A stretch of DNA of 64,000 nt. Origin: Perkinsus marinus ATCC 50983 (Eukaryota; Perkinsozoa; Perkinsida; Perkinsidae). Below the pieces are notes generated by a model. It made no database searches. It was given only the letters and a program-made list of their open reading frames with translations, and was not told the DNA's origin. Both the position numbers and the translations under genes were made by a program. The stretch covers positions 525,767-589,766 of the forward strand of contig NW_003206847.1 in NCBI RefSeq assembly GCF_000006405.1. The letters are read 5' to 3'. Shown here piece by piece: positions 1 through 64,000 of this stretch; the first letter of the stretch is position 1; every line of letters starts with the position of its first letter.

Positions 1-76
1 TAGGAGAACCTTGGTAGTCCTTCGGAGGACTCTCAACACAATGTAGGGTTTGAAACAGCTAGAGAGTAGCAGAAAA

Positions 77-1252
77 TCACTGAGAGATATTACTAGGTCC
101 GACAGTCTTTGTGCCAGAATCTAGTCTGTCGTTAGTGCGATAGGGCTCGCTTCGGTGAAGGGGTGACTTGCCCTTTCCTTTGCCTTTACCTTTGGCAGAA
201 GTAAGACCTACGCCCTTGCCTTTACCGCCTTTTCCTTTTCCGAGGCCTTTCGCGGTTTGAGACTGCCAAGGTCGATTCTTCTGTTGGCGTTGATTGTAAG
301 CAATGTTAATTTCCATGTCCAATCTGGGACGAACATAAGCCTCCGAGCCAAACAACTGCGACATCGAAACCGTTCCTGCTGCAACCGCCATGGCGCCGCT
401 CCTTCTATAGCTCGCCTCTGCATCGAATACCACCGACATTGGATGGCACGTAAATAAGAGAGAGACTTGGGACATATACGATAGCAGCGAACCCAAATCA
501 ATACTTTTACGGCCAGTTGCCGATAACTGTAGGGCTATCATGTAGCGTAGGAAGCATTGGTTCCATTCCCCCACGTTGTGGATGGGCCGCTTTTTCCCAT
601 CTGACTTCCTGCGTTGTACTACTTCACCAGTCACTGTAGTTATCGTTTCCAAGTCGGCATCATAAGCATGACTCGCTAATAGGAACTCATTCAACTCAAC
701 GTAGGCCAAAGGTTGATCTATCACCTTCTTCACACATGCCACGGACCCAATCAAGTTTGGCCCGATGGATAAGGTATATGAGGAATCCTGGGCTTCTCGA
801 ATGACCTTGGGCAAATTCACAATCGCCTTACGGGTTCTCACTTTCTCCTCGTTGAGTTCCGTTTGATAGAGGAACTCCAGCTCCTGCTTGGCCTCTCTAA
901 TCATAGAAGTTAATGAGCTCAGGACCAAAGCAGTGTCACGCACAAGATTCTTAGAGTCTGCTGTCACTTCGTCAGTTATTAATTTACAACCCTCTGCATT
1001 CATCGAGCCCATCAGACCGAGAGTCGCAAAACCATTCCTTTCCAGGGAAGTTTTAATAGCGGGGCCGAACTTTTGAGCCATTGATGAACCCTCTAGTGCT
1101 CGGTCGACGATAATATTAACTGGATTGTGCTGTTCAGCCGCATTCAAGTTATCCTCTGCACCGGCGGCGGGCGCAACTGCTGCTTCATTTTGAGTGGACA
1201 TTTGTAATGGGGATTCAAAACTGCAATACACTTCAAATGAACAGTCACACAA
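77..1252 (-). CDS. Retroelement Gag-like protein with Lys-Gly tail
   Basis: Open frame of 391 codons; the likelier start is the ATG at 1201 (MSTQNEAAVAP). The middle (about residues 230-300) has a Trp-rich helical stretch followed by VVFDAEASYRRSG, which resembles the W...YD..FR core of Gag-like proteins of DIRS-type tyrosine-recombinase retroelements. The C-terminus is a run of KGKGKG repeats, a plausible nucleic-acid-binding tail. No enzyme motif is present. Any pol part would lie to the left, outside the window. The assignment is by pattern only; a host basic protein is the alternative. Confidence 0.45.
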   Translation of the reverse strand: MCDCSFEVYCSFESPLQMSTQNEAAVAPAAGAEDNLNAAEQHNPVNIIVDRALEGSSMAQKFGPAIKTSLERNGFATLGLMGSMNAEGCKLITDEVTADSKNLVRDTALVLSSLTSMIREAKQELEFLYQTELNEEKVRTRKAIVNLPKVIREAQDSSYTLSIGPNLIGSVACVKKVIDQPLAYVELNEFLLASHAYDADLETITTVTGEVVQRRKSDGKKRPIHNVGEWNQCFLRYMIALQLSATGRKSIDLGSLLSYMSQVSLLFTCHPMSVVFDAEASYRRSGAMAVAAGTVSMSQLFGSEAYVRPRLDMEINIAYNQRQQKNRPWQSQTAKGLGKGKGGKGKGVGLTSAKGKGKGKGKSPLHRSEPYRTNDRLDSGTKTVGPSNISQ

Positions 1253-1620
1253 TTCTGGGTTCTCTCTGAATCGAACAAGTGAGGTAAGAATGTGACGTAC
1301 GGGACCTCAGCAGCTCTTACCACATTTAGTATGGCCAGTACCTCACTGGCGGTGCGCGAAACACACCGGTCATTCTCCCTGGGCTCGGTACATTGGCTAG
1401 GAGTGAGTCGTGCTCAAGTCACGATGTACTTAGTCTGACAAACTTGACGAACGAAGGAGGATTTATCGCCCTATTGATTTGCAATCTTCGAAGAAGAGTA
1501 TTAAACAGCTTCTCAGTCCCATCCGCTCGGCTTAGCGGTCATTGTCTTGCCCAAATTGAGACTCTTTAACTCAAGCCAGATTGCTCGGCGAGCGAACAGA
1601 GACACAGGAGATCAAGTAAA

Positions 1621-2787
1621 TCAATCAGTCTGAACAGCTTGATCAACAACATAATGTAGAATCCGACCTCTTTTGGGTAGTCGAGGTAGAGAAGTCGCAC
1701 TTATTGGGGTGGCTGCACAAGTGCTTCGCTTCGCCCGTGGGCGTGCGCTCTCTTCATCGTCGCCTCTTGCTAAGCTATCAGGTCTCTGCCTCTTCGGCAG
1801 ATTCTTGGCCCTTCGTCGTTCTCTGACGAGCGACTTACTAGCACTCCAATCACCATTATCAGCATCATCACTGTTGCCATCATTGGCACTACCAAGATCA
1901 ATCGGCTCAGCAAGCCGTTCTCTGGCCTTATTCACTGAACTTTGCTCACCTCCGACATCATTGGAGGGCAGTTGTTGCACACTGTGGCCTCTGCTTGTGG
2001 CCGTAGCCCGTACCTTTTTGTTGAGATGACTGGCATCGTCAACATTAGGGAGAGAACACCGCTTATTGGTTCTCTTTAGGGTACCATTACTGGGCATCTC
2101 ATCACCGGAAGAGGCCGGGTGAGTATCCCTAGCAGGAACTGAGATCGGCTCAGTAGGTCGACTGGGCAAAGCACACAGACGTGTACCAGTTGCAGCGCTC
2201 GTGCTAGAAGTAGTAGTACCGGTGTACTCCCTTGTAGCAGTAGGAAAACTCGTCGGAGCTCCACCAGTTTTCTTGTTGATGTTCGGTCTCAGCTTCGCCT
2301 CCTTAGCAGGCGAGGGACCTGGTCGACCAGCTCTTTTCCACCATGGTACGTCATCATCGAACGTCAGGACTCCCTCCTCGTGGAGCTCGGTGGCGGTGGT
2401 AGTAGTAGGGTTGGCCTCAGTAGGCGATGCTTGGACGGACGAAGTTCTTGGGGATGTCAGACAAGGGCTACTCTCCACCGACGTTGTAGTATTGGTCTCC
2501 TTACCGTTGTTGTAGTCGTTGTACCACCAATTCCATTTTTTTTGAGAGTTAGTCCATCCATAGTAGTCGTGGGACCTTCTCCTTGGGTACCAGTTCCTCC
2601 ACGAACGCCACTTGTTTTGTTTATGATAGGGGCTACCATACTGCCAATGGGAGTGGTTGTAGTAGCCGTGGTTGTAGTCGGAGCTAGCATAGGTTCGTTC
2701 ACCAGCAGCAGTGTCTCCGTTGGACTCCGTCTCCTTGACGCCATTGGGGCCAGTACAGACGATGTAGCAGTTCTTGAGGGGAAGCAT
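1621..2787 (-). CDS. Low-complexity Ser/Thr/Asn-rich protein, unknown
   Basis: Open frame of about 389 codons from the first ATG at 2787. The frame runs further upstream to 2832 without an ATG, with a CAG just before that ATG, so an upstream exon is possible. The N-terminal third is rich in Tyr, Trp, Asn and His, the middle in Ser, Thr and Pro, and the C-terminal third in Arg/Lys clusters with acidic patches, ending in QAVQTD. No family is recognised. It lies on the same strand as the Gag-like frame downstream and may belong to the same mobile element, but nothing proves this. The reverse strand also has open frames here, a by-product of the biased composition. Confidence 0.4.
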   Translation of the reverse strand: MLPLKNCYIVCTGPNGVKETESNGDTAAGERTYASSDYNHGYYNHSHWQYGSPYHKQNKWRSWRNWYPRRRSHDYYGWTNSQKKWNWWYNDYNNGKETNTTTSVESSPCLTSPRTSSVQASPTEANPTTTTATELHEEGVLTFDDDVPWWKRAGRPGPSPAKEAKLRPNINKKTGGAPTSFPTATREYTGTTTSSTSAATGTRLCALPSRPTEPISVPARDTHPASSGDEMPSNGTLKRTNKRCSLPNVDDASHLNKKVRATATSRGHSVQQLPSNDVGGEQSSVNKARERLAEPIDLGSANDGNSDDADNGDWSASKSLVRERRRAKNLPKRQRPDSLARGDDEESARPRAKRSTCAATPISATSLPRLPKRGRILHYVVDQAVQTD

Positions 2788-2832
2788 GGTCTGTAACAAC
2801 GAGAGTAGTAGTAGGGGTAGTCGTAGTTTCAC

Positions 2833-4569
2833 TGAACCTTAGTAGTGAAGATCAATAAGCAACAAAGGAGGCTATAAATTAAGCTTATAGCATATCGATC
2901 GCGCTGATCGCTGAGGGAGACAGTCATCACAATACTTGTGCTTGGCTCTATCTCCTAGGACGTAGTCGACAGGGTGGAGCAACAGTGAGCCATTTCCTCA
3001 TGCCTGGCAGCCGAGGTAGGGAGAAACGTGAGTTGAAACCCACATTTAACTCATGAGAGTCACGACGTGACACGGGTAATATCTACCGACTGGTCGGGTT
3101 ACCAACATAGATGTTTCACCATTATGTTGGGGGTAATATCGAGCCGTCGGGATGCCGTACGGCCGTCCAGCAGCATCGATATTTGATGACTTCATCGAGT
3201 CACTGATGATTCTGTTGAAGCTGTTGGTGCTTGAAACCTACTAGCCTAGCAAGCTAGATGATATTATCGCATATTATTCTGTGTTATTGTGTATTGTTGT
3301 GTCACCTCTAGTTGTGTGATTTCACTATCCTCGATCCCTACGAGTCGGGATCAGTCACAGACTATCTTAATATAGGGTGAACATGATAGAGTCGCCGAAG
3401 GTATGAGAGCTAAAACCGGGCCCGCTAGTTGACTCGATAAATAACATCTTTCCGCGTGTGTGGACATTTAACCCCAATTGTGAGGACACTCGAGCCCGCG
3501 GCTGGGAGCCTTAATATCTCAGCCTAGGCCCCGCTGCTGAATTCGTATATGGACGTATTTCACTACTCACATACAGTAGGATCCGCTACTCCACCTCACG
3601 CAGCGATGCCGGTCAATCCTAGGGTCATCACAAGCCGTGACTGAATTGAACATTTTGAGAAAGACCAGCCTTATCTACCGAGTAGACTCTATGCAGTCAA
3701 TGTTGGAGGATTTTATGTCCGCTTTCTTCACCTGGAGTAAGGAGACTCCTCGCTAAGTATAGCAGTTCATATACGAATTCGGGTACAAGTGTTCAGAAAC
3801 CAACAATAATTTCCCAAAATTTCCCAAAATTTCCCGAAAATTTCCGCATCGTCCCCGACACACGTAGTCGACTATGTGTATATCTTCCTTAACTGCATGC
3901 ATCGGGTTCATAGAAGACGAAGATAATTGTGACCTCTCCCGTAGACAATTCGGCGCCATAAAAATCCTCGCTCGCCCAAATATTGAGGCTTAGGCACGAA
4001 ACGGTTACAGATAATCGAATCTAACAACGTGTTGCTAAACCAGATGTTTTTCGAGTGGAAACTAATGTACACACGTTTGACATGGTAGATTGTACGACCC
4101 GTAGGTGAAACATTTATCAACTCTATCCAGTCAACAGAGAAAACCTATTTGACCCAGATTTGAATTTCACAGAAAACAGACTTCGAACTACATATTCCAG
4201 ACTAATTTTTGAGCACTGTACAATCTCTCAAAGGTTTGGGCCTCAGCGGCGTCACAGTAGTAGCATCGGGACATACGACTAATGAACGCTTCCACTTGCG
4301 TATAATTCTGTATTGACTCAAGGAAAACAATCGAATCTAATTTTCCCATGTGAGTATCATCCAATTTAGTACCTTGTAAGTCCATGAGAGTAGCACGAGC
4401 AAGTCACCATTGTCGACAAGGAACTCTCCAGATTCTGGAGAGTTGCTTTTTTCTGCTTCTACTGGAGTCCAGAAGAGAAGCAGTTTTGGATATATCCATA
4501 TCACTAACGTACACTAGACTAGAATCGCATCACACGAGGGCCGACCTCTGATGCTTAGTTTGCCATAGC
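2833..4569. other. Stretch without recognisable genes
   Basis: No supported gene. It has a short hairpin near 3100-3140 (ACCAACATA then TATGTTGG) and one copy of a dispersed repeat at 3711-3888. Small frames (3753-3959, 3908-4120, 4188-4385, all minus) have no recognisable content. The right end must hold the promoter and 5' UTR of the Na+/H+ exchanger. Part of the left end may be the untranslated end of the element at 0-2.8 kb. Confidence 0.4.
3711..3888 (+). repeat. Dispersed ~130-180 bp repeat, copy D
   Basis: Aligns by eye with copies at 13728-13884, 20308-20447 (inverted) and 24105-24231 (inverted). Shared blocks in order are GCTTTCYTC near the left end, AGNNTCCTC, TTCGGGTACA, AGAAACCA, runs of AATTTCC, and GTGTATATCTTCC at the right end. 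The right end is roughly the inverse of the left ATATATG-type end of copy A, so the unit looks like a miniature inverted-repeat element. The exact ends are uncertain. Confidence 0.55.
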
Positions 4570-6966
4570 ATGTCCAGCCTTGACAACGACACCTCAGCCT
4601 ATGAGAGTTTAGTGTCGGTAAATTCAATTCTCTTCTCAACTGCATTGCTCCTGACGTTCGTATGGGGGTAATAAACTTCCTTGTCGTTGACATGTAGCCC
4701 TAGGCCCTCAGGTACTTTATAAATACGGGGAAGTCTCGACATATATCGCAGTCGACTGGAGCTGTTATTATTGGGTTCATCATGGGAGTCGTAGGTCCCT
4801 GGTTCAATCCCCGGTCAGGGTTTGTCCTATAATCAGGTGATCAGGCTCCTAGGAGCAGGAGACCGTAAGGAGATATTAGGGATAAGTGCGGAACTGTTCT
4901 ATTTCGTAAAACACTAGATTCACTCGGGGTGGTCAGCCTGGTAGCTCCATAGGCACTCTTACCGCCTATCATATTCGAGGCCAGCTTCTCGCTCAACACG
5001 GATATGTTCATGAGCAATCTCACATCAATATTAGTCTTCGCGTTCATCGGTACCATAAATCGGTCAATTCACCATTCTAGTCAAGTACCTCTATAGGCAC
5101 AACCATATCGGCCTATGTTACGTCCATAGGGTTGTGGACGTTCTCTACTACCTGGCTGGTCGGCCTTAAGAATACCGATGCCCTGCGGGGTTACTGTATG
5201 ACATTTGGGGCTCTCATCTCCAGTGAGTAGCATCCTGCCCTCCTCAGCAACAGCCTATTGAAGGTACCGATCCAGTAGCAGTGATGGCGCTCATGAGGGG
5301 GTCCAAATACCGACCCAATAAGACATTGCATTCTCTGGTCTTCGGTGAGAGCGTCTTGAACGATGCAGTGGCAATCGTCTTGTTTGCATCCTATCAACGT
5401 GAGTGCTCTTCATACCCCTCATGCTGGGATTTCCTCTACTTCAGACGTTTACTTTAGCGATCAAGAAGTCCCGTCGGGGATTTCACGGAGTCCCCTATTG
5501 GGCTTCTTGACAGGTAGTAGTATGGGGTTATTTCACTTGACATTTCTGTCGAGTATCTACTCTCCCAATTTTCTATCGAGGAAGCGACTCGATGATCCAT
5601 CCCCATACCGCGAGATTGGTAGTGGTGTACTCGACTCACCTGATCGAACCCAGTCGCTGAGCTTAACACACAACTGCCAACTTCAGCATTCTAACGCCGC
5701 GGAGATCCTCTTGTAGTTTATATTCCATGATAGTTACGTTGGGGTCGATCATATTCGGTGTCCTCAGTGGAGCTCTGGTTAGCGGCACCTACCGCAAGTC
5801 GTAAGTACAGTATGGGTATGAGTGCATGTGGACTTCTCGTGCTGCTGCCAGGTCTCTGGGCGAGTACCCTAAATACGAGATAGCCTGTATGTTCTTGTCT
5901 ATTTACCTCACGTTCTCCCTAGCTGAGCTCCTTGGTCTGAGTGGAATCATGACGATATTCTTCTTTGGATTAGTAACGCGGCCATAAGCATTTCTACTAC
6001 CATCCTTCTGGCAGATTCTCGGTCGTTATAACTTCCACAACTTATCCAAAGCGTCACAAGTAGCTTCAAAACTGGTCTTCGAAACTATCGCTTTTATATC
6101 AGAGACTTTGGTACGGCGAAAGTCCTAGTGTTATCCATCCGTTGGTTTTCCAGGTCTTCCTTTACCTTGGCGTAGTAGCTTGCATGTCTATAGGAGAGTA
6201 TCATTGGAACCTCTTACTGATAATCTTCACTATGTTACTCATTGTAAAGGGGCTCCTACAACACAGCATGCTGATGTGATCTCCTGCAGGTGTTCGCTAG
6301 AGCGTGTAATGTGTTCCCTCTAGCATGGGTCTTAAACCATTCAACTCGACATGAGCCTATCTCTCGGAACTCCCAGATTGTACGTATCCTATTACCAAGT
6401 CCTCGACCGTCCTTGCCAGGTGTTGTGGCTGGCAGGAATAAGAGGAGCTATTGCCTTCGTTCTGATGTTACGTGTACCCGCTAGAGTTGGTGATGATACC
6501 CGAGATCTCCTCGTCACCACTACTATATCAGTAATAAGGAGGAGGGAAGGAGGTCAGTCGACCTAGCTTGGTCTATCAGGTGGTTTTCATTACAACACTA
6601 GCAGGAGAGTCCCTGGTAGAGCGCGTCGCTGTTATGTTGGGGGAGTTGCGGCCTGTAGTAGGCGTTCTATCATCACACGACGCAACGACTGAGCCGGAGA
6701 TTACTATTTCTGGTTCAACTCTGGATACTCCTCTATTTTATGTAATACCTCTCCTCCGTGAATACCCTCAGCTTGGATAGGTGCCGCCGTCTGGTGCACC
6801 TACTGGTCAAGCAACGTTGACTATGGAGCTCGCCGAGAGGCTCAGTGGGGCGATCGAGTACGTGGATCGGAAATATATTCAACGGCATCTTGGGGGGGCA
6901 GACGATCAGTCCATGCTTGAGGACGCTAGCAGTCATCATCATCTAAGTGACTTTTCTCAGCAGTGA
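4570..6966 (+). CDS. Na+/H+ exchanger (NHE/CPA1 family)
   Basis: Membrane antiporter exchanging Na+ for H+, for pH and volume control. The frame joins across about ten GT-AG introns of mostly 39-68 nt, starting at ATG 4570 (MSSLDNDTSAYESLV). Hallmarks in order are a TM helix LLLTFVWGYF, LLPPIIFEASFSL, TFGALISSTDPVAVMALM, LHSLVFGESVLNDAVAIVLF (the ion-translocation ND pair), FSLAELLGLSGIMTIFFFGL, NLSKASQVASKLVFETIAF and GIRGAIAFVL (the conserved arginine helix). The tail after TM12 is short and ends in LSDFSQQ, much shorter than animal NHE regulatory tails. Exon limits between 5516 and 5717 are unresolved. One intron carries a tRNA-like core (4791-4836); a second candidate is at about 5619-5686. 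Confidence 0.9.
4791..4836 (+). other. 46-nt intron with tRNA T-arm-like core
   Basis: GT-AG intron between exons encoding ...GFIMGV and VIRLLGAG of the exchanger; the reading frame requires its removal. It contains GGTTCAATCCCCGG, a near-consensus tRNA T-arm (Pol III B box), flanked by CCCTG and CAGGG, then TTTG. Read on the sense strand it matches the antisense strand of the WDR82 intron at 22999-23044 almost base for base. Confidence 0.85.
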
Positions 6967-7731
6967 GGGGCTCATTTGACATATCAGTTCAGACCACACA
7001 TCTACACACTCATATGGACCCAGTATTGACCCTGATACGTATTATGAAGAGAGCGAAGCCAGACGCCTAGCGATGAACCGAGCAGTTGTTTTCGAATAAC
7101 GCATCACTGGACATGGTGGTCGCTTCCATGCTGCGTTCTATCATGATTATCTCGCTTCCATTATGCCTCTATTATTCCCGTCTAACACTAATCCAGTGTA
7201 TACTTCTGTAAGAATTTCAAACGTTCATTATCCCCAGCGATGTGGTTGTGTTCAGCACAGTTACCAAGTCGGATGTTACAAGTTAGATCGCTGAATTCCC
7301 ACCTTAGAACCACAGATTAACGACAACTCTGAGATACCGGTTCTGCCAATAGGCATTCTGCCAACTAAGCGTTCAACCGTATCAGTCGTGCCAGGAGAAT
7401 AATTATAGAACAGAGGCCGTACAAGATCTGACAAGAAGCTGATGGATCTTTAATCGTGCGTTTAGTTTCCTCCCAAGATGTCCGCAGTCATTCGTGATTG
7501 GTCGACATTCTCGATAACCGTTTGCTAATCAGCAGCCCCAACCTGATTGGAGTTATGCACAAATCGTATGCTCCGTTCCGCAGCACGTACCCCTCATCCC
7601 TAACATAATGCTATCGCCGGTACCACTCAGATCGACGATGACGACACAGTGGTGGTCATGCTAGCAATAGGGAAGCGGAATGGTACCAAGAGACCCTAGC
7701 TTCTACTCGAACGCAACAAGTCTGGAGGGAG
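6967..7731. other. Intergenic stretch, nothing recognised
   Basis: Convergent interval between the stop codons of the exchanger (+) and the methyltransferase (-). No coding frame, RNA gene or repeat was recognised. It should contain both 3' UTRs and polyadenylation signals. Confidence 0.5.
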
Positions 7732-8901
7732 TCACGTTAGAGAACTGAGTAACTTTTGAATAACATCCTCCTTGCCCTCTGCCTGCCTTACCGCCCCAGC
7801 GACTCGACACAGTCGGAGTTCTCTCATCCCCCCACGCTCTAACGCCTCCATGAACTCCTCCTTCCCCACACCTAGCCTCCGGGCCAAACACTTGATCAGC
7901 TCATCGACCACATCCAGCTCGTCTCCTGCTATCGATGCCGCCATGCCCCCAAGGGTCCCCACCAAGGGCAGCCTAGTAAGGAGGGTCCTCAACAGGGCAG
8001 CACCCACCGAGCCACGCCAAAACACTAAGGGAGGGAGGGGAAGTCGAGGCGACGCCTTCCGGTCTATCACCATTAGTAGGGCTTTGGTGTGAGGGTCTGG
8101 ACTGGTGTACCGAATCACGAGTATCTCAAGGAGTGGTATCGGACATGCACGCATGCACATCTTCACCAAAGCGTTGATATCAGTATGGCGAGGCAGGTAG
8201 AGGAGGACTCGACCAAACCGACATGCTGGACCGGTCGCCCAATCCGTCAACTCACAGCTTGCAGGGTCATACACCTGGGAGGTATAGCAACTACGACCGC
8301 CCCAAGGAGGCGATAAAAACAATACTGATTCACTACCACTAGGTTGGCACCCTCTGACATCCCCTTCAACATACTTAATTCTATCACTAGAGATGCCATA
8401 CACCTCCGCGTTGTGCCTAGCGATCTCGAGTCTGCTCTTCTCAATATCACATGCTACAACTCTACCCCCCTTCCTGTCCCTTCTCGCGAGCTGTATAGCG
8501 TTGCCTCCTACTCCAGCACATCCATCAACAACCTCGACGCCATCACCATAGCGCGAATATATCTCCTCTGCTGTAAATCGGGCAATGTTCTCAGGCGTCA
8601 CTTCGAACCATGCCGCCTCGTCCATTTCGATCCCTTCATCATAGCGACTCCAAATAACATACCTTCTTTTCCAGTCCTCTCGAGAGATGCCCTTCGGTCT
8701 CTCCTGTCGAACAGCACCCTTCCCCAATCGCCTCGGCCGACCACAGCTCTTCGGATCGAACTCTCTGGGGACTATCCTCACCAACGTGTCTTTGAACATC
8801 GCAAACTTGGGCTTCACGCCATACAACTTCCCTTCCGCGATGTACCCAAATATTGTATTCGTATTAGCAACCGCGTCTTCACGATGCGGCCGAGGGGGCA
8901 T
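7732..8901 (-). CDS. TGS1: Trimethylguanosine synthase (cap hypermethylase)
   Basis: S-adenosylmethionine-dependent methyltransferase that converts the m7G cap of snRNA, snoRNA or spliced-leader-type RNA to 2,2,7-trimethylguanosine in the nucleus. Seen: the upstream block WKRRYVIWSRYDEGIEMDE and WFEVTPENIA typical of TGS1, SAM-binding motif I VVDGCAGVGGNAIQLA (about residue 125), the acidic VACDIEKSRLEIARHNA, and the catalytic SPPWGG motif (about residue 195). After WGG the usual Pro-x-Tyr is replaced by RSCYT. A helical C-terminal extension of about 140 residues is not typical. The ATG at 8901 (MPPRPHRED) is the simplest start, but the frame is open further upstream and can be spliced in phase to the gene at 9.05-11.4 kb. 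Confidence 0.9.
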   Translation of the reverse strand: MPPRPHREDAVANTNTIFGYIAEGKLYGVKPKFAMFKDTLVRIVPREFDPKSCGRPRRLGKGAVRQERPKGISREDWKRRYVIWSRYDEGIEMDEAAWFEVTPENIARFTAEEIYSRYGDGVEVVDGCAGVGGNAIQLARRDRKGGRVVACDIEKSRLEIARHNAEVYGISSDRIKYVEGDVRGCQPSGSESVLFLSPPWGGRSCYTSQVYDPASCELTDWATGPACRFGRVLLYLPRHTDINALVKMCMRACPIPLLEILVIRYTSPDPHTKALLMVIDRKASPRLPLPPLVFWRGSVGAALLRTLLTRLPLVGTLGGMAASIAGDELDVVDELIKCLARRLGVGKEEFMEALERGGMRELRLCRVAGAVRQAEGKEDVIQKLLSSLT

Positions 8902-8915
8902 AAAATCAAAGGCAA

Positions 8916-9054
8916 CTATAACTCCCCATTGAGATACTATAGCGCTATACAGCGAGGTATATGATGATAATATGACGTGGATGATGATAATACTACTAAG
9001 TAGATATGTGTACGTTTGAGTAACAACAATAGATTCGGGTTCAATTCCCAGCAC
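8916..9054 (-). other. Candidate intron with T-arm-like core near its donor
   Basis: The donor GTGCTGGGAATTGAACCCG begins at 9054; the acceptor TTATAG ends at 8916. Within 7 nt of the donor lies the inverse of GGGTTCAATTCCCAG, a T-arm-like core. Splicing would join the upstream gene in frame to VAFDFMPPRP of TGS1. If it is not spliced, the upstream gene stops within the core (TGA at 9043-9041). Confidence 0.5.
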
Positions 9055-11433
9055 CTCCTATTTGAATAACATTCGAGTCCTCTTCCTCCGAAGCATCAGT
9101 ATCAGCCGTGCGTTCTCCAAAGGGTACCATAGTCGTATCCTCTTCCGACGATGACACCGACGATCCACACCCACCCTCAAGGTCCACACTCTGCGACACA
9201 ACAGAGTTGTCCCCTTCGTCATCCCTACCATCCTACCTCCACATCACCCCTTGCCAATGGCTGCTGGGCCGCTACCTTATTGAACCACTTCATATCAGAT
9301 GCCGCCAGCTGGCCTATCATATGGTCTCGTATGGCAAACTAATACCAACAACATCACCAGGAGCAACCCTCAGAAAGCACCTACTCGTATTGCTCTTATC
9401 CTCCTACTCACCTGCCCACGGACTCGTAGACTTCGAAAGCCCCATTCGATTTCACTCCAGCTCAATCCAGTGACAGACGTGCCTTCAGAGCTTGACTCCA
9501 CCCACTTAAACCGAGGATCATCTCCCTGAACATCATGAGAATGTGTTTCGGCAAAAGCGCGCGCCCTGTTGATCGATAATGTCTCCATCGACTCACCTCC
9601 AGTTCAGGATCTTCCATCCGCAGCACAAACTGCGAGAAGTCGTCCATGCAAAAATACATATCCTCTCGATACAGTCGACTATAGCCCTACCACACCATCA
9701 TCACTTCCTACCCACACCACCCCCTCCATTAGCTCACCGCCAAGCCCCCACCAGCCGAGTCCGTCGCTGGTAGCACATACAGTGGGGAGTACTCTAGCCA
9801 CAGATAGGCCGTGTCGATCTTCTCGGGTCCACGATAGGGTTGCAGGAAACGCAAAGATGCAGGGGACGAACCAACCCCACCCGTCTCGTCCTTCACACCT
9901 AAACCCTCAACCAGTGGAAGAGAATATACACCTGGTCAAATACATGTATTCATAACGATGAGCAAATTCCGAAAAAAATTGCAGAAAATTCTCCCGAATT
10001 TTCCAACTTTGATTCGCCTCTAAGTCTATATAATACACTGAGTAAAACCCCGAGCTCAACCGCACATACATTCCAAGACCTCTACCAACCCGATCCTCAC
10101 CAGCTGTTGAATACAACTGTATAGTAGCCTCGTCCACAAGGGGACTGCCTGGGCCCACCAACGGCTCTACTGATATGATCTGAAATCATAATGACCACTG
10201 CAAATAGAAGACACAAATAACAATTACAGTGAAAGCTAGAGTCGGGCGTTGAGACCTTCTGGTCCTGAATCTGCTAGTGATACCGTTACGCTCCACCTTG
10301 AGGAAATGCGTCACTGGCGACAGCATTTCCACCTGACGAGAGACAAACAGGGAAACCCGTCAGTGAATTTTCCACAAGTTCACCAAAATGATTCGAAAGC
10401 AACAAGCCGTTACCTTCAAGGCTATTACGATCTCATCATTACCATTCCATTTCCAAAACCAACTAAATGCACTACTACCCCTACTACTTCAATGAGGACC
10501 TTGAGACCGTTGAGATCAGTCGGAGTGTCCGTAGGGCTGAAGCGGCCATCATGCACTACAGCTGACACCAAGTCGCTATCGGCAGTGTAGGTCAGCTGGG
10601 CCTGAGCAAGTCTCCTATGGGACTAGTCATCCTCCTACTCCTCCTAGCGACCACTCTAGCCAGCACCAATGAATGTTACGACGAGGGACGATTTGAAACT
10701 CATCTATATGTCGACATCCTCTCGTTAGAAGCGTGTCCAACATCCCAGGACGCCTCTGAGGCCCTATCCGTTGCTACCGTGTCCAGGTCCCGTCCAGCGA
10801 TTGTAATATACCTATCCTTAGCCCTAGAGGTGGATCCCGACGTCGCTCGTTGCTTCTGGAATAACGACATCCCAAGGGTAGTGATAGCAAGGAATGTGAC
10901 TGACCACCTTGGTAGTAGAGAGGAGCCTAGACCTCTTGGAGGAGTTGCAACAACACCACAAGCGTTGGGCCCTCAGTAGAGGGTTATGGGCTAACAAATC
11001 ACCAGCGGCGATACGGATGTCCATCACCTGAGTATAAAAACCTGATGAATATCAACAGCCGAGCATCAGTGCCGACCTACCATTCCAACATCATCTTTAG
11101 TGATCGGCAGTCCTCTAGGAATAGGTTGGTACATCATCACTCTGCTAACCACCACCGGATGCTCAGCACGACGACGTCGCTTCGTCTGTTGATACCTTGA
11201 AGGCTCCGTCGACTCCGCCTCACTAGAGCTCGTCTGAAGAGCCTTTTCGTGGTGTCACCATCCTATCACCACTTGTATTACCTCACTGGTTGCAGGTACT
11301 GCCAGGGTAGCCTCTTGGTCGCCCATCTCCTCATCAGAAGAGCGCTCTGGGGACGGTGATGATGATGCCTATTCAACAGATCGAGAGCCCACCATACCTA
11401 AGCCTTCCCTACCTCTCGACCTCTGTATCCCAT
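9041..11433 (-). CDS. Rxt3-like motif protein (putative histone deacetylase-complex factor)
   Basis: Assembled from about ten short exons starting at ATG 11433 (MGYRGREASSSPSPERSSD). The N-terminus is acidic and Ser-rich, followed by a KRRRR cluster that looks like a nuclear signal. Central exons encode TYTADSDLVSAVVHDGRF and, after an intron, VERNGITSRFR. These resemble the YTDDSD-V--V-H-G and RNG--SR signatures of the Rxt3 family, an Rpd3L/Sin3 deacetylase-complex subunit. Later exons encode RFLQPYRGPEKIDTAYLWLE and GDDPRFKWVESS, then an acidic tail (ASEEEDSNVIQI). Several exon borders are my best guess. It either ends at 9041 or is spliced into TGS1. A plus-strand frame at 10617-10979 with a hydrophobic start overlaps these exons and is judged antisense noise. 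Confidence 0.5.
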
Positions 11434-12075
11434 CCAGTACGCCAAAATAAAGGCAACAACAACAAGAACCTTATTAATCACAGACAACCGCGCTCGCCCA
11501 GAAGTAGCGCTCGCCCGATACTCTCAACCATTCTGCGCTGCTGGGTGGAAGGTTGCCTGGAGAAGGAGCTCTCCCGAGTTGACACCAACACTAGTCAAAG
11601 AAGACTTTGAGAAAAGTCACAAGATCTGTGATGGGGAGGCTGATTTAGAACACGTGCTGCAGCTCCTTCATCACTAGCCGTTTCATTGTCTTAGCGACAA
11701 GCGCGTGACGAATGAACTGTCAACAGAGCAGCTAAGTACAACCTGTTGATGATAAGCAGGTCTTTTCACATGCGTGGTGAGGACGGTGACACCGAAGGGT
11801 GACAGATGATGGTCCGTCGATATGAAGCAGACTGACCTTTCGGAGAAGAATATGAAATACTTGAACACAGAAGATCTTGCCGCGTGATGTGATAGATTAT
11901 GAACACTAAGATGGACGCATTAGCGATGGTCAAGAGTAGAGAAGAGAAATGCCCCAGGGGGTATCGCCTAATGTTTACTACCGCGTGTTACTGTTACCAT
12001 TAGAGAACTCAAGGCGATGGTTAACGGATTCTAGGGATTCTACCTACAATCACACTGATAAAATCATCAACTAGC
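11434..12075. other. Intergenic stretch, nothing recognised
   Basis: Between the Rxt3-like gene start and the next minus-strand frame. Small frames only; no RNA gene or repeat recognised. It should contain the promoter of the Rxt3-like gene. Confidence 0.4.
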
Positions 12076-12797
12076 TTAAAGTTGAGATTCCTCAGTTGTG
12101 CACCTCGCAACACTACAGTCGTGGAAGTCAACATCACATAACCACCGAACACGAAATCGGCGGAATGTTGGCCTTTCACAGTGAATGGCTGGAGAGATAT
12201 CTTGCCCAGGATAGTCGTATACCTCCCTTACACCTTCAGCCCAATAGTCTGTTTCCAGGTGCTCACCATAATGGGTAGCAGCAACAACAGCTCCGCTTTC
12301 ATCGCTGATGGCGACATTTGACGACCCATCCTGCGACATTTGTGTTCGCAGTATGAACCCCGGTGCGTCGTAAGACAGCTTGTGACTGGCGTTGAAAAAC
12401 TTCCTACTCGACCCTTGACGAGTTGCCTAAAGCCGGAGTCGTGATGAATATGATGATACTGGTCAGGCATCCCACTTGCATAGCCTTACCATGCGGCGAC
12501 ATCTCCAATTGAAAAATACTGATCTCTCTCCTCAAGCTTCCCGTTTCCTTCGCATGCTTTCTTCACCGTCACCTGTGGCTCTTTCGATTCACCAACAGCT
12601 TCGGTAGCTTCGTGAAGTGCCGGTATCTTACCTTTCAAAGGAGCACATGTGTCGGACATGTCGCGGAGCCGATTCGTGAGGCCACCGAATGGCATCAGCT
12701 GCCTGATGTAGGAGACATGGTAGGATTGCACGCGTGTACAAAAGTTGACGTGCTTGCCTGCACACGATCCCCGATTACGCTGCGGTGAGTTTCTCAA
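12076..12797 (-). CDS. Hypothetical protein, at least two exons
   Basis: Two coding blocks with compatible splice signals. The first (12797-12493) encodes YIRQLMPFGGLTNRLRDMSD, a Lys/Glu-rich stretch and DQYFSIGDVAAW, and is followed by a GTAAGG donor. The second (about 12430-12270) encodes SSRKFFNASHKLSYDAPGF, MSQDGSSNVAISDESG and HYGEHLETDYWAEG, with a GTAAGG donor after it. A last exon may reach 12076. No family is recognised. The start codon and the final exon are uncertain. Confidence 0.4.
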
Positions 12798-12872
12798 GTG
12801 CTTTCCAACCTCCAGGGAAGCGGTGATACTTCATGAGTCATTACATCACTTACACGATGAAGATGTACAAAA

Positions 12873-12952
12873 TAACAGCTGCGGGATTCGAACCCGCGCC
12901 CTTTCGGACCAGCGCCTGAAGCTGGCGCCTTAGACCGCTCGGCCAAACTGTC
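12873..12952 (-). tRNA. tRNA-Leu(CAG)
   Basis: The 80-nt reverse-strand sequence folds as a type II tRNA. The acceptor strands GACAGTT and AGCTGTT pair over seven positions (two G-U), and the D arm GGCCGAGCGGTCTAAGGC carries a normal A box. The anticodon stem CCAGC/GCTGG encloses TTCAGGC (anticodon CAG), there is a short variable arm, and the T arm is GCGGGTTCGAATCCCGC. The discriminator is A. A T-rich trailer (TTTTG) follows as Pol III terminator. No intron. Confidence 0.95.
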
Positions 12953-13521
12953 GATGAAAATCTAAGGTGTAACTCACCTTGGACATTTGTTGTGATGAGA
13001 CATTTCAAAACCAGCTCGAATGTAACCTTATTATCAGCCGTCGGGAACCCAAGAAATGAGCTCTATCAACGATACATAGTGCCATGATGAACTCCCCCTC
13101 TGCCTTCCACGTTAGAGTCCGCTGGCCGAAAACCCACCAGAATTCCTCCCATGAACAGTGCCTACCAACCCTAACATGAGGCTGGTCTCTGCCGGGTATC
13201 TCCGATGACTGACCCCGCATCTCACAGTACAGGCTACTGTCCCCTCCGAGAGAATACAATTATCATTCTTTTTCTCTTTTATTCCCTCCTTATATTTCAT
13301 CTCTTATCCACTCTTTGTATATATTCAACACAACAACGAGGTCAGTGAGCTACACGAACAACAACAGAACATGTCGACTACAATAAAACACCCAAGGGGC
13401 TCCCTTCAACCCGGCCCCACGAAGGACTCACACTTCCACATACCACCATTGTTGGTCCGAGTATATCCATGATACTGGTGCCTGAGGGACCTCAACTACC
13501 CCATCCCCGACTTAGGAACCT
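12953..13521. other. Stretch without recognisable genes
   Basis: Upstream of the tRNA and downstream of the next minus-strand frames. Frames at 13005-13300 (minus) have no recognisable content. Nothing else was seen. Confidence 0.35.
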
Positions 13522-14800
13522 TCACCTCTTATACTCGTCGAATATGAACCCATGCCTTTCGAAAACTCCAGCCTTGCGAGTTGAAATTGGTGCGGTACTA
13601 AGACTTGGTGCTGTAGCCTCTATTGTGGTCTGGACCGTCGATGATGATGGCTCAGGCCGAGCAGCGTGCAAGCCCACTAAACCACAGATTATACTCCTCC
13701 CAAGGGGAGTCCCCACCTCAATGTTTGAATATATGTTTGCTTTCCTCAGCTGAGCTCAAGAGTTTCCTCACAAATAATATGAACAAACCCGGGTAGTAGT
13801 ACACAGAAACCACCAAGAATTCCTCCAAAAATTCCCTCAGAATTTTCCTGTTTTCACATGTAGCTGAGCATGTGCATATATTCCCACACCGCCCTACCTT
13901 GGCGATTGAATGCCTGGCCTCGAACCTGCTTTCCTTTCCACTCGCCTGTGACCATGTCAATGGAAGCACTCCAAGGGATCATCTCCACCAGTCTCGTAGG
14001 AGCGCTGAACTCCAACATACCTTTCGGAGGTTCCAGCGAATTCACTCACTAGTCGAAACCGCCAGTTTTTTCCTTCCGAATTCTACTCAACTCGGTAGCC
14101 TCCGCCAGCTCCCGTCCAACTCTGCATGCCACTTCCGATACTTTCAACGCATCACAAGTCGACTTCTTCTTGAGGTGGACGAAATCCTCGTTTGGACGAG
14201 TGAACGAGTAATTCCACACTTCATCACTCTGAAGCAACAAGGCTCAACCTCCTCCTCCTACTCCCTCCTCTACTACATTGGCTTTCCCCAGGCGTAAGGA
14301 AGTCGTATTGATGTGCCCATCGACCCCACCACATGGACGCCCAATATGCGGAAGTGTCTTCTGTGTATTCTGTTTACCCCCTCGGAATCTGAATACTCAC
14401 CAAGGCCGCCCCCCAACAGGAATAGCTCCTCAAACCAGCGAAACTCTCCATTGTCAATGAATGGATTCAATTAGAATGTCACTAGAACGCCTTCGAGTTT
14501 CCCTAACCACGATAGTTCCCATTGCCATTCACACTACAGGACACCTCTATTCAAAACGCGATCAAACAGGACCATCTCACAACACGACTCTTTGGATCGT
14601 CTCCACTTCGCATTGCGTTGTTTTCTTTCCATAGCGTTTCCCTCTACCACTATACAGTAGGAGATTGCACCACTATGCCAAGACCACTATCCTTCTCGAC
14701 GCACTACGACCAACACCATACGCCGAGTTATAATTCCTCCTATACTCTTCGGAGACTAGTTGGGCCTTTCTCTAGCGCTACATCATAGCAAGACCCCCAC
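13522..14800 (-). CDS. Hypothetical multi-exon protein
   Basis: Several coding-looking blocks on the minus strand. Near 14.75 kb: SEEYRRNYNSAYGVGRSASR. At 14460-14400: NPFIDNGEFRWFEELFLLGG, followed by a GTGAGT donor. At 14240-14060: DEVWNYSFTRPNEDFVHLKK then VGRELAEATELSRIRKEK. At 14045-13870: MLEFSAPTRLVEMIPWSAS, TGEWKGKQVRGQAFNRQGRA and VWEYMHM. Near 13.7-13.5 kb: Ser/Thr-rich sequence. Splice limits are not resolved and no family is recognised. Copy A of the dispersed repeat (13728-13884) sits between the last two blocks, probably in an intron. Confidence 0.35.
13728..13884 (+). repeat. Dispersed ~130-180 bp repeat, copy A
   Basis: Begins GAATATATG and ends GCATATATTC, an inverted-repeat pair of ends. 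It shares with the inverted copy at 20308-20447 the blocks TCCTCAGCTGAGCTC, TTTCCTCAC, CGGGTA, AGAAACCA (approximate), AATTCC-CCAAAA and TCAGAATTTT, in the same order and similar spacing. It lies between coding blocks of an uncharacterised minus-strand gene. Confidence 0.6.
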
Positions 14801-14962
14801 TCCCTTACTACCCTTGATCTAGGAGGACATTCCCATCTCTTCCTCTACCATCCGCCGACAATGACTTGTTGATGAGATGAATCCCATACATGATATTCTA
14901 TCCTACCACGCCACCGCCAACACTACCCATTAACCACACGAGACTAGAGCAAGGTCAGAAAC

Positions 14963-15927
14963 TCAAGCCCACATCCTACGGAGATCCTCCTCGTCATCAT
15001 ACCTCCCATATCCGCTCGCTTGCTGTATGGCAAGCCACGACGCTGGTCGCAGGTCAGTCGGAGCCTCAGGCAAGCCACATACCTGATCAAAGGTAACTCT
15101 ACAAGACCCCTGGTGATTCCCCACGCGATCTCACGTTAGTGAGTAAGAAGTTCGCCATGATCCGAGCGAGGGGTAACTTCTCAACATCAGTTCCCTTGGC
15201 AAAGCACAGCAGCCCAGGTATGTCCTCATCAAGCCTTGTAATAAGACCACCACCAATAATACGATTCTTATCCACTACCGGCAACTGAATCGAAAAAGAC
15301 GCTGAAACCCTCGCGGTTGCCTTCTGAATTCACCCACCCCGAATGACGTATTTTCGGTCCTGAATCCTCTCAAAGGCGTATCCACCTCCAAGTCGCTGTC
15401 GTCTTGTACGTGGCTGCTCATACTAGACACCCCCAGGACCCTCGAGAAGCCAGCGCTGGTGATCCATCGGGACAGCGCTCGCCCCAACAGTCCCTTTTTC
15501 CGATATGAACTACGGAGTTGAAGTACCTGCCAAAGACGAGTTAGCCCATGCTCATATATCTGTGCTCACCCACCATGTAAGCGGAGTCTTCCCCACCGTA
15601 CAGTTCCATACCAGTAGCAATCGTTCTCCCACCATCCAGCGTTTGCACCAAGGCTTCTATATACGTCGAAGTGAATACTCCCACCGGGCTGAGCTGAAGA
15701 GCCGGAACGAAATTCAACCAAGGTGCCCAGAAATTTTATGCTACCTTCAAGGCTTCAATTATGTAATCACAGGCCAGCCCCTCAATCGATGCAAAGCTGC
15801 CACAAGCCACAATAAGGGTCTTCCCTTTCAACTCCTGTACTCCCCCATTGACAGGCCAGAATGTCAACTCGTCATCAGCTTCTGAGTCCAACTTGACCAC
15901 CACTGTCTCCTTCTGAGTATCGTTCAT
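14963..15927 (-). CDS. PSMG2: Proteasome assembly chaperone 2 (PAC2 family)
   Basis: Chaperone that, with PAC1, helps assemble the 20S proteasome alpha ring. The frame begins at ATG 15927 (MNDTQKETVVVKLDSEADD). Exon 1 encodes LKGKTLIVACGSFASIEGLA and CDYIIEALK, matching the PAC2 start in which the protein is stated to be stable and to own a lipid-like fold. Later exons encode a stretch ending GMELYGGEDSAYM, then VLQLRSSYRKKGLLGRALSR and WITSAGFSRVLGVSS (the conserved Q-RSP and W-K-S-GF-R-V--LSS core), then NRIIGGGLITRLDEDIPGLL. It ends DDEEDLRRMWA at 14963. About five exons; introns are short with GT-AG ends. Confidence 0.8.
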
Positions 15928-16690
15928 AATGATGGTGAAATACTAAACCCGTTCGACATTTTCCAACATCAACACTCCAATGCTTTGGCCGCGTGATTTT
16001 TGCGAAAACACTCACAAGTAAGTACAACATTTTTCAAATTCCTGAGCCTCGCAAATCTCGCATTCAAAATCCAATAACGACAGTGTAGGTTGGTCGTAGC
16101 AAATAAACAGACAATGAAAGACCAAGTGGTAGATAATCGACTTTGTCTATTATCAATAGACTCCAACATTCATCGCGCGAGATGAGCCACAACAACCGCA
16201 TTAGCGCACGCCCCGACCGCGCAAGATATCGTCAACAAGGCTTTTTTCCAGAATGCTCAACCTTGCCGATCCAAGATAGCCTTCAGCAACACCATTTCCC
16301 CCCTACTCAGTGTGAACCCAATACAACTGGAATATGCTCAACATCATCACATCAGTCATGAGGGTCGTCATTAACGGCGGAAGATGAGATTAAAAATAAT
16401 ACCACTCGATAGCGTTAATCACACCATTCGAGCTCCTACGCCCAATAGGGCAGTAAGAATAGATGCATTAGCAAACTGGGCGGCGCTGTCGTCAGCACTA
16501 CCTCACTGTTATCAAAGCAGGTCAGGTATCATCAACATTGACCTTGTGCGGTACCAAGGTGGAATATAAAATACGTAAAATTCATACCGCAGATGTTGTA
16601 GAATGTTATCGATTAAAATCAATTATAGACTGTTCGACGGAACTCATGCACCTGAGAGGGAAATTCTCCAATACTCAACAACACCATGAA
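15928..16690. other. Intergenic stretch, nothing recognised
   Basis: Between the PSMG2 start and the stop of the next minus-strand gene. Small frames without recognisable content. It should hold the PSMG2 promoter and the 3' UTR of the synthase gene. Confidence 0.4.
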
Positions 16691-18193
16691 CTACTTACCT
16701 TCACATGACGGGAACTCGCCCAGTTCTAAATCGCCTACCCAATCAGGAGACGTCCTTGTGCTGACCGAGGAAATCTTTCGAGGCTTGCCGCTTTTGGCAG
16801 TGCCAGAAGACGGCACTGTCCTCGGGTACTCCTCGTCGTCATCAGATACTCCAGGAGATGAGATTGACTTACCGACTGTTCGGAAGTCGTTGGGAACCTG
16901 ACCACGCCTCACCATCATAACGATCACTTATGTGCAGTTATACGAGCTTACGAAGTGAGCAAAGGTCACCCATATGCACGGTACTGTATAGGCTGCGACC
17001 ACCTGGACAGGAGTAGTAGTATTAAGTTTGGACAACTCCGTGAACTTCCTACCACATCAACACTATAATGCGATCGAGAGGCCACAATAAGGAAGGCTTG
17101 CAGGATGGTAAGCAAGAGCACAAATATCTTGAGGTACTTGTTGCAACTATATCGGACTGAAAATGATCCCCGGTTCGAACCGCACATACTGCATTTTTCT
17201 CACATATTCCACATGTAACGATAATCGTGTACATCATATGACCCGAGAATATCAGATCACTACAGCCTCCCGAAGTGAAAAGTCTAGTCAGAATAACCCC
17301 CCAGTCCTTCGGTGGATTGAACTCATTCTCTGCGCAGTGTTCCGCCGAGCCTGGCAGTAACTGCAAAACAATAAACTCACTGCCCCCCTCCCACAGGCGA
17401 CACTGTTCACTCACTGTGACCATGAACGTTGCTAGCCGAGCATACGTTGCCAAACTACCTACCATTCCCCACCGCCACAGCATATTCATAGCGCCTGAAA
17501 ATAACAAAAATAGGCGGAGCGAAGCAGACCCTCCTTACGATGAGGAAATCTGAAGAATAGTGGTCGGAGAACATAACCAAGTCCCAACATCAAACTGAAG
17601 TAGTTGGTTATGTCACCAGGAGCAACCTGAATCGTCGAGAACAGCAATAATAATAACCACCAGAAAACAGGCATCATACTACCGCCGAATTGGCAAGACC
17701 AGGGCCAAACCATTCAAATGGGAAATCATGAATGGGATTTTTCGACCCCTTATATGGACCGTAACTGACCAAAGCATGAGAATCTCTACTGCTTCGCTCC
17801 GCTAAACTTACACGTGGTATTTCGCAGCATAATAATAGGCCATATTGTGCACCCAGTTATGCACTATTAATGTCAATCCGAACCATACGATACCCCACCT
17901 GCCCGGAACCTCACGCACGACTATCTTATCGAAAAACCCTACCACGCTCCGCCCTTCAACTCCAACGGCCATGCCTCTTTGATATAATCAATTCTAACCC
18001 GCCAAATTGCCTTTATCCGATCCGATCTTGAAGTCCTCATGCACTCCGGCCGAGTCCCTTCCTCTCGAACATCGGCTTTCACCGTCACAGGAAGAGGCAC
18101 CAGTTCTGGTACGTCTTTATCAGTACCATTCGTCATCAGACCTCTCCCGGTTTCCATAGTTGTCACTAAAACTGTCAAGTCGGGTGGCGACAT
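16691..18193 (-). CDS. Sphingomyelin synthase-like phosphotransferase, paralogue 1
   Basis: Multi-pass membrane enzyme of the SMS/PAP2_C family, which moves a phosphocholine or phosphoethanolamine headgroup onto ceramide. Start taken at ATG 18193 (MSPPDLTVLV). Exons join as ...KGGAW-WGIVWFGLTLIVHNWVHN, a TM block with VAPGDITNYFSLMLGLGY, NMLWRWGMVGSLATYAR, then LPGSAEHC and the D3-type motif CSDLIFSGHM. After an intron come the D4-type HYSVDVVVAAY and an acidic Ser-rich tail ending LGEFPSCEGK. The catalytic His-His-Asp triad (SGH, HYSVD) is present. The D3 Gly and Thr of animal SMS are replaced by Ser and Met, so the headgroup specificity cannot be called. A tandem paralogue lies at 19.6-21.4 kb. 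Confidence 0.8.
17157..17203 (-). other. 47-nt intron with tRNA 3'-end-like core (antisense)
   Basis: The sense strand reads GTGAGAAAAATGCAG, GGTTCGAACCGGGG and TTTTCAG. On the antisense strand this is CCCCGGTTCGAACC, a short acceptor-like strand, GCA and TTTTT, as in a tRNA 3' end with Pol III terminator. It separates ...TIIVTCGI from RYSCNKYLKIFV of paralogue 1. Confidence 0.85.
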
Positions 18194-19573
18194 AGGGTAG
18201 TAACACAATAGCTAAGGCCAAGCAATAGAACCTACTCTAACTAATGGAGCTGAATCCACTGTCTTACGTGAAGTGGCGTAATACTCTGTGAAAACCCCGA
18301 TATTCGCGGTGTTACGCAGTGGTCGTGAAATATGTTTTATTCGCATCACGGGTGGAACACCCAACGAACTATTGAATATACGCCTTCTTCCATCACCCCA
18401 TCCGAGGCGTACAAGACGACCCCAAGCCAATGCCAGTTTACAGTGAAAACCTCAAGACGAACTTTACTTCAGAAATTCGTCAACATCATCCTTAGAATAA
18501 CAAATGGACATCAAAATTATGAACTGAATGTGTGGCCTTTGCTGCCGCCCACGATATCCAACCATAACGGAGTGCACATAGGACTACTATTCACTCTTCC
18601 GTACTGTCTGGGTTCCAGTCTACTACCATCATCATCACGCTAGGCGGAAAAAACAAGGAAAACTTCATGAAGTGCATTATCCAACACCAGTCGCTGCTAC
18701 TGAGTCGGCTTCACTCTCCGATTCAGAATACCCCACATCTAATAACCTACTGGTCTACATTACCCTCAGCAGGACCAAACTACTACTGCTCGATGAATAA
18801 TAAATCAACCGGAGAGTTCATCGATCCTACAAAGGCTATACGTTGTGCTGTAATAAATGCTAGTAAGAAGGATGCTGAGTAGTACCCGACTTACGATGTA
18901 CTGCCGTGTCCCTACCCATTCCTCGTCAAACTACCCTATCGCTACATACACCATAAATCACCTGCGACCCCCACACGTGTAACTCGAATCGAGCTCACCT
19001 CCAGAGCAATACTGAGCCGAACACCAGGCGTGGAGGCCTCCCCTCAATACCGAGAAGGACTGCTCATAGATTATGTAATGGTCGACCTCAGAGGGAATTG
19101 CATTCAGATAGCGCGCGCCCGAGAATCTCAATCTTAGCAAAAAGGCATTTCTCGCTCGCCCCAATCGAGACACTCCTAAAACACTAAGGAGTTATTTACA
19201 CTCCTACTGTGAATAACCTAAAATATCCTCTTGGTCTCATCCATCTCCAACCACACTACAGAGTAAGTAGTAGAATCGCCGTGAACTCAAAAAGCCGTAT
19301 ACCGAGGAACACTATTGATTATATTGTTATTGATGTAGGAAGGTGCAAGGACTATAAGTAGGAAAAGTAGGAAAGAACATACTGAGTAACATAACTCATA
19401 GAACATAATGCCACGAATGAGGCAGGTTCACTTCACGGCGCACTAACAGCACACTGGCCAAGACGCCGCCAAGATGCGAAAAACCTTCTTTTTGCCACCC
19501 GACAGGTAGCAATACAAATCTGTTAATATTATAAGTCCTTTACAAAATGCCATTGAATCGTCGATAATCATCA
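18194..19573. other. Stretch between the two synthase genes
   Basis: No confident gene. Weakly coding-looking pieces are plus-strand 18667-18882 (ending STGEFIDPTKAIRCAVINAS) and minus-strand 19173-18960 (FSGARYLNAIPSEVDHYIIY), the latter followed by a GTGAGC donor. Neither could be joined to neighbours. The left end must carry the promoter of paralogue 1. Confidence 0.3.
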
Positions 19574-21372
19574 TCATGGCGGTGTATGGTTTGGTATAGC
19601 AGTAGTCGGAATGTCACTTCCAACGCCTAGTTCAATATCTGACACTGCGGTCGAGCCACTTGCTCGTCCTTGAGTGGGTGACTGTAAATCCGGTGAGTCA
19701 CCATAGCAGCTAGCTTCAGTGACCGCCGCATCAAGACTTGTATTTTGTGGCTGACCGGTGATCTCTGGAGGGGTCTCCACTTCGAAATCATTAGGAACCT
19801 ATACAACGCAATGTCTGTTGACGGTGGAAATGTGGACCGTACAAAGTAAGCGAACGTACACCATATGCACGGCACTGCGTATGCAGCAACAACCTGACAT
19901 AATGAGGAATGCTGAAAACCTATAAACAAGAAAGGCGAACATACCACATCCACTGTGTTGTGTCGACGTGACGCGATGATAAGGAAGCCCTGTAGTATAT
20001 TGAGTACAAGTGCAAAGTATTTGATGGACCAGTGTTCACCGTAACGGACTAAAGTTGACATGTCCGGGGATCGAACCGTGGACCTCCAGCAACGATACAC
20101 TTACACAATGCGCATGTAACGCTGATAACGTAGAGCATATGTCCCGAGAATATAAGGTCACTGCAGCCTCCAGAAACGAAAATACGTTTGAACACCTCGC
20201 CAGCCGTAGTCGGTGGGTTGAAGTTTGCCTCAGAACAATGCTCAGCTGGACCAGGCAAGATCTACGGAGAGATACTCTTGTGCTTGCGTGCTACCATCCG
20301 GAAAATGGGAATATACATAAAATTCTGAGGAAATTTTGGAATTTCTCATTGGTTTTTGTATGCTTCTATGTACCCGAACTCAGCTGTAAACTTCTATAAT
20401 TAGTGAGGAAGCTCCCGAGCTCAGCTGAGGAGAGCGAACGTACATCCCTCCAACACTAATCCCGACTTACCGTGAATATGAATGATGCCAATCTCGCATA
20501 AGTTGCCAGACTAGCCACCACTGCCCAACGCCAGAGTATATTCATCGTGCCTAGCCACAGTAACACATGATCGATAATTTCCCAACACATATATCCTCAC
20601 GAAAAGGGAAGGGGAAAAGTAGAGGCCGGAGAGCATAGAGAACACCCATCACAATTGTACAGTATAGGATGACGTCGCCAGGGGCCGGCTGAAAAACAAG
20701 AGCACTTCTGCAGCGTCACGCGCCACGAAATTCCAATCCATCAAAAGCTTACAGTCCAGTCCACTGGCCCAGGGCCGAAGAGCTCAAATAGAAGGTCCAC
20801 AACAGGGTTGCCAGGACGACCATATGGACCATACCTGAGAGTCGTTGTTGATCAGCAGCAGCAGCGGTAGCAACTACTCACACGCCATATTGTCCAGCTA
20901 GCATGTAGACACAGTTGTGTACCCAGTTGTGGATAAGGAGGGTTATAATGAAGAATAATATACCCCACCTGATGATAACAACGAGGCGACATAACGTAAT
21001 ACCAATCGTATCACACTGAAAGCAAAGTTAAATGCCATGAAATTGAACTATACGACCAAGTAGCAGCCAACAGTAAAGATCCTAATAGTAACGTCATGTC
21101 GTTGTGTATACCATCGCTCTAACAGCAGTCCGAAACGACTGCAAACACTACAAAATGCAAGGCCATACCAAGGAAGTAGACACGATAGAAAGTCTCTATA
21201 ATAGCGAAGACAGGTATCATACTCACCAGGCGCCCTTCTTGAATATAGCCCACTCGACGGGCCAAGCCAGACGGGCATAATCAATTCGAGATCGATTGAA
21301 TCTCTTCACACTAGCAACGATCCTCCTCCATAGGGATCTGCCTTTTGAAGGGGCTTCCAGCACAGCTACCAT
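19574..21372 (-). CDS. Sphingomyelin synthase-like phosphotransferase, paralogue 2
   Basis: Tandem paralogue of the gene at 16.7-18.2 kb, same strand. Start taken at ATG 21372 (MVAVLEAPSKGRSLWRRI). Aligned blocks are RIDYARLAWPVEW, then W-WGILFFIITLLIHNWVHN, NILWRWAVVASLATYARLAS, LPGPAEHC, the D3-type CSDLIFSGHM, and the D4-type HNTVDVVVAAYAVPCIWC. The tail differs from paralogue 1 (TGQPQNTSLDAAVTEASC...) and ends IPNHTPP. The catalytic His/His/Asp positions are kept, although the D4 Tyr is Asn. Introns are longer than in paralogue 1. One holds a dispersed repeat (copy B); another, at the same position as in paralogue 1, holds a tRNA-like core. Confidence 0.8.
20049..20104 (-). other. 56-nt intron with tRNA T-arm-like core (sense)
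   Basis: GTAAGT donor at 20104 and TTTAG acceptor at 20049. It contains GGTCCACGGTTCGATCCCC, a T-arm core in sense orientation. It sits at the same codon position as the intron at 17157-17203 of the tandem paralogue (the next exon begins RYGEHWSIKYF), but there the longer match runs in the opposite orientation. Confidence 0.85.
20308..20447 (-). repeat. Dispersed ~130-180 bp repeat, copy B (inverted)
   Basis: Reverse complement aligns with copy A at 13728-13884 over most of its length (CAGCTGAGCTC, TTCCTCAC, TTCGGGTACA, AAACCAATGAGAAATTCC, TCAGAATTTT). It lies inside the intron of synthase paralogue 2 between the exons encoding YARLASFIFT and LPGPAEHC, so it is transcribed and must be spliced out. 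Confidence 0.65.
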
Positions 21373-21711
21373 GGTATCCTCAAACAAGGACGGAAGAAGT
21401 AACACGAAGCACAACGACAGCTACCAAGACCACCATGCCCACATAATTCCCAATGTCGGCAAGCTCCCCAAAATCAGAGTGAATTCAGTACTTCTACTGA
21501 GTAACAATGTAAGTAACAGTACGAAGTGGAATACACCGACCTCACTCTAGAAGCCCTGGACACGGCGACTAGATATGCACACTTCAACAGGATCATCACA
21601 ACGCTGTGTCTTCGACGTGTTCGTGACTCAACAGCAAGCTCGATAGAAGCTACGTATACAGCAAGCAAAGGAACAGGGATAGGTAACGACCAGGAAAAGG
21701 GGGAGGGGCTT

Positions 21712-22782
21712 TCAATGGACACTATTAGCAGTGGAGGAGAGCTTAGCCAGGACGCTCTGTACGTTAGTGGCAATATCGTCTATAGACACGCTCTGAAATT
21801 CCAACACTTTCTCTTCCCCGAAGTGCTCCCGACAGTCATCAAGTATCTACAACGATGTAAATATGCCCTCACCGAGGATCGAACCCGGGAGGAGTGTAGC
21901 ATACCGTCTGGAATATTTCACATTCAACATTCTCCTTTATCTTCGCCTCCGTGTAATGACGTTGCTCCAGGCGTGACCAAAGAGCATCCGTAGAACACCT
22001 TAGGACCACTACCAAGTCGAACCTGAGCAGTAATACCATCACAATAACCAACTCTACCTTAAAAGCTACTGCACGTAACTCGGTGAAAAATCGATGAGAA
22101 AACACAGAAAATATGTTCCTCAGGCGATGTTACATGAAAAATGGACACCAAATTAATATCATAATCAATGGTGATTTCCCTGAAATGTCATAGTCAATTT
22201 CCAGCTGGATTTGAGTACTACAACCCTTCTCCCAAACGATAGAACATCCTCCTATAGTAAACTTATTCTCGCGATTACACAAGACGCTCCAGCCGAGCTG
22301 TTTTCGATACCTTCGAAAAACCTAGCTCACTGTTGAATACACCCATTCTGCGAATAACGCAGATACGACATTAATTTCGAGCTGCAGTTCCAATGATACC
22401 CATTTACACTATGCACCTCTACAATTTAGTTTTATCCACATCACTGCTACACCCTACTATTACCACTCAGGCGGGAGGAAATCCGGCGAGTGAAAATCGA
22501 TAACGACATTTTCCTTGCCGAAAACTCCGAGGCTCTCGAGATGCTGCTCAACAGCATCCTCATCGAATATGCTACAGTTATGGTCGTCATCCCACTCGCT
22601 GTACAAATGCTCCGCTGCAACTAAAGGAAAAGAATCTTAGGTTAGACTTGGTAAGATTCAGATTAAGTACTAGTCTTGCCAAGCTCTATAACCCGACATG
22701 ATCCTATGGCAGACCCCAACTCCTTAGAAAACGTTGATTTCCCAACACCTGGCGTACCTGCTACCAGAACAGAGTACGACAT
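21712..22782 (-). CDS. AK6: Adenylate kinase isoenzyme 6 / Fap7 (hCINAP)
   Basis: Nuclear P-loop NMP kinase/ATPase that, as Fap7, works with Rps14 in late 18S rRNA maturation. Start ATG 22782: MSYSVLVAGTPGVGKSTFSK carries the Walker A loop GTPGVGKST. The next exon encodes AAEHLYSEWDDDHNCSIFDE, DEDAVEQHLESL and VVIDFHSPDFLPPEW, matching the family core LYDGYDEEYDC...DYHGCDFFPERW. After an intron of about 450 nt come FDLVVVLRCSTDALWSRLEQ and RHYTEAKIKENVECEIFQT, the LID-type region. The last exon, after a tRNA-core intron, encodes ILDDCREHFGEEKV and ends STANSVH. Four exons in total; length near the family norm. Confidence 0.92.
21847..21904 (-). other. 58-nt intron with tRNA T-arm-like core (sense)
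   Basis: GTATGC donor at 21904, TTGTAG acceptor at 21847. The middle reads CTCCCGGGTTCGATCCTCGG, then TGAGGGC and ATATTT. Its removal joins ...CEIFQT to ILDDCREHF of AK6. Confidence 0.85.
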
Positions 22783-22980
22783 AGCTACGGGAAATGAGTA
22801 AACTACACTGAAAAGATATGACCTTGTGCATGCGTGCAGCAACCAACACTACTTCTAACACGCCCTGATGCCAATATACCCGAAGACTGTAACTCAACAA
22901 CTTAGTCTCACGTCGGGATATTCGTAGTAGAAGAAATGGTAACAACAAGGAAGAACACCGTACTCCATCGACGATTGCAC

Positions 22981-25128
22981 TCAGTAACCAAGAGTAACCT
23001 GAGGTCCCCGGTTCGATCCCCGGCAGCCGCATTTCTCCACTCACCTGTTGCTTGGCTATCGCCACCGGATCCGTCTGCGTCCCAATAGGTGCCGTGAACT
23101 GTTTTGGTATCCACAACGCCACTGCGGCAGCTGCCGATGCTATCAACGACCTCGTCGGAGAGAACTTAACGCATCTAGGGTATCCAGAATGGCCCTTTAG
23201 GATGGCGACCGGCTTGGGCTCGCAGGCTTGCACATTAACAGGGTCCTCACTCATGGCCTGTTCCTGTGCCCCTTTGGTGAGAGTCGGCCATACATAGATA
23301 CTACCACCAGGCACTCCACAGAGAACGTAACTGAATCACGATGAACCGAAATATTCCAAATATGTCCATACCGCGCGTCCGGCGAAAATGTCGGCCTGAG
23401 CCCATCCCGCTCTGGCAAGCTCTTCCACGTTTGCGACCCCGACTGCAAGTGGGGATCATCAAATTTATAAGTCGCTCGCAAGCGCCCAGAAAAAGAGTCT
23501 ATGGCGAACAGGTCTCCCGCAGCTGTCGAACATAAAAGGTATCTGAACGGGAATCAAATCTTAGCGGAGCGATGCAAACAATAACGTACTTTCCACAAGG
23601 TGAGAATAGCATCGACCTCAAAGGGCTTCCTTGCGTAAATGGCGACAAGTCGAATGCCTCAAACTCCCCCTGAAATACCACGAATAGAGACCCCATAAAG
23701 GAATACCAAACAAATTTCCATTCCGTAGAACTAAAGTACGTGAAGAGCAACCTCCCGACCATCACTACTACTACCCTATCAAATTGGCGATTGTCAAACA
23801 TATGCACTTTAGCGATGGGCTTCTTGCCAGCATCCCCTGTTGGTGTAGAACTCGATACAGCAAAGACCAAGCCTTGAGTATCATAGGTCGCACATGGACC
23901 ACCGAGAATGCCACTAGAACTACCTGATGCAATGACAACAACAACGACTGTCCGAGCAGTTCGCCAGAGTGAACTTTCAAATTCGTTCGAGAGTAGTTCC
24001 CCTCATAAGAGTCTTATGATAAGACCCAGTGACCCCTTAGAAAAATTATTCTTTCGCAAGACCCAGTGACATAGGTCAGCACCATGTAGCAATACAAGAA
24101 CATGACGAACACGTTGACGACGAAAAAATTTCGAGGAAGTCCTTGTTGGTTTCTGAGCACTTCTGCCGTTATTCATATCTAAACTCCTATAAGGAGTGCG
24201 GAAACTCTTGAGGGAAGCGAATATATATTCCTACTCCACCACTGGGCCAACGACCATGCACACCCATAAGCCCCCAAGTATTACCCTTAGTGACTTGTTC
24301 CTGACTATAGACCCGAGCTACTGGTCTTTCCTTTCTTAGGTCCCACATAAGACAAGTCGAATCACCACCACTAGCTGTACTCAAAGATGTTGACAAGAAT
24401 TGATCCTCGTACCTTTCACAATGAGATCCTCACTTTGCGATGCACACTACGAGCCTGCTATTATTACGGATGGACCTTCAGAGAGGACACTGGCCCTGTA
24501 TGCCCTTTGAAATACCGCAAGAACTTGTTCTCATATAGATCCCAATACCTCAGCGAATCTGCCAATACCAACAAAAACTCGATCAGAGGCCTTTAAGGGG
24601 TCATTATTGTATGATCTCAGATCCAACAGATTCCAAACGGGAGTATCCACACTGCGACTACATTCCTTAACCGGCCATCCCGACTATTACGATCGAAATC
24701 AACCCGACTCGAACAGAGCGCCGAGTTAGTGCCACTATGAACAAACTGTATATTATCGCAGCCGTATTTTCTGGAGTAGAGTAACTTGTGGCGAACACCT
24801 GCATGGAGGACCTCAGGTAGAACCCTAGTCGTCGTCGTAGTGGGCCTTGCCCTTTTCTGTGTCATATATACTAACACTTTCATCATCACTACTTGCTATA
24901 AGGTACCTCCCATCAGATGTAAAGTCAATACTATTAACCTGAATACACACACCCTATGGACCATACGATCCTGTCTAGACCTACTACCCTCTTAGTGGCA
25001 TCCTTAAAGACCTTACCAACAGCCATATTAGAGAGTATCTCATCAGTGAGCCCGATAGGTGCCGGAGGAGTAGTAGTAGCCCCAGCAGTGCTGGACTTAG
25101 CACCACCAACCTTGGACCCCTTATACAT
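22981..25128 (-). CDS. WDR82: WDR82/Swd2-type WD40 protein
   Basis: WD40 adaptor of Set1/COMPASS histone H3K4 methyltransferase and of Pol II termination complexes. Start ATG 25128 with a Ser/Thr/Pro-rich extension before LTDEILSNMAVGKVFKDAT, which matches the family start. Exons follow as SIDFTSDGRYLIASSDDESV, LLYSRKYGCDNIQFVHSG, RYWDLYENKFLRYFKGHTG, DQFLSTSLSTASGGDSTCLM, CATYDTQGLVFAVSSS, SPFTQGSPLRSMLFSPCGKY, PGGSIYVWPTLTKG and CVKFSPTRSLIASAAAAVAL with WIPKQ, the equivalent of the FWLP end. The last short exon encodes VTLGY and stops at 22981. About ten exons; one intron has a GC-AG donor. The LTR array begins only 41 bp upstream of the start codon. Confidence 0.9.
22999..23044 (-). other. 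46-nt intron with tRNA 3'-end-like core (antisense)
   Basis: GTGAGT donor at 23044, CCTCAG acceptor at 22999. The antisense strand reads GGTCCCCGGTTCGATCCCCG, then GCAGCCGCA and TTTC, which is T arm, acceptor strand, discriminator A and T-rich trailer. It lacks any D or anticodon arm, so it is not a tRNA gene. It matches the exchanger intron 4791-4836 in opposite orientation. Confidence 0.85.
24105..24231 (-). repeat. Dispersed ~130-180 bp repeat, copy C (inverted)
   Basis: More diverged copy in the WDR82 intron between the exons encoding RPVARVYSQEQ and GGPCATYDTQGL. Shared blocks with copy B are AAATTT, TTGGTTT, ACTCCTATAA, GGAAACTC and AGCGAATATAT. Its ends are uncertain. Confidence 0.45.
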
Positions 25129-25169
25129 ACACTCAATTCAACAACTGACGACGACGATCTTTGATCTAC

Positions 25170-25445
25170 TGTGCAGTTATGAGTGGTTCTAGGCGAGGGA
25201 CTCTGTGAGAGAGATAACCGCACAACTTAACTCAAGATCTCAGATAGGATAGATCTAGAGTGGCAGAGTAGAGAGCGATAGAGCGGTCCAGTGCGTGGAA
25301 CGTAGACACGCTGAAGCAACTACCCAAGCTTAGTAGCTGATCTAATTCGCAAACCGCAACCGTTACTGAAATGGTGAAACGGTGAAACGGTTAGATACAA
25401 TCTTGCTCACTTGAGTTTTCTCAATGGTACTGTCGTCACAGGACA
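25170..25445 (-). repeat. LTR1, 276 bp
   Basis: Begins TGTGCAGTTATGAG and ends GTCACAGGACA. It differs from LTR3 at essentially one base (GATACAATC versus GATACGATC). It is followed by GTTCTAAGAGA and then LTR2. GTTCT matches the internal sequence next to LTR2 at 30174 and AAGAGA matches the internal sequence next to LTR3 at 36022-36027, so the 11 bp are the two ends of a deleted internal region. Confidence 0.9.
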
Positions 25446-25470
25446 GTTCTAAGAGATGTGCAGTTATGAG

Positions 25471-28400
25471 TCTCCCATATGGTCTAGCGCCTCAACGTGG
25501 CGTGGGAGTGATACTCATTCGGAGTATGCGAAGCTAGACCGCTTATACCGAACTCGACAATCACCCAACGGGTGGTGACTGAGTGGCGGTGACTTCCCCT
25601 TGCCTCCTTCCTTTTCTTTCTGCGACTCTCCTCGCATCCTCTCCAGTATGGTCCTTCACACTCATCATCAGCCCCCCCGGCGGCATCGCAAGCGCCCCCA
25701 TCGCTTTACCGTGGTATCCTACAACATTAATGGCTTATTTGGCAGCAAGCTGGAATTGGCTCGTTACCTGTCTCTTGCTCGGCCACATGTAGTCTGCCTT
25801 CAAGAAACATTCCACACCGAATCCGCCCACCTACGCTTCCCTGGATATCATGTCGACCATCTGCTTTCGGCATCGACTCCGGGGACATCTCAGCGGTCTT
25901 CACGTGGTCGTCGCAGCGGTGGTCTGGTCACACTAATCCGCGATGATCTTACCTACCATCATTTGTATACCATTACTTATCATGACTCACACGATTTATT
26001 CTGTATACTTGCCACAGTTGTTCTTGATAATACTCAACATCCTCCATTACCGTTGTCAATTATTAATTGCTACTTTCGTCCTTCTGTTAGAATTCCAGAG
26101 GACTCTCTCCCGCATATTCCCACACAACACTCTATTATTCTGGGAGACTTCAATGGGCATCACCCAGCGTGGGGTACTCAGATCCCTCATGCGACAGACC
26201 AGCGCGGAACTATGCTCTATCATTGGGTCCACTCTCACAACTACAAGCTGCTTCATCATATCCAAGAACCCCCAACTTACATGGGGTACAATGGAACCAT
26301 GTCATCGATAGATGTGATGGGGGTCACTAAAGATATAGCTCCCGCCGCCCACAAGTGCATCCTCACAAATGCTCTCGCTGGTTCTGACCATCTCCCTCTC
26401 CAGCTCTCACTTGGTGTCATTCCCCACTTCACCAAGCCGCCATGTCGATCCGCCAAGCGGAGCACGTGGAACTTCAAGACTGTGGATTGGACCGCCTTTC
26501 GCTCAACTCTAGACTCACACATTGCTTCGATTGATTGGTCTTCTTCAGTTCATGTGATCCACTCCCAACTATCCCGTGCTTTTGCCGCAGCAGCCTCACA
26601 CTCTATTAGCCGTGGTCGCCTACATTTGTATAAGCCGTACTGGACCTCTTCGCTGAACAAACTCCGGCTTGAGAAGAATGCTATCCGACGGGCCCTATAT
26701 CGCCGTACTGCCGCCCTCTTACCTCACAACATCCTGCAGGAGAAGTTTTGTTCTATCAGTAGGAGGTACAAGGCTGCTATACGAACAGCACAACGGCAAC
26801 ATTGGGAGAAATTTACGTCGACTTTGGACTTTGCCACGACAAAGGACTGGAAGGTAGTTCGAGCTATGGCCTTAGGAGTGGGGCAAACGACCACGCCGAC
26901 GACAGTCATAGACAACGCACGAGGGGCAGCAGCGGCAAATTTGTACTCACTTTATTTAAGTAGAGATATTTATCGATCTCGTTTGAGTACTGCTTCGATC
27001 CATCACTGGCAGCGTCAAGGCAATCTTCTACTTCGCCAGCGTCGCTCTGGAACCTATGTTGAGAGCTACCCACAGACCCCCTTTACTTGGTCGGAATTGG
27101 CAGCAGTATTGTATAAAGCAAAAAAAACCTCAGCACCTGGACCCGATAATATTCATCCAAAGTTTATCGTTCATGCGTCAGACTTGGCGCTGAAAGCTAT
27201 TCTGCGCCTAGTAAACTTGACATATACCACGTCTGAAATTCCTCGACAGTGGCGTTCAGCTAAAATTATCGTGTTGAAAAAAAACCCTAGGTCGCACGAA
27301 TCCACCTGCAAAAATTTTCGACCGATCTCCCTGACGAGTATAGTAGCTAGACTGGCGGAATCTATGGTGCTTAATCGAGTACAGCATGAGCTCTTAACTA
27401 CGGCCAACCCGCAGCCCCTTCATCCTCACCAATTCGGCTTCCAACGATCACGAGGGGTTGAGGAGGAGGTTGCCTATGTAAGCTCTTCGATCAAATCCTC
27501 TCTTCACTCGCAACATAAAATTGTGGGGCTTTTGAGTCTGGATTTGCGAAAAGCGTATGATACTACGAACCTTTCCGTCTTGCGTAGTCGCCTCTTTCAC
27601 ACGAATGTCACCACCCGACTTATCCTATGGATTAGTGCGTTCCTCAGCGGTAGAGAATTTTATGTAGACATCAATGAGGAAAGATCTGAGTGGCGTAAAC
27701 AATCTCAAGGCCTGCCCCAAGGGGCAGTGTTAGCGCCGGTGCTCTGGGCAATATTCGTAAACCCCCTTTTACAACTCTTGGACAGACTCTGCACTGCACC
27801 AAACCCGGCACTAACGGGCTTCGCTGCATACGCAGATGATGTTGTCCTTTGGGCTTCCGGATCATCTCAATTCGAAGTAGATTGCAAACTCCAGCTAGTC
27901 TTAAATCGGGTCCAGTCTTGGGTAGAGTCGGTTGGAATGGAGTTAGCAGAAGATAAGACTCGTCTTATCTACTTCACAAAAACTAAGCGTAGAACTATTC
28001 GACCTAACCAAATCCTACTGAAAGGCTTTCATCTTCAACCAGTAGATCAAATCACCATACTAGGGGTTATCTTCGACTCTACCTTATCTTGGGGCCCACA
28101 AATTGAGAAGATCCGGAAAAACGTGAAACATCGGGCAAAAACCATCTCTCTACTACTTCAAACCCCTACTAAGATTCACAAAAAACTTTACAGGCAATAT
28201 ATACAATACAACTTCACAATGGGTAGCTCAGCATGGGCCTTTGGGGTGACGCAAGAGCGGTGGAAGTTAGTAGAAGGATGTTATTCCTGTGCTATTAAGT
28301 CTATGTTAGGCTGTCCTATATACGCCTCTAAACGCTTGAGTCTGCGGTTAGCTGACGAGCCACCCTTGACTTTGGTCATCTATGCCTACTTGAGTCGATT

Positions 28401-29900
28401 ATTTCATAAGTTGGCTCGCCTGCATTATTCACCATTTACGGTCTTGACTGCTGCCACTTTGTCGACTTCTACCGGTACAGCCGCCACATGGTATTCCGAG
28501 GTCCATTCAATCCCAGTACTTCGTCTACTACGTTCCAGTGCCCAACTGGCAGCTACGGTCTGGTCATCCCTTTACCACGCCTCATCGAGGCCATGTCCAG
28601 AGCCTGCCTGCCCAGTTCACCCTAGCAACTGGACAACACCGCTGACAATATCGACTTCCCTGCCGAACGTGCCCGTGGCCGCTACTCGCACAGACTACTC
28701 AGCAGCTATTACTGAAGTTATTACAGAACACCTCGTATCTGGCCGGCTAGTCTTACTCGTGGATGCATCCTACCAGGACATCGCGTCTAAGGCTTGGGGA
28801 AACAGGGCGAGTTATGCGTGGACGCTTATCTGGAAAACTCCGGTCTCAACTACTGCTTTCTCAGACTCTACGAAAAAAGGGCAAGGAGCTCTAGGCCCCC
28901 AGATCTGGTCTTCAACTGAAGCTGAACTGCAAGCGTTGCGTTATGCACTCCTGGATCTTACCCGGATTCCAGACTTCCTTACCCTACTCCGTCATCGAGG
29001 ATCCCTCATTATTTGCACGGACAGTCTAAGCACATGTAACCTTCTACAACAAGGCTGGTGTCAAACGTCACCCTACAAGTCTATCGTGTGGTTTATCCTC
29101 TCTTCTGTGGTCTCTCTTCAAGCCGATCTCCCAAGCAGTCACGATCCGTCGACAGGCCCTACACGACTACAATGGATCAAGGCCCACGTTGGGTTCTTAT
29201 TGCATGATGAAGTCGATATGAGGGCGAAGACCCAATCGACTATGCCTCCCCGATACCCGCGAGAATCGCTAGGTGGGGCGTTAGCCAAAATACAACACTA
29301 CAAATGTAGGGCACTAACAACGCTCCAGTACACCATTCCGGGGGAGATCTACTGTGCGACTGGGCCATACGCTTGGCATCGCGACCCTATTCACTCTCTT
29401 CCCCGCGTAGATCAATGCCTTATCTACCGCCTTCGGCAAGGTGTTCTACCCCTCTATCACCCTGCCCTATGTCCACTATGTAACAATTCTGCCTATTCGG
29501 TACGTCATCTCCTTCTTTATTGCCCAGGTTTGAACAGATTCCGGCCATCCTTCATTTCTACACCAGTACAACCCAACCTCGAAGACAAGTACTTCTTCAT
29601 GCTCCTCTACTCCACTAAGGAACTGCTTCAAGTTTCACTCACCCTTGCCAAAGCCAGCCACCTTCACCTGTGATCTCCCTCTGTAGGTAACTCCTACTCG
29701 TGCTGTGTGGGATTAGGAGACTCGTCCGCTGGTCACGTTTGTCTTTCTTTGACCTTTCTTCTTTCATTTCTGTCATGACAGGGGATTTCGCTGCCGCTCT
29801 TTACCACTCTAGCGTGCATCAGTCGTTGTAAGGGCGATACGCCAACAGGCGTGTAACGCCCCGGTAATAGGCGTTGCGTTGCGTTGCGTTGCGTTGCGTT
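25471..29900 (+). mobile_element. Complete LINE (Jockey/I-group type) with GCGTT tail
   Basis: 4430-bp non-LTR retrotransposon, opposite in strand to its host element. It is flanked by an 11-bp target duplication GCAGTTATGAG (25460-25470 and 29901-29911). It ends in six GCGTT units (29871-29900) instead of poly(A). The 5' leader contains an inverted pair GGTCTAGC (25479) and GCTAGACC (25532). It has one intact open frame, so it could be or recently was active. Confidence 0.92.
25648..29673 (+). CDS. LINE polyprotein: endonuclease, reverse transcriptase, RNase H
   Basis: Single frame of about 1340 residues; first ATG at 25648 (MVLHTHHQPP), although the frame is open from 25600. Domains in order: an EEP/APE endonuclease (FTVVSYNINGLFGSKLELAR, VCLQETFHTES, ILGDFNGHHPAWGT, AGSDHLPLQLS); a reverse transcriptase (KNFRPISLTSIVARL, HQFGFQRSRG, LDLRKAYDTT, GLPQGAVLAPVLWAIF and the catalytic FAAYADDVVLWA); a type I RNase H (LVDASYQD, STEAELQALRYALL, ICTDSLS, WIKAHVG); and a C-terminal CCHC finger (CPLCNNSAYSVRHLLLYC). 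It nicks target DNA and copies the element RNA by target-primed reverse transcription. No frameshift or stop is present. A separate ORF1 was not found. Confidence 0.95.
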   Translation: MVLHTHHQPPRRHRKRPHRFTVVSYNINGLFGSKLELARYLSLARPHVVCLQETFHTESAHLRFPGYHVDHLLSASTPGTSQRSSRGRRSGGLVTLIRDDLTYHHLYTITYHDSHDLFCILATVVLDNTQHPPLPLSIINCYFRPSVRIPEDSLPHIPTQHSIILGDFNGHHPAWGTQIPHATDQRGTMLYHWVHSHNYKLLHHIQEPPTYMGYNGTMSSIDVMGVTKDIAPAAHKCILTNALAGSDHLPLQLSLGVIPHFTKPPCRSAKRSTWNFKTVDWTAFRSTLDSHIASIDWSSSVHVIHSQLSRAFAAAASHSISRGRLHLYKPYWTSSLNKLRLEKNAIRRALYRRTAALLPHNILQEKFCSISRRYKAAIRTAQRQHWEKFTSTLDFATTKDWKVVRAMALGVGQTTTPTTVIDNARGAAAANLYSLYLSRDIYRSRLSTASIHHWQRQGNLLLRQRRSGTYVESYPQTPFTWSELAAVLYKAKKTSAPGPDNIHPKFIVHASDLALKAILRLVNLTYTTSEIPRQWRSAKIIVLKKNPRSHESTCKNFRPISLTSIVARLAESMVLNRVQHELLTTANPQPLHPHQFGFQRSRGVEEEVAYVSSSIKSSLHSQHKIVGLLSLDLRKAYDTTNLSVLRSRLFHTNVTTRLILWISAFLSGREFYVDINEERSEWRKQSQGLPQGAVLAPVLWAIFVNPLLQLLDRLCTAPNPALTGFAAYADDVVLWASGSSQFEVDCKLQLVLNRVQSWVESVGMELAEDKTRLIYFTKTKRRTIRPNQILLKGFHLQPVDQITILGVIFDSTLSWGPQIEKIRKNVKHRAKTISLLLQTPTKIHKKLYRQYIQYNFTMGSSAWAFGVTQERWKLVEGCYSCAIKSMLGCPIYASKRLSLRLADEPPLTLVIYAYLSRLFHKLARLHYSPFTVLTAATLSTSTGTAATWYSEVHSIPVLRLLRSSAQLAATVWSSLYHASSRPCPEPACPVHPSNWTTPLTISTSLPNVPVAATRTDYSAAITEVITEHLVSGRLVLLVDASYQDIASKAWGNRASYAWTLIWKTPVSTTAFSDSTKKGQGALGPQIWSSTEAELQALRYALLDLTRIPDFLTLLRHRGSLIICTDSLSTCNLLQQGWCQTSPYKSIVWFILSSVVSLQADLPSSHDPSTGPTRLQWIKAHVGFLLHDEVDMRAKTQSTMPPRYPRESLGGALAKIQHYKCRALTTLQYTIPGEIYCATGPYAWHRDPIHSLPRVDQCLIYRLRQGVLPLYHPALCPLCNNSAYSVRHLLLYCPGLNRFRPSFISTPVQPNLEDKYFFMLLYSTKELLQVSLTLAKASHLHL

Positions 29901-30238
29901 GCAGTTATGAGTGGTTCTAGGCGAGGGACTCTGTGAGAGAGATAACCGCACAACTTAACTCAAGATCTCAGATAGGATAGATCTAGAGTGGCAGAGTAGA
30001 GAGCGATAGAGCGGTCCAGTGCGTGGAACGTAGACACGCTGAAGCAACTACCCAAGCTTAGTGGCTGATCTAATTCGCGAACCGCGACCGTTACTGAAAT
30101 GGCGAAACGGTGAAACGGTTAGATACGATCTTGCTCACTTGAGTTTACTCAAAGGTACTGTCGTCACAGGACAGTTCTGGGGGCCCGGAGTGAGCAGACA
30201 ATGGTATCACAGAATATAATCATCATCAATAATGACGG

Positions 30239-33200
30239 TCAGCGCTTGGTCATCTTGAGGTTGTCAAGGAAACGGACAGACGCTCGAGTCAGACGGAAAT
30301 CGGTCTTGTTGTCGGGGAAGTCGTCAGAGTCTCCTTGGACACGAAGTAGATAGGCAGTCGGAGAAGAGGCCATATCAGAGCGAAGGCGTAGAGAGTTTCC
30401 GTCGGCAGAACGGTCTGCTAGTTGCAGTCGGTAAAGGCCTTGGTCAACGCTGATAACCCTTCCATATTGGAGTCCACCTCGACCAGAAGAATTGATGTAC
30501 GCGAAGTTCTTCACTTCAGGATGGGGGTCACCGGTACGGCGTGGAACAGTAGTCCGTTTAGTCCTTGGCCGAGAGGAGGTCGAAGAAGGCTCGTGAATGA
30601 CTGTGTCGTCTGCTGAAGAGCCGGTGGTTGATGTGAAGGCCTTCGAAGGTAGAGCACTTGGAGCAGTGTCGTTGACGTGGGCGTCGTCCTGAGCACTTGC
30701 TAAGGCCTTCGAAGAATCAGCTTCAACTTGGGGGCTAACGGTGGTCTCGACGCTAGGAGCCTTGTCAGGAATGGACTCATCAGAAACTTGATGAGACTCT
30801 GGGGGCCCAGGTAGGGGCGTGTCAGAGTCGTGGACAGGCTCAGAAACCGTCCGCACCACGTTGTCGATGGGCTGGAAAAAGACAGACCGATAACGGTTGG
30901 CGCCAGTGGTGGGAGTCAGCTTGACGTAGCCGAGAGATAGAGATACTGCTGTCAGTGAAGACCAGAAGATGATGGACAGGAGAGTGGTCGTTGGACTCCT
31001 GAAGCATAGCCGCTGCCCACTCCAGCGAAGACGCCAAGGTGTCCAGCTCAAACTTGGGGGCCGTACGACGTCCTTGGAGTTGGTGGAGATACCCTGAACC
31101 TGCAATACGCTGGCCGTGGAGGGTGTACAACAGAGCAGCGCCTGCGGTGTCACTGCTGTCTGTGAAGAGACAGACAGAGTTGCAGTGATTTTCACCTGGT
31201 CGACGTAGAAGTCGAGGGACTCTTAGGTCGAAGGCCTTCAATTGATTCTCCCAGGCGACCAGAGCCTGGGTGTCCTCAGCGCGGAGGTGACCAGTGTGCG
31301 GGTCGGCGTTAGACCTGGCTTGGCGGCACAGGAGGCGGAGCTGCATAGAGAGCTCGAGATGCCAACCAAGGGGGTCGTAGAAGCCGTTGCCGTAACGCTT
31401 GAGAAGCTTGACTGTGGTCACCGTTGAGGCCTTATGACGAAGGTCTGACTTGAGAGACAGAGAGTCACACTTCGGATGCCATTGCACACCTAGACATGGT
31501 TGGGGATCACTGGGTATCTGGTCGGGAAGGTTGCTGACCTCCTTCTTGTCATTGGTCTCGAACATGCGATGTGACAACCGCTGAGTGATGTCTCGACGAA
31601 GGGCAGTAAGATGGCGAGCATCATCAGAGCCAACGGAGATGTCGTCCATAAGGCAGCGGACGTGCTTCGTGGGAGCATCAGCTTCGACCATGGCCTTGGC
31701 GAGAGAGTCAGACATCGCGAAGGGCGAGTCAGGCATGCCGAAGCATACTCGCTGAAAGACAAAAGCCTGATTGCACCAGAAGAACCCGAGGCATCGCTGG
31801 TCTTCGACGAGAGCATATCCCGGCATGCGAGTCTCGAGAAAGTCGAGACTCGCGTTATTCTCGTCTCGCGAACGAGAACGAGAGAGAATAGTGAGCTGTG
31901 CAGGATCGCGAGAACAAGCGAGAATATCGCGGGATTCTCGCCGAATCTCGCAGTCAGCTGTTAATGAGCTCTTCTGTGAATTGTTCTAATTGCTCTCTGT
32001 GAGTTTGGCACTCCAACGGACATTCTTGTGCTATTCCATGTTTTTATGTCCCGCAGACGGCAAACCGCAGTGCGAAATATAAATACATCCGCTATATGTA
32101 GAGCGACTGTACCAGAGACCTGCCGCGCTTTAAATGGCCTTGTTCTCAAAGGCGTACAATACCTCACACGTCGCGGATCATGAGTCTCCAGTAGTCTCCG
32201 GGAGTATCCAGCAGTTCTAACCAAATCTCTGCGATAAACATTCCGTGCTATAGTAATTTGTAATCTGTGATTTGTGATGATAGTATTATATTATAGCATT
32301 ATTATCATAGTATATACGAATATATTAATTGGTGTGTAGTAAGCAGGATGCCACTTGCCGCCAAAGAGTTTGTGGATTCTTATTGAATCCGCACTACCAA
32401 CGGAAGACCTCATTGGAAGTCTGTGATACTCAGTCTGACTACAGAACGCGACACGAGCAAAAAAGTCTAGAACGTGATAACGGCTAGCTAATTAGTAACT
32501 TGGTGCTCGAAACTTGAGCCTAATACTCCACTTTTGGCCAAATCCCTGTGCCTATGCGGCACCTAAGGGAATAACTGTACGCGCGTCATATCATTTTCCG
32601 GCGCGCGATATTTCGGCTTAATGGCGCAGCGATGTCAGTTGAGCCAATTTTTCGTTTTCCTGTTGGCGCACACGTGCGTCGCCTGACGAAATATTCCGCG
32701 AAATTTCGCGAGATCTCGCGAGACGAGAACGAGAGAAAATAACGGTTCGGCATGTTGACGAGAATTCTCGACTATTCTCATCCCGCCAAAATGCCGGGGT
32801 ATGGACGAGAGGCAGCTCGATTTGTAGGAAGGCCTGCACGATGTCGAGGGCCACGAAGTACTCGTAACGGCGAAGGAGTCCAAGACTCTGTGGTACTCCT
32901 TGATGAAGGCCTTCGGGCAGACTGGCATCGATGAACTTGCTGAGAGGTGAACCGTCGAAGACAGGCCTGAGTCGCATTGAGCTTCGATTCACAGAGCCTT
33001 CTTGGGACCCCTTCTTGATAACAGGAAAGTGATGCAACCAGAAGCGAACTTCTTCTCGGGGCACCGGCTTGACATAACCCTTCTGGACGAAGCCACGTAT
33101 CTCTGCATCGTAAGCGTCAAAGAGACCCTTGCGGCGAAGTTGATGGGCTAGAGTAGAGGACCGCTTGAGGAAGGGAATGTGAGAGTTGGTAGGCCGGTGA

Positions 33201-36010
33201 CCAGTTCGCCAGCGGAGATGGTGTACAAACCTGTGAGGAGGAGGCGACGGAGTAGAAACCTGCTTGGAGGGCACCGGATCGGAGTAGACCACCAAGGTGT
33301 CCGTGACAGGCAGCGAGGCTAGAGTCACCAAGGGGCAAGGCTCTGAGAAGAGCAACTGCATGAAGGAAGTAGAAACCGAGCCGTTGGTGAGGTCGTCGTC
33401 AGCAACGTTGGAGAAGTCGTCGACCACAGGAAGGGGAATGACGGAGTCCTTGTTGAAGCAAGACTCGTGCTCATCCAAGTTGACAGTTGGAGGTTGTGTG
33501 TCACCGAGGTCGATGGAGTTAAGGCCTACAGCCACCTTGTTAGGAGGATCATCCGGAGGTGCAGATCTAGAGAGGTCCACGGCGTCGATGAAGGCCTTCC
33601 ATGCAGTAGCTACTTGAGGTGTCGTGTCCACGAGGGAGATGATGCGATCACCAGAAGGATTGAAGACCCACAGAACTGGATTTTGTACACGGCGAAGAAC
33701 GTCACAGCTGAAGATGAAGTCTCGAGCAAGGCCATGAACAAGAGCAATGAAAGTCTGAACCCGTAGGCCTTTATGACAGTAAGTGATCTTGTAGATGGGA
33801 CACGAGTTCACCCGACGGGACACCGCTAGAGTAGCAACACAGGTCACACCGGTAGGCTCAAGAGCGACATTGGCTTGTTGAAGGCGAAGAAGGCCTGAGT
33901 CGGAGCAAGCGAGTAGCTGAGAGCCGGAGTCCAGCAGCCCAGTGAAACCAGGACAACGACCATCCTTCGTGAGGAAGTTGAACTCCACGTTGCGTAAGGA
34001 TGATGGCATATCTCGGAGAGACTGAAGAGTGTTGTCGAGGTTGAGAACAGGACTGGCGATTACTGGAAGTGGCGATGTGGTTGGCTGTGTGGTAGAACAG
34101 AAGGCCTTCAGAGGACCATTTGTCGTTGAAGAAGGCGGGGTGAACGATAAGGACTCAACCGATAAGGAAAGAGTCATGGTGTCGAGAGTCGGGTCAGTAG
34201 ACTTGGTCAGCGAGTTAGGGCAGTGTGAAGTATGATGCTGTTGTGAGCAGCGGTCACACCTTACCGAGTCCCGCTTGGGACAGACACCAGTACACTTGAC
34301 AGAAGGCCTATTGCAGTAGGGACACCTACCTTCCTTCTTGAGAGGGGACGGCGCAGGGCAGAAGCTGGCACCAGCCTTGCAGTTAGGATCACCATCCATG
34401 CATCGGGTACACCGAAGCTTCGGCCGCTGACGCCGTTGACGATCGTGAGAACCCTTGCCATGACCATTGGAGCCCTGTGTAGGTTGCTGAGTAGACGACT
34501 GGTTGGTTGTCGTTGTAGACGTTGAGGCAGTCATCTGGTTGAGCGGTACCTTAGGGAGAGGGTCATCCTTGCGGCCTTGAGAAGGGTCAGATCTACCACG
34601 CTGGTGTGAAGATAGTTGACGAAGGCGGTCAAGTTCCACGAGCTCATGTAGAAGTTGACGGTAGGTTAAGGCCTTCATGCGCGTGAGAGCAGCTTCATGA
34701 TGAGCGCCTCGGAGGCTGGCAGTCAGCTTGGACGCGAGGAACCGGTCCTCGAAAGGATAACCTTGCTGACGCTCGATGTCGAGGCGGATAGAGTCGAAGG
34801 CCTTCAAGTAGTCACCAAGTTGTTGGCGATCACCCATGTAAAGGCTGTTCCACTTGACGAGCTTCCTGATGTAGTCCGTGTCACTGGATTTGTGTAACTG
34901 GGAGAGAAGCTGGCAGATGCGCATGACCTCACGAGCGCAAGCACTGTGAGTCTGCTGAGGTAAAGGTCTGACCTCCCTGCTGACAGTCTCGTCCAAGAGT
35001 CTGGTTAGGAAGAAGTAGTACTCGAGAGCACCCCAACCATTAGAGCACGAGAGATGGTTGACAGACTTGATAACATCAGCCACTGCACGGTCGTCGTTGA
35101 AGCCGGTGAACTGTCGCTTGTTGGGTAGATCAGCAGAGTTGGCTTCACGCTTGGCGTAGTGGCGAGTGGTGCTGTCAATAGCATCATTGTTGCCAGAGAA
35201 GGGAGCGAACTGCGGGACCTCAAAGTTGACTCCATGAGTACCGAGGGCCGGAGGAGGCTGAGGGACCGGAGGTAGGAGTGGAAAACCAGCACCGTATCCG
35301 GTAGGGTAGCCGTAGTTCATAGCCATCGGAGCTGCAGAAGGTAGGACCTGGTTGACAGAAGGTAATACCACGTGATGGGGAGGAAGGCCTTCAGCGGAAG
35401 GGACGTGCTGATATTGGTTAAGGCCTTCAGAGGCACCATATGTAACGGGATTGGTGCTGCCTGCTGGTAGAGAACCTTCGCTTACCGCGGGACCGTGGCC
35501 AATGCTAGCGTGAGAACCCTGAGGTATAACAGGCTGATGTGGATGTGGACCAGAAGCTACATAGGGTGGAGCGTGAGATGGCATCGGCGGATAAGGAAAG
35601 ACTCCTCCAGATGAGGAGGACGCTGATGCTTCACCCGTAGCTTGGAAGGAATGCTGTTGAGGAGGAAGTGGCGGCTCCGTAGGATCAGCAATGTTGTTGA
35701 TGAAGGCCTCCGAGATATCCTCGAGCTCCAGAGTAGTGGAACTTTGTAGAGCTTTGCCATGAGGGACCGTCGAGGAGGACATTCTCCACGTAGTCTTGAA
35801 GGTCTCATTGACCCAAGCACCGACGAGGGGCTTGTTGTCAATAGTGTGTAGATTCACCGTGTCTCCAAGCAGCTTGGAGGCGATAGAACACTGGCCGAAC
35901 TCGATGAGGATGTAGAAGGCCGACAGGTCATCATTCTTCTTGACGACATAGGAGGGGACCCAGGCATCCCTGTCGGGAAGCTTAATGAAGCGTAGACAAG
36001 GGATAGACAT
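30239..36010 (-). pseudogene. Interrupted Gag-Pol of the BEL/Pao-like element
   Basis: Reads from ATG 36010. The first block (to about 32804) encodes a Gag part, a Cys-rich knuckle region (CTRCMDGDPNC, CPYCNRPSVKC, CDRCSQQHHTSHC), an aspartic protease motif LLDSGSQLLA and the start of a reverse transcriptase (FWLHHFPVIKK, RPVFDGSPL, VALDIVQAFLQIELP). The DNA element at 31814-32803 breaks the frame there. It resumes with VEDQRCLGFFW, QRVCFGMPDSPF, the catalytic LMDDI and RNase H pieces (LFTDSSDTAGAALLY, FELDTLASSLEWAA, VFTDSS). After that the frame shifts and passes straight into a Ser/Thr-rich C-terminal tail ending DNLKMTKR, so the rest of RNase H and the whole integrase are missing. Confidence 0.8.
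31814..32803. mobile_element. Non-autonomous hAT-like DNA element, 990 bp
   Basis: The ends are 13-bp inverted repeats CATATCCCGGCAT and ATGCCGGGGTATG (one mismatch), flanked by an 8-bp target duplication GACGAGAG (31806-31813 and 32804-32811). Removing the element plus one duplicate restores the reverse transcriptase frame exactly, which proves the boundaries. Both subterminal regions are packed with TTCTCG/CGAGAA palindromic motifs, including a perfect 11-bp hairpin GCGAGTCTCGA near the left end, as expected for transposase binding sites. No transposase frame is present. The 8-bp duplication suggests the hAT superfamily. Confidence 0.85.
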
Positions 36011-36027
36011 GATCCCGGTAGAAGAGA

Positions 36028-36303
36028 TGTGCAGTTATGAGTGGTTCTAGGCGAGGGACTCTGTGAGAGAGATAACCGCACAACTTAACTCAAGATCTCA
36101 GATAGGATAGATCTAGAGTGGCAGAGTAGAGAGCGATAGAGCGGTCCAGTGCGTGGAACGTAGACACGCTGAAGCAACTACCCAAGCTTAGTAGCTGATC
36201 TAATTCGCAAACCGCAACCGTTACTGAAATGGTGAAACGGTGAAACGGTTAGATACGATCTTGCTCACTTGAGTTTTCTCAATGGTACTGTCGTCACAGG
36301 ACA
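36028..36303 (-). repeat. LTR3, 276 bp (5' LTR of the minus-strand element)
   Basis: TG...CA ends, followed by the target duplicate CTAC. Read in the element's own direction it precedes the Gag start codon by 17 bp. The sequence just inside it (TCTCTTCTACCGGGATC) does not begin with TGG, so a standard primer-binding site to a tRNA 3' end is not evident. Confidence 0.9.
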
Positions 36304-36718
36304 CTACCGTAGTGGTGCATTCAGCGTTAAGGAATAGCAAGATTTGACAAGATGTGCAAGATTCATCTGAGATAGATCAGCAGCAGCTTCTGCCGATATT
36401 CATGGCGTGGCCTATAGACCCCGGGGTCGCTCAATAAACCGATTTCGAAACTCTGAAGCGTTCCCAGAATTGCTTATTACCCATATAACACGATGCTAGA
36501 GTCGATTCAGAATTGACCCACAACTCATTCAATGAACATGGGGCCCTTCTGAGTTTCAAGAGCGCTTCCCAGACTGAGTTCTACATGTAAAATCCGATCG
36601 TAGTGTTCTTGGATCTCAAGAAGAGTTTATTTAACATACCGTCACCTACTAAAACTCTCACTTCGAGAGTTTATTTATTCGGGACGTGTAGGCTTACTGA
36701 GTTGATTAACTTCTATCA
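36304..36718. other. Intergenic, upstream region of the PEX11-like gene
   Basis: No gene recognised. It must hold the PEX11-like promoter. A short repeat CTCTCACTTCGAGAGTTTAT with the nearby AAGAGTTTATTTAAC is visible at 36610-36675, without clear function. Confidence 0.4.
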
Positions 36719-37700
36719 ATGTCCCAAGATGGTTCCGAGATGGACCTGGTGCCGGTCTCCTTGGCCGTGGTCAATGGTCAACTAGCCAGAATGGAGGTCA
36801 AGGACAAACTCTTGAGAGGCGCTCAGTACGAGGAGATTCCTACTCTTGGCTCTACTGTTGTCTTGAACCTCCATATGAAGATACTTCGCTCGTATGTGGG
36901 GTGGTATTCTTCTGGAGTCGACCGACTCAAGTACCAAGGAGCTCTACAGACAGATCAAGATGGTTCAAGGCTTGCTCGGTGATAGTAGACGAACTTTTAG
37001 GTAACAGCAGGTATCATACCACTCCTCCTTGAACATGACCTTACAGGTGGTTTAAGGAACTGGCCGTGATCCCTACTATTCCTAATGAGTTTAATAAGAA
37101 GTCAGAGGTCGACAGGGCTCTCGGAGTGGCCAGCAAGAGTCTACTGCTCGCCTTCCTCCTCACTGATCGTGTCCTCTGGCTCCAAAAGCTCGGCCTTGTG
37201 AGAAGCTCCCCATCGCTTTCCTTCTCCCGTATTCCCTATTTCAGATCAGACGTGATAGCAAGCCCGTTGATACCCTTAAAATGTGTATGAAGTTCTTTAC
37301 ATTGATGCAGCTCACGAACTTCGCCATCGCCTATAAGAAGTATCGCGAACAAGTAGGGAAGAACATCATCCCGATAGTCCCGTGGCACTCCCCTCCTTAG
37401 GTTGCCCTCCAGGGCCAGGCTGGTCATGATCCCTCGATTGAGTCAGCCCAACTACAGTTGGCCGTCAAGAGTCTCTTACTGGCTGTTCAGGGGCTCCACA
37501 ATAGTGGTAAGAGAAAGCCTTCTGATAGGAATATTATACCCGATTTCAGGCTGGTTTGAAACTCACGATTCATTCGTCGGAGCCTTGGGAGTGGTCACCT
37601 GTGGCATGGACATGTGAGTGGCTGCCTCCAGCAGTTCGAGACTCCCAACGTTCCCTCAAGGTACGCCCTATGGCCCCGTCAATCAGCGAAACGAGCGTGA
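36719..37700 (+). CDS. PEX11: PEX11-like peroxisome proliferation protein
   Basis: Peroxisomal membrane protein that shapes and divides peroxisomes. Start ATG 36719 (MSQDGSEMDLVPV). Spliced exons give VKDKLLRGAQ joined to YFARMWGGILLE (the family's KLLR--QY-AR start), a helix ending MVQGLLGDSR, then RALGVASKSLLLAFLLTDRV and LWLQKLGL (the D-LVWL--IGL helix), IRRDSKPVDTLKMCMKFFTL, LQLAVKSLLLAVQGLHN, and a C-terminal GALGVVTCGMDMYALWP matching the glycine-rich last membrane segment. It stops at 37700 after AKRA. Six or seven exons; the introns I could place are 42-62 nt. It is the first gene right of the retroelement array. Confidence 0.82.
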
Positions 37701-39313
37701 TATGCTCAGCGCAGTAGCTCGAATTCTGGCTGCTGATACTTCTCTATTTTTTAATGAAAATTGCTTTGATTGTTGCTTCTATTGGCGTTGAATTTTGCGG
37801 GGGTTAGCCAAGGAGTGCATTGCAACGAGTACTTCCACATAAAGTTTGTCCCTCTATACCTGGGAAGATAGATAGCTGTATGCTCACCTTGATACTTCAC
37901 CGTGCTTGCGTTGCCGAGAGAGATTGGAAGATGGCCGAGAAGGGTAGATGCGGGCGCGTAACAAGTAAACATCCCGGAAATCTATATCGCGAATACGGAC
38001 ATCAATTTCGGGTGGTAGTTTCGACGATGCAGATTTACACTGTGCAGCCCAGCGATCCATTTCTGAAGGGTAACATAACACCGCACCTTCAACCGAAGGC
38101 GGAAGGGTTCTCTTTGCCCAAGTCGGGTGGTGAAGTGCCGACCGCGAGAATACAGTGGCTCACTACCAATCTAGTACGTCTATGACGAGTAGCCAGGTCA
38201 TCCCCGATGAAGTCGCCATCGGCGATGATCAATTCACCTTGGGCATCGGCAATATCGCCGGATTCGTCCGAGTACGATCAGTGACCTACGGTGACGCAGG
38301 CCCAATTCTTGGAGATAAAAATGCTACCAACTCGCCAGGACCGCTCATATCTAATCACTTTCTCATTGGTGATAACAATGGGCTAAAGTATTTCGAAGGA
38401 ACATAACTCACTGAAAAACGTATCCCTCTCTGTACCATGAAGTTTCCTACGAAAGTAGTTTTCGGTTATTATCAGTGTGATGCTTATAGGTCGCGACATC
38501 GGAGATTAGCTGAGGGGTTCCGATGTTGCATGCCGTTCCGAGATAGATATCTATACCGCGAGTTGGACTAAGCTCCCAATGATAGAATCGAATTCAGTAT
38601 TCTACGCCCATCGTCACAACAGCACATTCTCTGAATTACTTCGACTAAAGCTTGAGTTATGGAATGAGGGTCAGACGCCATTGGTTGGATGCGTAGCAAC
38701 GCATAGGAGCCATTTCACTCGATTCTGCACATGGACTTCAGAGGGAAATGTCATTAAAATAGATTCACACATTATTGTATAACAAAATCATATAATATCC
38801 CACCACCTTCAGAGGAAAAAGGTATCCTGATAAGAGGTCAGAATAGTGCACACAATGGCGCCGTCAAAAAGGTATTCCCATGTGACATTAGCCATGTCTC
38901 AGGCGGAATCGCCGATTCATTTAGTGACACTGAGTCAGAGTGTTGATTTTGGTGACAGAGTGATCGAATGCGGTGATGGATCCCATGACAGTGTTTCAAG
39001 TAATCATATCATATGCTGATCATTGATGACGACTCTGATCATCTTTGGGACCGCTTCTTCGCCGTTTACGGGATACTAGATCAGTACCACTCAAGAACGC
39101 AACCGGAGATAAGACGGAGTACAAAGAGGCATGGATCATCACGTTCACATGGGAGGAGCTTCAGAGGAAGACGCCTGCGGTATTCCAGCCGCTTCACAGA
39201 ATTCTGCCAGTGTTTTCTTGTATTCCTCGTCAACCATCGAGTCTGTCAGCACCACTGTCTCCTCATCACCTGTAGTTGTGTCCTGAGATGATTGCAGTGA
39301 CGTCCTCATCTTC
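37701..39313. other. Unresolved coding-like stretch, possibly secreted-protein gene
   Basis: Pieces on the plus strand look coding. MKIALIVASIG near 37757 resembles a signal peptide but meets a stop. A block at 37934-38185 includes PGNLYREYGHQFRVVV and IYTVQPSDPFLKGNITPHL. 38188-38406 encodes EVAIGDDQFTLGIGNIAGFV, SVTYGDAGPILGDKNA and NHFLIGDNNGLKYFEGT. A further block, 38579-38782, includes FTRFCTWTSEGNVIKID. I could not join them in one frame and no family is recognised. A minus-strand reading (MWKYSLQCTPWLTPAKFN) overlaps the first part. Strand and structure are uncertain. Confidence 0.3.
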
Positions 39314-42300
39314 TCAGAGGCCAATCGTCACTTTTTCGTTCTGTTGCTTGAGAGCTTCGAGCATCTTCTTCCTCTCGGGAACTCCATCAAGGTTGTGGTA
39401 GGCGTGATCCAGGATTTGCCGAACGATCTGCGAGAACAGAATCGAAACTCCATAGTGCCACCGACCGCCCCCAGGGAGAACACATACCTCTTCCTCCCTA
39501 TCGGGGCCCCACACAAGATTAACAGGCAACCTGAGCACGTGGAGATGCCCATGGTCGTCTCCCACGGCCATGAGTGACTTCCCCTAAGAACACTCGTGCC
39601 CATTCTCCATAGAATCACGAGTGATACCGTAGTGTCTACCTCTGGACAGAAGGTCATAGATGTGAGACCAGCCGCAGTGACCGGAAAGGACATCAGAGGT
39701 TGATGACTCTGGTCGGTAAAGTCCCAGACGTCCACACTACCATCGACTCTGCCCAAGTAAAGCACCTGTCCAACGAAGCACATTAACCGTCAAGTTGATA
39801 GTATTGGTATTTGATATCAATGTTCCGCGTATCGCATAAGCCTGCCAGTCTATAATCACAGTTTACGAAGTGTATACTAGACCCAGGCGTTCGTCATTTC
39901 AATTCTTCCAATACTTCACTTTAAATTTTCCCATGATCCCTCTACGAAGTCATATGAGCAACCAGTGTTCACCTCCGCCCTACCGCGGGCCGTGACGGGG
40001 AGCAAGCTCCGCACGCAAAGTAGTTGCTTGGTGCCGCACTCCGGAATATAGGCTCGCGTATTCTGTCAGCCAGGGACTTGACAGGCCTCGCTGTCTCCAC
40101 TTCGTCCCCCTCCTCTTCCTCCTCATCCATGTTCGCCCTTCTAGGACGAGTAAGAGACGGTGCGGAACCTCCAATATACCAGAGGGAGAACTCCCAGTCC
40201 GATACAGCTAACATGAGGTCCTGAGGAAAAAGGCAGGGCAGTGGCAGCAGCCTACAGTGGAGAAACGACTCTATTGTTTCTACTTTGTAGAAATACATGT
40301 GAGTACTACGCGTATTGCGGAAAACACGAGCAGAGTCGTTGAAGTTGTATGATGGTTCTCTCACAGAGAAGCCCTAGAGGATTATTCATTTATCTCCTAC
40401 AGTATCCACATCTAATAATTGTTCCCAAGGACTAATGGGGGGTCTACAGTTCGAGTCTCGAGACAGTGCCCCATAGGAAGTATGACCCTGTGATCGTCTC
40501 GGCCTCATAGGGCCATTCATAACTCACACTCATCCTATGAGACTCCCTCAGCTCCAAAAGAGGTCGAAAAGTCTTGCTCACTTCACAGAGGGACTTCACC
40601 AACCTGCCCACGACTGCTGCCACTAGACAACGCGCATGCCATGCGGCTTTTACTCAGGCTTCTTCTCAGCGCTACCCACGGCCGCCCAATCTCCAAAGAT
40701 GACTTCACCCTCCTCCGTCGTGGCGAAGAAGTTACTCAGGAAGTTCGATTCTCGATTCTAACAAGAACATCAATTCTTCCTCAGAATCTTCCCTATGGTC
40801 ACCTCTTGAGCCTTCTGGGTGAGATTCATAGAGGCCAGAGGCAGTATATGGGTACACCCCATTTCCGTGCCAGAGTCCTGTCGTTGCAGCTGGACACTAT
40901 GTATAGGCCGCCAGGTGAAGTCATGTTCGCCTAGCCCACAGACTACCACCCTCCCATGCGAGACTGCTTACCTCTCACTACGGCGTCCCTAGCACTCTGG
41001 AAGTCCCAAAGGAAGACCTGCCCGTCACCAGCGACTGTCACGAAGAACTTAGCCTTCTCGACAGTTTCCTCTAACATGAACAACATACCATAGCCGAAAG
41101 CAGCTGTAGTTGGCAAACAGGCCCACCCTCTCCTTCCAATGTGCTCCTATTGTCAACGCATTTCCCCTTGCGTTCCACATCCAGCCAATGCGGCAACCAC
41201 GCGATCGACCGACAGGCTCGTTTGTGCGAGTCGTCTATAGTAGAGACTAGCCTGAACATAAGGCACCTCCAGACAGGGCAAGGGCAATATATAGGAATAT
41301 TATACTTGTGCTTTATCTCCAGTGCTGGCTTGTTCTTTGTAGTCGTCATCACCGTCTTGACCTTCTCTTTTGACTTCTCAACGTCCCCTTTGTCGTGGCC
41401 TTCTTTCTCTCTCTTCTTCCTAGCCACCTTCCCCCGTTTCGCAGCAGTAACGCCTAGCTCCTGGTCCGTCACGCGCCACAGCACCATCTACAACAGTTCG
41501 GTTCGACCGTGATATGGGACCCTCAGGGGTTACCTGGCCTGTGATGAGTCCACCGACCACGAAACGACGGTCCGTCGGGCAGAAGGAGAAGGTGACGACC
41601 TCGCTTGGGCTCAGCAGTGCCGCGTGGGGTGACAGAGGATTGTGGAATGACCACAGCAGGATGCAGGATGGACGAGGCTGGGAAGAAGAAAGTCATCGAC
41701 AATCCAGAGCTCCTATACCGTCATAATGACGGTCACTTCACAACATGAAATGGGTATAAGATGACCAGTAGAGGGAAATTATATATATTCATATTTTTTA
41801 CTAGTTGAACATGAGCTCAAACCAGTCACCCTGGGTAGTATCGTGTGACTGAGTCACGCTACACTAACATCAGCTCGCCAAGGAAACCCTCTGGCGCTCC
41901 TCCAATGGAGGCAGCATCCTATCCCACCGCTCACCTTGCCCATGGTCTCGAGTCGTTGGCCATAGGTAAGGTTGTCCAAGTACGATGCAGCAACAACATC
42001 GGGCTCTTCTGGCACCCAATGGATGCACTCAATCCTCTTCTCTCTGGTGTAGGTAACATCATGGAAGTTACGCCACTGACCAAACCGGCAGCTGCTGCCC
42101 ACGTAGTCAACGGCAGTGAGGAGGATGCCCCTACCTCGGTGAGTCCAGTTTCAGCTCCTGAGCCGAGACTTGCATCCAGCATAGCCATGCGGGACTCGTC
42201 CACACCTACCACTGGAGCTCAGCCAGATCAGGAGCAATCGACATGGACCTACCGAGTTTATCAAAGTCCCGTGCAAATACATCCATCGTCTCGTTTTGCT

Positions 42301-42660
42301 GTAATGCTTGCTCTATGGCAAAGTTGATCTCAGGTTTCAATATGAACTCCCTGAGGGACGCTTTTGCGTGCTTCGACAGCCTCATGCCACTAGCGACTTG
42401 CGCCTCGTATTGGACACCTACGTTCAGTCAAGTCGTCACTACAATCGCAGTCACAAAACTCTACAAGCGTTGACCGGCTCAAAGCGAGCGGTCTGCGTAG
42501 TGCTGCTCTTGGGAGGCAAGCACGCTTGTATAGAATGCTCGTCTACACGCCTTCGCACCACAGTCGGCTGTGTTGTCTCCTCCACTTCCCTTGGCTTCAG
42601 CTCCGGGAACTCATACGATATTGGGTTGTACGTACCTCCAACACGTTACTTCTAGTACAA
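39314..42660 (-). CDS. DNAI3: Axonemal dynein intermediate chain, DNAI3/WDR63 type
   Basis: WD40 intermediate chain of the inner-arm (I1/f) dynein of motile cilia. Minus-strand exons in order: YEFPELKPREVEETTQPTVV and PPKSSTTQTARFEP; INFAIEQALQQNETMDVFAR, a hallmark of this family; ECIHWVPEEPDVVAASYLDN; MVVLWRVTDQELGVTAAKRG with a Lys-rich insert; RPLLELRESHRMSVSYEWPY; DLMLAVSDWEFSLWYIGG; LYLGRVDGSVDVWDFTDQSH; MAVGDDHGHLHVLRLPVNLV; and a short helical end LEALKQQNEKVTIGL. WD repeats are clear, but many exon borders and the N-terminus are not fixed. It may begin in the unresolved frames to the right. Confidence 0.75.
40432..40486 (-). other. Candidate 55-nt intron with T-arm-like core (antisense)
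   Basis: Possible donor GTCATAC at 40486 after YEAETITG, acceptor CATTAG at 40432. The antisense strand reads CTACAGTTCGAGTCTCG, weakly T-arm-like. The downstream exon is not confirmed, so this is the weakest of the set. Confidence 0.4.
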
Positions 42661-42749
42661 CAACCATTGACACAGACGCTTACCACTAGAGAAGTGGACA
42701 GGTCCCCCCAACTCTGATGCTGGCTTGGTCACAATGTACCGAGCTAATG

Positions 42750-43700
42750 ACCGCCTCTGGCGGTCGTGCATCACTGGAGGTGGGCCTCGAATTTCAATAT
42801 CAGTCATCTCGTGCGTGGTAGAGGTCCACTCCCGACTTGTTAGAGGTATATCTCTGAGTATCTATAGTGAATACGGTACGGATGGCTACAGGCGATGCGC
42901 CAACACACTTTGTCATGGAAAGTGAGCTGCTCCTCAGGTTTGGCTCTAGAAGGAGACCAGCAAGCCATTTATGGTGGGAAATGGTAAGATGAGATAGGAA
43001 GCTCACTTCTATCACAACAAGAATTGGAAAGTCAACCTCCTTCAACATTTTCTATAGCAATAACGTCTTTTTGAGGTGCAGTCTTCGAGACTATCGTCGA
43101 GGCATCCGAGCTCCCCTCGGCCAGCACGGTGCACTCTCGATAGACCGTTTCATAGTCACCCTTACATGCGAATGAGAGTCCACGATGTTCCCCTGTGCGG
43201 TCAATAGGTAGACAGAAGCCACAAAGAACTACTCGAATCAGTCGCCCGTAGTAAAGTTGGTGTAGCTGATAATGCACCAAGCCACCATCCAATAGACCCA
43301 GGTTCAAAACATGCCACTTGCACCGTACCGATTAGCAAACACATTACCTCGGGCCCACCCGAATCATTGACCCACACAATAGCCATCACGGTATCATCTA
43401 CGGAAATTTTGTGCAAAGAAGTCAGACGATCACCGCATAGCATGTTTGGGGTATACCCCTACAATGGTAGACCCAATATAGGAGTATTCAATCAAACTTA
43501 CTTGCACCACCACCGAAGTGATGACAACAGCAGCAGCAGCAGCCTCTACATTGAGTAAATGCAATATGACGTTTTCACAAGCTAACGATGAGCCGTGTGT
43601 AGTCTCGCACGTCGTTGGCAGTGATGACTTCGTCGAGGTCAATCGAATGACCTTCTTTAGAGATCCCTTGTATGGATAGATCGCCCTTTGTCAGTAGTTC
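42750..43700 (-). CDS. Hypothetical multi-exon protein
   Basis: Coding-looking blocks are GISKEGHSIDLDEVITANDV with RDYTRLI (about 43665-43590), then, after an acceptor, YTPNMLCGDRLTSLHKIS and DDTVMAIVWVNDSGGPE (to 43348), then an intron to 43266, and a block reading RLIRVVLCGFCLPIDRTG or an alternative frame. The middle resembles the first blade of a WD40 domain. It may be the N-terminal part of the dynein chain gene or a separate gene; I could not decide. Confidence 0.35.
43266..43347 (-). other. Candidate 82-nt intron with T-arm-like core (antisense)
   Basis: GTAATG donor directly after VNDSGGPE and TATCAG acceptor. The antisense strand contains ACCCAGGTTCAAAAC, matching the T-arm core partly. 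The next exon is not confirmed. Confidence 0.45.
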
Positions 43701-43972
43701 TCGTATACAGGGGACCTTCTTTAACTGCTGTCGGAGTTGACTCGAGAGCATTCCTTTAGGCCAGAGGGAGAACTGTAAGAGACAAATGAATGTTGACTTC
43801 GACCACCACCACCACCAGCGTCAGCATCCTCACCCGGTATAGATCACACAGTATTCTCCCATCGTGCTTCACCGTCAAGTCCGTTTCAACCAAGTAAGAT
43901 GTGTCCACCTACAAACCACCGCAATCTCGTCAATCGCCGCAACAGACCAGCACCTCTAGCCGGCGTCGCTTC

Positions 43973-44578
43973 TTAGTGGACGTAGGCTGAGCGCCGGCAG
44001 CTGACGCCGATGCGGACTTCTTCGGGGTTCCTGATAGAGAGCATCACATACGACGACACCTCGAGAATCTTACTTGCTACATTTCCAACAACGTGGGATA
44101 CTGTGCTGATGAAAGAGTCCCTCCGACTATCAATCGACTTCGATGAGCTCCGACTGCCCACGACCAACCCTTTGCTCCCCTCAGCCTCTTTCCCACCCTC
44201 ACAGTGCGGCTCGGTCGTTTCAGTACTGCCCTCCAGCGAAGTCTCCATCGATAATGCCTCTAGAGTGTCCTCAGTCCTATCGCTGGCGACAGCATCCTCC
44301 ACGACCTCATCGAGAGCCAGCGTACTCAGAGTGTAGAGTACCGTCTTGTCGTCGGGCTCAGGGGAGGATATGAGTCCACCATGCTTGAGAGCTGACTGCT
44401 TATGGATTTGCCTCTGCAAGGTAGTGACCTTCGACTTCAGCTCTTTCACTTCTCTGTTCAGTTTAGTGAACTCCTGGATCGTTAATTCTCGGAGGGCCGC
44501 GACATCCCTGGAAATGCCGATGAGGGACATGCGGAAATCTGCAAGTAAACTAATGCGATTGTACATTCTGTTCTCCAA
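43973..44578 (-). CDS. Coiled-coil protein, unknown
   Basis: 201-codon frame. Residues about 20-65 form a heptad-like helix (LREL-IQEFTKLNREVKELKS, KVTTLQRQIHKQ). The middle is acidic, rich in Ser/Thr/Glu, and the end is Ser-rich (GSRSSSKSIDSRRDS) with SHVVGNVASKILEVSS. It ends SCRRSAYVH. No family is recognised. Upstream exons are possible, since coding-looking sequence on the same strand lies at 44.6-45.0 kb. Confidence 0.5.
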   Translation of the reverse strand: MENRMYNRISLLADFRMSLIGISRDVAALRELTIQEFTKLNREVKELKSKVTTLQRQIHKQSALKHGGLISSPEPDDKTVLYTLSTLALDEVVEDAVASDRTEDTLEALSMETSLEGSTETTEPHCEGGKEAEGSKGLVVGSRSSSKSIDSRRDSFISTVSHVVGNVASKILEVSSYVMLSIRNPEEVRIGVSCRRSAYVH

Positions 44579-45124
44579 TCAACGTGTTCAGTTTTGAGCC
44601 GCGAAATCCAATACATATAACAATAAAAAACCACACGGGAAGAGCGCACACCAGACGGCTCCCTTCCTATGCGACTCGCAAAATCGTCTGCCAAAGACCG
44701 AAAAACTCTGCTTTCAACCTTGTCTCTCCCGGCTAGCGGAGAACAATACAAGAAACAAGATGGCAAAAAACGATATCATTGAATTCGACTTGAAAACATA
44801 GTGAAAATTGAATCAGCGAATGATGGGGAAATAACCTTACACACAGCTGAAAGCACGAGAGATCATCAGACGTTTCCAAGTCGACCTTGTTGTACATCAG
44901 AACCGCCGCATTGTTATTCCTTGCGAATACATGCCTCAACACAAGAACAGAACGAAAAAGGATAGCAGTGTTCACTTCACACCGAGCCAGTGCAGGTTGA
45001 ATGGCTCTGAAGATCCATGACTGCGAGACTGTGTAAATTAACAAGAGTAACTACAACACGATCTTTCAAGAAAATATAATAATACAAACGACTACTACAA
45101 AACACTCACAGATTTGTCACTAAA
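44579..45124 (-). other. Possible additional minus-strand exons
   Basis: Frames with coding character but no certain joins: ARNNNAAVLMYNKVDLETSD near 44.9 kb and GRDKVESRVFRSLADDFASR near 44.7 kb. They may be 5' exons of the coiled-coil protein or a separate small gene. Nothing else was seen. Confidence 0.3.
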
Positions 45125-47029
45125 TCAGCCTTCCTCCTCCTGCTCCTCATCAGCGCTAACAAAACCGCTGTCCAGGGTTTCTTCACCATCACACACTTCG
45201 TTCTTTACACGTGCCTCCAGTCGTTTCCTTAGAGCGTGCCTCTTGAACTTCAAAGTCATATCGAAGTACCCTCCACTGGGCTTAGCCCCAGCATAGCTCT
45301 GTATAGTGTTGCTCATCATCGCCAAAAAGCTCTTCCGTGCCTTCGGTGTCGGATCGATTTGTTGCAAGCGCCAGGCCACCGCGTTCATCTGCTCTACAGC
45401 TTCATCACCAGCCTCCCATTCACCCTTGTCAGCTAGAGCCTGCCCTTTCACAAGCAGAGCTACAAGGCACGTACCACTCCAGTAGGGCCTCAAGAGTATC
45501 AGATCGGCCGACTCTGGAACTGGCTGAGGAGGCATAAGTTCATCCTCCTTCCCAATGACCTTTCCTGCCAGTCTTATCGCCTCATCCGGCTCTCCAGCCA
45601 GCCTATGCAACTCTGCTAACAATACCAGGCGCCGTGCCTCGTCTTGAATGCAAGTCGTATTAGTCTCGCTCAAGAGCGTGGTCAAAGGGCCTTTGATGAC
45701 TGCGATAGAAGCCTTATTCAAACAGTAGAACTGCAGCATCATGAGCTCCACCACATCAATAGAGGGGATCACTCTGTCAGGCCTCTTAGAGTACTCCTCA
45801 ATTTTCTTGAAGGCTAGAAGGTCCGAGGCACGCCAGTTGGACTTGTTCATAGCGCGATACCGTTCAACTCGTTCGATACAGCTCTGATATTCCTGTCCAG
45901 TGAGCTTCCTCAAAATAGCCTCTAACGCTCCAAAGAAGGGCACATACGTACGCCTACCAACCTCCTCATGACATAGACTTGCCTTTCTAATGCAGCCAAT
46001 AGCTTCCTCCCACTCCACACACAACATATGGTAAACCGCTTTCTTCATGTTAACCACAAGGGCCAGTGCCGGCCTATCACAAGAACGTCCTGCCACATCC
46101 ATGGTCCTCAGTGCGGCCTCAGGATTCCTTCTCACAGCATGGTATTCAGCCAACTCGATCAAATATACGCAACTGTTATGATAATTCCCAAGCCCCTCAT
46201 CGAGGATGCCTCGCACCTCATCCAATTCTTCATTCGACGGCGACTCTCCCATGAATGACCTCATCTGCAAATGATAGGCCGATATAACAAGAGCCGCATA
46301 CGGCGCCAAGAGACCCCCTCCTTGGTAACACTCCTCTAGGAGACCGATAGACGCAGCCCTATTAGTGCCATCAAAGCCCACGAGCTCAGCCACCGCGACT
46401 ATTGATCCGGGCAGCATAGTCACGACCAAGTTGAGGGTTCCAATTACAAAACTCCCCAAAGACTTCACCACGTCGGCCTCGTACCCCACGTAGTTCAACA
46501 CCTCCTTCTCCATGGATTTTATCAAAGTCCAACTACGGGTTAGATTAACCCCAGCCTTCACAAAAGACTGTTGTAAAATTTGCACTATTCCTCCAAACAT
46601 GTAACACATACCTCTGAGGAATCTCTGACCAATCCACTGGTCCGGGCTTTCCCCTGCTAATTTTTCAGTCAGCCAAACTCTACTAAGACAGTCATCGAGT
46701 TGATCATTCGCGAACGAAGCCAAGCCATCCAACAAACTAGCCAGGGCCCATTGAAAGGCGTACGCAGGGCGTAGGTCATGTCCTTGCGCCGGTACAGGGA
46801 GCATATCATACTCTGAATTTGCGAAGATACCACTACGGAAGATCTTCTCGGCATCTTCAAACTGGTTGAGGAAAACACAAGCCGTACCACGACGGAGCTT
46901 CTCAAGCTCTACTGCCCACAACTTCACCTCGTCAACAACTTCGCTTATCTGCGCCCTCGGCTTCTCATCCTTCGCTGCCGGCGGCGGTGAATCTTCCATT
47001 ACCACAACTGACAAAACAATCTCTATCAT
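45125..47029 (-). CDS. TTC39/IML2-family TPR protein
   Basis: 634-codon frame without introns, unusual here; ATG at 47029, with a second good ATG at 46999 (MEDSPPPAAKDEK). The family (Iml2/TTC39, DUF3808) consists of helical TPR-like proteins; yeast Iml2 acts in inclusion-body clearance near lipid droplets. Seen: WTLIKSMEKEVLNYVGYEAD, FVIGTLNLVVTMLPGSIV, VAELVGFDGTNRAASIGLLE and YQGGGLLAPYAALVISAYHL, the most conserved block of the family. Helical TPR repeats continue through LVVNMKKAVYHMLCVEWEEA and YVPFFGALEAILRKL to the end. The C-terminus is acidic (SADEEQEEEG). Full length compared with relatives. Confidence 0.85.
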   Translation of the reverse strand: MIEIVLSVVVMEDSPPPAAKDEKPRAQISEVVDEVKLWAVELEKLRRGTACVFLNQFEDAEKIFRSGIFANSEYDMLPVPAQGHDLRPAYAFQWALASLLDGLASFANDQLDDCLSRVWLTEKLAGESPDQWIGQRFLRGMCYMFGGIVQILQQSFVKAGVNLTRSWTLIKSMEKEVLNYVGYEADVVKSLGSFVIGTLNLVVTMLPGSIVAVAELVGFDGTNRAASIGLLEECYQGGGLLAPYAALVISAYHLQMRSFMGESPSNEELDEVRGILDEGLGNYHNSCVYLIELAEYHAVRRNPEAALRTMDVAGRSCDRPALALVVNMKKAVYHMLCVEWEEAIGCIRKASLCHEEVGRRTYVPFFGALEAILRKLTGQEYQSCIERVERYRAMNKSNWRASDLLAFKKIEEYSKRPDRVIPSIDVVELMMLQFYCLNKASIAVIKGPLTTLLSETNTTCIQDEARRLVLLAELHRLAGEPDEAIRLAGKVIGKEDELMPPQPVPESADLILLRPYWSGTCLVALLVKGQALADKGEWEAGDEAVEQMNAVAWRLQQIDPTPKARKSFLAMMSNTIQSYAGAKPSGGYFDMTLKFKRHALRKRLEARVKNEVCDGEETLDSGFVSADEEQEEEG

Positions 47030-47336
47030 GTCTTCTATACTCGTTCATGTTTTTCTGTGAATACCCCGTTAATGCAACTATTCCGATACCGTAAACCCTT
47101 GAAGACAAGTCATTTCCCTTTATAGCCCTCCATCAAGTAATTAACTCAACATGAAGATATTAACTTCAAACGCATTAACCTAAGAACTACGCATGATTCC
47201 GATTTGAAAGTATCCCTGCCTTTATGCATTGTATCTATGCAGACCCCACGGGTTGTCGTAGACGTATGTAATCGATTATCTCCCGATGTCCATCCGCCCA
47301 ACCACTCAATAACCCTTCCAACTCACTTCAACTTCC
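47030..47336. other. Intergenic, promoter side of the TPR gene
   Basis: Upstream of the TTC39-like start; no gene, RNA or repeat recognised before the miniature transposon. Confidence 0.4.
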
Positions 47337-47823
47337 CTAGAGTATAGATGGGCAGAATTACGGCTGCTCACTTTTACGGTTACGCTTCAAGCCCCGTACC
47401 GTAAAATTCCGGCATCGTAACGGGCCTTACGGAGATGCAATGAGCAAAACGAGGATTGACCATTCGAGTCGCCTAAGTCTATTCCATGTGAATGCGCGTG
47501 CGTAGAAGACGAGGCCGGCTAAGGAGTTTCGGGCCAGTCTGAGAGTAAGCTGGACGGAATTTAAAAGGAAGACGAGTGGTAAATGGGAAACTAAATGTTA
47601 CTCCCTCAGCCGTTCGGTTGGATCCGAGCCACCAGAAATGAGTTTAACAACTACTTGAGCTATGGTGGAGTGCATTACAGCGAATGTTTCTGCCACAATT
47701 CCAAAAAGACAGTCCAGCACCAACCGTAAAGTCGTGAACTCTTTCCGCAACCGTAAACTACTTACGTTACGCACATCGAGGCGTAAACCCTTAAAAACGT
47801 TACGCTGCCCATCTATACTCTAG
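47337..47823. mobile_element. Miniature inverted-repeat transposable element
   Basis: Perfect 19-bp terminal inverted repeats CTAGAGTATAGATGGGCAG (47337-47355) and its complement (47805-47823) bound a 487-bp unit. The outermost CTAG or TA may be the target duplication; its palindromic nature prevents a decision. The interior has scattered TTACGG/CCGTAA and GTTACG/CGTAAC motifs near both ends, typical of subterminal binding sites. No coding frame, so it is non-autonomous. Confidence 0.85.
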
Positions 47824-47885
47824 TATTGTTACAAACGACGCTGAGCAATGACCCCTTCTAGTGTCTCTAACAACGCTCGAGGTCC

Positions 47886-48143
47886 TCATAACTCCCCGAG
47901 AGCCTCTATTCCAACAGGAATCACTTTCTGCTTGGACACCATGCTTATTTCGTCCGTCAAGTCTGCATCGAGTAAGACCTGCTGGTACATACCAATAACA
48001 GCAACAACACTTGGGTCGTTGACCAGGGCAGCGCTAAGCATGCCCTTCAAGCCACTGATCAAGCACAGCACCGGCTACCTCTGCCAAGGCCCATCCAACA
48101 CCTCAAAAACAGCAGACATCTCCTTCTCGCTCATCTCGTCCAT
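47886..48143 (-). CDS. Short hypothetical protein with stop or mini-intron
   Basis: Reading from ATG 48143: MDEMSEKEMSAVFEVLDGPW, then an in-frame TAG, then the same frame continues to LADLTDEISMVSKQ-like sequence and GIEALGEL (stop at 47886). The TAG lies in a 24-nt segment GTAG...ATCAG (48078-48055) whose removal keeps the frame. It could be a 24-nt intron, a disabled gene, or two genes. No family is recognised. It lies immediately beside the miniature transposon. Confidence 0.35.
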
Positions 48144-48170
48144 CTCAAGGGACTGTGGAATGACGGCAAA

Positions 48171-48725
48171 CTGATTTTCGAGTTAACTCTGAGAAGAGAG
48201 GCCCAGCGACTCGACGACAAACCTCATTGAAGAGTCTCTGGCTACCTCCTCCACATCATAAGCTCACTATAACGTGATCGGAACCAACACAGAATGAGCA
48301 GACCGTAACGGCACTTTTATCGTACACGTTGAGAGAAAGGTGGAACTATTCTTACTGGGCTGTGAGTCGCATAGACCCTACTTGTTTTCAAAATCACCTA
48401 GGTCGGGGGCAACTTGACAGGAATTACTACGAGTAACATTAATGATAATAGGAGGATAAGCATACATCAGATACTTAGCAACCTCAGGAGCTTCTTTCTA
48501 ATCACTCAACATCAATTTAGCCAACATAGGATGTAATAATCTGATATATAGTTAAAACGGCCATGTCATGTACCGCACCTCTGGTAAATCTAGACTTATC
48601 GTACAGTGTCACTTCACCATAGCCCATTCAGTGTCGAGCAAAAAATCCGCGCGCGCCCAATCGATCGATTTTCACACAATCAACAACAACACGAACAACA
48701 CCATTGATAATGTACAATAAACGTT
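48171..48725. other. Intergenic stretch, nothing recognised
   Basis: AT-rich sequence between the short hypothetical frame and the transporter stop codon; no gene or repeat recognised. Confidence 0.4.
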
Positions 48726-50191
48726 TCAAGCTAGTTTAATATTCTTCTCAAGAATATCCGAGCTTGTCCTTATCCCATTCACTTCTTTCCGCGGCGCTTG
48801 AGCCCCGTTAGTGATTATTTTCGATTTTATATAAAGTGCACAGCCAACAAAGCTGAGGCAGATACCCGCGACGTTACAATGATCGTAGATGTAGTCATCA
48901 AATAACAGTCCACCTAACAACGTAACCAGATCCTTCCTGATATGCCTTTCTACATCATCATCATCACTCACCTGCTATGGTTTGCACAATGTCCTTGCAA
49001 TTTCCAGCAACACTAGTGCTCACCGGACCACCATTCACAATTGACATCGTATTAGAAATTTGATGTAGCGCTACTAGCAATACGTATACCAAGATAGTGA
49101 ACATCAATACCGGGGCGGTTCCGTCAAGAGGGATCGAAGATGCAGTAAGCTCTCCTGTCCACATAGCCAGTCCCAACAGCAACGGGATGGAGAACAGTGT
49201 GTGAATGAAAAGCGCAACCTCAACCTGGCAAGTCTGCGCCGATTCATGCGTGAGACGATACGTACAAACGTTTGACGCCGTTGTGAAAAAGTTTTGAGAA
49301 AAAGCTGCAACATATCCGAAAAAATCATAAGTCAAGTCGCCATAGCCAGCCAGGGCAGTACCGACCAGAATGACTACTACCGCTTCTACCGAGGCAAGGC
49401 GAATCGACTTGTGCAAAATGAGTGCCTCGCCAACCAACGCGAAAAGCGTATTAGCTCGGCGTAAAACAAGGTACATCGGAACGTTAGTCCACTGAACTGC
49501 CATGAACGATACCACCGTCTCTAGAGAGCGACAAACTATAGGGGCGAGGAGGAGCCAAGACGGGCGCCGTAGGGCAGCCACAACCTGAGATCAACATGAC
49601 ATCACGTTAATAAGGCTTATATAAGAACGTCATGAACGAACACCCTCTCGCATGGAGATGTTCTCAGGGACGGCCTCACACCCTCAAAAAATATCCGAAT
49701 CGGTCTTTGAAGAAGACGGACGAAATCGCGATGGAAATTCGTCAAGCTTGGATGTTATAGTGTTGAAACATCTCAACTGTAGCTTGACTGCCAGAGCTAT
49801 TAGCAATATCGCGAAAATTTTGAATTTCTGTTTGAGTGTTCTCATGTGGGTGCTTTACTCTCTGTGAGAGACACTCATTATAACGCGGTTTACTATGAGG
49901 AAAGGGTTACTCGCTCTATCAACTAGTCCGATGATTTCGAGACGAATACGCCGTGCTGCTATTCTTTACCACTACTACCTCTTCCATCATACTCATCTTC
50001 CCACTAGCCATACCCCATATCAAAGGGAGCGCCAATACACGTGTCACCACAGTGAGGATGTTGAATGCTCTAAAGTGATACCACTCCACCAGTGCTTTAT
50101 TAACCAAGCCAAGCAAGCAAGCAACAGCGGCATACACAACTGTCCACCAGGCAATGCTGCTAGTCCCCCGACCTAATATCTTCACGACCAT
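48726..50191 (-). CDS. Nucleotide-sugar transporter (SLC35 type)
   Basis: Golgi/ER membrane antiporter that brings nucleotide sugars into the lumen in exchange for the nucleoside monophosphate. Start ATG 50191 (MVVKILGRGTSSIAWW). Exon 1 has the first TM helix and LVNKALVEWYHFRAFNILTV. After an intron of about 370 nt, exon 2 encodes NVPMYLVLRRANTLFALVGE (the signature loop), several TM helices, and VSTSVAGNCKDIVQTIAG. A 58-nt intron (48914-48971) leads to GLLFDDYIYDHCNVAGICLS and FVGCALYIKSKI. The C-terminus is LEKNIKLA. The pattern fits the SLC35D/GDP-sugar or UDP-sugar branch; the substrate cannot be told. Confidence 0.85.
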
Positions 50192-50288
50192 ACTTGGAAT
50201 TCAAAAAAAACTAGATGAATCAGCTATGTCGCCCTGCTACGCAACACTGATAGCATATTGGGCAATTCTCGACAACGTTTGTTCATGG

Positions 50289-51853
50289 TCAGTCCATGTC
50301 TCCCAGATCGCTACCCCGAGGGGCAGTAGTAGTTCGAGAGGTCGGAGATGGAGGGTCGTTGAGGACAAGAGGGTTCCTCTGAGAATTTGAATGTACATGT
50401 ACATACCTTCCCAGTTCCCTACTGTCCCAGAGGCCTGTTGTAGATTGGCATCCCGCATGAGGGCCTCTCGATCAACCTCTACCGATTGCCATAACTGTTC
50501 ATCGTTCCATAGTACCTTGCAGAGTCAGCAGGCTAGAGAACAATCCTGTCACACCGGTATCAGGGACACTAACAATGCATATAAGGCTGTCGTAGTAAAT
50601 ACCATACTCGTACACTAAAGTAATAATACACCAAACATGTACTGCACTCAGTTTTTCAGTACGCTGATCTATCACTTAACGTCGAATATAAACGCTTCGA
50701 ATACTACCTAATGTAGTGTGTAATACAGTTTTCTTTACTACACCTAGCAATGAGTAAAGCCCTCACTGACCACCAATAACCCCAATCTCTGCATACCTCT
50801 GTCGCCGGCCTTCCATTCGACGGCACATGTATCGTTCGCTGTGGTCCCGTCTCGGCCATCACTCGCACTGATTCATTACTATCAGCATCTCACACTTTCA
50901 CGTTACCCTACCTCTGTCCTCCCGTGCAACTCTATCCGAACTTTCTGTGTGCCCTAACCTGCTCACTGGCTGGTTGAGGCCTCTAGCCAAATCCTCCCTC
51001 GCGATTCGTTCTAATGCCATTTCACGACGTCTACAGAACACCTCTCTACGGTAGACATGGCGGCTCAACACTACTTGGTGATTTCTTTTTGTCGATCCTC
51101 CCATTCGGCATCCCTCATCTCGCTTTCCTTAATAAACTGCCTCCGGTCGATATTTCCCCCCAGACGCTCGAGAGCTGATACAGGCCTGATAACACCAACG
51201 ATTCTAACGCTGGAGGGATTCAATGATCACCTATCATCCAGGTAGTTGAGATGTGGTAGCATCGAAATGAGCCTTTTGCGGAGATGCTTAACTGCTCTAA
51301 CTCCCGGGTTCCTATGTAAGTACAAGCACCTCAGGCCATTCAGTTTCTCTGAGAACTCATCGAGACAGTCGAATTCACTCAAGTTGTTGCTGCCAAGATC
51401 TAGTGTGGTCAGTGGACAGTGCGACAAGTCATCAACGGCCTGGTGGAAATCACTGAGTTCATTCTTGGACAAGTTGAGGTTCGACAAATTCACAAGATTC
51501 TTCAGCCCATCGCCGATCTCCTTGATGTGGTTGTCACTGAGGTTGAGTACCCTCAGATGGACGTTACGCTCAAGTCCTGATATCATCGTGAGTTGATTGC
51601 CCTGTAGATGGAGAGCTGTAAGCTGCGAGAGATACTCCAGGCCTTCAATAACGCTGATCATGTTGAAGTCGAGGCTGAGGAATTTAACATTGAAGTACTG
51701 GCTGAGGTCGCACATCTTGGTGAAGCCCTGTCCATGCAGCAGCAGTTTAGCGTTCAAGTGGGGGCTTTTGAATAGCTCTCGAGCCTGGCAGATCTCGGCG
51801 ACCTGTTCCACAGTCATCTCCCCGCACCTTCGGGTGCTAGTTGGTACGGTCAT
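50289..51853 (-). CDS. DNAAF1: Dynein axonemal assembly factor 1 (LRRC50/ODA7)
   Basis: Cytoplasmic LRR protein needed to preassemble ciliary dynein arms. Start ATG 51853; exon 1 encodes MTVEQVAEICQARELFKSPH, the family start, then six LRR units (FLSLDFNMISVIEGLEYL, LTALHLQGNQLTMISGLE, VLNLSDNHIKEIGDGL, NLNLSKNELSDF, TLDLGSNNLSEF) and the cap ISMLPHLNYLDDR. Exon 2 continues in frame as PVSALERLGGNIDRRQFIKE and EMRDAEWEDRQKEITK. Further exons on the same strand encode RRREMALERIAREDLARGLN, MAETGPQRTIHVPSNGRPAT, WNDEQLWQSVEVDREALMRD and a Pro/Thr-rich end GSDLGDMD. The 3' exons are less certain than exons 1-2. Confidence 0.85.
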
Positions 51854-52148
51854 TACAACAATGACTTGTTGAATATGATAATAACTATGCGAGCATTATC
51901 TCTGATAGAGAGAGGGGTGAGTCCCCACTATCAAACTTCAAGGGAGACTACAAGGAACAGGTTCCCCCCTGCGGCGGGCGAGCGCATTCGTGAGTTCGAT
52001 GGAACAGCGCAAATTTCGGCGGATTCCGGTCGGTCCACCTCGTTCCTATATGAGTTATCAGTTTTGAGCCTTTTTTCTCATCTTTGTTTTGCCTCTGCAC
52101 CATAGGAGCATGCGGGAGCACAGTACAGCCCATGTGTAGTACGGGGAA
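51854..52148. other. Divergent intergenic region
   Basis: Lies between the DNAAF1 start (-) and a plus-strand hypothetical gene, so it should carry both promoters. Nothing specific seen. Confidence 0.4.
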
Positions 52149-52607
52149 ATGCCTTTATCGCCGTATTCGGCAAGCAGTGGAATGCACCGTGGAGCTGATA
52201 GCAGAGGCGACTTGTTATTCAGGTTGAAGGATATGTGGTTCAAGCTAAACCGCACTGGGAAGAAACTGGAAGATATCGTCAGACGAGTGCATCATAGGTC
52301 GACTCGGGACGCGAGGAGAATAGCAATACCAACGCCCGAGCTTCACAAAACAGCCAACTTTGATTCTCATCGGAGGTTCAGAGTTGTACGGTCGACGTTC
52401 AGAGAGGTTGACCCGGTGTGGAAGCAATTGGTCGGGGAGAAGCCTCTCGATACGTTCGGGTTGACCAGACGGCAATCTGGAGCTAGTAGAAGGCTCAAGG
52501 CGTTACTTGAGAAGGAGAGGACGGTTGACGATATTGAAGTGTTGGAGGTAAGGCGGCATGGGAGCTATAATAGACCTTTGAGGTACAATGACCTGATTGT
52601 GCTGTGA
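52149..52607 (+). CDS. Small basic protein, unknown
   Basis: Single frame of 152 codons, ATG 52149 (MPLSPYSASSGMHRG); an upstream start is possible. Strongly basic with many Arg/Lys (WFKLNRTGKKLEDIVRRVHH, STRDARRIAIP) and a tail EVRRHGSYNRPLRYNDLIVL. The composition would fit a mitochondrial ribosomal or RNA-associated protein, but no family is recognised. Confidence 0.5.
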   Translation: MPLSPYSASSGMHRGADSRGDLLFRLKDMWFKLNRTGKKLEDIVRRVHHRSTRDARRIAIPTPELHKTANFDSHRRFRVVRSTFREVDPVWKQLVGEKPLDTFGLTRRQSGASRRLKALLEKERTVDDIEVLEVRRHGSYNRPLRYNDLIVL

Positions 52608-52815
52608 TAATTTTTTCCTCTATCCTTGTGGACCGGTTATAGTGTGGATGAGGGAGTGAAGCACGGATGATATTATATGTTCTAATTCAATTAAAAATTT
52701 AATTTACTTTCCTCCGCTGTGTGCATTTTTACACAACATTCGTACATGTAATATCATCGTATCATGAGAGCACTCATTCATCGCAGATTTCATCGTTTAG
52801 TTTCCGCGGAATGGT

Positions 52816-53640
52816 ATGAGCTGGTCTTTGCTTCAGAGCCCAGCCCTTCCTATTGAACCTTCAGAGACTCTCGATTGGCCTCGAATTCCTGGGGCTCCTA
52901 CAGTTACGGTAAGTGTTCTCAGGGTGGAATTTTTGGGAAGCGATACGTTGGGTACCTCTGAAAACCAGTTGATGATTTCGCGGATAGCAAGAGTAGTACA
53001 TGTAGATATTCCGGGATTGGAGTTTATCCATCCGGGTGGGAGGGTTGCCATTACTAGGCAGGGCATAGACGTTGACTCGAGATGAAACTCGTGAGGAAGC
53101 TAGTTTTTTGAATTTCTAATATGCTATTGTATTTCCTACAATCACTAATATGAATTATGAAATCAGCTTGCCTGCTGTTGGCGTCAAACTGTTTATGTAG
53201 TAGCAGTGTTGACTATCGAGGAATGTCGTCTTGGCTTCACCGATGACTTGTGTTTATACTTCTACTCTCCTAAGATACCTCCAGGCATCGATAAATACGG
53301 AAAGTATCGCAAGGCATCCGAACGCCGTGCTAGTGATATATGGCTCAGCGAGCGACCTGAGTTCAAGGGTAAAGTCGTTCCTGGCTCAATATTCGAGTGG
53401 CCATGATGTAAATGTGTTGGTGATAGTCTTGTTGTGTTCACACGTTCAATTAACTCTGAGATTGCTAGATGGGATTATGGGAGCTCTGGGCGTCCCCTAC
53501 AGCCTTCGTTATGATATAGCAATAGTTGGGTGTGCCGGATTGATAACCTCTGTAGTCTACCTTGGATGGTGGCCCAGTCGTAGTGCACTGGTAAGGGATA
53601 GTAAATGCACTTGCGAGGGATGGTGATACGATGATGATAT
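52816..53640 (+). CDS. Hypothetical two- or three-exon protein
   Basis: Block 1 (52816-53085) encodes PSETLDWPRIPGAPTVTVSV, LRVEFLGSDTLGTSENQLM and VHVDIPGLEFIHPGGRVAIT. Block 2, after a TAGCAG acceptor at about 53205, encodes LTIEECRLGFTDDLCLYFYS, PPGIDKYGKYRKASERRASD and LSERPEFKG, with a GTAAAG donor. A third block at 53470-53590 has a hydrophobic run YDIAIVGCAGLITSVVYLGW. Order and strand are consistent; joins are not fixed. No family recognised. Confidence 0.4.
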
Positions 53641-53977
53641 TGACGACCGTCAATCGCTGGTTTGAATGTCGCGAATCCGCTCTGCTGGCATCGGACTCGA
53701 TGTAGCAAGCGATCGCGCAGCTCACGTTCAATACAGTACGTGTCAGTTTGATATGCTCATGTGTGTTACTTCGAAGGACGAATTATAGTGAACAAGTTGT
53801 CGCTATCACAGTTCTAGCGGGTACTTAGGTCACAACACATGGTCATAGCCATTGTTACATTGTATATGTGATATAGTTTCACAGTGATTCACTTTAATCT
53901 CGGAAATTAGCACACACTTGCATATCGAATTGGCACGCACTGTAGAGTTTTCCTGGGATGAAAACTGAGAGAATATC

Positions 53978-56602
53978 ATGATAGGCAGAAGCATCTGGGC
54001 CCGACAGTGTGGACTGTGTTCCTCTATGGGTGTACCACTTCAAGCTGGCCATTTCGTCACAGTTACTACAGGAGCCTATGTGAGGATGGTTATTATAGGT
54101 TTGGGATATCTATTCCCGATATCAGGTAGTAGTAGTAGTAGCGTCTGGGAGAACGCCATCGACGCAAATATTATGGGAATATTTTACGGATAGCTCAGCG
54201 GGTTGACTGCCGATGTGTGCCTCACATGGGCAGCAGCATCGTTCACTCTCGATTGACTTCGGACGTAATTTCATTTCTACGTCTTGATGGCGGAGTCGTA
54301 AGCACATAAATTAGTGTGCACGGTGAATGTGATAATGATTTTTAACCCAAGTATTCATCATTGGAGTTTCATCCGTGATATGAAGAACACTAGTGAAAAT
54401 CATATTTAACAATCAATTCCGAGGTGAACAACTGCGTTATCGGTCGCGAAGACAAAACGTCTACAATTTACATGAAGTCGCGTTGAACGGGTGAAACTCC
54501 ATTGTTGTGTCTCAGCTATATGGGCAGCATTCGACTATTGGCGAAGTCTCTTCCCAAATACGAACGTCGAATTCCCCATCACCTGTATATATCAGGCTGG
54601 GACTATACTAACGGTAGCTGCCCTTTCCCTCGGGAGGAGTTTCAAGGTAATGCTCCCTGCTGTTGTGATAGTAGAACTCATGAATATGTAGTCTACTACT
54701 AGATCTCTTGTGGAGCAGCGTATACTGGTATTTCTGTTTCAAACGCGATGTTTTCGAATACCCACATTCCATGATATATGGCGAGGGAACCAGCGTGCGA
54801 GATGTGACATGAAAGTTGATTAACGCAATGATGTACGGATATCTCTTCTTGGCGTTGTGCTCAGTTCAAGCAACGTATTTACGGAGCCTTCGCTGGGCAG
54901 TTCTTTGGCTTACTGGTCATTCTATTATCACGATGGATGAGTCTGGGAGAAGCGACTCGTTATGTATCCCTCATGACTCTAGTGTACTAACAGACTATAC
55001 CGGTCATATCTGAGGGAGGTTTATATAAGTGTGGTATGATAGCAGCTATGCTCTTGGACATCTGATATTCGACATCTAGAGCTCGATGTGGTACACTCTA
55101 ATGGTTGCTCCTCTTAAATTTTCCGGCAGTCAACACCTTGGGATAGTCGACAAACGACTTGTGATATTACTGCACTCGCATGGGAAGGGTCGTGTGTCGA
55201 TATAGCAACCTCTGGTTGTTCTCGAACTCGCCCCTGGAATTGTTTCTCTCAGGCTCTTCTTGTCGGTGGTGACAGCATTTGCTGATTCGAGCCTGTTGGC
55301 TTTGAACTCGCAGTACTCGCCCAGAATGCAGGAAGCCATGCAGATCGGCATAGGTGATGTCGATTTTTTTCCGCCGGTGTTTGAAAGTTCTTCAACAATT
55401 GCTGTAAAAGAGGTGTTCTCTCCACCACAGGTTTATCAGCCTTCGTATCTGTTATGTACCGGGATATCACTAAAGTGATGGCAGCATCTGTAGTTGACGC
55501 CACTACTCTATACTTCAGCGCGGCTCTGGTCACGGTAGGGGATGCCTCAGTAGAGTGGGTGTGCGGCTAAGGGAGTCTCATTCAGATCATCATATGTGCT
55601 GTTTGCTTCTACTCCCTGATGAGTATGCCGATATCAGCTCATCTGCATAACGTTATTATACCTGGGGAAGATGACAATGAGGACAGTACTGATGGAGACA
55701 TGACTCGGAGTCTGCTGAGTGAGCCTGTTACTTAGTCTCAACAGAGGCCCTTCTATGTAGTCTCAGGTCCACCGTCGAATGGTAATCCCCACCGTTCTCT
55801 CCATATAGCAGATGTCATCGGGAAAGTATGGTTCCACGAGGCCATTATCTTCTCCCAGTTGATGATCACTCTTACTTGCTATCCTTCGGTGAGTCCATGA
55901 GTTGGCATTTTGACGATGAGTAACTAGCGGGGTGATTTCTTGCGAAAAACTCTAGTTCGACTAGGAGATGCTGCGACTTGCCGAGGCACGCCTCTTGCTA
56001 GGGTCCTTGCGTCAGGTCATCACGGCCATCCCGTGCGTTACCTTTACCTCTCTCGACAAAGACCATTGGTTCCAGACCATCCTACTTACGGTCTTTACCA
56101 CTGCAGATGTCATCGGGAGATTCTCGGTTCGTTTTCGAGGGCCACTTGATCACTCCAATGTATGGCTAACCCTCATATTCCGTAAGTTACTCCGATATTA
56201 CCCTCGATCGAAGGAAATCTGTTCGGCTTATAATGCTGGTAACGGCGGATAAATATTACCCATCCTGAGTATTGAACTCTACTCGAACATTCTGCTGTTC
56301 CGCGAGTTGGATGTTGTCATCGTCGGCCCCTCTCCTTTTTCTCAGGTGCCCTTCTTGTTCCTTTCCTCTTTTCTTGTGCAACCGAGGTCATCTCAAGCGA
56401 CTGGATCTCGCTCCCTGTCATTTTTATATTCGGACTGGCCAACGGTTATTCAGTGAGCCTCACTCTCATCACTGTGAATGAGATACCGGGGCTCACAGCT
56501 GACGAGCTGAAGGCTGCTGGCCGCTTCTCTGCGGTTGCTCTTAATTCAGGCAAGGTCATCTTGGACTCGTCGCATTCTCATCTCTATCGGAGCTGCAATT
56601 GA
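53978..56602 (+). CDS. Equilibrative nucleoside transporter (ENT/SLC29)
   Basis: Multi-pass carrier for nucleosides or nucleobases, important in protists that salvage purines. Start ATG 53978 (MIGRSIWARQCGLC). Joined exons give VRMVIIGLGYLFPIS-AIWAA and FDYWRSLFPNTNVEFPITCI (TM1 and its loop), RSFK-FKQRIYGAFAGQFFG, TAFADSSLLALNSQYSPRM (the TM4 signature Q/D-SS--L--L-S), EAMQIGIGLSAFVSVMYRD, TLYFSAALVT, then the acidic cytoplasmic loop PGEDDNEDSTDGDMTRSLLS, WFHEAIIFSQLMITLTCYPS, TILLTVFTTADVIGRFS (the W...FN--D--GR signature) and IFGLANGYSVSLTLITVNEI. The stop used is 56602, though a last short exon could follow. About ten exons with intron 1 of roughly 400 nt. Confidence 0.88.
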
Positions 56603-56753
56603 TAGGAAAACTCGCTTTTAACGGCGCTACACTTGTAGCTTGAGATACTCTGTTACGTTGCGAATTTTCCCCAATTGTATGAGATGTCCTTATAACTTGG
56701 TCGAGCCAGAGGGTATCATGGCTGCGTCATCGGGTGTGATTCATGTGGACTGA

Positions 56754-57333
56754 TTACCGCTGCTTAATAAGGTTGTGATCTGAGATAGGGGTATTCTTTT
56801 CGTTTTTCATCAGGTCTCTGCATAGGAGGATTCGTCTCGATGGGAATAGGCCTATGGCTGGGTATAGCGGGTTGATTTTCAGTGCATGTATACGCTCAAT
56901 GCTTATTAGTTTTTCATGGTCATTGGAGTCGAGTTGGGCCTTCATCTGGTTCAGTGCCTGTTGATTAGATTAGTTCGTAGTTAATGTACTGCATCCCGAC
57001 TGATCTGTTGCCTCCTGAGGAGGAGGGGAGGTCGGAGTCACATAGTAGTATTCATGAAGGCCCTACTACAACGACCAACCTACAGCCACGCTCCGGAAGT
57101 AAGCCCTTTGATGTTACTTGTACGCTCCGTAATATCTTGTTAATGTCAGCACCAGGCACAGCAATTGCATCGGAAGAGGAACGGCCAGAGGATCGGCCAG
57201 AGGTCAACGAGTAGGCGAGCTCGGACATTTTTGAATGATCGTATGTGATGATCATCTCTGAATTCTCCTGTGGTCCCTGCGGTCGGCTGAATTCAAATAT
57301 GGTCATGTTAGTTTCTCGAGCTCTTCCGCTCAT
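56754..57333 (-). CDS. Hypothetical protein, two or more exons
   Basis: Start ATG 57333 (MSGRARETNMTIFEFSRP). Exon 1 has a Ser/Arg-rich middle (SGRSSGRSSSDAIAVPGA) and DINKILRSVQVTSKGLLPER. A second block at 56945-56820 encodes KAQLDSNDHEKLISIERIHA and LKINPLYPAIGLFPSRR; the joining phase is not settled. No family recognised. The start lies 36 bp from the divergent start of the zinc-finger gene. Confidence 0.45.
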
Positions 57334-57369
57334 GTTATAACACCATCAGGACCTTCTGCAGGCTCGCCG
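57334..57369. promoter_or_regulatory. Compact bidirectional promoter/5' UTR region
   Basis: Only 36 bp separate the putative start codons of the minus-strand gene (57333) and the plus-strand zinc-finger gene (57370). If both starts are right, the two transcripts must begin inside each other or inside the coding regions, or be trans-spliced. No motif is evident. Confidence 0.4.
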
Positions 57370-59101
57370 ATGAGAGAAAGGGGTAAGTCCGATGAGCGTA
57401 GAATATTCGACTACATATACGTGCCCTCAGGGCAGCAGGAGCTCAAGGCATTGAGGAATCCAATGAAGATGACTGCAGTTACCAGCTCGAGCAGCTGTGA
57501 GACATGGGGACAAGTCAATAACTGGCGGCCCCCGACTGATAGAACTGTAGAGCTACGCATGGGGAAAGGGAGGCTTCTTTCTCAAGAGAGAGCTCAGTGG
57601 TGTGATGGAGAAGGGATGCTGGGGAATTGGGCTGATGTGAACAATAGACACAGTGGGAATTGGCAGAATGATCGGAGGAGAAGCCGCAGTAAGAGTCGAG
57701 GTCCAAGAAGGTGGGACGGTCCCCGACGGCGGGTAGAACAGCAGCGAGAAGATATTCGACCGAGGGAGGGATTGGCATGGCCCAGCGCGGCTGATGGGAG
57801 GATATACGAGCTTGCTAAGCCGCCTTCCTCAAGTCAGGGTCTGGTGAGTTCGGCTTTGTCGACGGAAGAGCGGCGAAGGTAGGCTGCTGTGGTCATTAGT
57901 TGGAGCGATGTATCCTTAAGGCGTTTTGAGGATCTGAGTATGAGGAAGGAGAGCAAGATCAAGTATGTTTTGGCAACTTCACCGTTCGTTCATATGTTCT
58001 TTGATGATGGTGCTGAAGCCTTCCTAGCTCCTGTGCAGACTGCTCGAATTGACTTTCTCGACACGCCAATGGATCACTATGAGAGCGGACTGAGTAGGAT
58101 TGTGTAAATGCCCGCTGGGTTCCTGATTGCCTTCGGCCATTTCCTCTTAGTTGAGATATCCTCTTCTTGCCTCTACTGTGTATATTGTGACCAGAATAAG
58201 CAGTGTCCACCGATAGATTTGAAGAGATTCTCTGTGGCCCATCTCACACGCGAACATCATAAGTGGAGGAAGGCTTATTATCGAGAGCAGCTGGATATGT
58301 GCGCCGAATTCAACAAGTGGGTTTTGGCATCCCTGGATTCTATGAGGATCGGAGTTTCTTAGGCGACTGGATCTGATTAAAAGCCATCAAATTTCTCTCA
58401 AGTTGAGACCCTGCAACGGCGAGATGATTGCACAAAAGTAAGGTAACTCCAAGTGGTCTCTTGATTTGGTAGAAGTGACTTCGTCGAGATCGGCGGTGTT
58501 CTTGCTGGACCTTACTTGATACAGTCTCGATATCTCGTAATTGGAACTTTCAGGTACTGGTGCCAACTATGCGAGCGCGGTCTCAAAGGCTTCGTCGAGA
58601 TCCGTGACCATCTACGAGATGACTTCCATACTCAGAGGATTGGAATGTATGCGTTCTGTGAGCAGCGAGGTCTAACACTGCCGCCACGCCGGCTTGGGAC
58701 GGAAGCCTCCAGCAAATCTCAGTTGAGACTCTCGTCTAATACTCTTCCAGTCATGGATGATTTTCAGCTTCGTTGAGGTTCCCAATGTGCAACGTCTTAC
58801 TAGGGATGATATGGAGCGGAATGGAATAGTTATTACGGATGGAGACAACTATCCTGAGGAGCCCTCAGGTTGGCTCTATTGCAGCTACTGCCGTAAAAAG
58901 TTCGCTGATCCCCAGCGATTGGAAGAACATTGCAAGAGTTGGCGTCATGTTCTAGCTTGTAGGCCATCCCATCGCACACCTATACTCTCTGAAAGCCACG
59001 ACAGGTACACCCAAAAGCAGTTGAATGGTGGCTTTGATAATCGATGTTTCAAAGATGATCAATGCTGCATGATGTTTCTATTCACCGTCTCTCACGTTTG
59101 A
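57370..59101 (+). CDS. RS-rich protein with three C2H2-type zinc fingers
   Basis: Start ATG 57370. Exon 1 encodes a basic Arg/Ser/Trp-rich region (NWQNDRRRSRSKSRGPRRWD, GPRRRVEQQRED) like RNA-binding RS/RG tails. Later exons: WSDVSLRRFEDLSMRKESKI; finger 1 YCVYCDQNKQ...FSVAHLTREHHKW; finger 2 YWCQLCERG...RDHLRDDFHTQR; finger 3 LYCSYCRKKFADPQRLEEHC then KSWRH. The C-x2-C and H-x4/5-H spacings resemble U1-type/matrin fingers of RNA-processing proteins. Introns are short, with GT-AG ends (for example 58106-58150). The end at 59101 is the end of the open frame, not proven. A decayed copy of the finger 2 exon lies at 60803-61000. Confidence 0.7.
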
Positions 59102-60802
59102 GTTCGATGATTCGCATTCCCAGTCCCGAGTTGCTCACCCCAGTCTCGTGGAACAATTTCGTCATTGCCGCCCATTGGACGATGCCCAAAGGTGGGGTGG
59201 CGTCAATGGTATCGCCCAATGATACGAACTTCTCATGAGTTTCATACCATGTAATTTTCATGATGAAACCGTTCCGCACCGTCAGGACGATGAGGGCCAC
59301 ACCGTGTGGCATTCATGTGACTTAATCCGTGACATCCATTGTAGTAGTTCTTTTGATATTGATCCGCACTGATTCTACCTAGTTTTAATCGCGTATGTGG
59401 TTCGCCAAACACTGTTGCCTTGAGTAAAGATCATGCTCTCTTTCAAGTTCCAATTTGCTTTCATTTGTTGCCCGAAAATGTTTCTCCAATCATCCCCCAT
59501 CGGAGCCGTGATCAGGCTCTTCGAAGTGCATTTTCTTGTAGTCCGGTTGATGTCATCAGCTTGATGATGAAGTTTCTCATGGACGGCAAAGAACATCAGT
59601 CATCATTAATGACTCGTTGGTTATGAGAGATAGTGCTGCAATCACAAGGACTGTGGTGAGTCATTACAGTCATTATAATTACAGGAGACTACGACGCACT
59701 GTGTCGTACACAGTAAGTCTATCAGTTCTGAGGATCATTGGACAATGAAATTCGGACAGCGCGGAGCACAGATGGTCATATCGAGCGATCGGATGGTGGA
59801 AAGTATTCGTCGCGAAGCGGAGTTCCTGTTCGATATGCTCTACAAGAGTTACCTGGACCATCCACAAGTGGGCCAATTTAGAGACATCGCTCTGGATCGG
59901 TCGGATGACATTTGCACCAAATCTCGCAGCACTTCGGGCACCTGTTCGTATTTGTATTTGGAGCTATGAAATGAAGACACACATGACATGCACCGAGCTA
60001 TGGGGATATAGTTCCTTTACAGTACTACATGCATTATAGCTGCAGCGTTTTGGCGGTCAAAACTCGAGTCCAACTCGGATACTTGATCAAATTTTTAATA
60101 AGTATCCGAGTTGCACTCGGCTTTGTCACGACTTTAGTGACCCTACGGCCTCCATGGCGCGGACATTCGATGCGGTGACTGCAATCAACATTTCAATACC
60201 CTGGATCCACGCTATATCGAAACCTTGCCGTACACTGTGCAATAGGAGCCGGACCTCAGGGTGAACGGTCGGTGGAATGGGTCAGATGTGTACATCGTCA
60301 AATTATTTCGCGAACTGACAATAGCAGGAGCTTTCCGCATCATAGAAACTTCCGTATGGCTTCGAGTTCACGGTTTACTTAACCGTGAAGCTTTGGGCTC
60401 GTCTGCCGAACAAGACGGATGGTTTCATCTCTTGAAGTATCTCTTGAGGTGATCTATAAGCTCGGAGGGGGGCGCTGCCTACTCTTGCGATGGACTCCGT
60501 AAAGGGCCACTGGCTGTGATCCCACACTATCGACTGCTGATAGCATTTCAACGGGCGTTCTTGCCATGAGCATGATCCAAGGTAACCAACACATGCATGC
60601 CATGATATGACTAGACGAGTCAAACTTGCATCCGCTGTTTCAAACCTTGATTCATGAGCCGTGTTTTTGACCTGTAACAGGTAAACGGGTCACCTGTTAA
60701 CGAAATTTTCGAGTCCAAATATGGACTCCATTTTGCAGATATTAACAAGCTGTTGAGCTGCATTGTCAGACACAGCGTGAGAATGCTGTTTCTCTGTCTC
60801 TC
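59102..60802. other. Stretch with unassigned frames and a hairpin
   Basis: Minus-strand blocks at 59596-59380 (APMGDDWRNIFGQQMKANWN) and 59290-59100 (VALIVLTVRNGFIMKITWYE) could be exons of one gene. Plus-strand 59745-59960 encodes MVESIRREAEFLFDMLYKSY. None is recognised and none could be joined. A 20-bp hairpin is at 60065-60119. Confidence 0.3.
60065..60119. repeat. Imperfect 20-bp inverted repeat (hairpin)
   Basis: The left arm CGAGTCCAACTCGGATACTT and right arm AAGTATCCGAGTTGCACTCG pair with one mismatch around a 15-nt AT-rich loop. Each arm contains its own short CGAGT/ACTCG palindrome. It lies in a gene-poor stretch; function unknown. Confidence 0.75.
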
Positions 60803-61000
60803 AGATATTGGTGCCGACTAAGCGAGGATGGTCGTGATAACTGCCTCAAGAACTGTGACAACCTACGAGAAGACTACTGTACTTCGAAGATTAGATGTAT
60901 GAGTTATATTGGAAAGTGTGTCCTGCACTGTCATCGCGGAGACTGGCTGGTGACCAAGCCTTCTTCCGGTCTACGCCTTGAGATCTCCGGCAGTTACACC
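60803..61000 (+). pseudogene. Decayed copy of the zinc-finger-2 exon
   Basis: Matches 58553-58745 of the zinc-finger gene in order and spacing: TATTGGTGCCGACTAAGCGA versus TACTGGTGCCAACTATGCGA, then CCTACGAGA and ACTTC, then ACC-AAGCC near the end. A CAG precedes both. The copy has an in-frame stop right after the first Cys-containing segment (TAAGCG) and many substitutions, so it is a fossil duplicate. Confidence 0.65.
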
Positions 61001-61023
61001 CACGTTGACACCCAAATTGTATA

Positions 61024-62976
61024 ATGATCATTACTATTGGGCTCGATATCTACTTCAACGACGGGGAATATTCAGGCGCTCACATATCGGCGTGCTGGTC
61101 TCCATCCCCCCATGATAGAATGGACTACAAATACAGCTATCCCGGGATATTTCCAGTTCGTACACCGCAAGGTCATCGCGCCCAACGGATGTCACTAACT
61201 GATAACGAGGTATACCAGCTGGTTCACGAGGTGATAGTGCCATATCACTCGCAGCTTTCGGCGCTCTGTTTCATGTAGACATTTGGCTTCATAGTCAGTA
61301 CAAGTTGTTGTGTGATGGGTTGATGGGGGACGTACTGCTGGCTACTAGGCCTTGTTGTACTTCATATCACATGAGCGAGAGCCCCACAGCTCTGGACCAG
61401 GCCTGGGACTCTCTCATACTTGTGGCCACCCTATACGTGGACAACCCCCATTCATTCTTACTCGAGATCTACAAAACCTTCGCCGATCACTTGAAGGATG
61501 GTTGTTGGTCATCTCGGCAAAATCGGGTGTTCGAATATGTAAGTTCTTTGTGTCACAAAGTTTGTGAACGCGGCTCGAAAAGTACCACATTTTCGTTCGC
61601 TGCCTCTTCTGTTCGAGACTGTTTTCCTATCTGTGATGGTCTCGTTCCACTGTGATGTGCTATTAATCGAATTACACAGTCAGTCTAATGAGCCTTGTCG
61701 CTTCGGTAAACTTGGAGGGTGCTTGATCGCTTGCTTGCAAGACTGACAGAGTCCCTGCAGATTTCTCAAGGCTTCACCGTCATGCACGATCGATATGATA
61801 CTGGTGGAGATCGGCGGCAGCGAACACAAATAGTGGAGGATCTTCTATATGACCTTGCTCTTGTGAATACCGGCATGAGGTGAGTAGATCCTTCGCTTGC
61901 ATTTTGTCACGCTGACCCACAGAGAGAAGGAACAAGCTAAGAGGAGAAGGAAACGAGCGGTGGCACGAGCAGAACAGGGGCAAGAAACTAGCCAGGCGTC
62001 TGACGCATATCGAGAGTAGCGGCCAGTCCTGCGATTGCGAGATGTGTTGTGTCATACTCCTGTTTTTGTAGTATCCATCGAAGGCACCCCTTGCTGCATG
62101 GGCCCAGTACTGGTCGCAAGGTGTCTGCTTCCTTTGATAGTGATGATGATGATGAGGAGGAAGCAGCGGGGGAAGGAGAGGGCACGGAAGAGACAGACGA
62201 TAGTGATGATCAGAGACACCACAGCAGACTTACTTCTCCCGCTCCGAGAGAATCTAACCATGAAGCTGCTCGATTCAGAGAACCAGAGACAGCTGCTCTA
62301 GGTGAGTGAGTGAAGGGAGGTTGGCCCTGGACTATGCGACATGCATCATACAAGTCTTAATGCGGATTTGAGATCTTGCATCCTCATCAGTATGAGCCTC
62401 ATGCTGTGGTTATGCTCGCTCGGATCGGTCATTTCATACATAACGATCCGCTGTCTCTCGTTGGCCTTGCTGAGTTCGATATCTGATTTCTCTAGGCGCT
62501 CCTGGTCGAGATCACGGGCCTTGTGATGAGCGCGGGGTAGGCTCATTTACGATTGATTTATCGAGACGTCGTCTTCAGACAGCATCGCGGGAGGCAGACG
62601 CTACACCGGGAGAGCTCAGAAATATGCCTGACTGGATGCCAACACCTCAACATCAGATCAAATGGACGGTAGGCAGGAAGATAATGCCCCAAATCATCAG
62701 AGAACGAGTCTAAATATGGTGTTCAGGAGGAGGAACAAGAATCTTTGGAGCGAGGGATGAAAAAGTATGCAGGATATCGGAAACGGTGGCAGTTGATGCT
62801 CGCGGATCCTGAGTTGAAGTAGGACCTTGGGAACCTTCTCGTGAATTTGAGCATTCGCCTATGATATTGTGTGGAGTGGTCGACTTTATCGTAGGTTTGC
62901 ACCGCATCGAACGAAGGAGCAATTACGAGATCGACATAGACGCGAGGAGAAGCGCAAGGAATTGCACTCGGAATGA
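61024..62976 (+). CDS. Telomere-repeat-factor-like protein with C-terminal Myb domain
   Basis: Spliced exons end in a Myb/SANT domain: MPDWMPTPQHQIKWT joined to EEEQESLERGMKKYAGYRKR, WQLMLADPELK, then, after an intron ending at 62891, FAPHRTKEQLRDRHRREEKR and stop at 62976. This matches the KWT-EEE--L--G--KYG...W--IL.....F--RT---LKDKWR pattern of TRF/TBP-type telomeric Myb proteins, with H for the final W. Upstream exons encode a helical region (ALDQAWDSLILVATLYVDNP, LLEIYKTFADHLKDGCWSS), a basic coiled coil (REKEQAKRRRKRAVARAEQG) and an acidic linker (SFDSDDDDEEEAAGEGEGTE). The start at 61024 and the exons between 62308 and 62590 are not settled. Pol I/III regulators with similar Myb domains are alternatives. 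Confidence 0.6.
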
Positions 62977-63683
62977 TGCTGTCGATGAATCCTTTGCAAG
63001 AATTTTCCCTCCCATGCCTGTAAACAGAAAGCTGCCTTTCTTGAACATCACAAGTACCCTGACTGAATCTGCTGCTTCGAGTTCCGCGTGCGGTTTGGAG
63101 AAACTTTCTTTCTGGTGTGGAGTAATGAGCTTGATCATGCTGATTTTGGTCCCATTGGTGTGGGCCAAGCGGACAAGTTGGTCCATAAAGTTGTAAGGGG
63201 TGATATAATATCACTGATATTTGCTCGGAAAATGTGTACAGGAGTATTCCATAATTTTGATGCTCTGGCTGCGTTTCTTCATCTTGCGGTGGCATGTTTG
63301 GATACGCAACCAAAGCGCTAATTCTCCGGATGCGACCATCTGCTGAGGTGAGAAGCGTGAGTGATCCCTATGCGCCTCCCAGGGATTTTCATGTGGAGCA
63401 ATGGTTACAGATTGTCACTGACAGGTTGTTAGTGACTGGGATGATACACATTGGTTGAATCATCAAGGTGTGGCCTTGGGTGAGGACCCCTCACTGAGGG
63501 GGGCTTGGCGGGTCGGCAGTGCCTGCGCGTCAGCGCATGCCTACTAAGCCCGTGGCTGCAGGGTCGAGCGCGCGTATATATTATTCGGATATAGAATTCC
63601 TATATCTGCGGGATTGAGCCTTTCGACGGGATCACCAGCGCGCTTCAAACCTTCTAGTGCCGCCTCATCATTTCTCTCATGCT
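62977..63683. other. Unresolved stretch
   Basis: Competing frames on both strands. Plus strand: VNRKLPFLNITSTL and FWCGVMSLIMLILVPLVW, a hydrophobic run. Minus strand: FKKGSFLFTGMGGKILAKDS. A plausible plus-strand intron GTAAGG...TACAG spans 63195-63240. No family recognised. A small palindrome GATATAG/CTATATC is at 63591-63609. Confidence 0.3.
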
Positions 63684-64000
63684 TCAGCAGTGCTGAATCA
63701 GCACAACGCGCTTGATCCTCTCAGCAGTTTCCTCGCCCCCCACAATGATGGTGCGGACAAAGCGAGACCTCTCTGACTTGGTGAGAATGCAATCCAATCC
63801 TGCAACTTTTTTTACCTCAAAGGCACGCGCAAGATCCTCAGGATGCGCTTGATAGAGTGCTGCTGCTAGGTCCCTGATCAGCTGTCGTCTCCTGGGATGT
63901 TGTGCGTTTACCAGTCGCAATAGTCTCACCAACAAATGGAGTCCATCTAGAGACACTTTTCGGAAGCGCGTACGCCATGTACCAGCAGTGAATTTCCCAA
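63684..64000 (-). CDS. Partial protein running off the window
   Basis: The minus-strand frame is open from the window edge through FTAGTWRTRFRKVSLDGLHL, LVRLLRLVNAQHPRRRQLIR, DLAAALYQAHPEDLARAFEV, then LTKSERSRFVRTIIVGGEET, and stops at 63684. Arg/Leu-rich and helical. Only the C-terminal 105 or so residues are visible. No family recognised. Confidence 0.5.
   Translation of the reverse strand, partial: GKFTAGTWRTRFRKVSLDGLHLLVRLLRLVNAQHPRRRQLIRDLAAALYQAHPEDLARAFEVKKVAGLDCILTKSERSRFVRTIIVGGEETAERIKRVVLIQHC

Follow-up and report, generated by a model that had tools for sequence, protein, structure and literature searches.

A tRNA 3'-end-like element in short introns of unrelated Perkinsus marinus genes

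Introns of unrelated genes in the oyster parasite Perkinsus marinus carry, in both orientations, a small element whose strong copies occur far above chance. The element is about 36 nt long, resembles nucleotides 44-73 of a tRNA followed by a T-run, and is found in either orientation. We tentatively read its carriers as old introner-like tiny introns for which tRNA- or SINE-type sequence was the seed and in which the core and 3' block would have been kept since; the probability of this reading comes near to even but stays below it. The starting point is the window, a stretch of 64,000 nt from a single contig.

Element introns of the window

Five short introns of the window contain a T-arm-like element, as the original prediction proposed; all five are GT-AG on the strand of their gene, with scores from 21.5 to 41.7 against a profile built from copies outside the window, except for the NHE copy. 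They are listed here with the tRNA gene of the window:

4791..4836, + strand: intron of the NHE (Na+/H+ exchanger) gene, 46 nt, GT-AG; element in sense at 4793-4828; score 35.2, not independent because this copy is locus L001 of the profile
12873..12952, - strand: tRNA-Leu(CAG) gene (ARAGORN; Rfam RF00005, 55.3 bits); profile score 23.7
17157..17203, - strand: intron of synthase paralogue 1, 47 nt, GT-AG; element antisense, 17164-17199 on the + strand; score 21.5
20049..20104, - strand: intron of synthase paralogue 2, 56 nt, GT-AG; element in sense, 20050-20085 on the - strand; score 33.5
21847..21904, - strand: intron of the AK6 gene, 58 nt, GT-AG; element in sense, 21858-21893 on the - strand; score 37.7
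22999..23044, - strand: intron of a WDR82-like gene, 46 nt, GT-AG; element antisense, 23002-23037 on the + strand; score 41.7

At scores of 16 or more the profile finds six hits in the window (the tRNA-Leu gene among them), against a mean of 0.07 and a maximum of 1 in 30 dinucleotide shuffles. None of the five intron lengths is divisible by 3. The spliced AK6 protein aligns to human AK6 structures without a gap across the junction (E 3e-11); the exons of NHE, spliced by hand, match PF00999 with 25.9 bits, just below the cut-off of 26.2, and the WD40 match of the WDR82-like gene is limited to its upstream exons. The synthase paralogues are presumably sphingomyelin-synthase-like. For the intron of paralogue 1 the dynamic-programming (DP) gene model chose other borders (17147-17189), and for the WDR82-like gene it placed the 3' splice site further downstream (65 nt), so that the 3' end of this intron is less sure. 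The introns of NHE and WDR82, both 46 nt as first described, had been reported to align nearly base for base; without gaps their elements agree at 24 of 36 positions, which upholds the likeness for a clear core and weakens it for the 3' block.

Four further introns named as weaker T-arm carriers (5619-5686, 8916-9054, 40432-40486 and 43266-43347) find no support, their best profile scores (0.6, -12.6, -2.8 and 6.0, respectively) being at or near chance. Three of the four score above most random stretches of the same length (fractions of these with such a score 0.013, 0.033 and 0.003), for intervals that had been picked as the best of the 64-kb window. The second interval cuts through the following match:

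9030..9065, + strand: weak T-arm-like match; score 11.7, not above chance (mean of 0.97 hits with scores of at least 10 in shuffled windows)

Other than tRNA-Leu, no tRNA is found in the window by ARAGORN or by Rfam at its gathering threshold.

The element and its abundance in the genome

The strict 14-mer GGTTCRATCCYNGG occurs at 521 places in the genome, against 2 for the reversed-pattern control; AGGTCNCNNGTTCRANNCNNNG has 453 matches, against 3, and a 21-mer with up to three mismatches 666, against 1. Among the 100 listed places of AGGTCNCNNGTTCRANNCNNNG, 16 have a T arm identical to that of the tRNA-Val genes (as in L100). The pattern TTCRANNCN{10}GRCATTTTT gave 0 matches though such copies are known among the loci, a limit of the pattern search, and is not used. 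Chance had been thought unable to place the core in this way, and the controls agree. That the copies resemble T arms by chance, or are genuine tRNA genes that escaped recognition, as the four weaker cases and the match at 9030-9065 might suggest, is refuted for the strong copies by these controls and by ARAGORN, which finds tRNA genes at none of 37 scanned element loci (0/37), and it also meets T stems that are not paired beyond independence; its probability is practically nil.

The profile of 67 copies has sharp borders at -8 and about +28 and almost no information beyond them. This span takes in the last part of the variable loop, the T arm with its B box and, 20 nt from that box, a C72-A73-like pair with a T-run; the likeness to a tRNA does not stop at the T arm but reaches a discriminator-like A and the T-run, the acceptor-like end that had been predicted. 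The GGTTCRA core, present in all copies by search design, matches the B box at the level of sequence, and we take it to fit the B-box consensus. The AGGT block is present or absent as a unit, with all four letters in 22 of 67 copies (expected 9.8) and none in 9 of 67 (expected 1.4), SINE-type and duplicate entries being included in these counts. At positions 66-69, 12 forms occur among 15 copies that share an identical 21-mer. By eye, a second, class II form can be made out, with GGC[GA]CA ahead of the core and a weaker or absent T-run; the two classes resemble, again by eye, the 3' parts of class I and of Leu/Ser-type tRNAs.

Among 40 tRNA loci fetched, the closest in nucleotides 44-73 and the T-run are those for Val and Thr. 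Unlike tRNA genes, however, the element has no D or anticodon arm and does not maintain the T stem: pairs 51-63 are paired in 41 of 84 copies, against 41.4 expected by independence, and in the earlier set of 67 they are A-C 17, C-C 13, A-T 9, G-C 8 and G-T 8 times. The copies are therefore not simply decayed tRNAs. A T-arm hairpin kept by selection for pairing was also considered and is ruled out by the same agreement with independence.

Copies are clustered, with 24 adjacent pairs at 6 kb or less against 5.6 expected for the first 100 of the 521 places, and 18 against 5.2 when contig C31 is left out of these; a test of pairwise distances, leaving out the 15 copies chosen for their identical 21-mer, gives a mild excess only.

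Splicing of element introns beyond the window

Protein alignments that span the junction support element introns in AK6, PP2A-A, DCAF13, DDX41 and CBS. One mark of introners is that four or more introns of unrelated genes resemble each other; these five genes reach that number, and NHE, WDR82 and the synthase genes come in addition. The homology-proven element introns are 49-80 nt long, the longest in DDX41 (80 nt), with a median of 57 against 52 for other predicted introns. In DCAF13, where the donor of the 53-nt intron was placed by hand at the homologous position, the intron holds only the core and its 5' side, the T-run-like stretch being exonic and two bases out of register. The element comes near both intron borders in NHE (46 nt) and in L130, which reads as a 40-nt predicted rather than homology-proven intron, GTAGGTC...TTTTTCAG; elsewhere unique sequence stands on one or both sides.

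Over the larger set, 22 of 83 copies fall into predicted introns (13 antisense, 9 sense), against 40 of 600 decoys (Fisher p 3.7e-7), in a weak gene model with fixed splice weights that misses known genes of the window. The remaining 61 of 83 copies lie outside the introns predicted by this model, which recovers one of the five window introns and misses the other four. Splice-site-like flanks with a best score above 3 are found for 29% of copies, against 9.6% of random flanks; the antisense score exceeds its null in the upper tail only and not in the mean, and splice score alone put the PP2A-A copy on the wrong strand. In this less stringent test, where decoy positions and random flanks took the place of shuffled introns, enrichment of the core in introns is not refuted. 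The underlying set of 84 copies includes at least four SINE-type copies (L010, L021, L046 and L057) and holds L028 twice, once per strand, and these entries enter the figures for splice flanks, predicted introns, the AGGT block and target-site duplications alike.

Mobility and the source of the element

The original prediction offered two readings, a tRNA-derived mobile cassette or a selected role for the core, and both survive; evidence of mobility itself finds no support. Across the 84 copies, SINE-type and duplicate entries included, the mean longest word shared by the two flanks is 3.29, against 3.26 in shuffled pairs, indicating no target-site duplication; by eye, the consensus has no terminal inverted repeat; and no pair of empty and filled sites was found, the sole pair compared, L043 and L099, being rejected as not homologous.

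The same genome contains a SINE-like family of about 350 nt (40 copies scored among 148 candidates), and each of 14 aligned copies of this repeat carries the same 36-nt module. The repeat has a body; an A-box-like stretch in it was seen by eye only. The family lends some weight to the proposal that the elements are remnants of SINEs or tRNA pseudogenes within pre-existing introns that later shrank to about 50 nt, as do the slightly greater length of element introns and the synthase intron position, which may predate the element (see below). The proposal is nevertheless improbable: no common SINE body continues past the 36 nt, and introns would have had to shrink to about 50 nt many times independently. 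Outside -8..+28 no A box, body or tail is conserved over the 67 copies, eight of them SINE-type, and the element copies lack the combination of A and B boxes, body and 3' tail that defines tRNA-derived SINEs. What they have in common with such SINEs is the T-arm/B-box module found in the genome's own repeat; the repeat itself apart, the shared sequence ends with the 36 nt and includes neither A box nor body nor tail.

A different carrier would be the Dada DNA transposons, which target tRNA genes and could have moved tRNA fragments. Five families are reported from P. marinus, in genes for tRNA-Ile, -Leu, -Gly and -Tyr, of which more than 500 copies were counted, and in zebrafish one-ended Dada events are flanked by tRNA fragments (all as described in PMC3706591); the likeness of the two element classes to class I and Leu/Ser-type tRNA 3' parts, seen by eye, would fit as well. 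Dada elements, however, make target-site duplications of 6-7 bp, of which none were seen in the 84 copies, and of the five target sites in P. marinus PMC3706591 places three in the A box rather than at position 44, so that this route is very unlikely.

Orientation and conservation in the synthase paralogues

Synthase paralogues 1 and 2 share an intron position, at which their two clades carry the element in opposite orientation. A relative of paralogue 1 (L120) keeps it with a score of 16.2 and 10 differences in 36 positions, and a relative of paralogue 2 (L118) with a score of 34.3 and 4 differences in 36; a third paralogue (L119) has an intron of about 290 nt at this position, without the element (best score 0.3). 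The synthase intron may therefore predate the element, and opposite orientations at one position are not explained by one insertion that created the intron.

Within both pairs the element differs less than four-fold sites do: 10/36 against 15/32 for the first pair, 4/36 against 11/39 for the second, and 14/72 against 26/71 pooled (p 0.017 pooled and 0.031 combined in the Fisher form, which is fairer than the binomial form with its 0.0019). This suggests that the element is kept in two paralogue pairs, one per orientation, with modest statistics.

Such conservation bears on the main rival to the introner-like reading, in which the motif is nothing but a DNA site under selection, an extended B box for TFIIIC or a similar factor. 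It would not have created the introns, and would accumulate in them because exons do not tolerate it. The occurrence in both orientations would be expected of such a site, as would motif positions that vary independently, like those of a binding site, the fewer differences in two paralogue pairs of opposite orientation, and the clustering. The paralogue statistics are weak, however, a plain B box needs neither the C72-A73-like pair and T-run nor the AGGT unit, and the element makes up most of many short introns; as the whole explanation, a selected site is unlikely, though it keeps appreciable weight. Extra-TFIIIC sites of yeasts consist of the B box only. They are like the element in having a B box without an A box or full tRNA; the element adds to this the C72-A73-like pair and T-run, and often fills most of a 40-66 nt intron.

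A possible origin of the introns

Under the introner-like reading, a tRNA-like, Pol III-type piece of about 36 nt would form the body of tiny spliceosomal introns and would have inserted into genes both ways round. A sense copy would supply GT(R)AGGTC as 5' splice site and end the intron with its T-run and a following CAG; an antisense copy would place its A-run directly behind the GT, with GACCT-(Y)AG as the end of the intron. Afterwards the core and the GCATTTTT block would have changed less than silent sites, perhaps because they form a DNA motif bound by a TFIIIC-like protein or support splicing, while T-stem pairing and the acceptor positions 66-69 would drift. A more specific form of this is possible, but doubtful: the 3' ends of tRNAs, or a minimal Pol III retroposon consisting of such an end, would be ready-made mini-introns in which GTAGGT at nucleotides 42-47 acts as 5' splice site and the terminator T-run takes the part of the polypyrimidine tract. 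They would have seeded hundreds of introns in Perkinsus in both orientations, the B box being then kept as a functional site within protein-coding genes.

Introners, for which those of Amoebophrya (PMC7789003) serve as comparison, resemble the Perkinsus element in several respects: introns of unrelated genes contain similar sequence, family medians of 30-654 nt include its length, either orientation is allowed, some of the families described have neither target-site duplications nor terminal inverted repeats, and the element can bring a splice site (PMC9860276, PMC7789003). Most known introners look like DNA transposons according to the survey PMC9860276, from whose main text tRNA, SINE and Perkinsus are absent as whole words. 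The Perkinsus element, in contrast, has a tRNA-3'-end-like core with a B box and variable positions 66-69; it lacks target-site duplications, terminal inverted repeats and proof of recent movement, and shows some signs of constraint after insertion.

The TPR39-like protein of the window is 98, 86 and 76% identical to its copies in three Perkinsus species; with public proteins for these, gain, loss and constraint of the element should be countable across the genus. The 98% copy is that of P. marinus, to which the genome is thus closest; this match is given more weight than the hit lists for TGS1 (19 hits) and CBS (best 120 of 870), which contain no protein named as Perkinsus but are narrowed by word matching or cut short. 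The origin of new spliceosomal introns is a long-standing question, to which a tRNA-like, Pol III-type module would add a different source. If true, the mini-intron reading links Pol III sequence to the birth of spliceosomal introns; if the element is instead a selected B-box site, Perkinsus would have a dense set of TFIIIC-type sites inside its coding genes.

Element-bearing introns

All five strong cases of the original prediction read as introns: those of a Na+/H+ exchanger (NHE; 4791-4836, + strand) and, all on the - strand, synthase paralogues 1 and 2 (syn1, 17157-17203; syn2, 20049-20104), AK6 (21847-21904), and WDR82 (22999-23044) each have GT-AG ends and measure 46, 47, 56, 58, and 46 nt, never a multiple of 3. 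Under an element profile built from fetched loci they score 35.2 (not an independent value, because the NHE copy entered the profile as L001), 21.5, 33.5, 37.7, and 41.7, respectively; the window's genuine tRNA-Leu (12873-12952, - strand) scores 23.7 under the same profile, and scores of at least 16 arise at a mean of 0.07 matches per shuffled window. The four weaker cases once proposed (5619-5686, 8916-9054, 40432-40486, and 43266-43347) gain no support from this scoring against shuffled windows. A TPR39-like protein of the window has 98% identity with P. marinus ATCC 50983, 86% with P. olseni, and 76% with P. chesapeaki, which places the genome in Perkinsus, nearest to P. marinus. Two further protein searches name no Perkinsus, one among its 19 matches and one among the best 120 of 870.

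That the element lies in introns of unrelated genes, in both orientations, is borne out where translations of the spliced exons match solved homologues across the site of the element: sense in AK6 (E 3e-11) and DDX41 (E 1e-30), antisense in the PP2A scaffold subunit (PP2A-A; E 6e-10), DCAF13/Sof1 (E 1e-39), and CBS (E 5e-41; a two-residue gap opens four residues past the junction, and the upstream model is poor in part). The DCAF13 intron, whose donor was placed by hand to give 53 nt, takes in no more of the element than the core and what lies 5' of it; the T-run-like stretch is coding, out of register by two bases. These five introns measure 49, 53, 57, 58, and 80 nt, the median of other predicted introns being 52 nt; an older study of 104 genes gives 39-1622 bp for Perkinsus introns, mostly below 100 (PMC3101222). 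For WDR82, homology confirms the upstream exons only and the gene model favours a later acceptor; the NHE exons reach 25.9 bits, narrowly below the Pfam cut-off of 26.2. Several exact copies can be read by eye as whole introns, among them locus L130, an apparent complete 40-nt intron GTAGGTC...GGCATTTTTCAG (without homology).

A weak gene model best explains 22 of 83 copies as intronic (L028 being entered twice), 13 antisense and 9 sense, against 40 of 600 decoy positions (p 3.7e-7); an earlier version gave 15/67 against 26/400. Among the five window introns it places AK6 alone above zero. Splice-site-like flanks score >3 in 29% of 84 copies, compared with 9.6% for random flanks; the mean antisense splice score of these copies is not above its null, and splice score alone assigns the PP2A-A copy to the wrong strand.

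Abundance and nature of the motif

Across the 54.46-Mb genome (347 contigs), in which the window is C69:525767-589766, GGTTCRATCCYNGG occurs 248 times forward and 273 times reverse, against 1 + 1 for the pattern read backwards; the corresponding counts are 225 + 228 against 2 + 1 for AGGTCNCNNGTTCRANNCNNNG, and 328 + 338 against 0 + 1 for GGTCCCGGGTTCGATCCCTGG with up to three mismatches, 16 of these places being exact. Copies cluster: of the 521 places, the first 100 include 24 neighbouring pairs no more than 6 kb apart, where 5.6 would be expected. The 27.9-kb contig C31, densest among the contigs listed, holds seven strict copies.

In 67 non-identical copies, 8 of them from a SINE-like repeat, the conserved span is sharp-edged, running between -8 and roughly +28 relative to the core, and information outside it is nearly nil. 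The consensus is AGGTC[CG]C[AG]-GGTTCRATCC[CT]NGG-NN[AG][GC]G[AG]CATTTTTC, in which the invariance of the core is a consequence of how the copies were found. In tRNA numbering the span corresponds to nt 44 to 73, followed by a terminator-like T-run.

Among 15 copies sharing an identical 21-mer, positions 66-69 hold 12 different tetramers, after which ATTTT is in place in 10. T-stem pairing shows no excess over independent columns (51-63 paired in 41/84, 41.4 expected). AGGT varies as a block: in 67 profile-selected copies, a set distinct from the consensus set, all four letters are present in 22 (9.8 expected) and none in 9 (1.4 expected). In a second class, recognised by eye, the sequence leading into the core ends in GGC[GA]CA, and the T-run is often missing. 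From the block-wise pattern and the independent stem columns, the copies thus look tRNA-descended at block level and binding-site-like in their variation at single positions. The main rival explanation, a selected TFIIIC-type DNA site merely residing in introns, is in keeping with the single positions and less so with the blocks; we consider it doubtful.

Repeats, transposons, and tRNA arrays

L102:60-345, also L101 and L106-L117 (genome loci): SINE-like repeat of ~350 nt; bears a B-box module, several short palindromes, and what by eye resembles an A box
Window 25579-29673, + strand: LINE whose single long frame encodes an endonuclease (PF14529, PF03372) and a reverse transcriptase (PF00078)
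Window 30840-36034, - strand: probable Pao-type LTR element; PF05380 in 30840-31985
L100 (C56:600-1300) and C56:74-3414: tandem tRNA-Val (CAC/AAC) genes at ~172 nt spacing

The dispersed SINE-like repeat (40 copies scored out of 148 first-look candidates) carries the element module in 14/14 aligned copies, as would suit intronic copies that are remnants of SINE insertions inside older introns; we regard this origin as unlikely. No target-site duplication was found flanking element copies. The window LINE is a possible mobiliser; in a blastn search of the window, the repeat has no match to it. The long frame at 32618-36034, beside the PF05380 region, has no Pfam match. Near the element, otherwise similar stretches of L044 and L047 (C25, C26) differ by 34 nt in length; by eye, the difference is not the T-arm element.

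Three tandem tRNA-Val genes are recognised in L100, eleven C56 places with the tRNA-Val T arm are among the matches listed, and 16 of 100 listed AGGTCNCNNGTTCRANNCNNNG places have that arm exactly. ARAGORN (bacterial-code setting) finds a tRNA gene in 0/37 element loci (L002-L038). That the copies are tRNA fragments moved by Dada is considered because P. marinus is reported to have five Dada families that target tRNA genes, and tRNA genes in unusually large number (PMC3706591); we think it highly improbable.

Synthase paralogues and origin of the introns

Five synthase-family members occur here (syn1, syn2, and loci L118, L119, and L120), all sharing one intron position, at which the element is sense in syn2 and L118 and antisense in syn1 and L120; the intron of L119 is ~290 nt long and lacks the element, scoring 0.3 at best. 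The element differs at 4/36 positions between syn2 and L118, against 11/39 four-fold sites (Fisher 0.058), and at 10/36 between syn1 and L120, against 15/32 (0.084); pooled, the value is 0.017, and with the four-fold rate treated as known, 0.013 and 0.015, respectively. Judged from these sequences, sharing within both pairs, with fewer differences, indicates that the element is older than both splits and that selection probably, not certainly, keeps it in both orientations. Two diverged synthase clusters, syn1/syn2 on C69 and C236:50565-54758, possibly reflect an old segmental duplication.

Introner families are reported from 175 of 3,325 genomes, with family median lengths of 30-654 nt and with target-site duplications or terminal inverted repeats in some families and not in others; tRNA, SINE, and Perkinsus are absent as whole words from the main text (PMC9860276). 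In Amoebophrya, introners come with direct as well as inverted repeats (PMC7789003). Searches of the openly licensed PubMed Central literature list no paper with tRNA-end-like introns in its title or abstract opening.

What speaks most strongly against a single, simple insertion having created the intron at the synthase position is that the element occurs there in opposite orientations. Our leading reading, held tentatively, is that these are old introner-like introns, which tRNA- or SINE-type sequence would have seeded and in which the core and 3' block would later have been kept.
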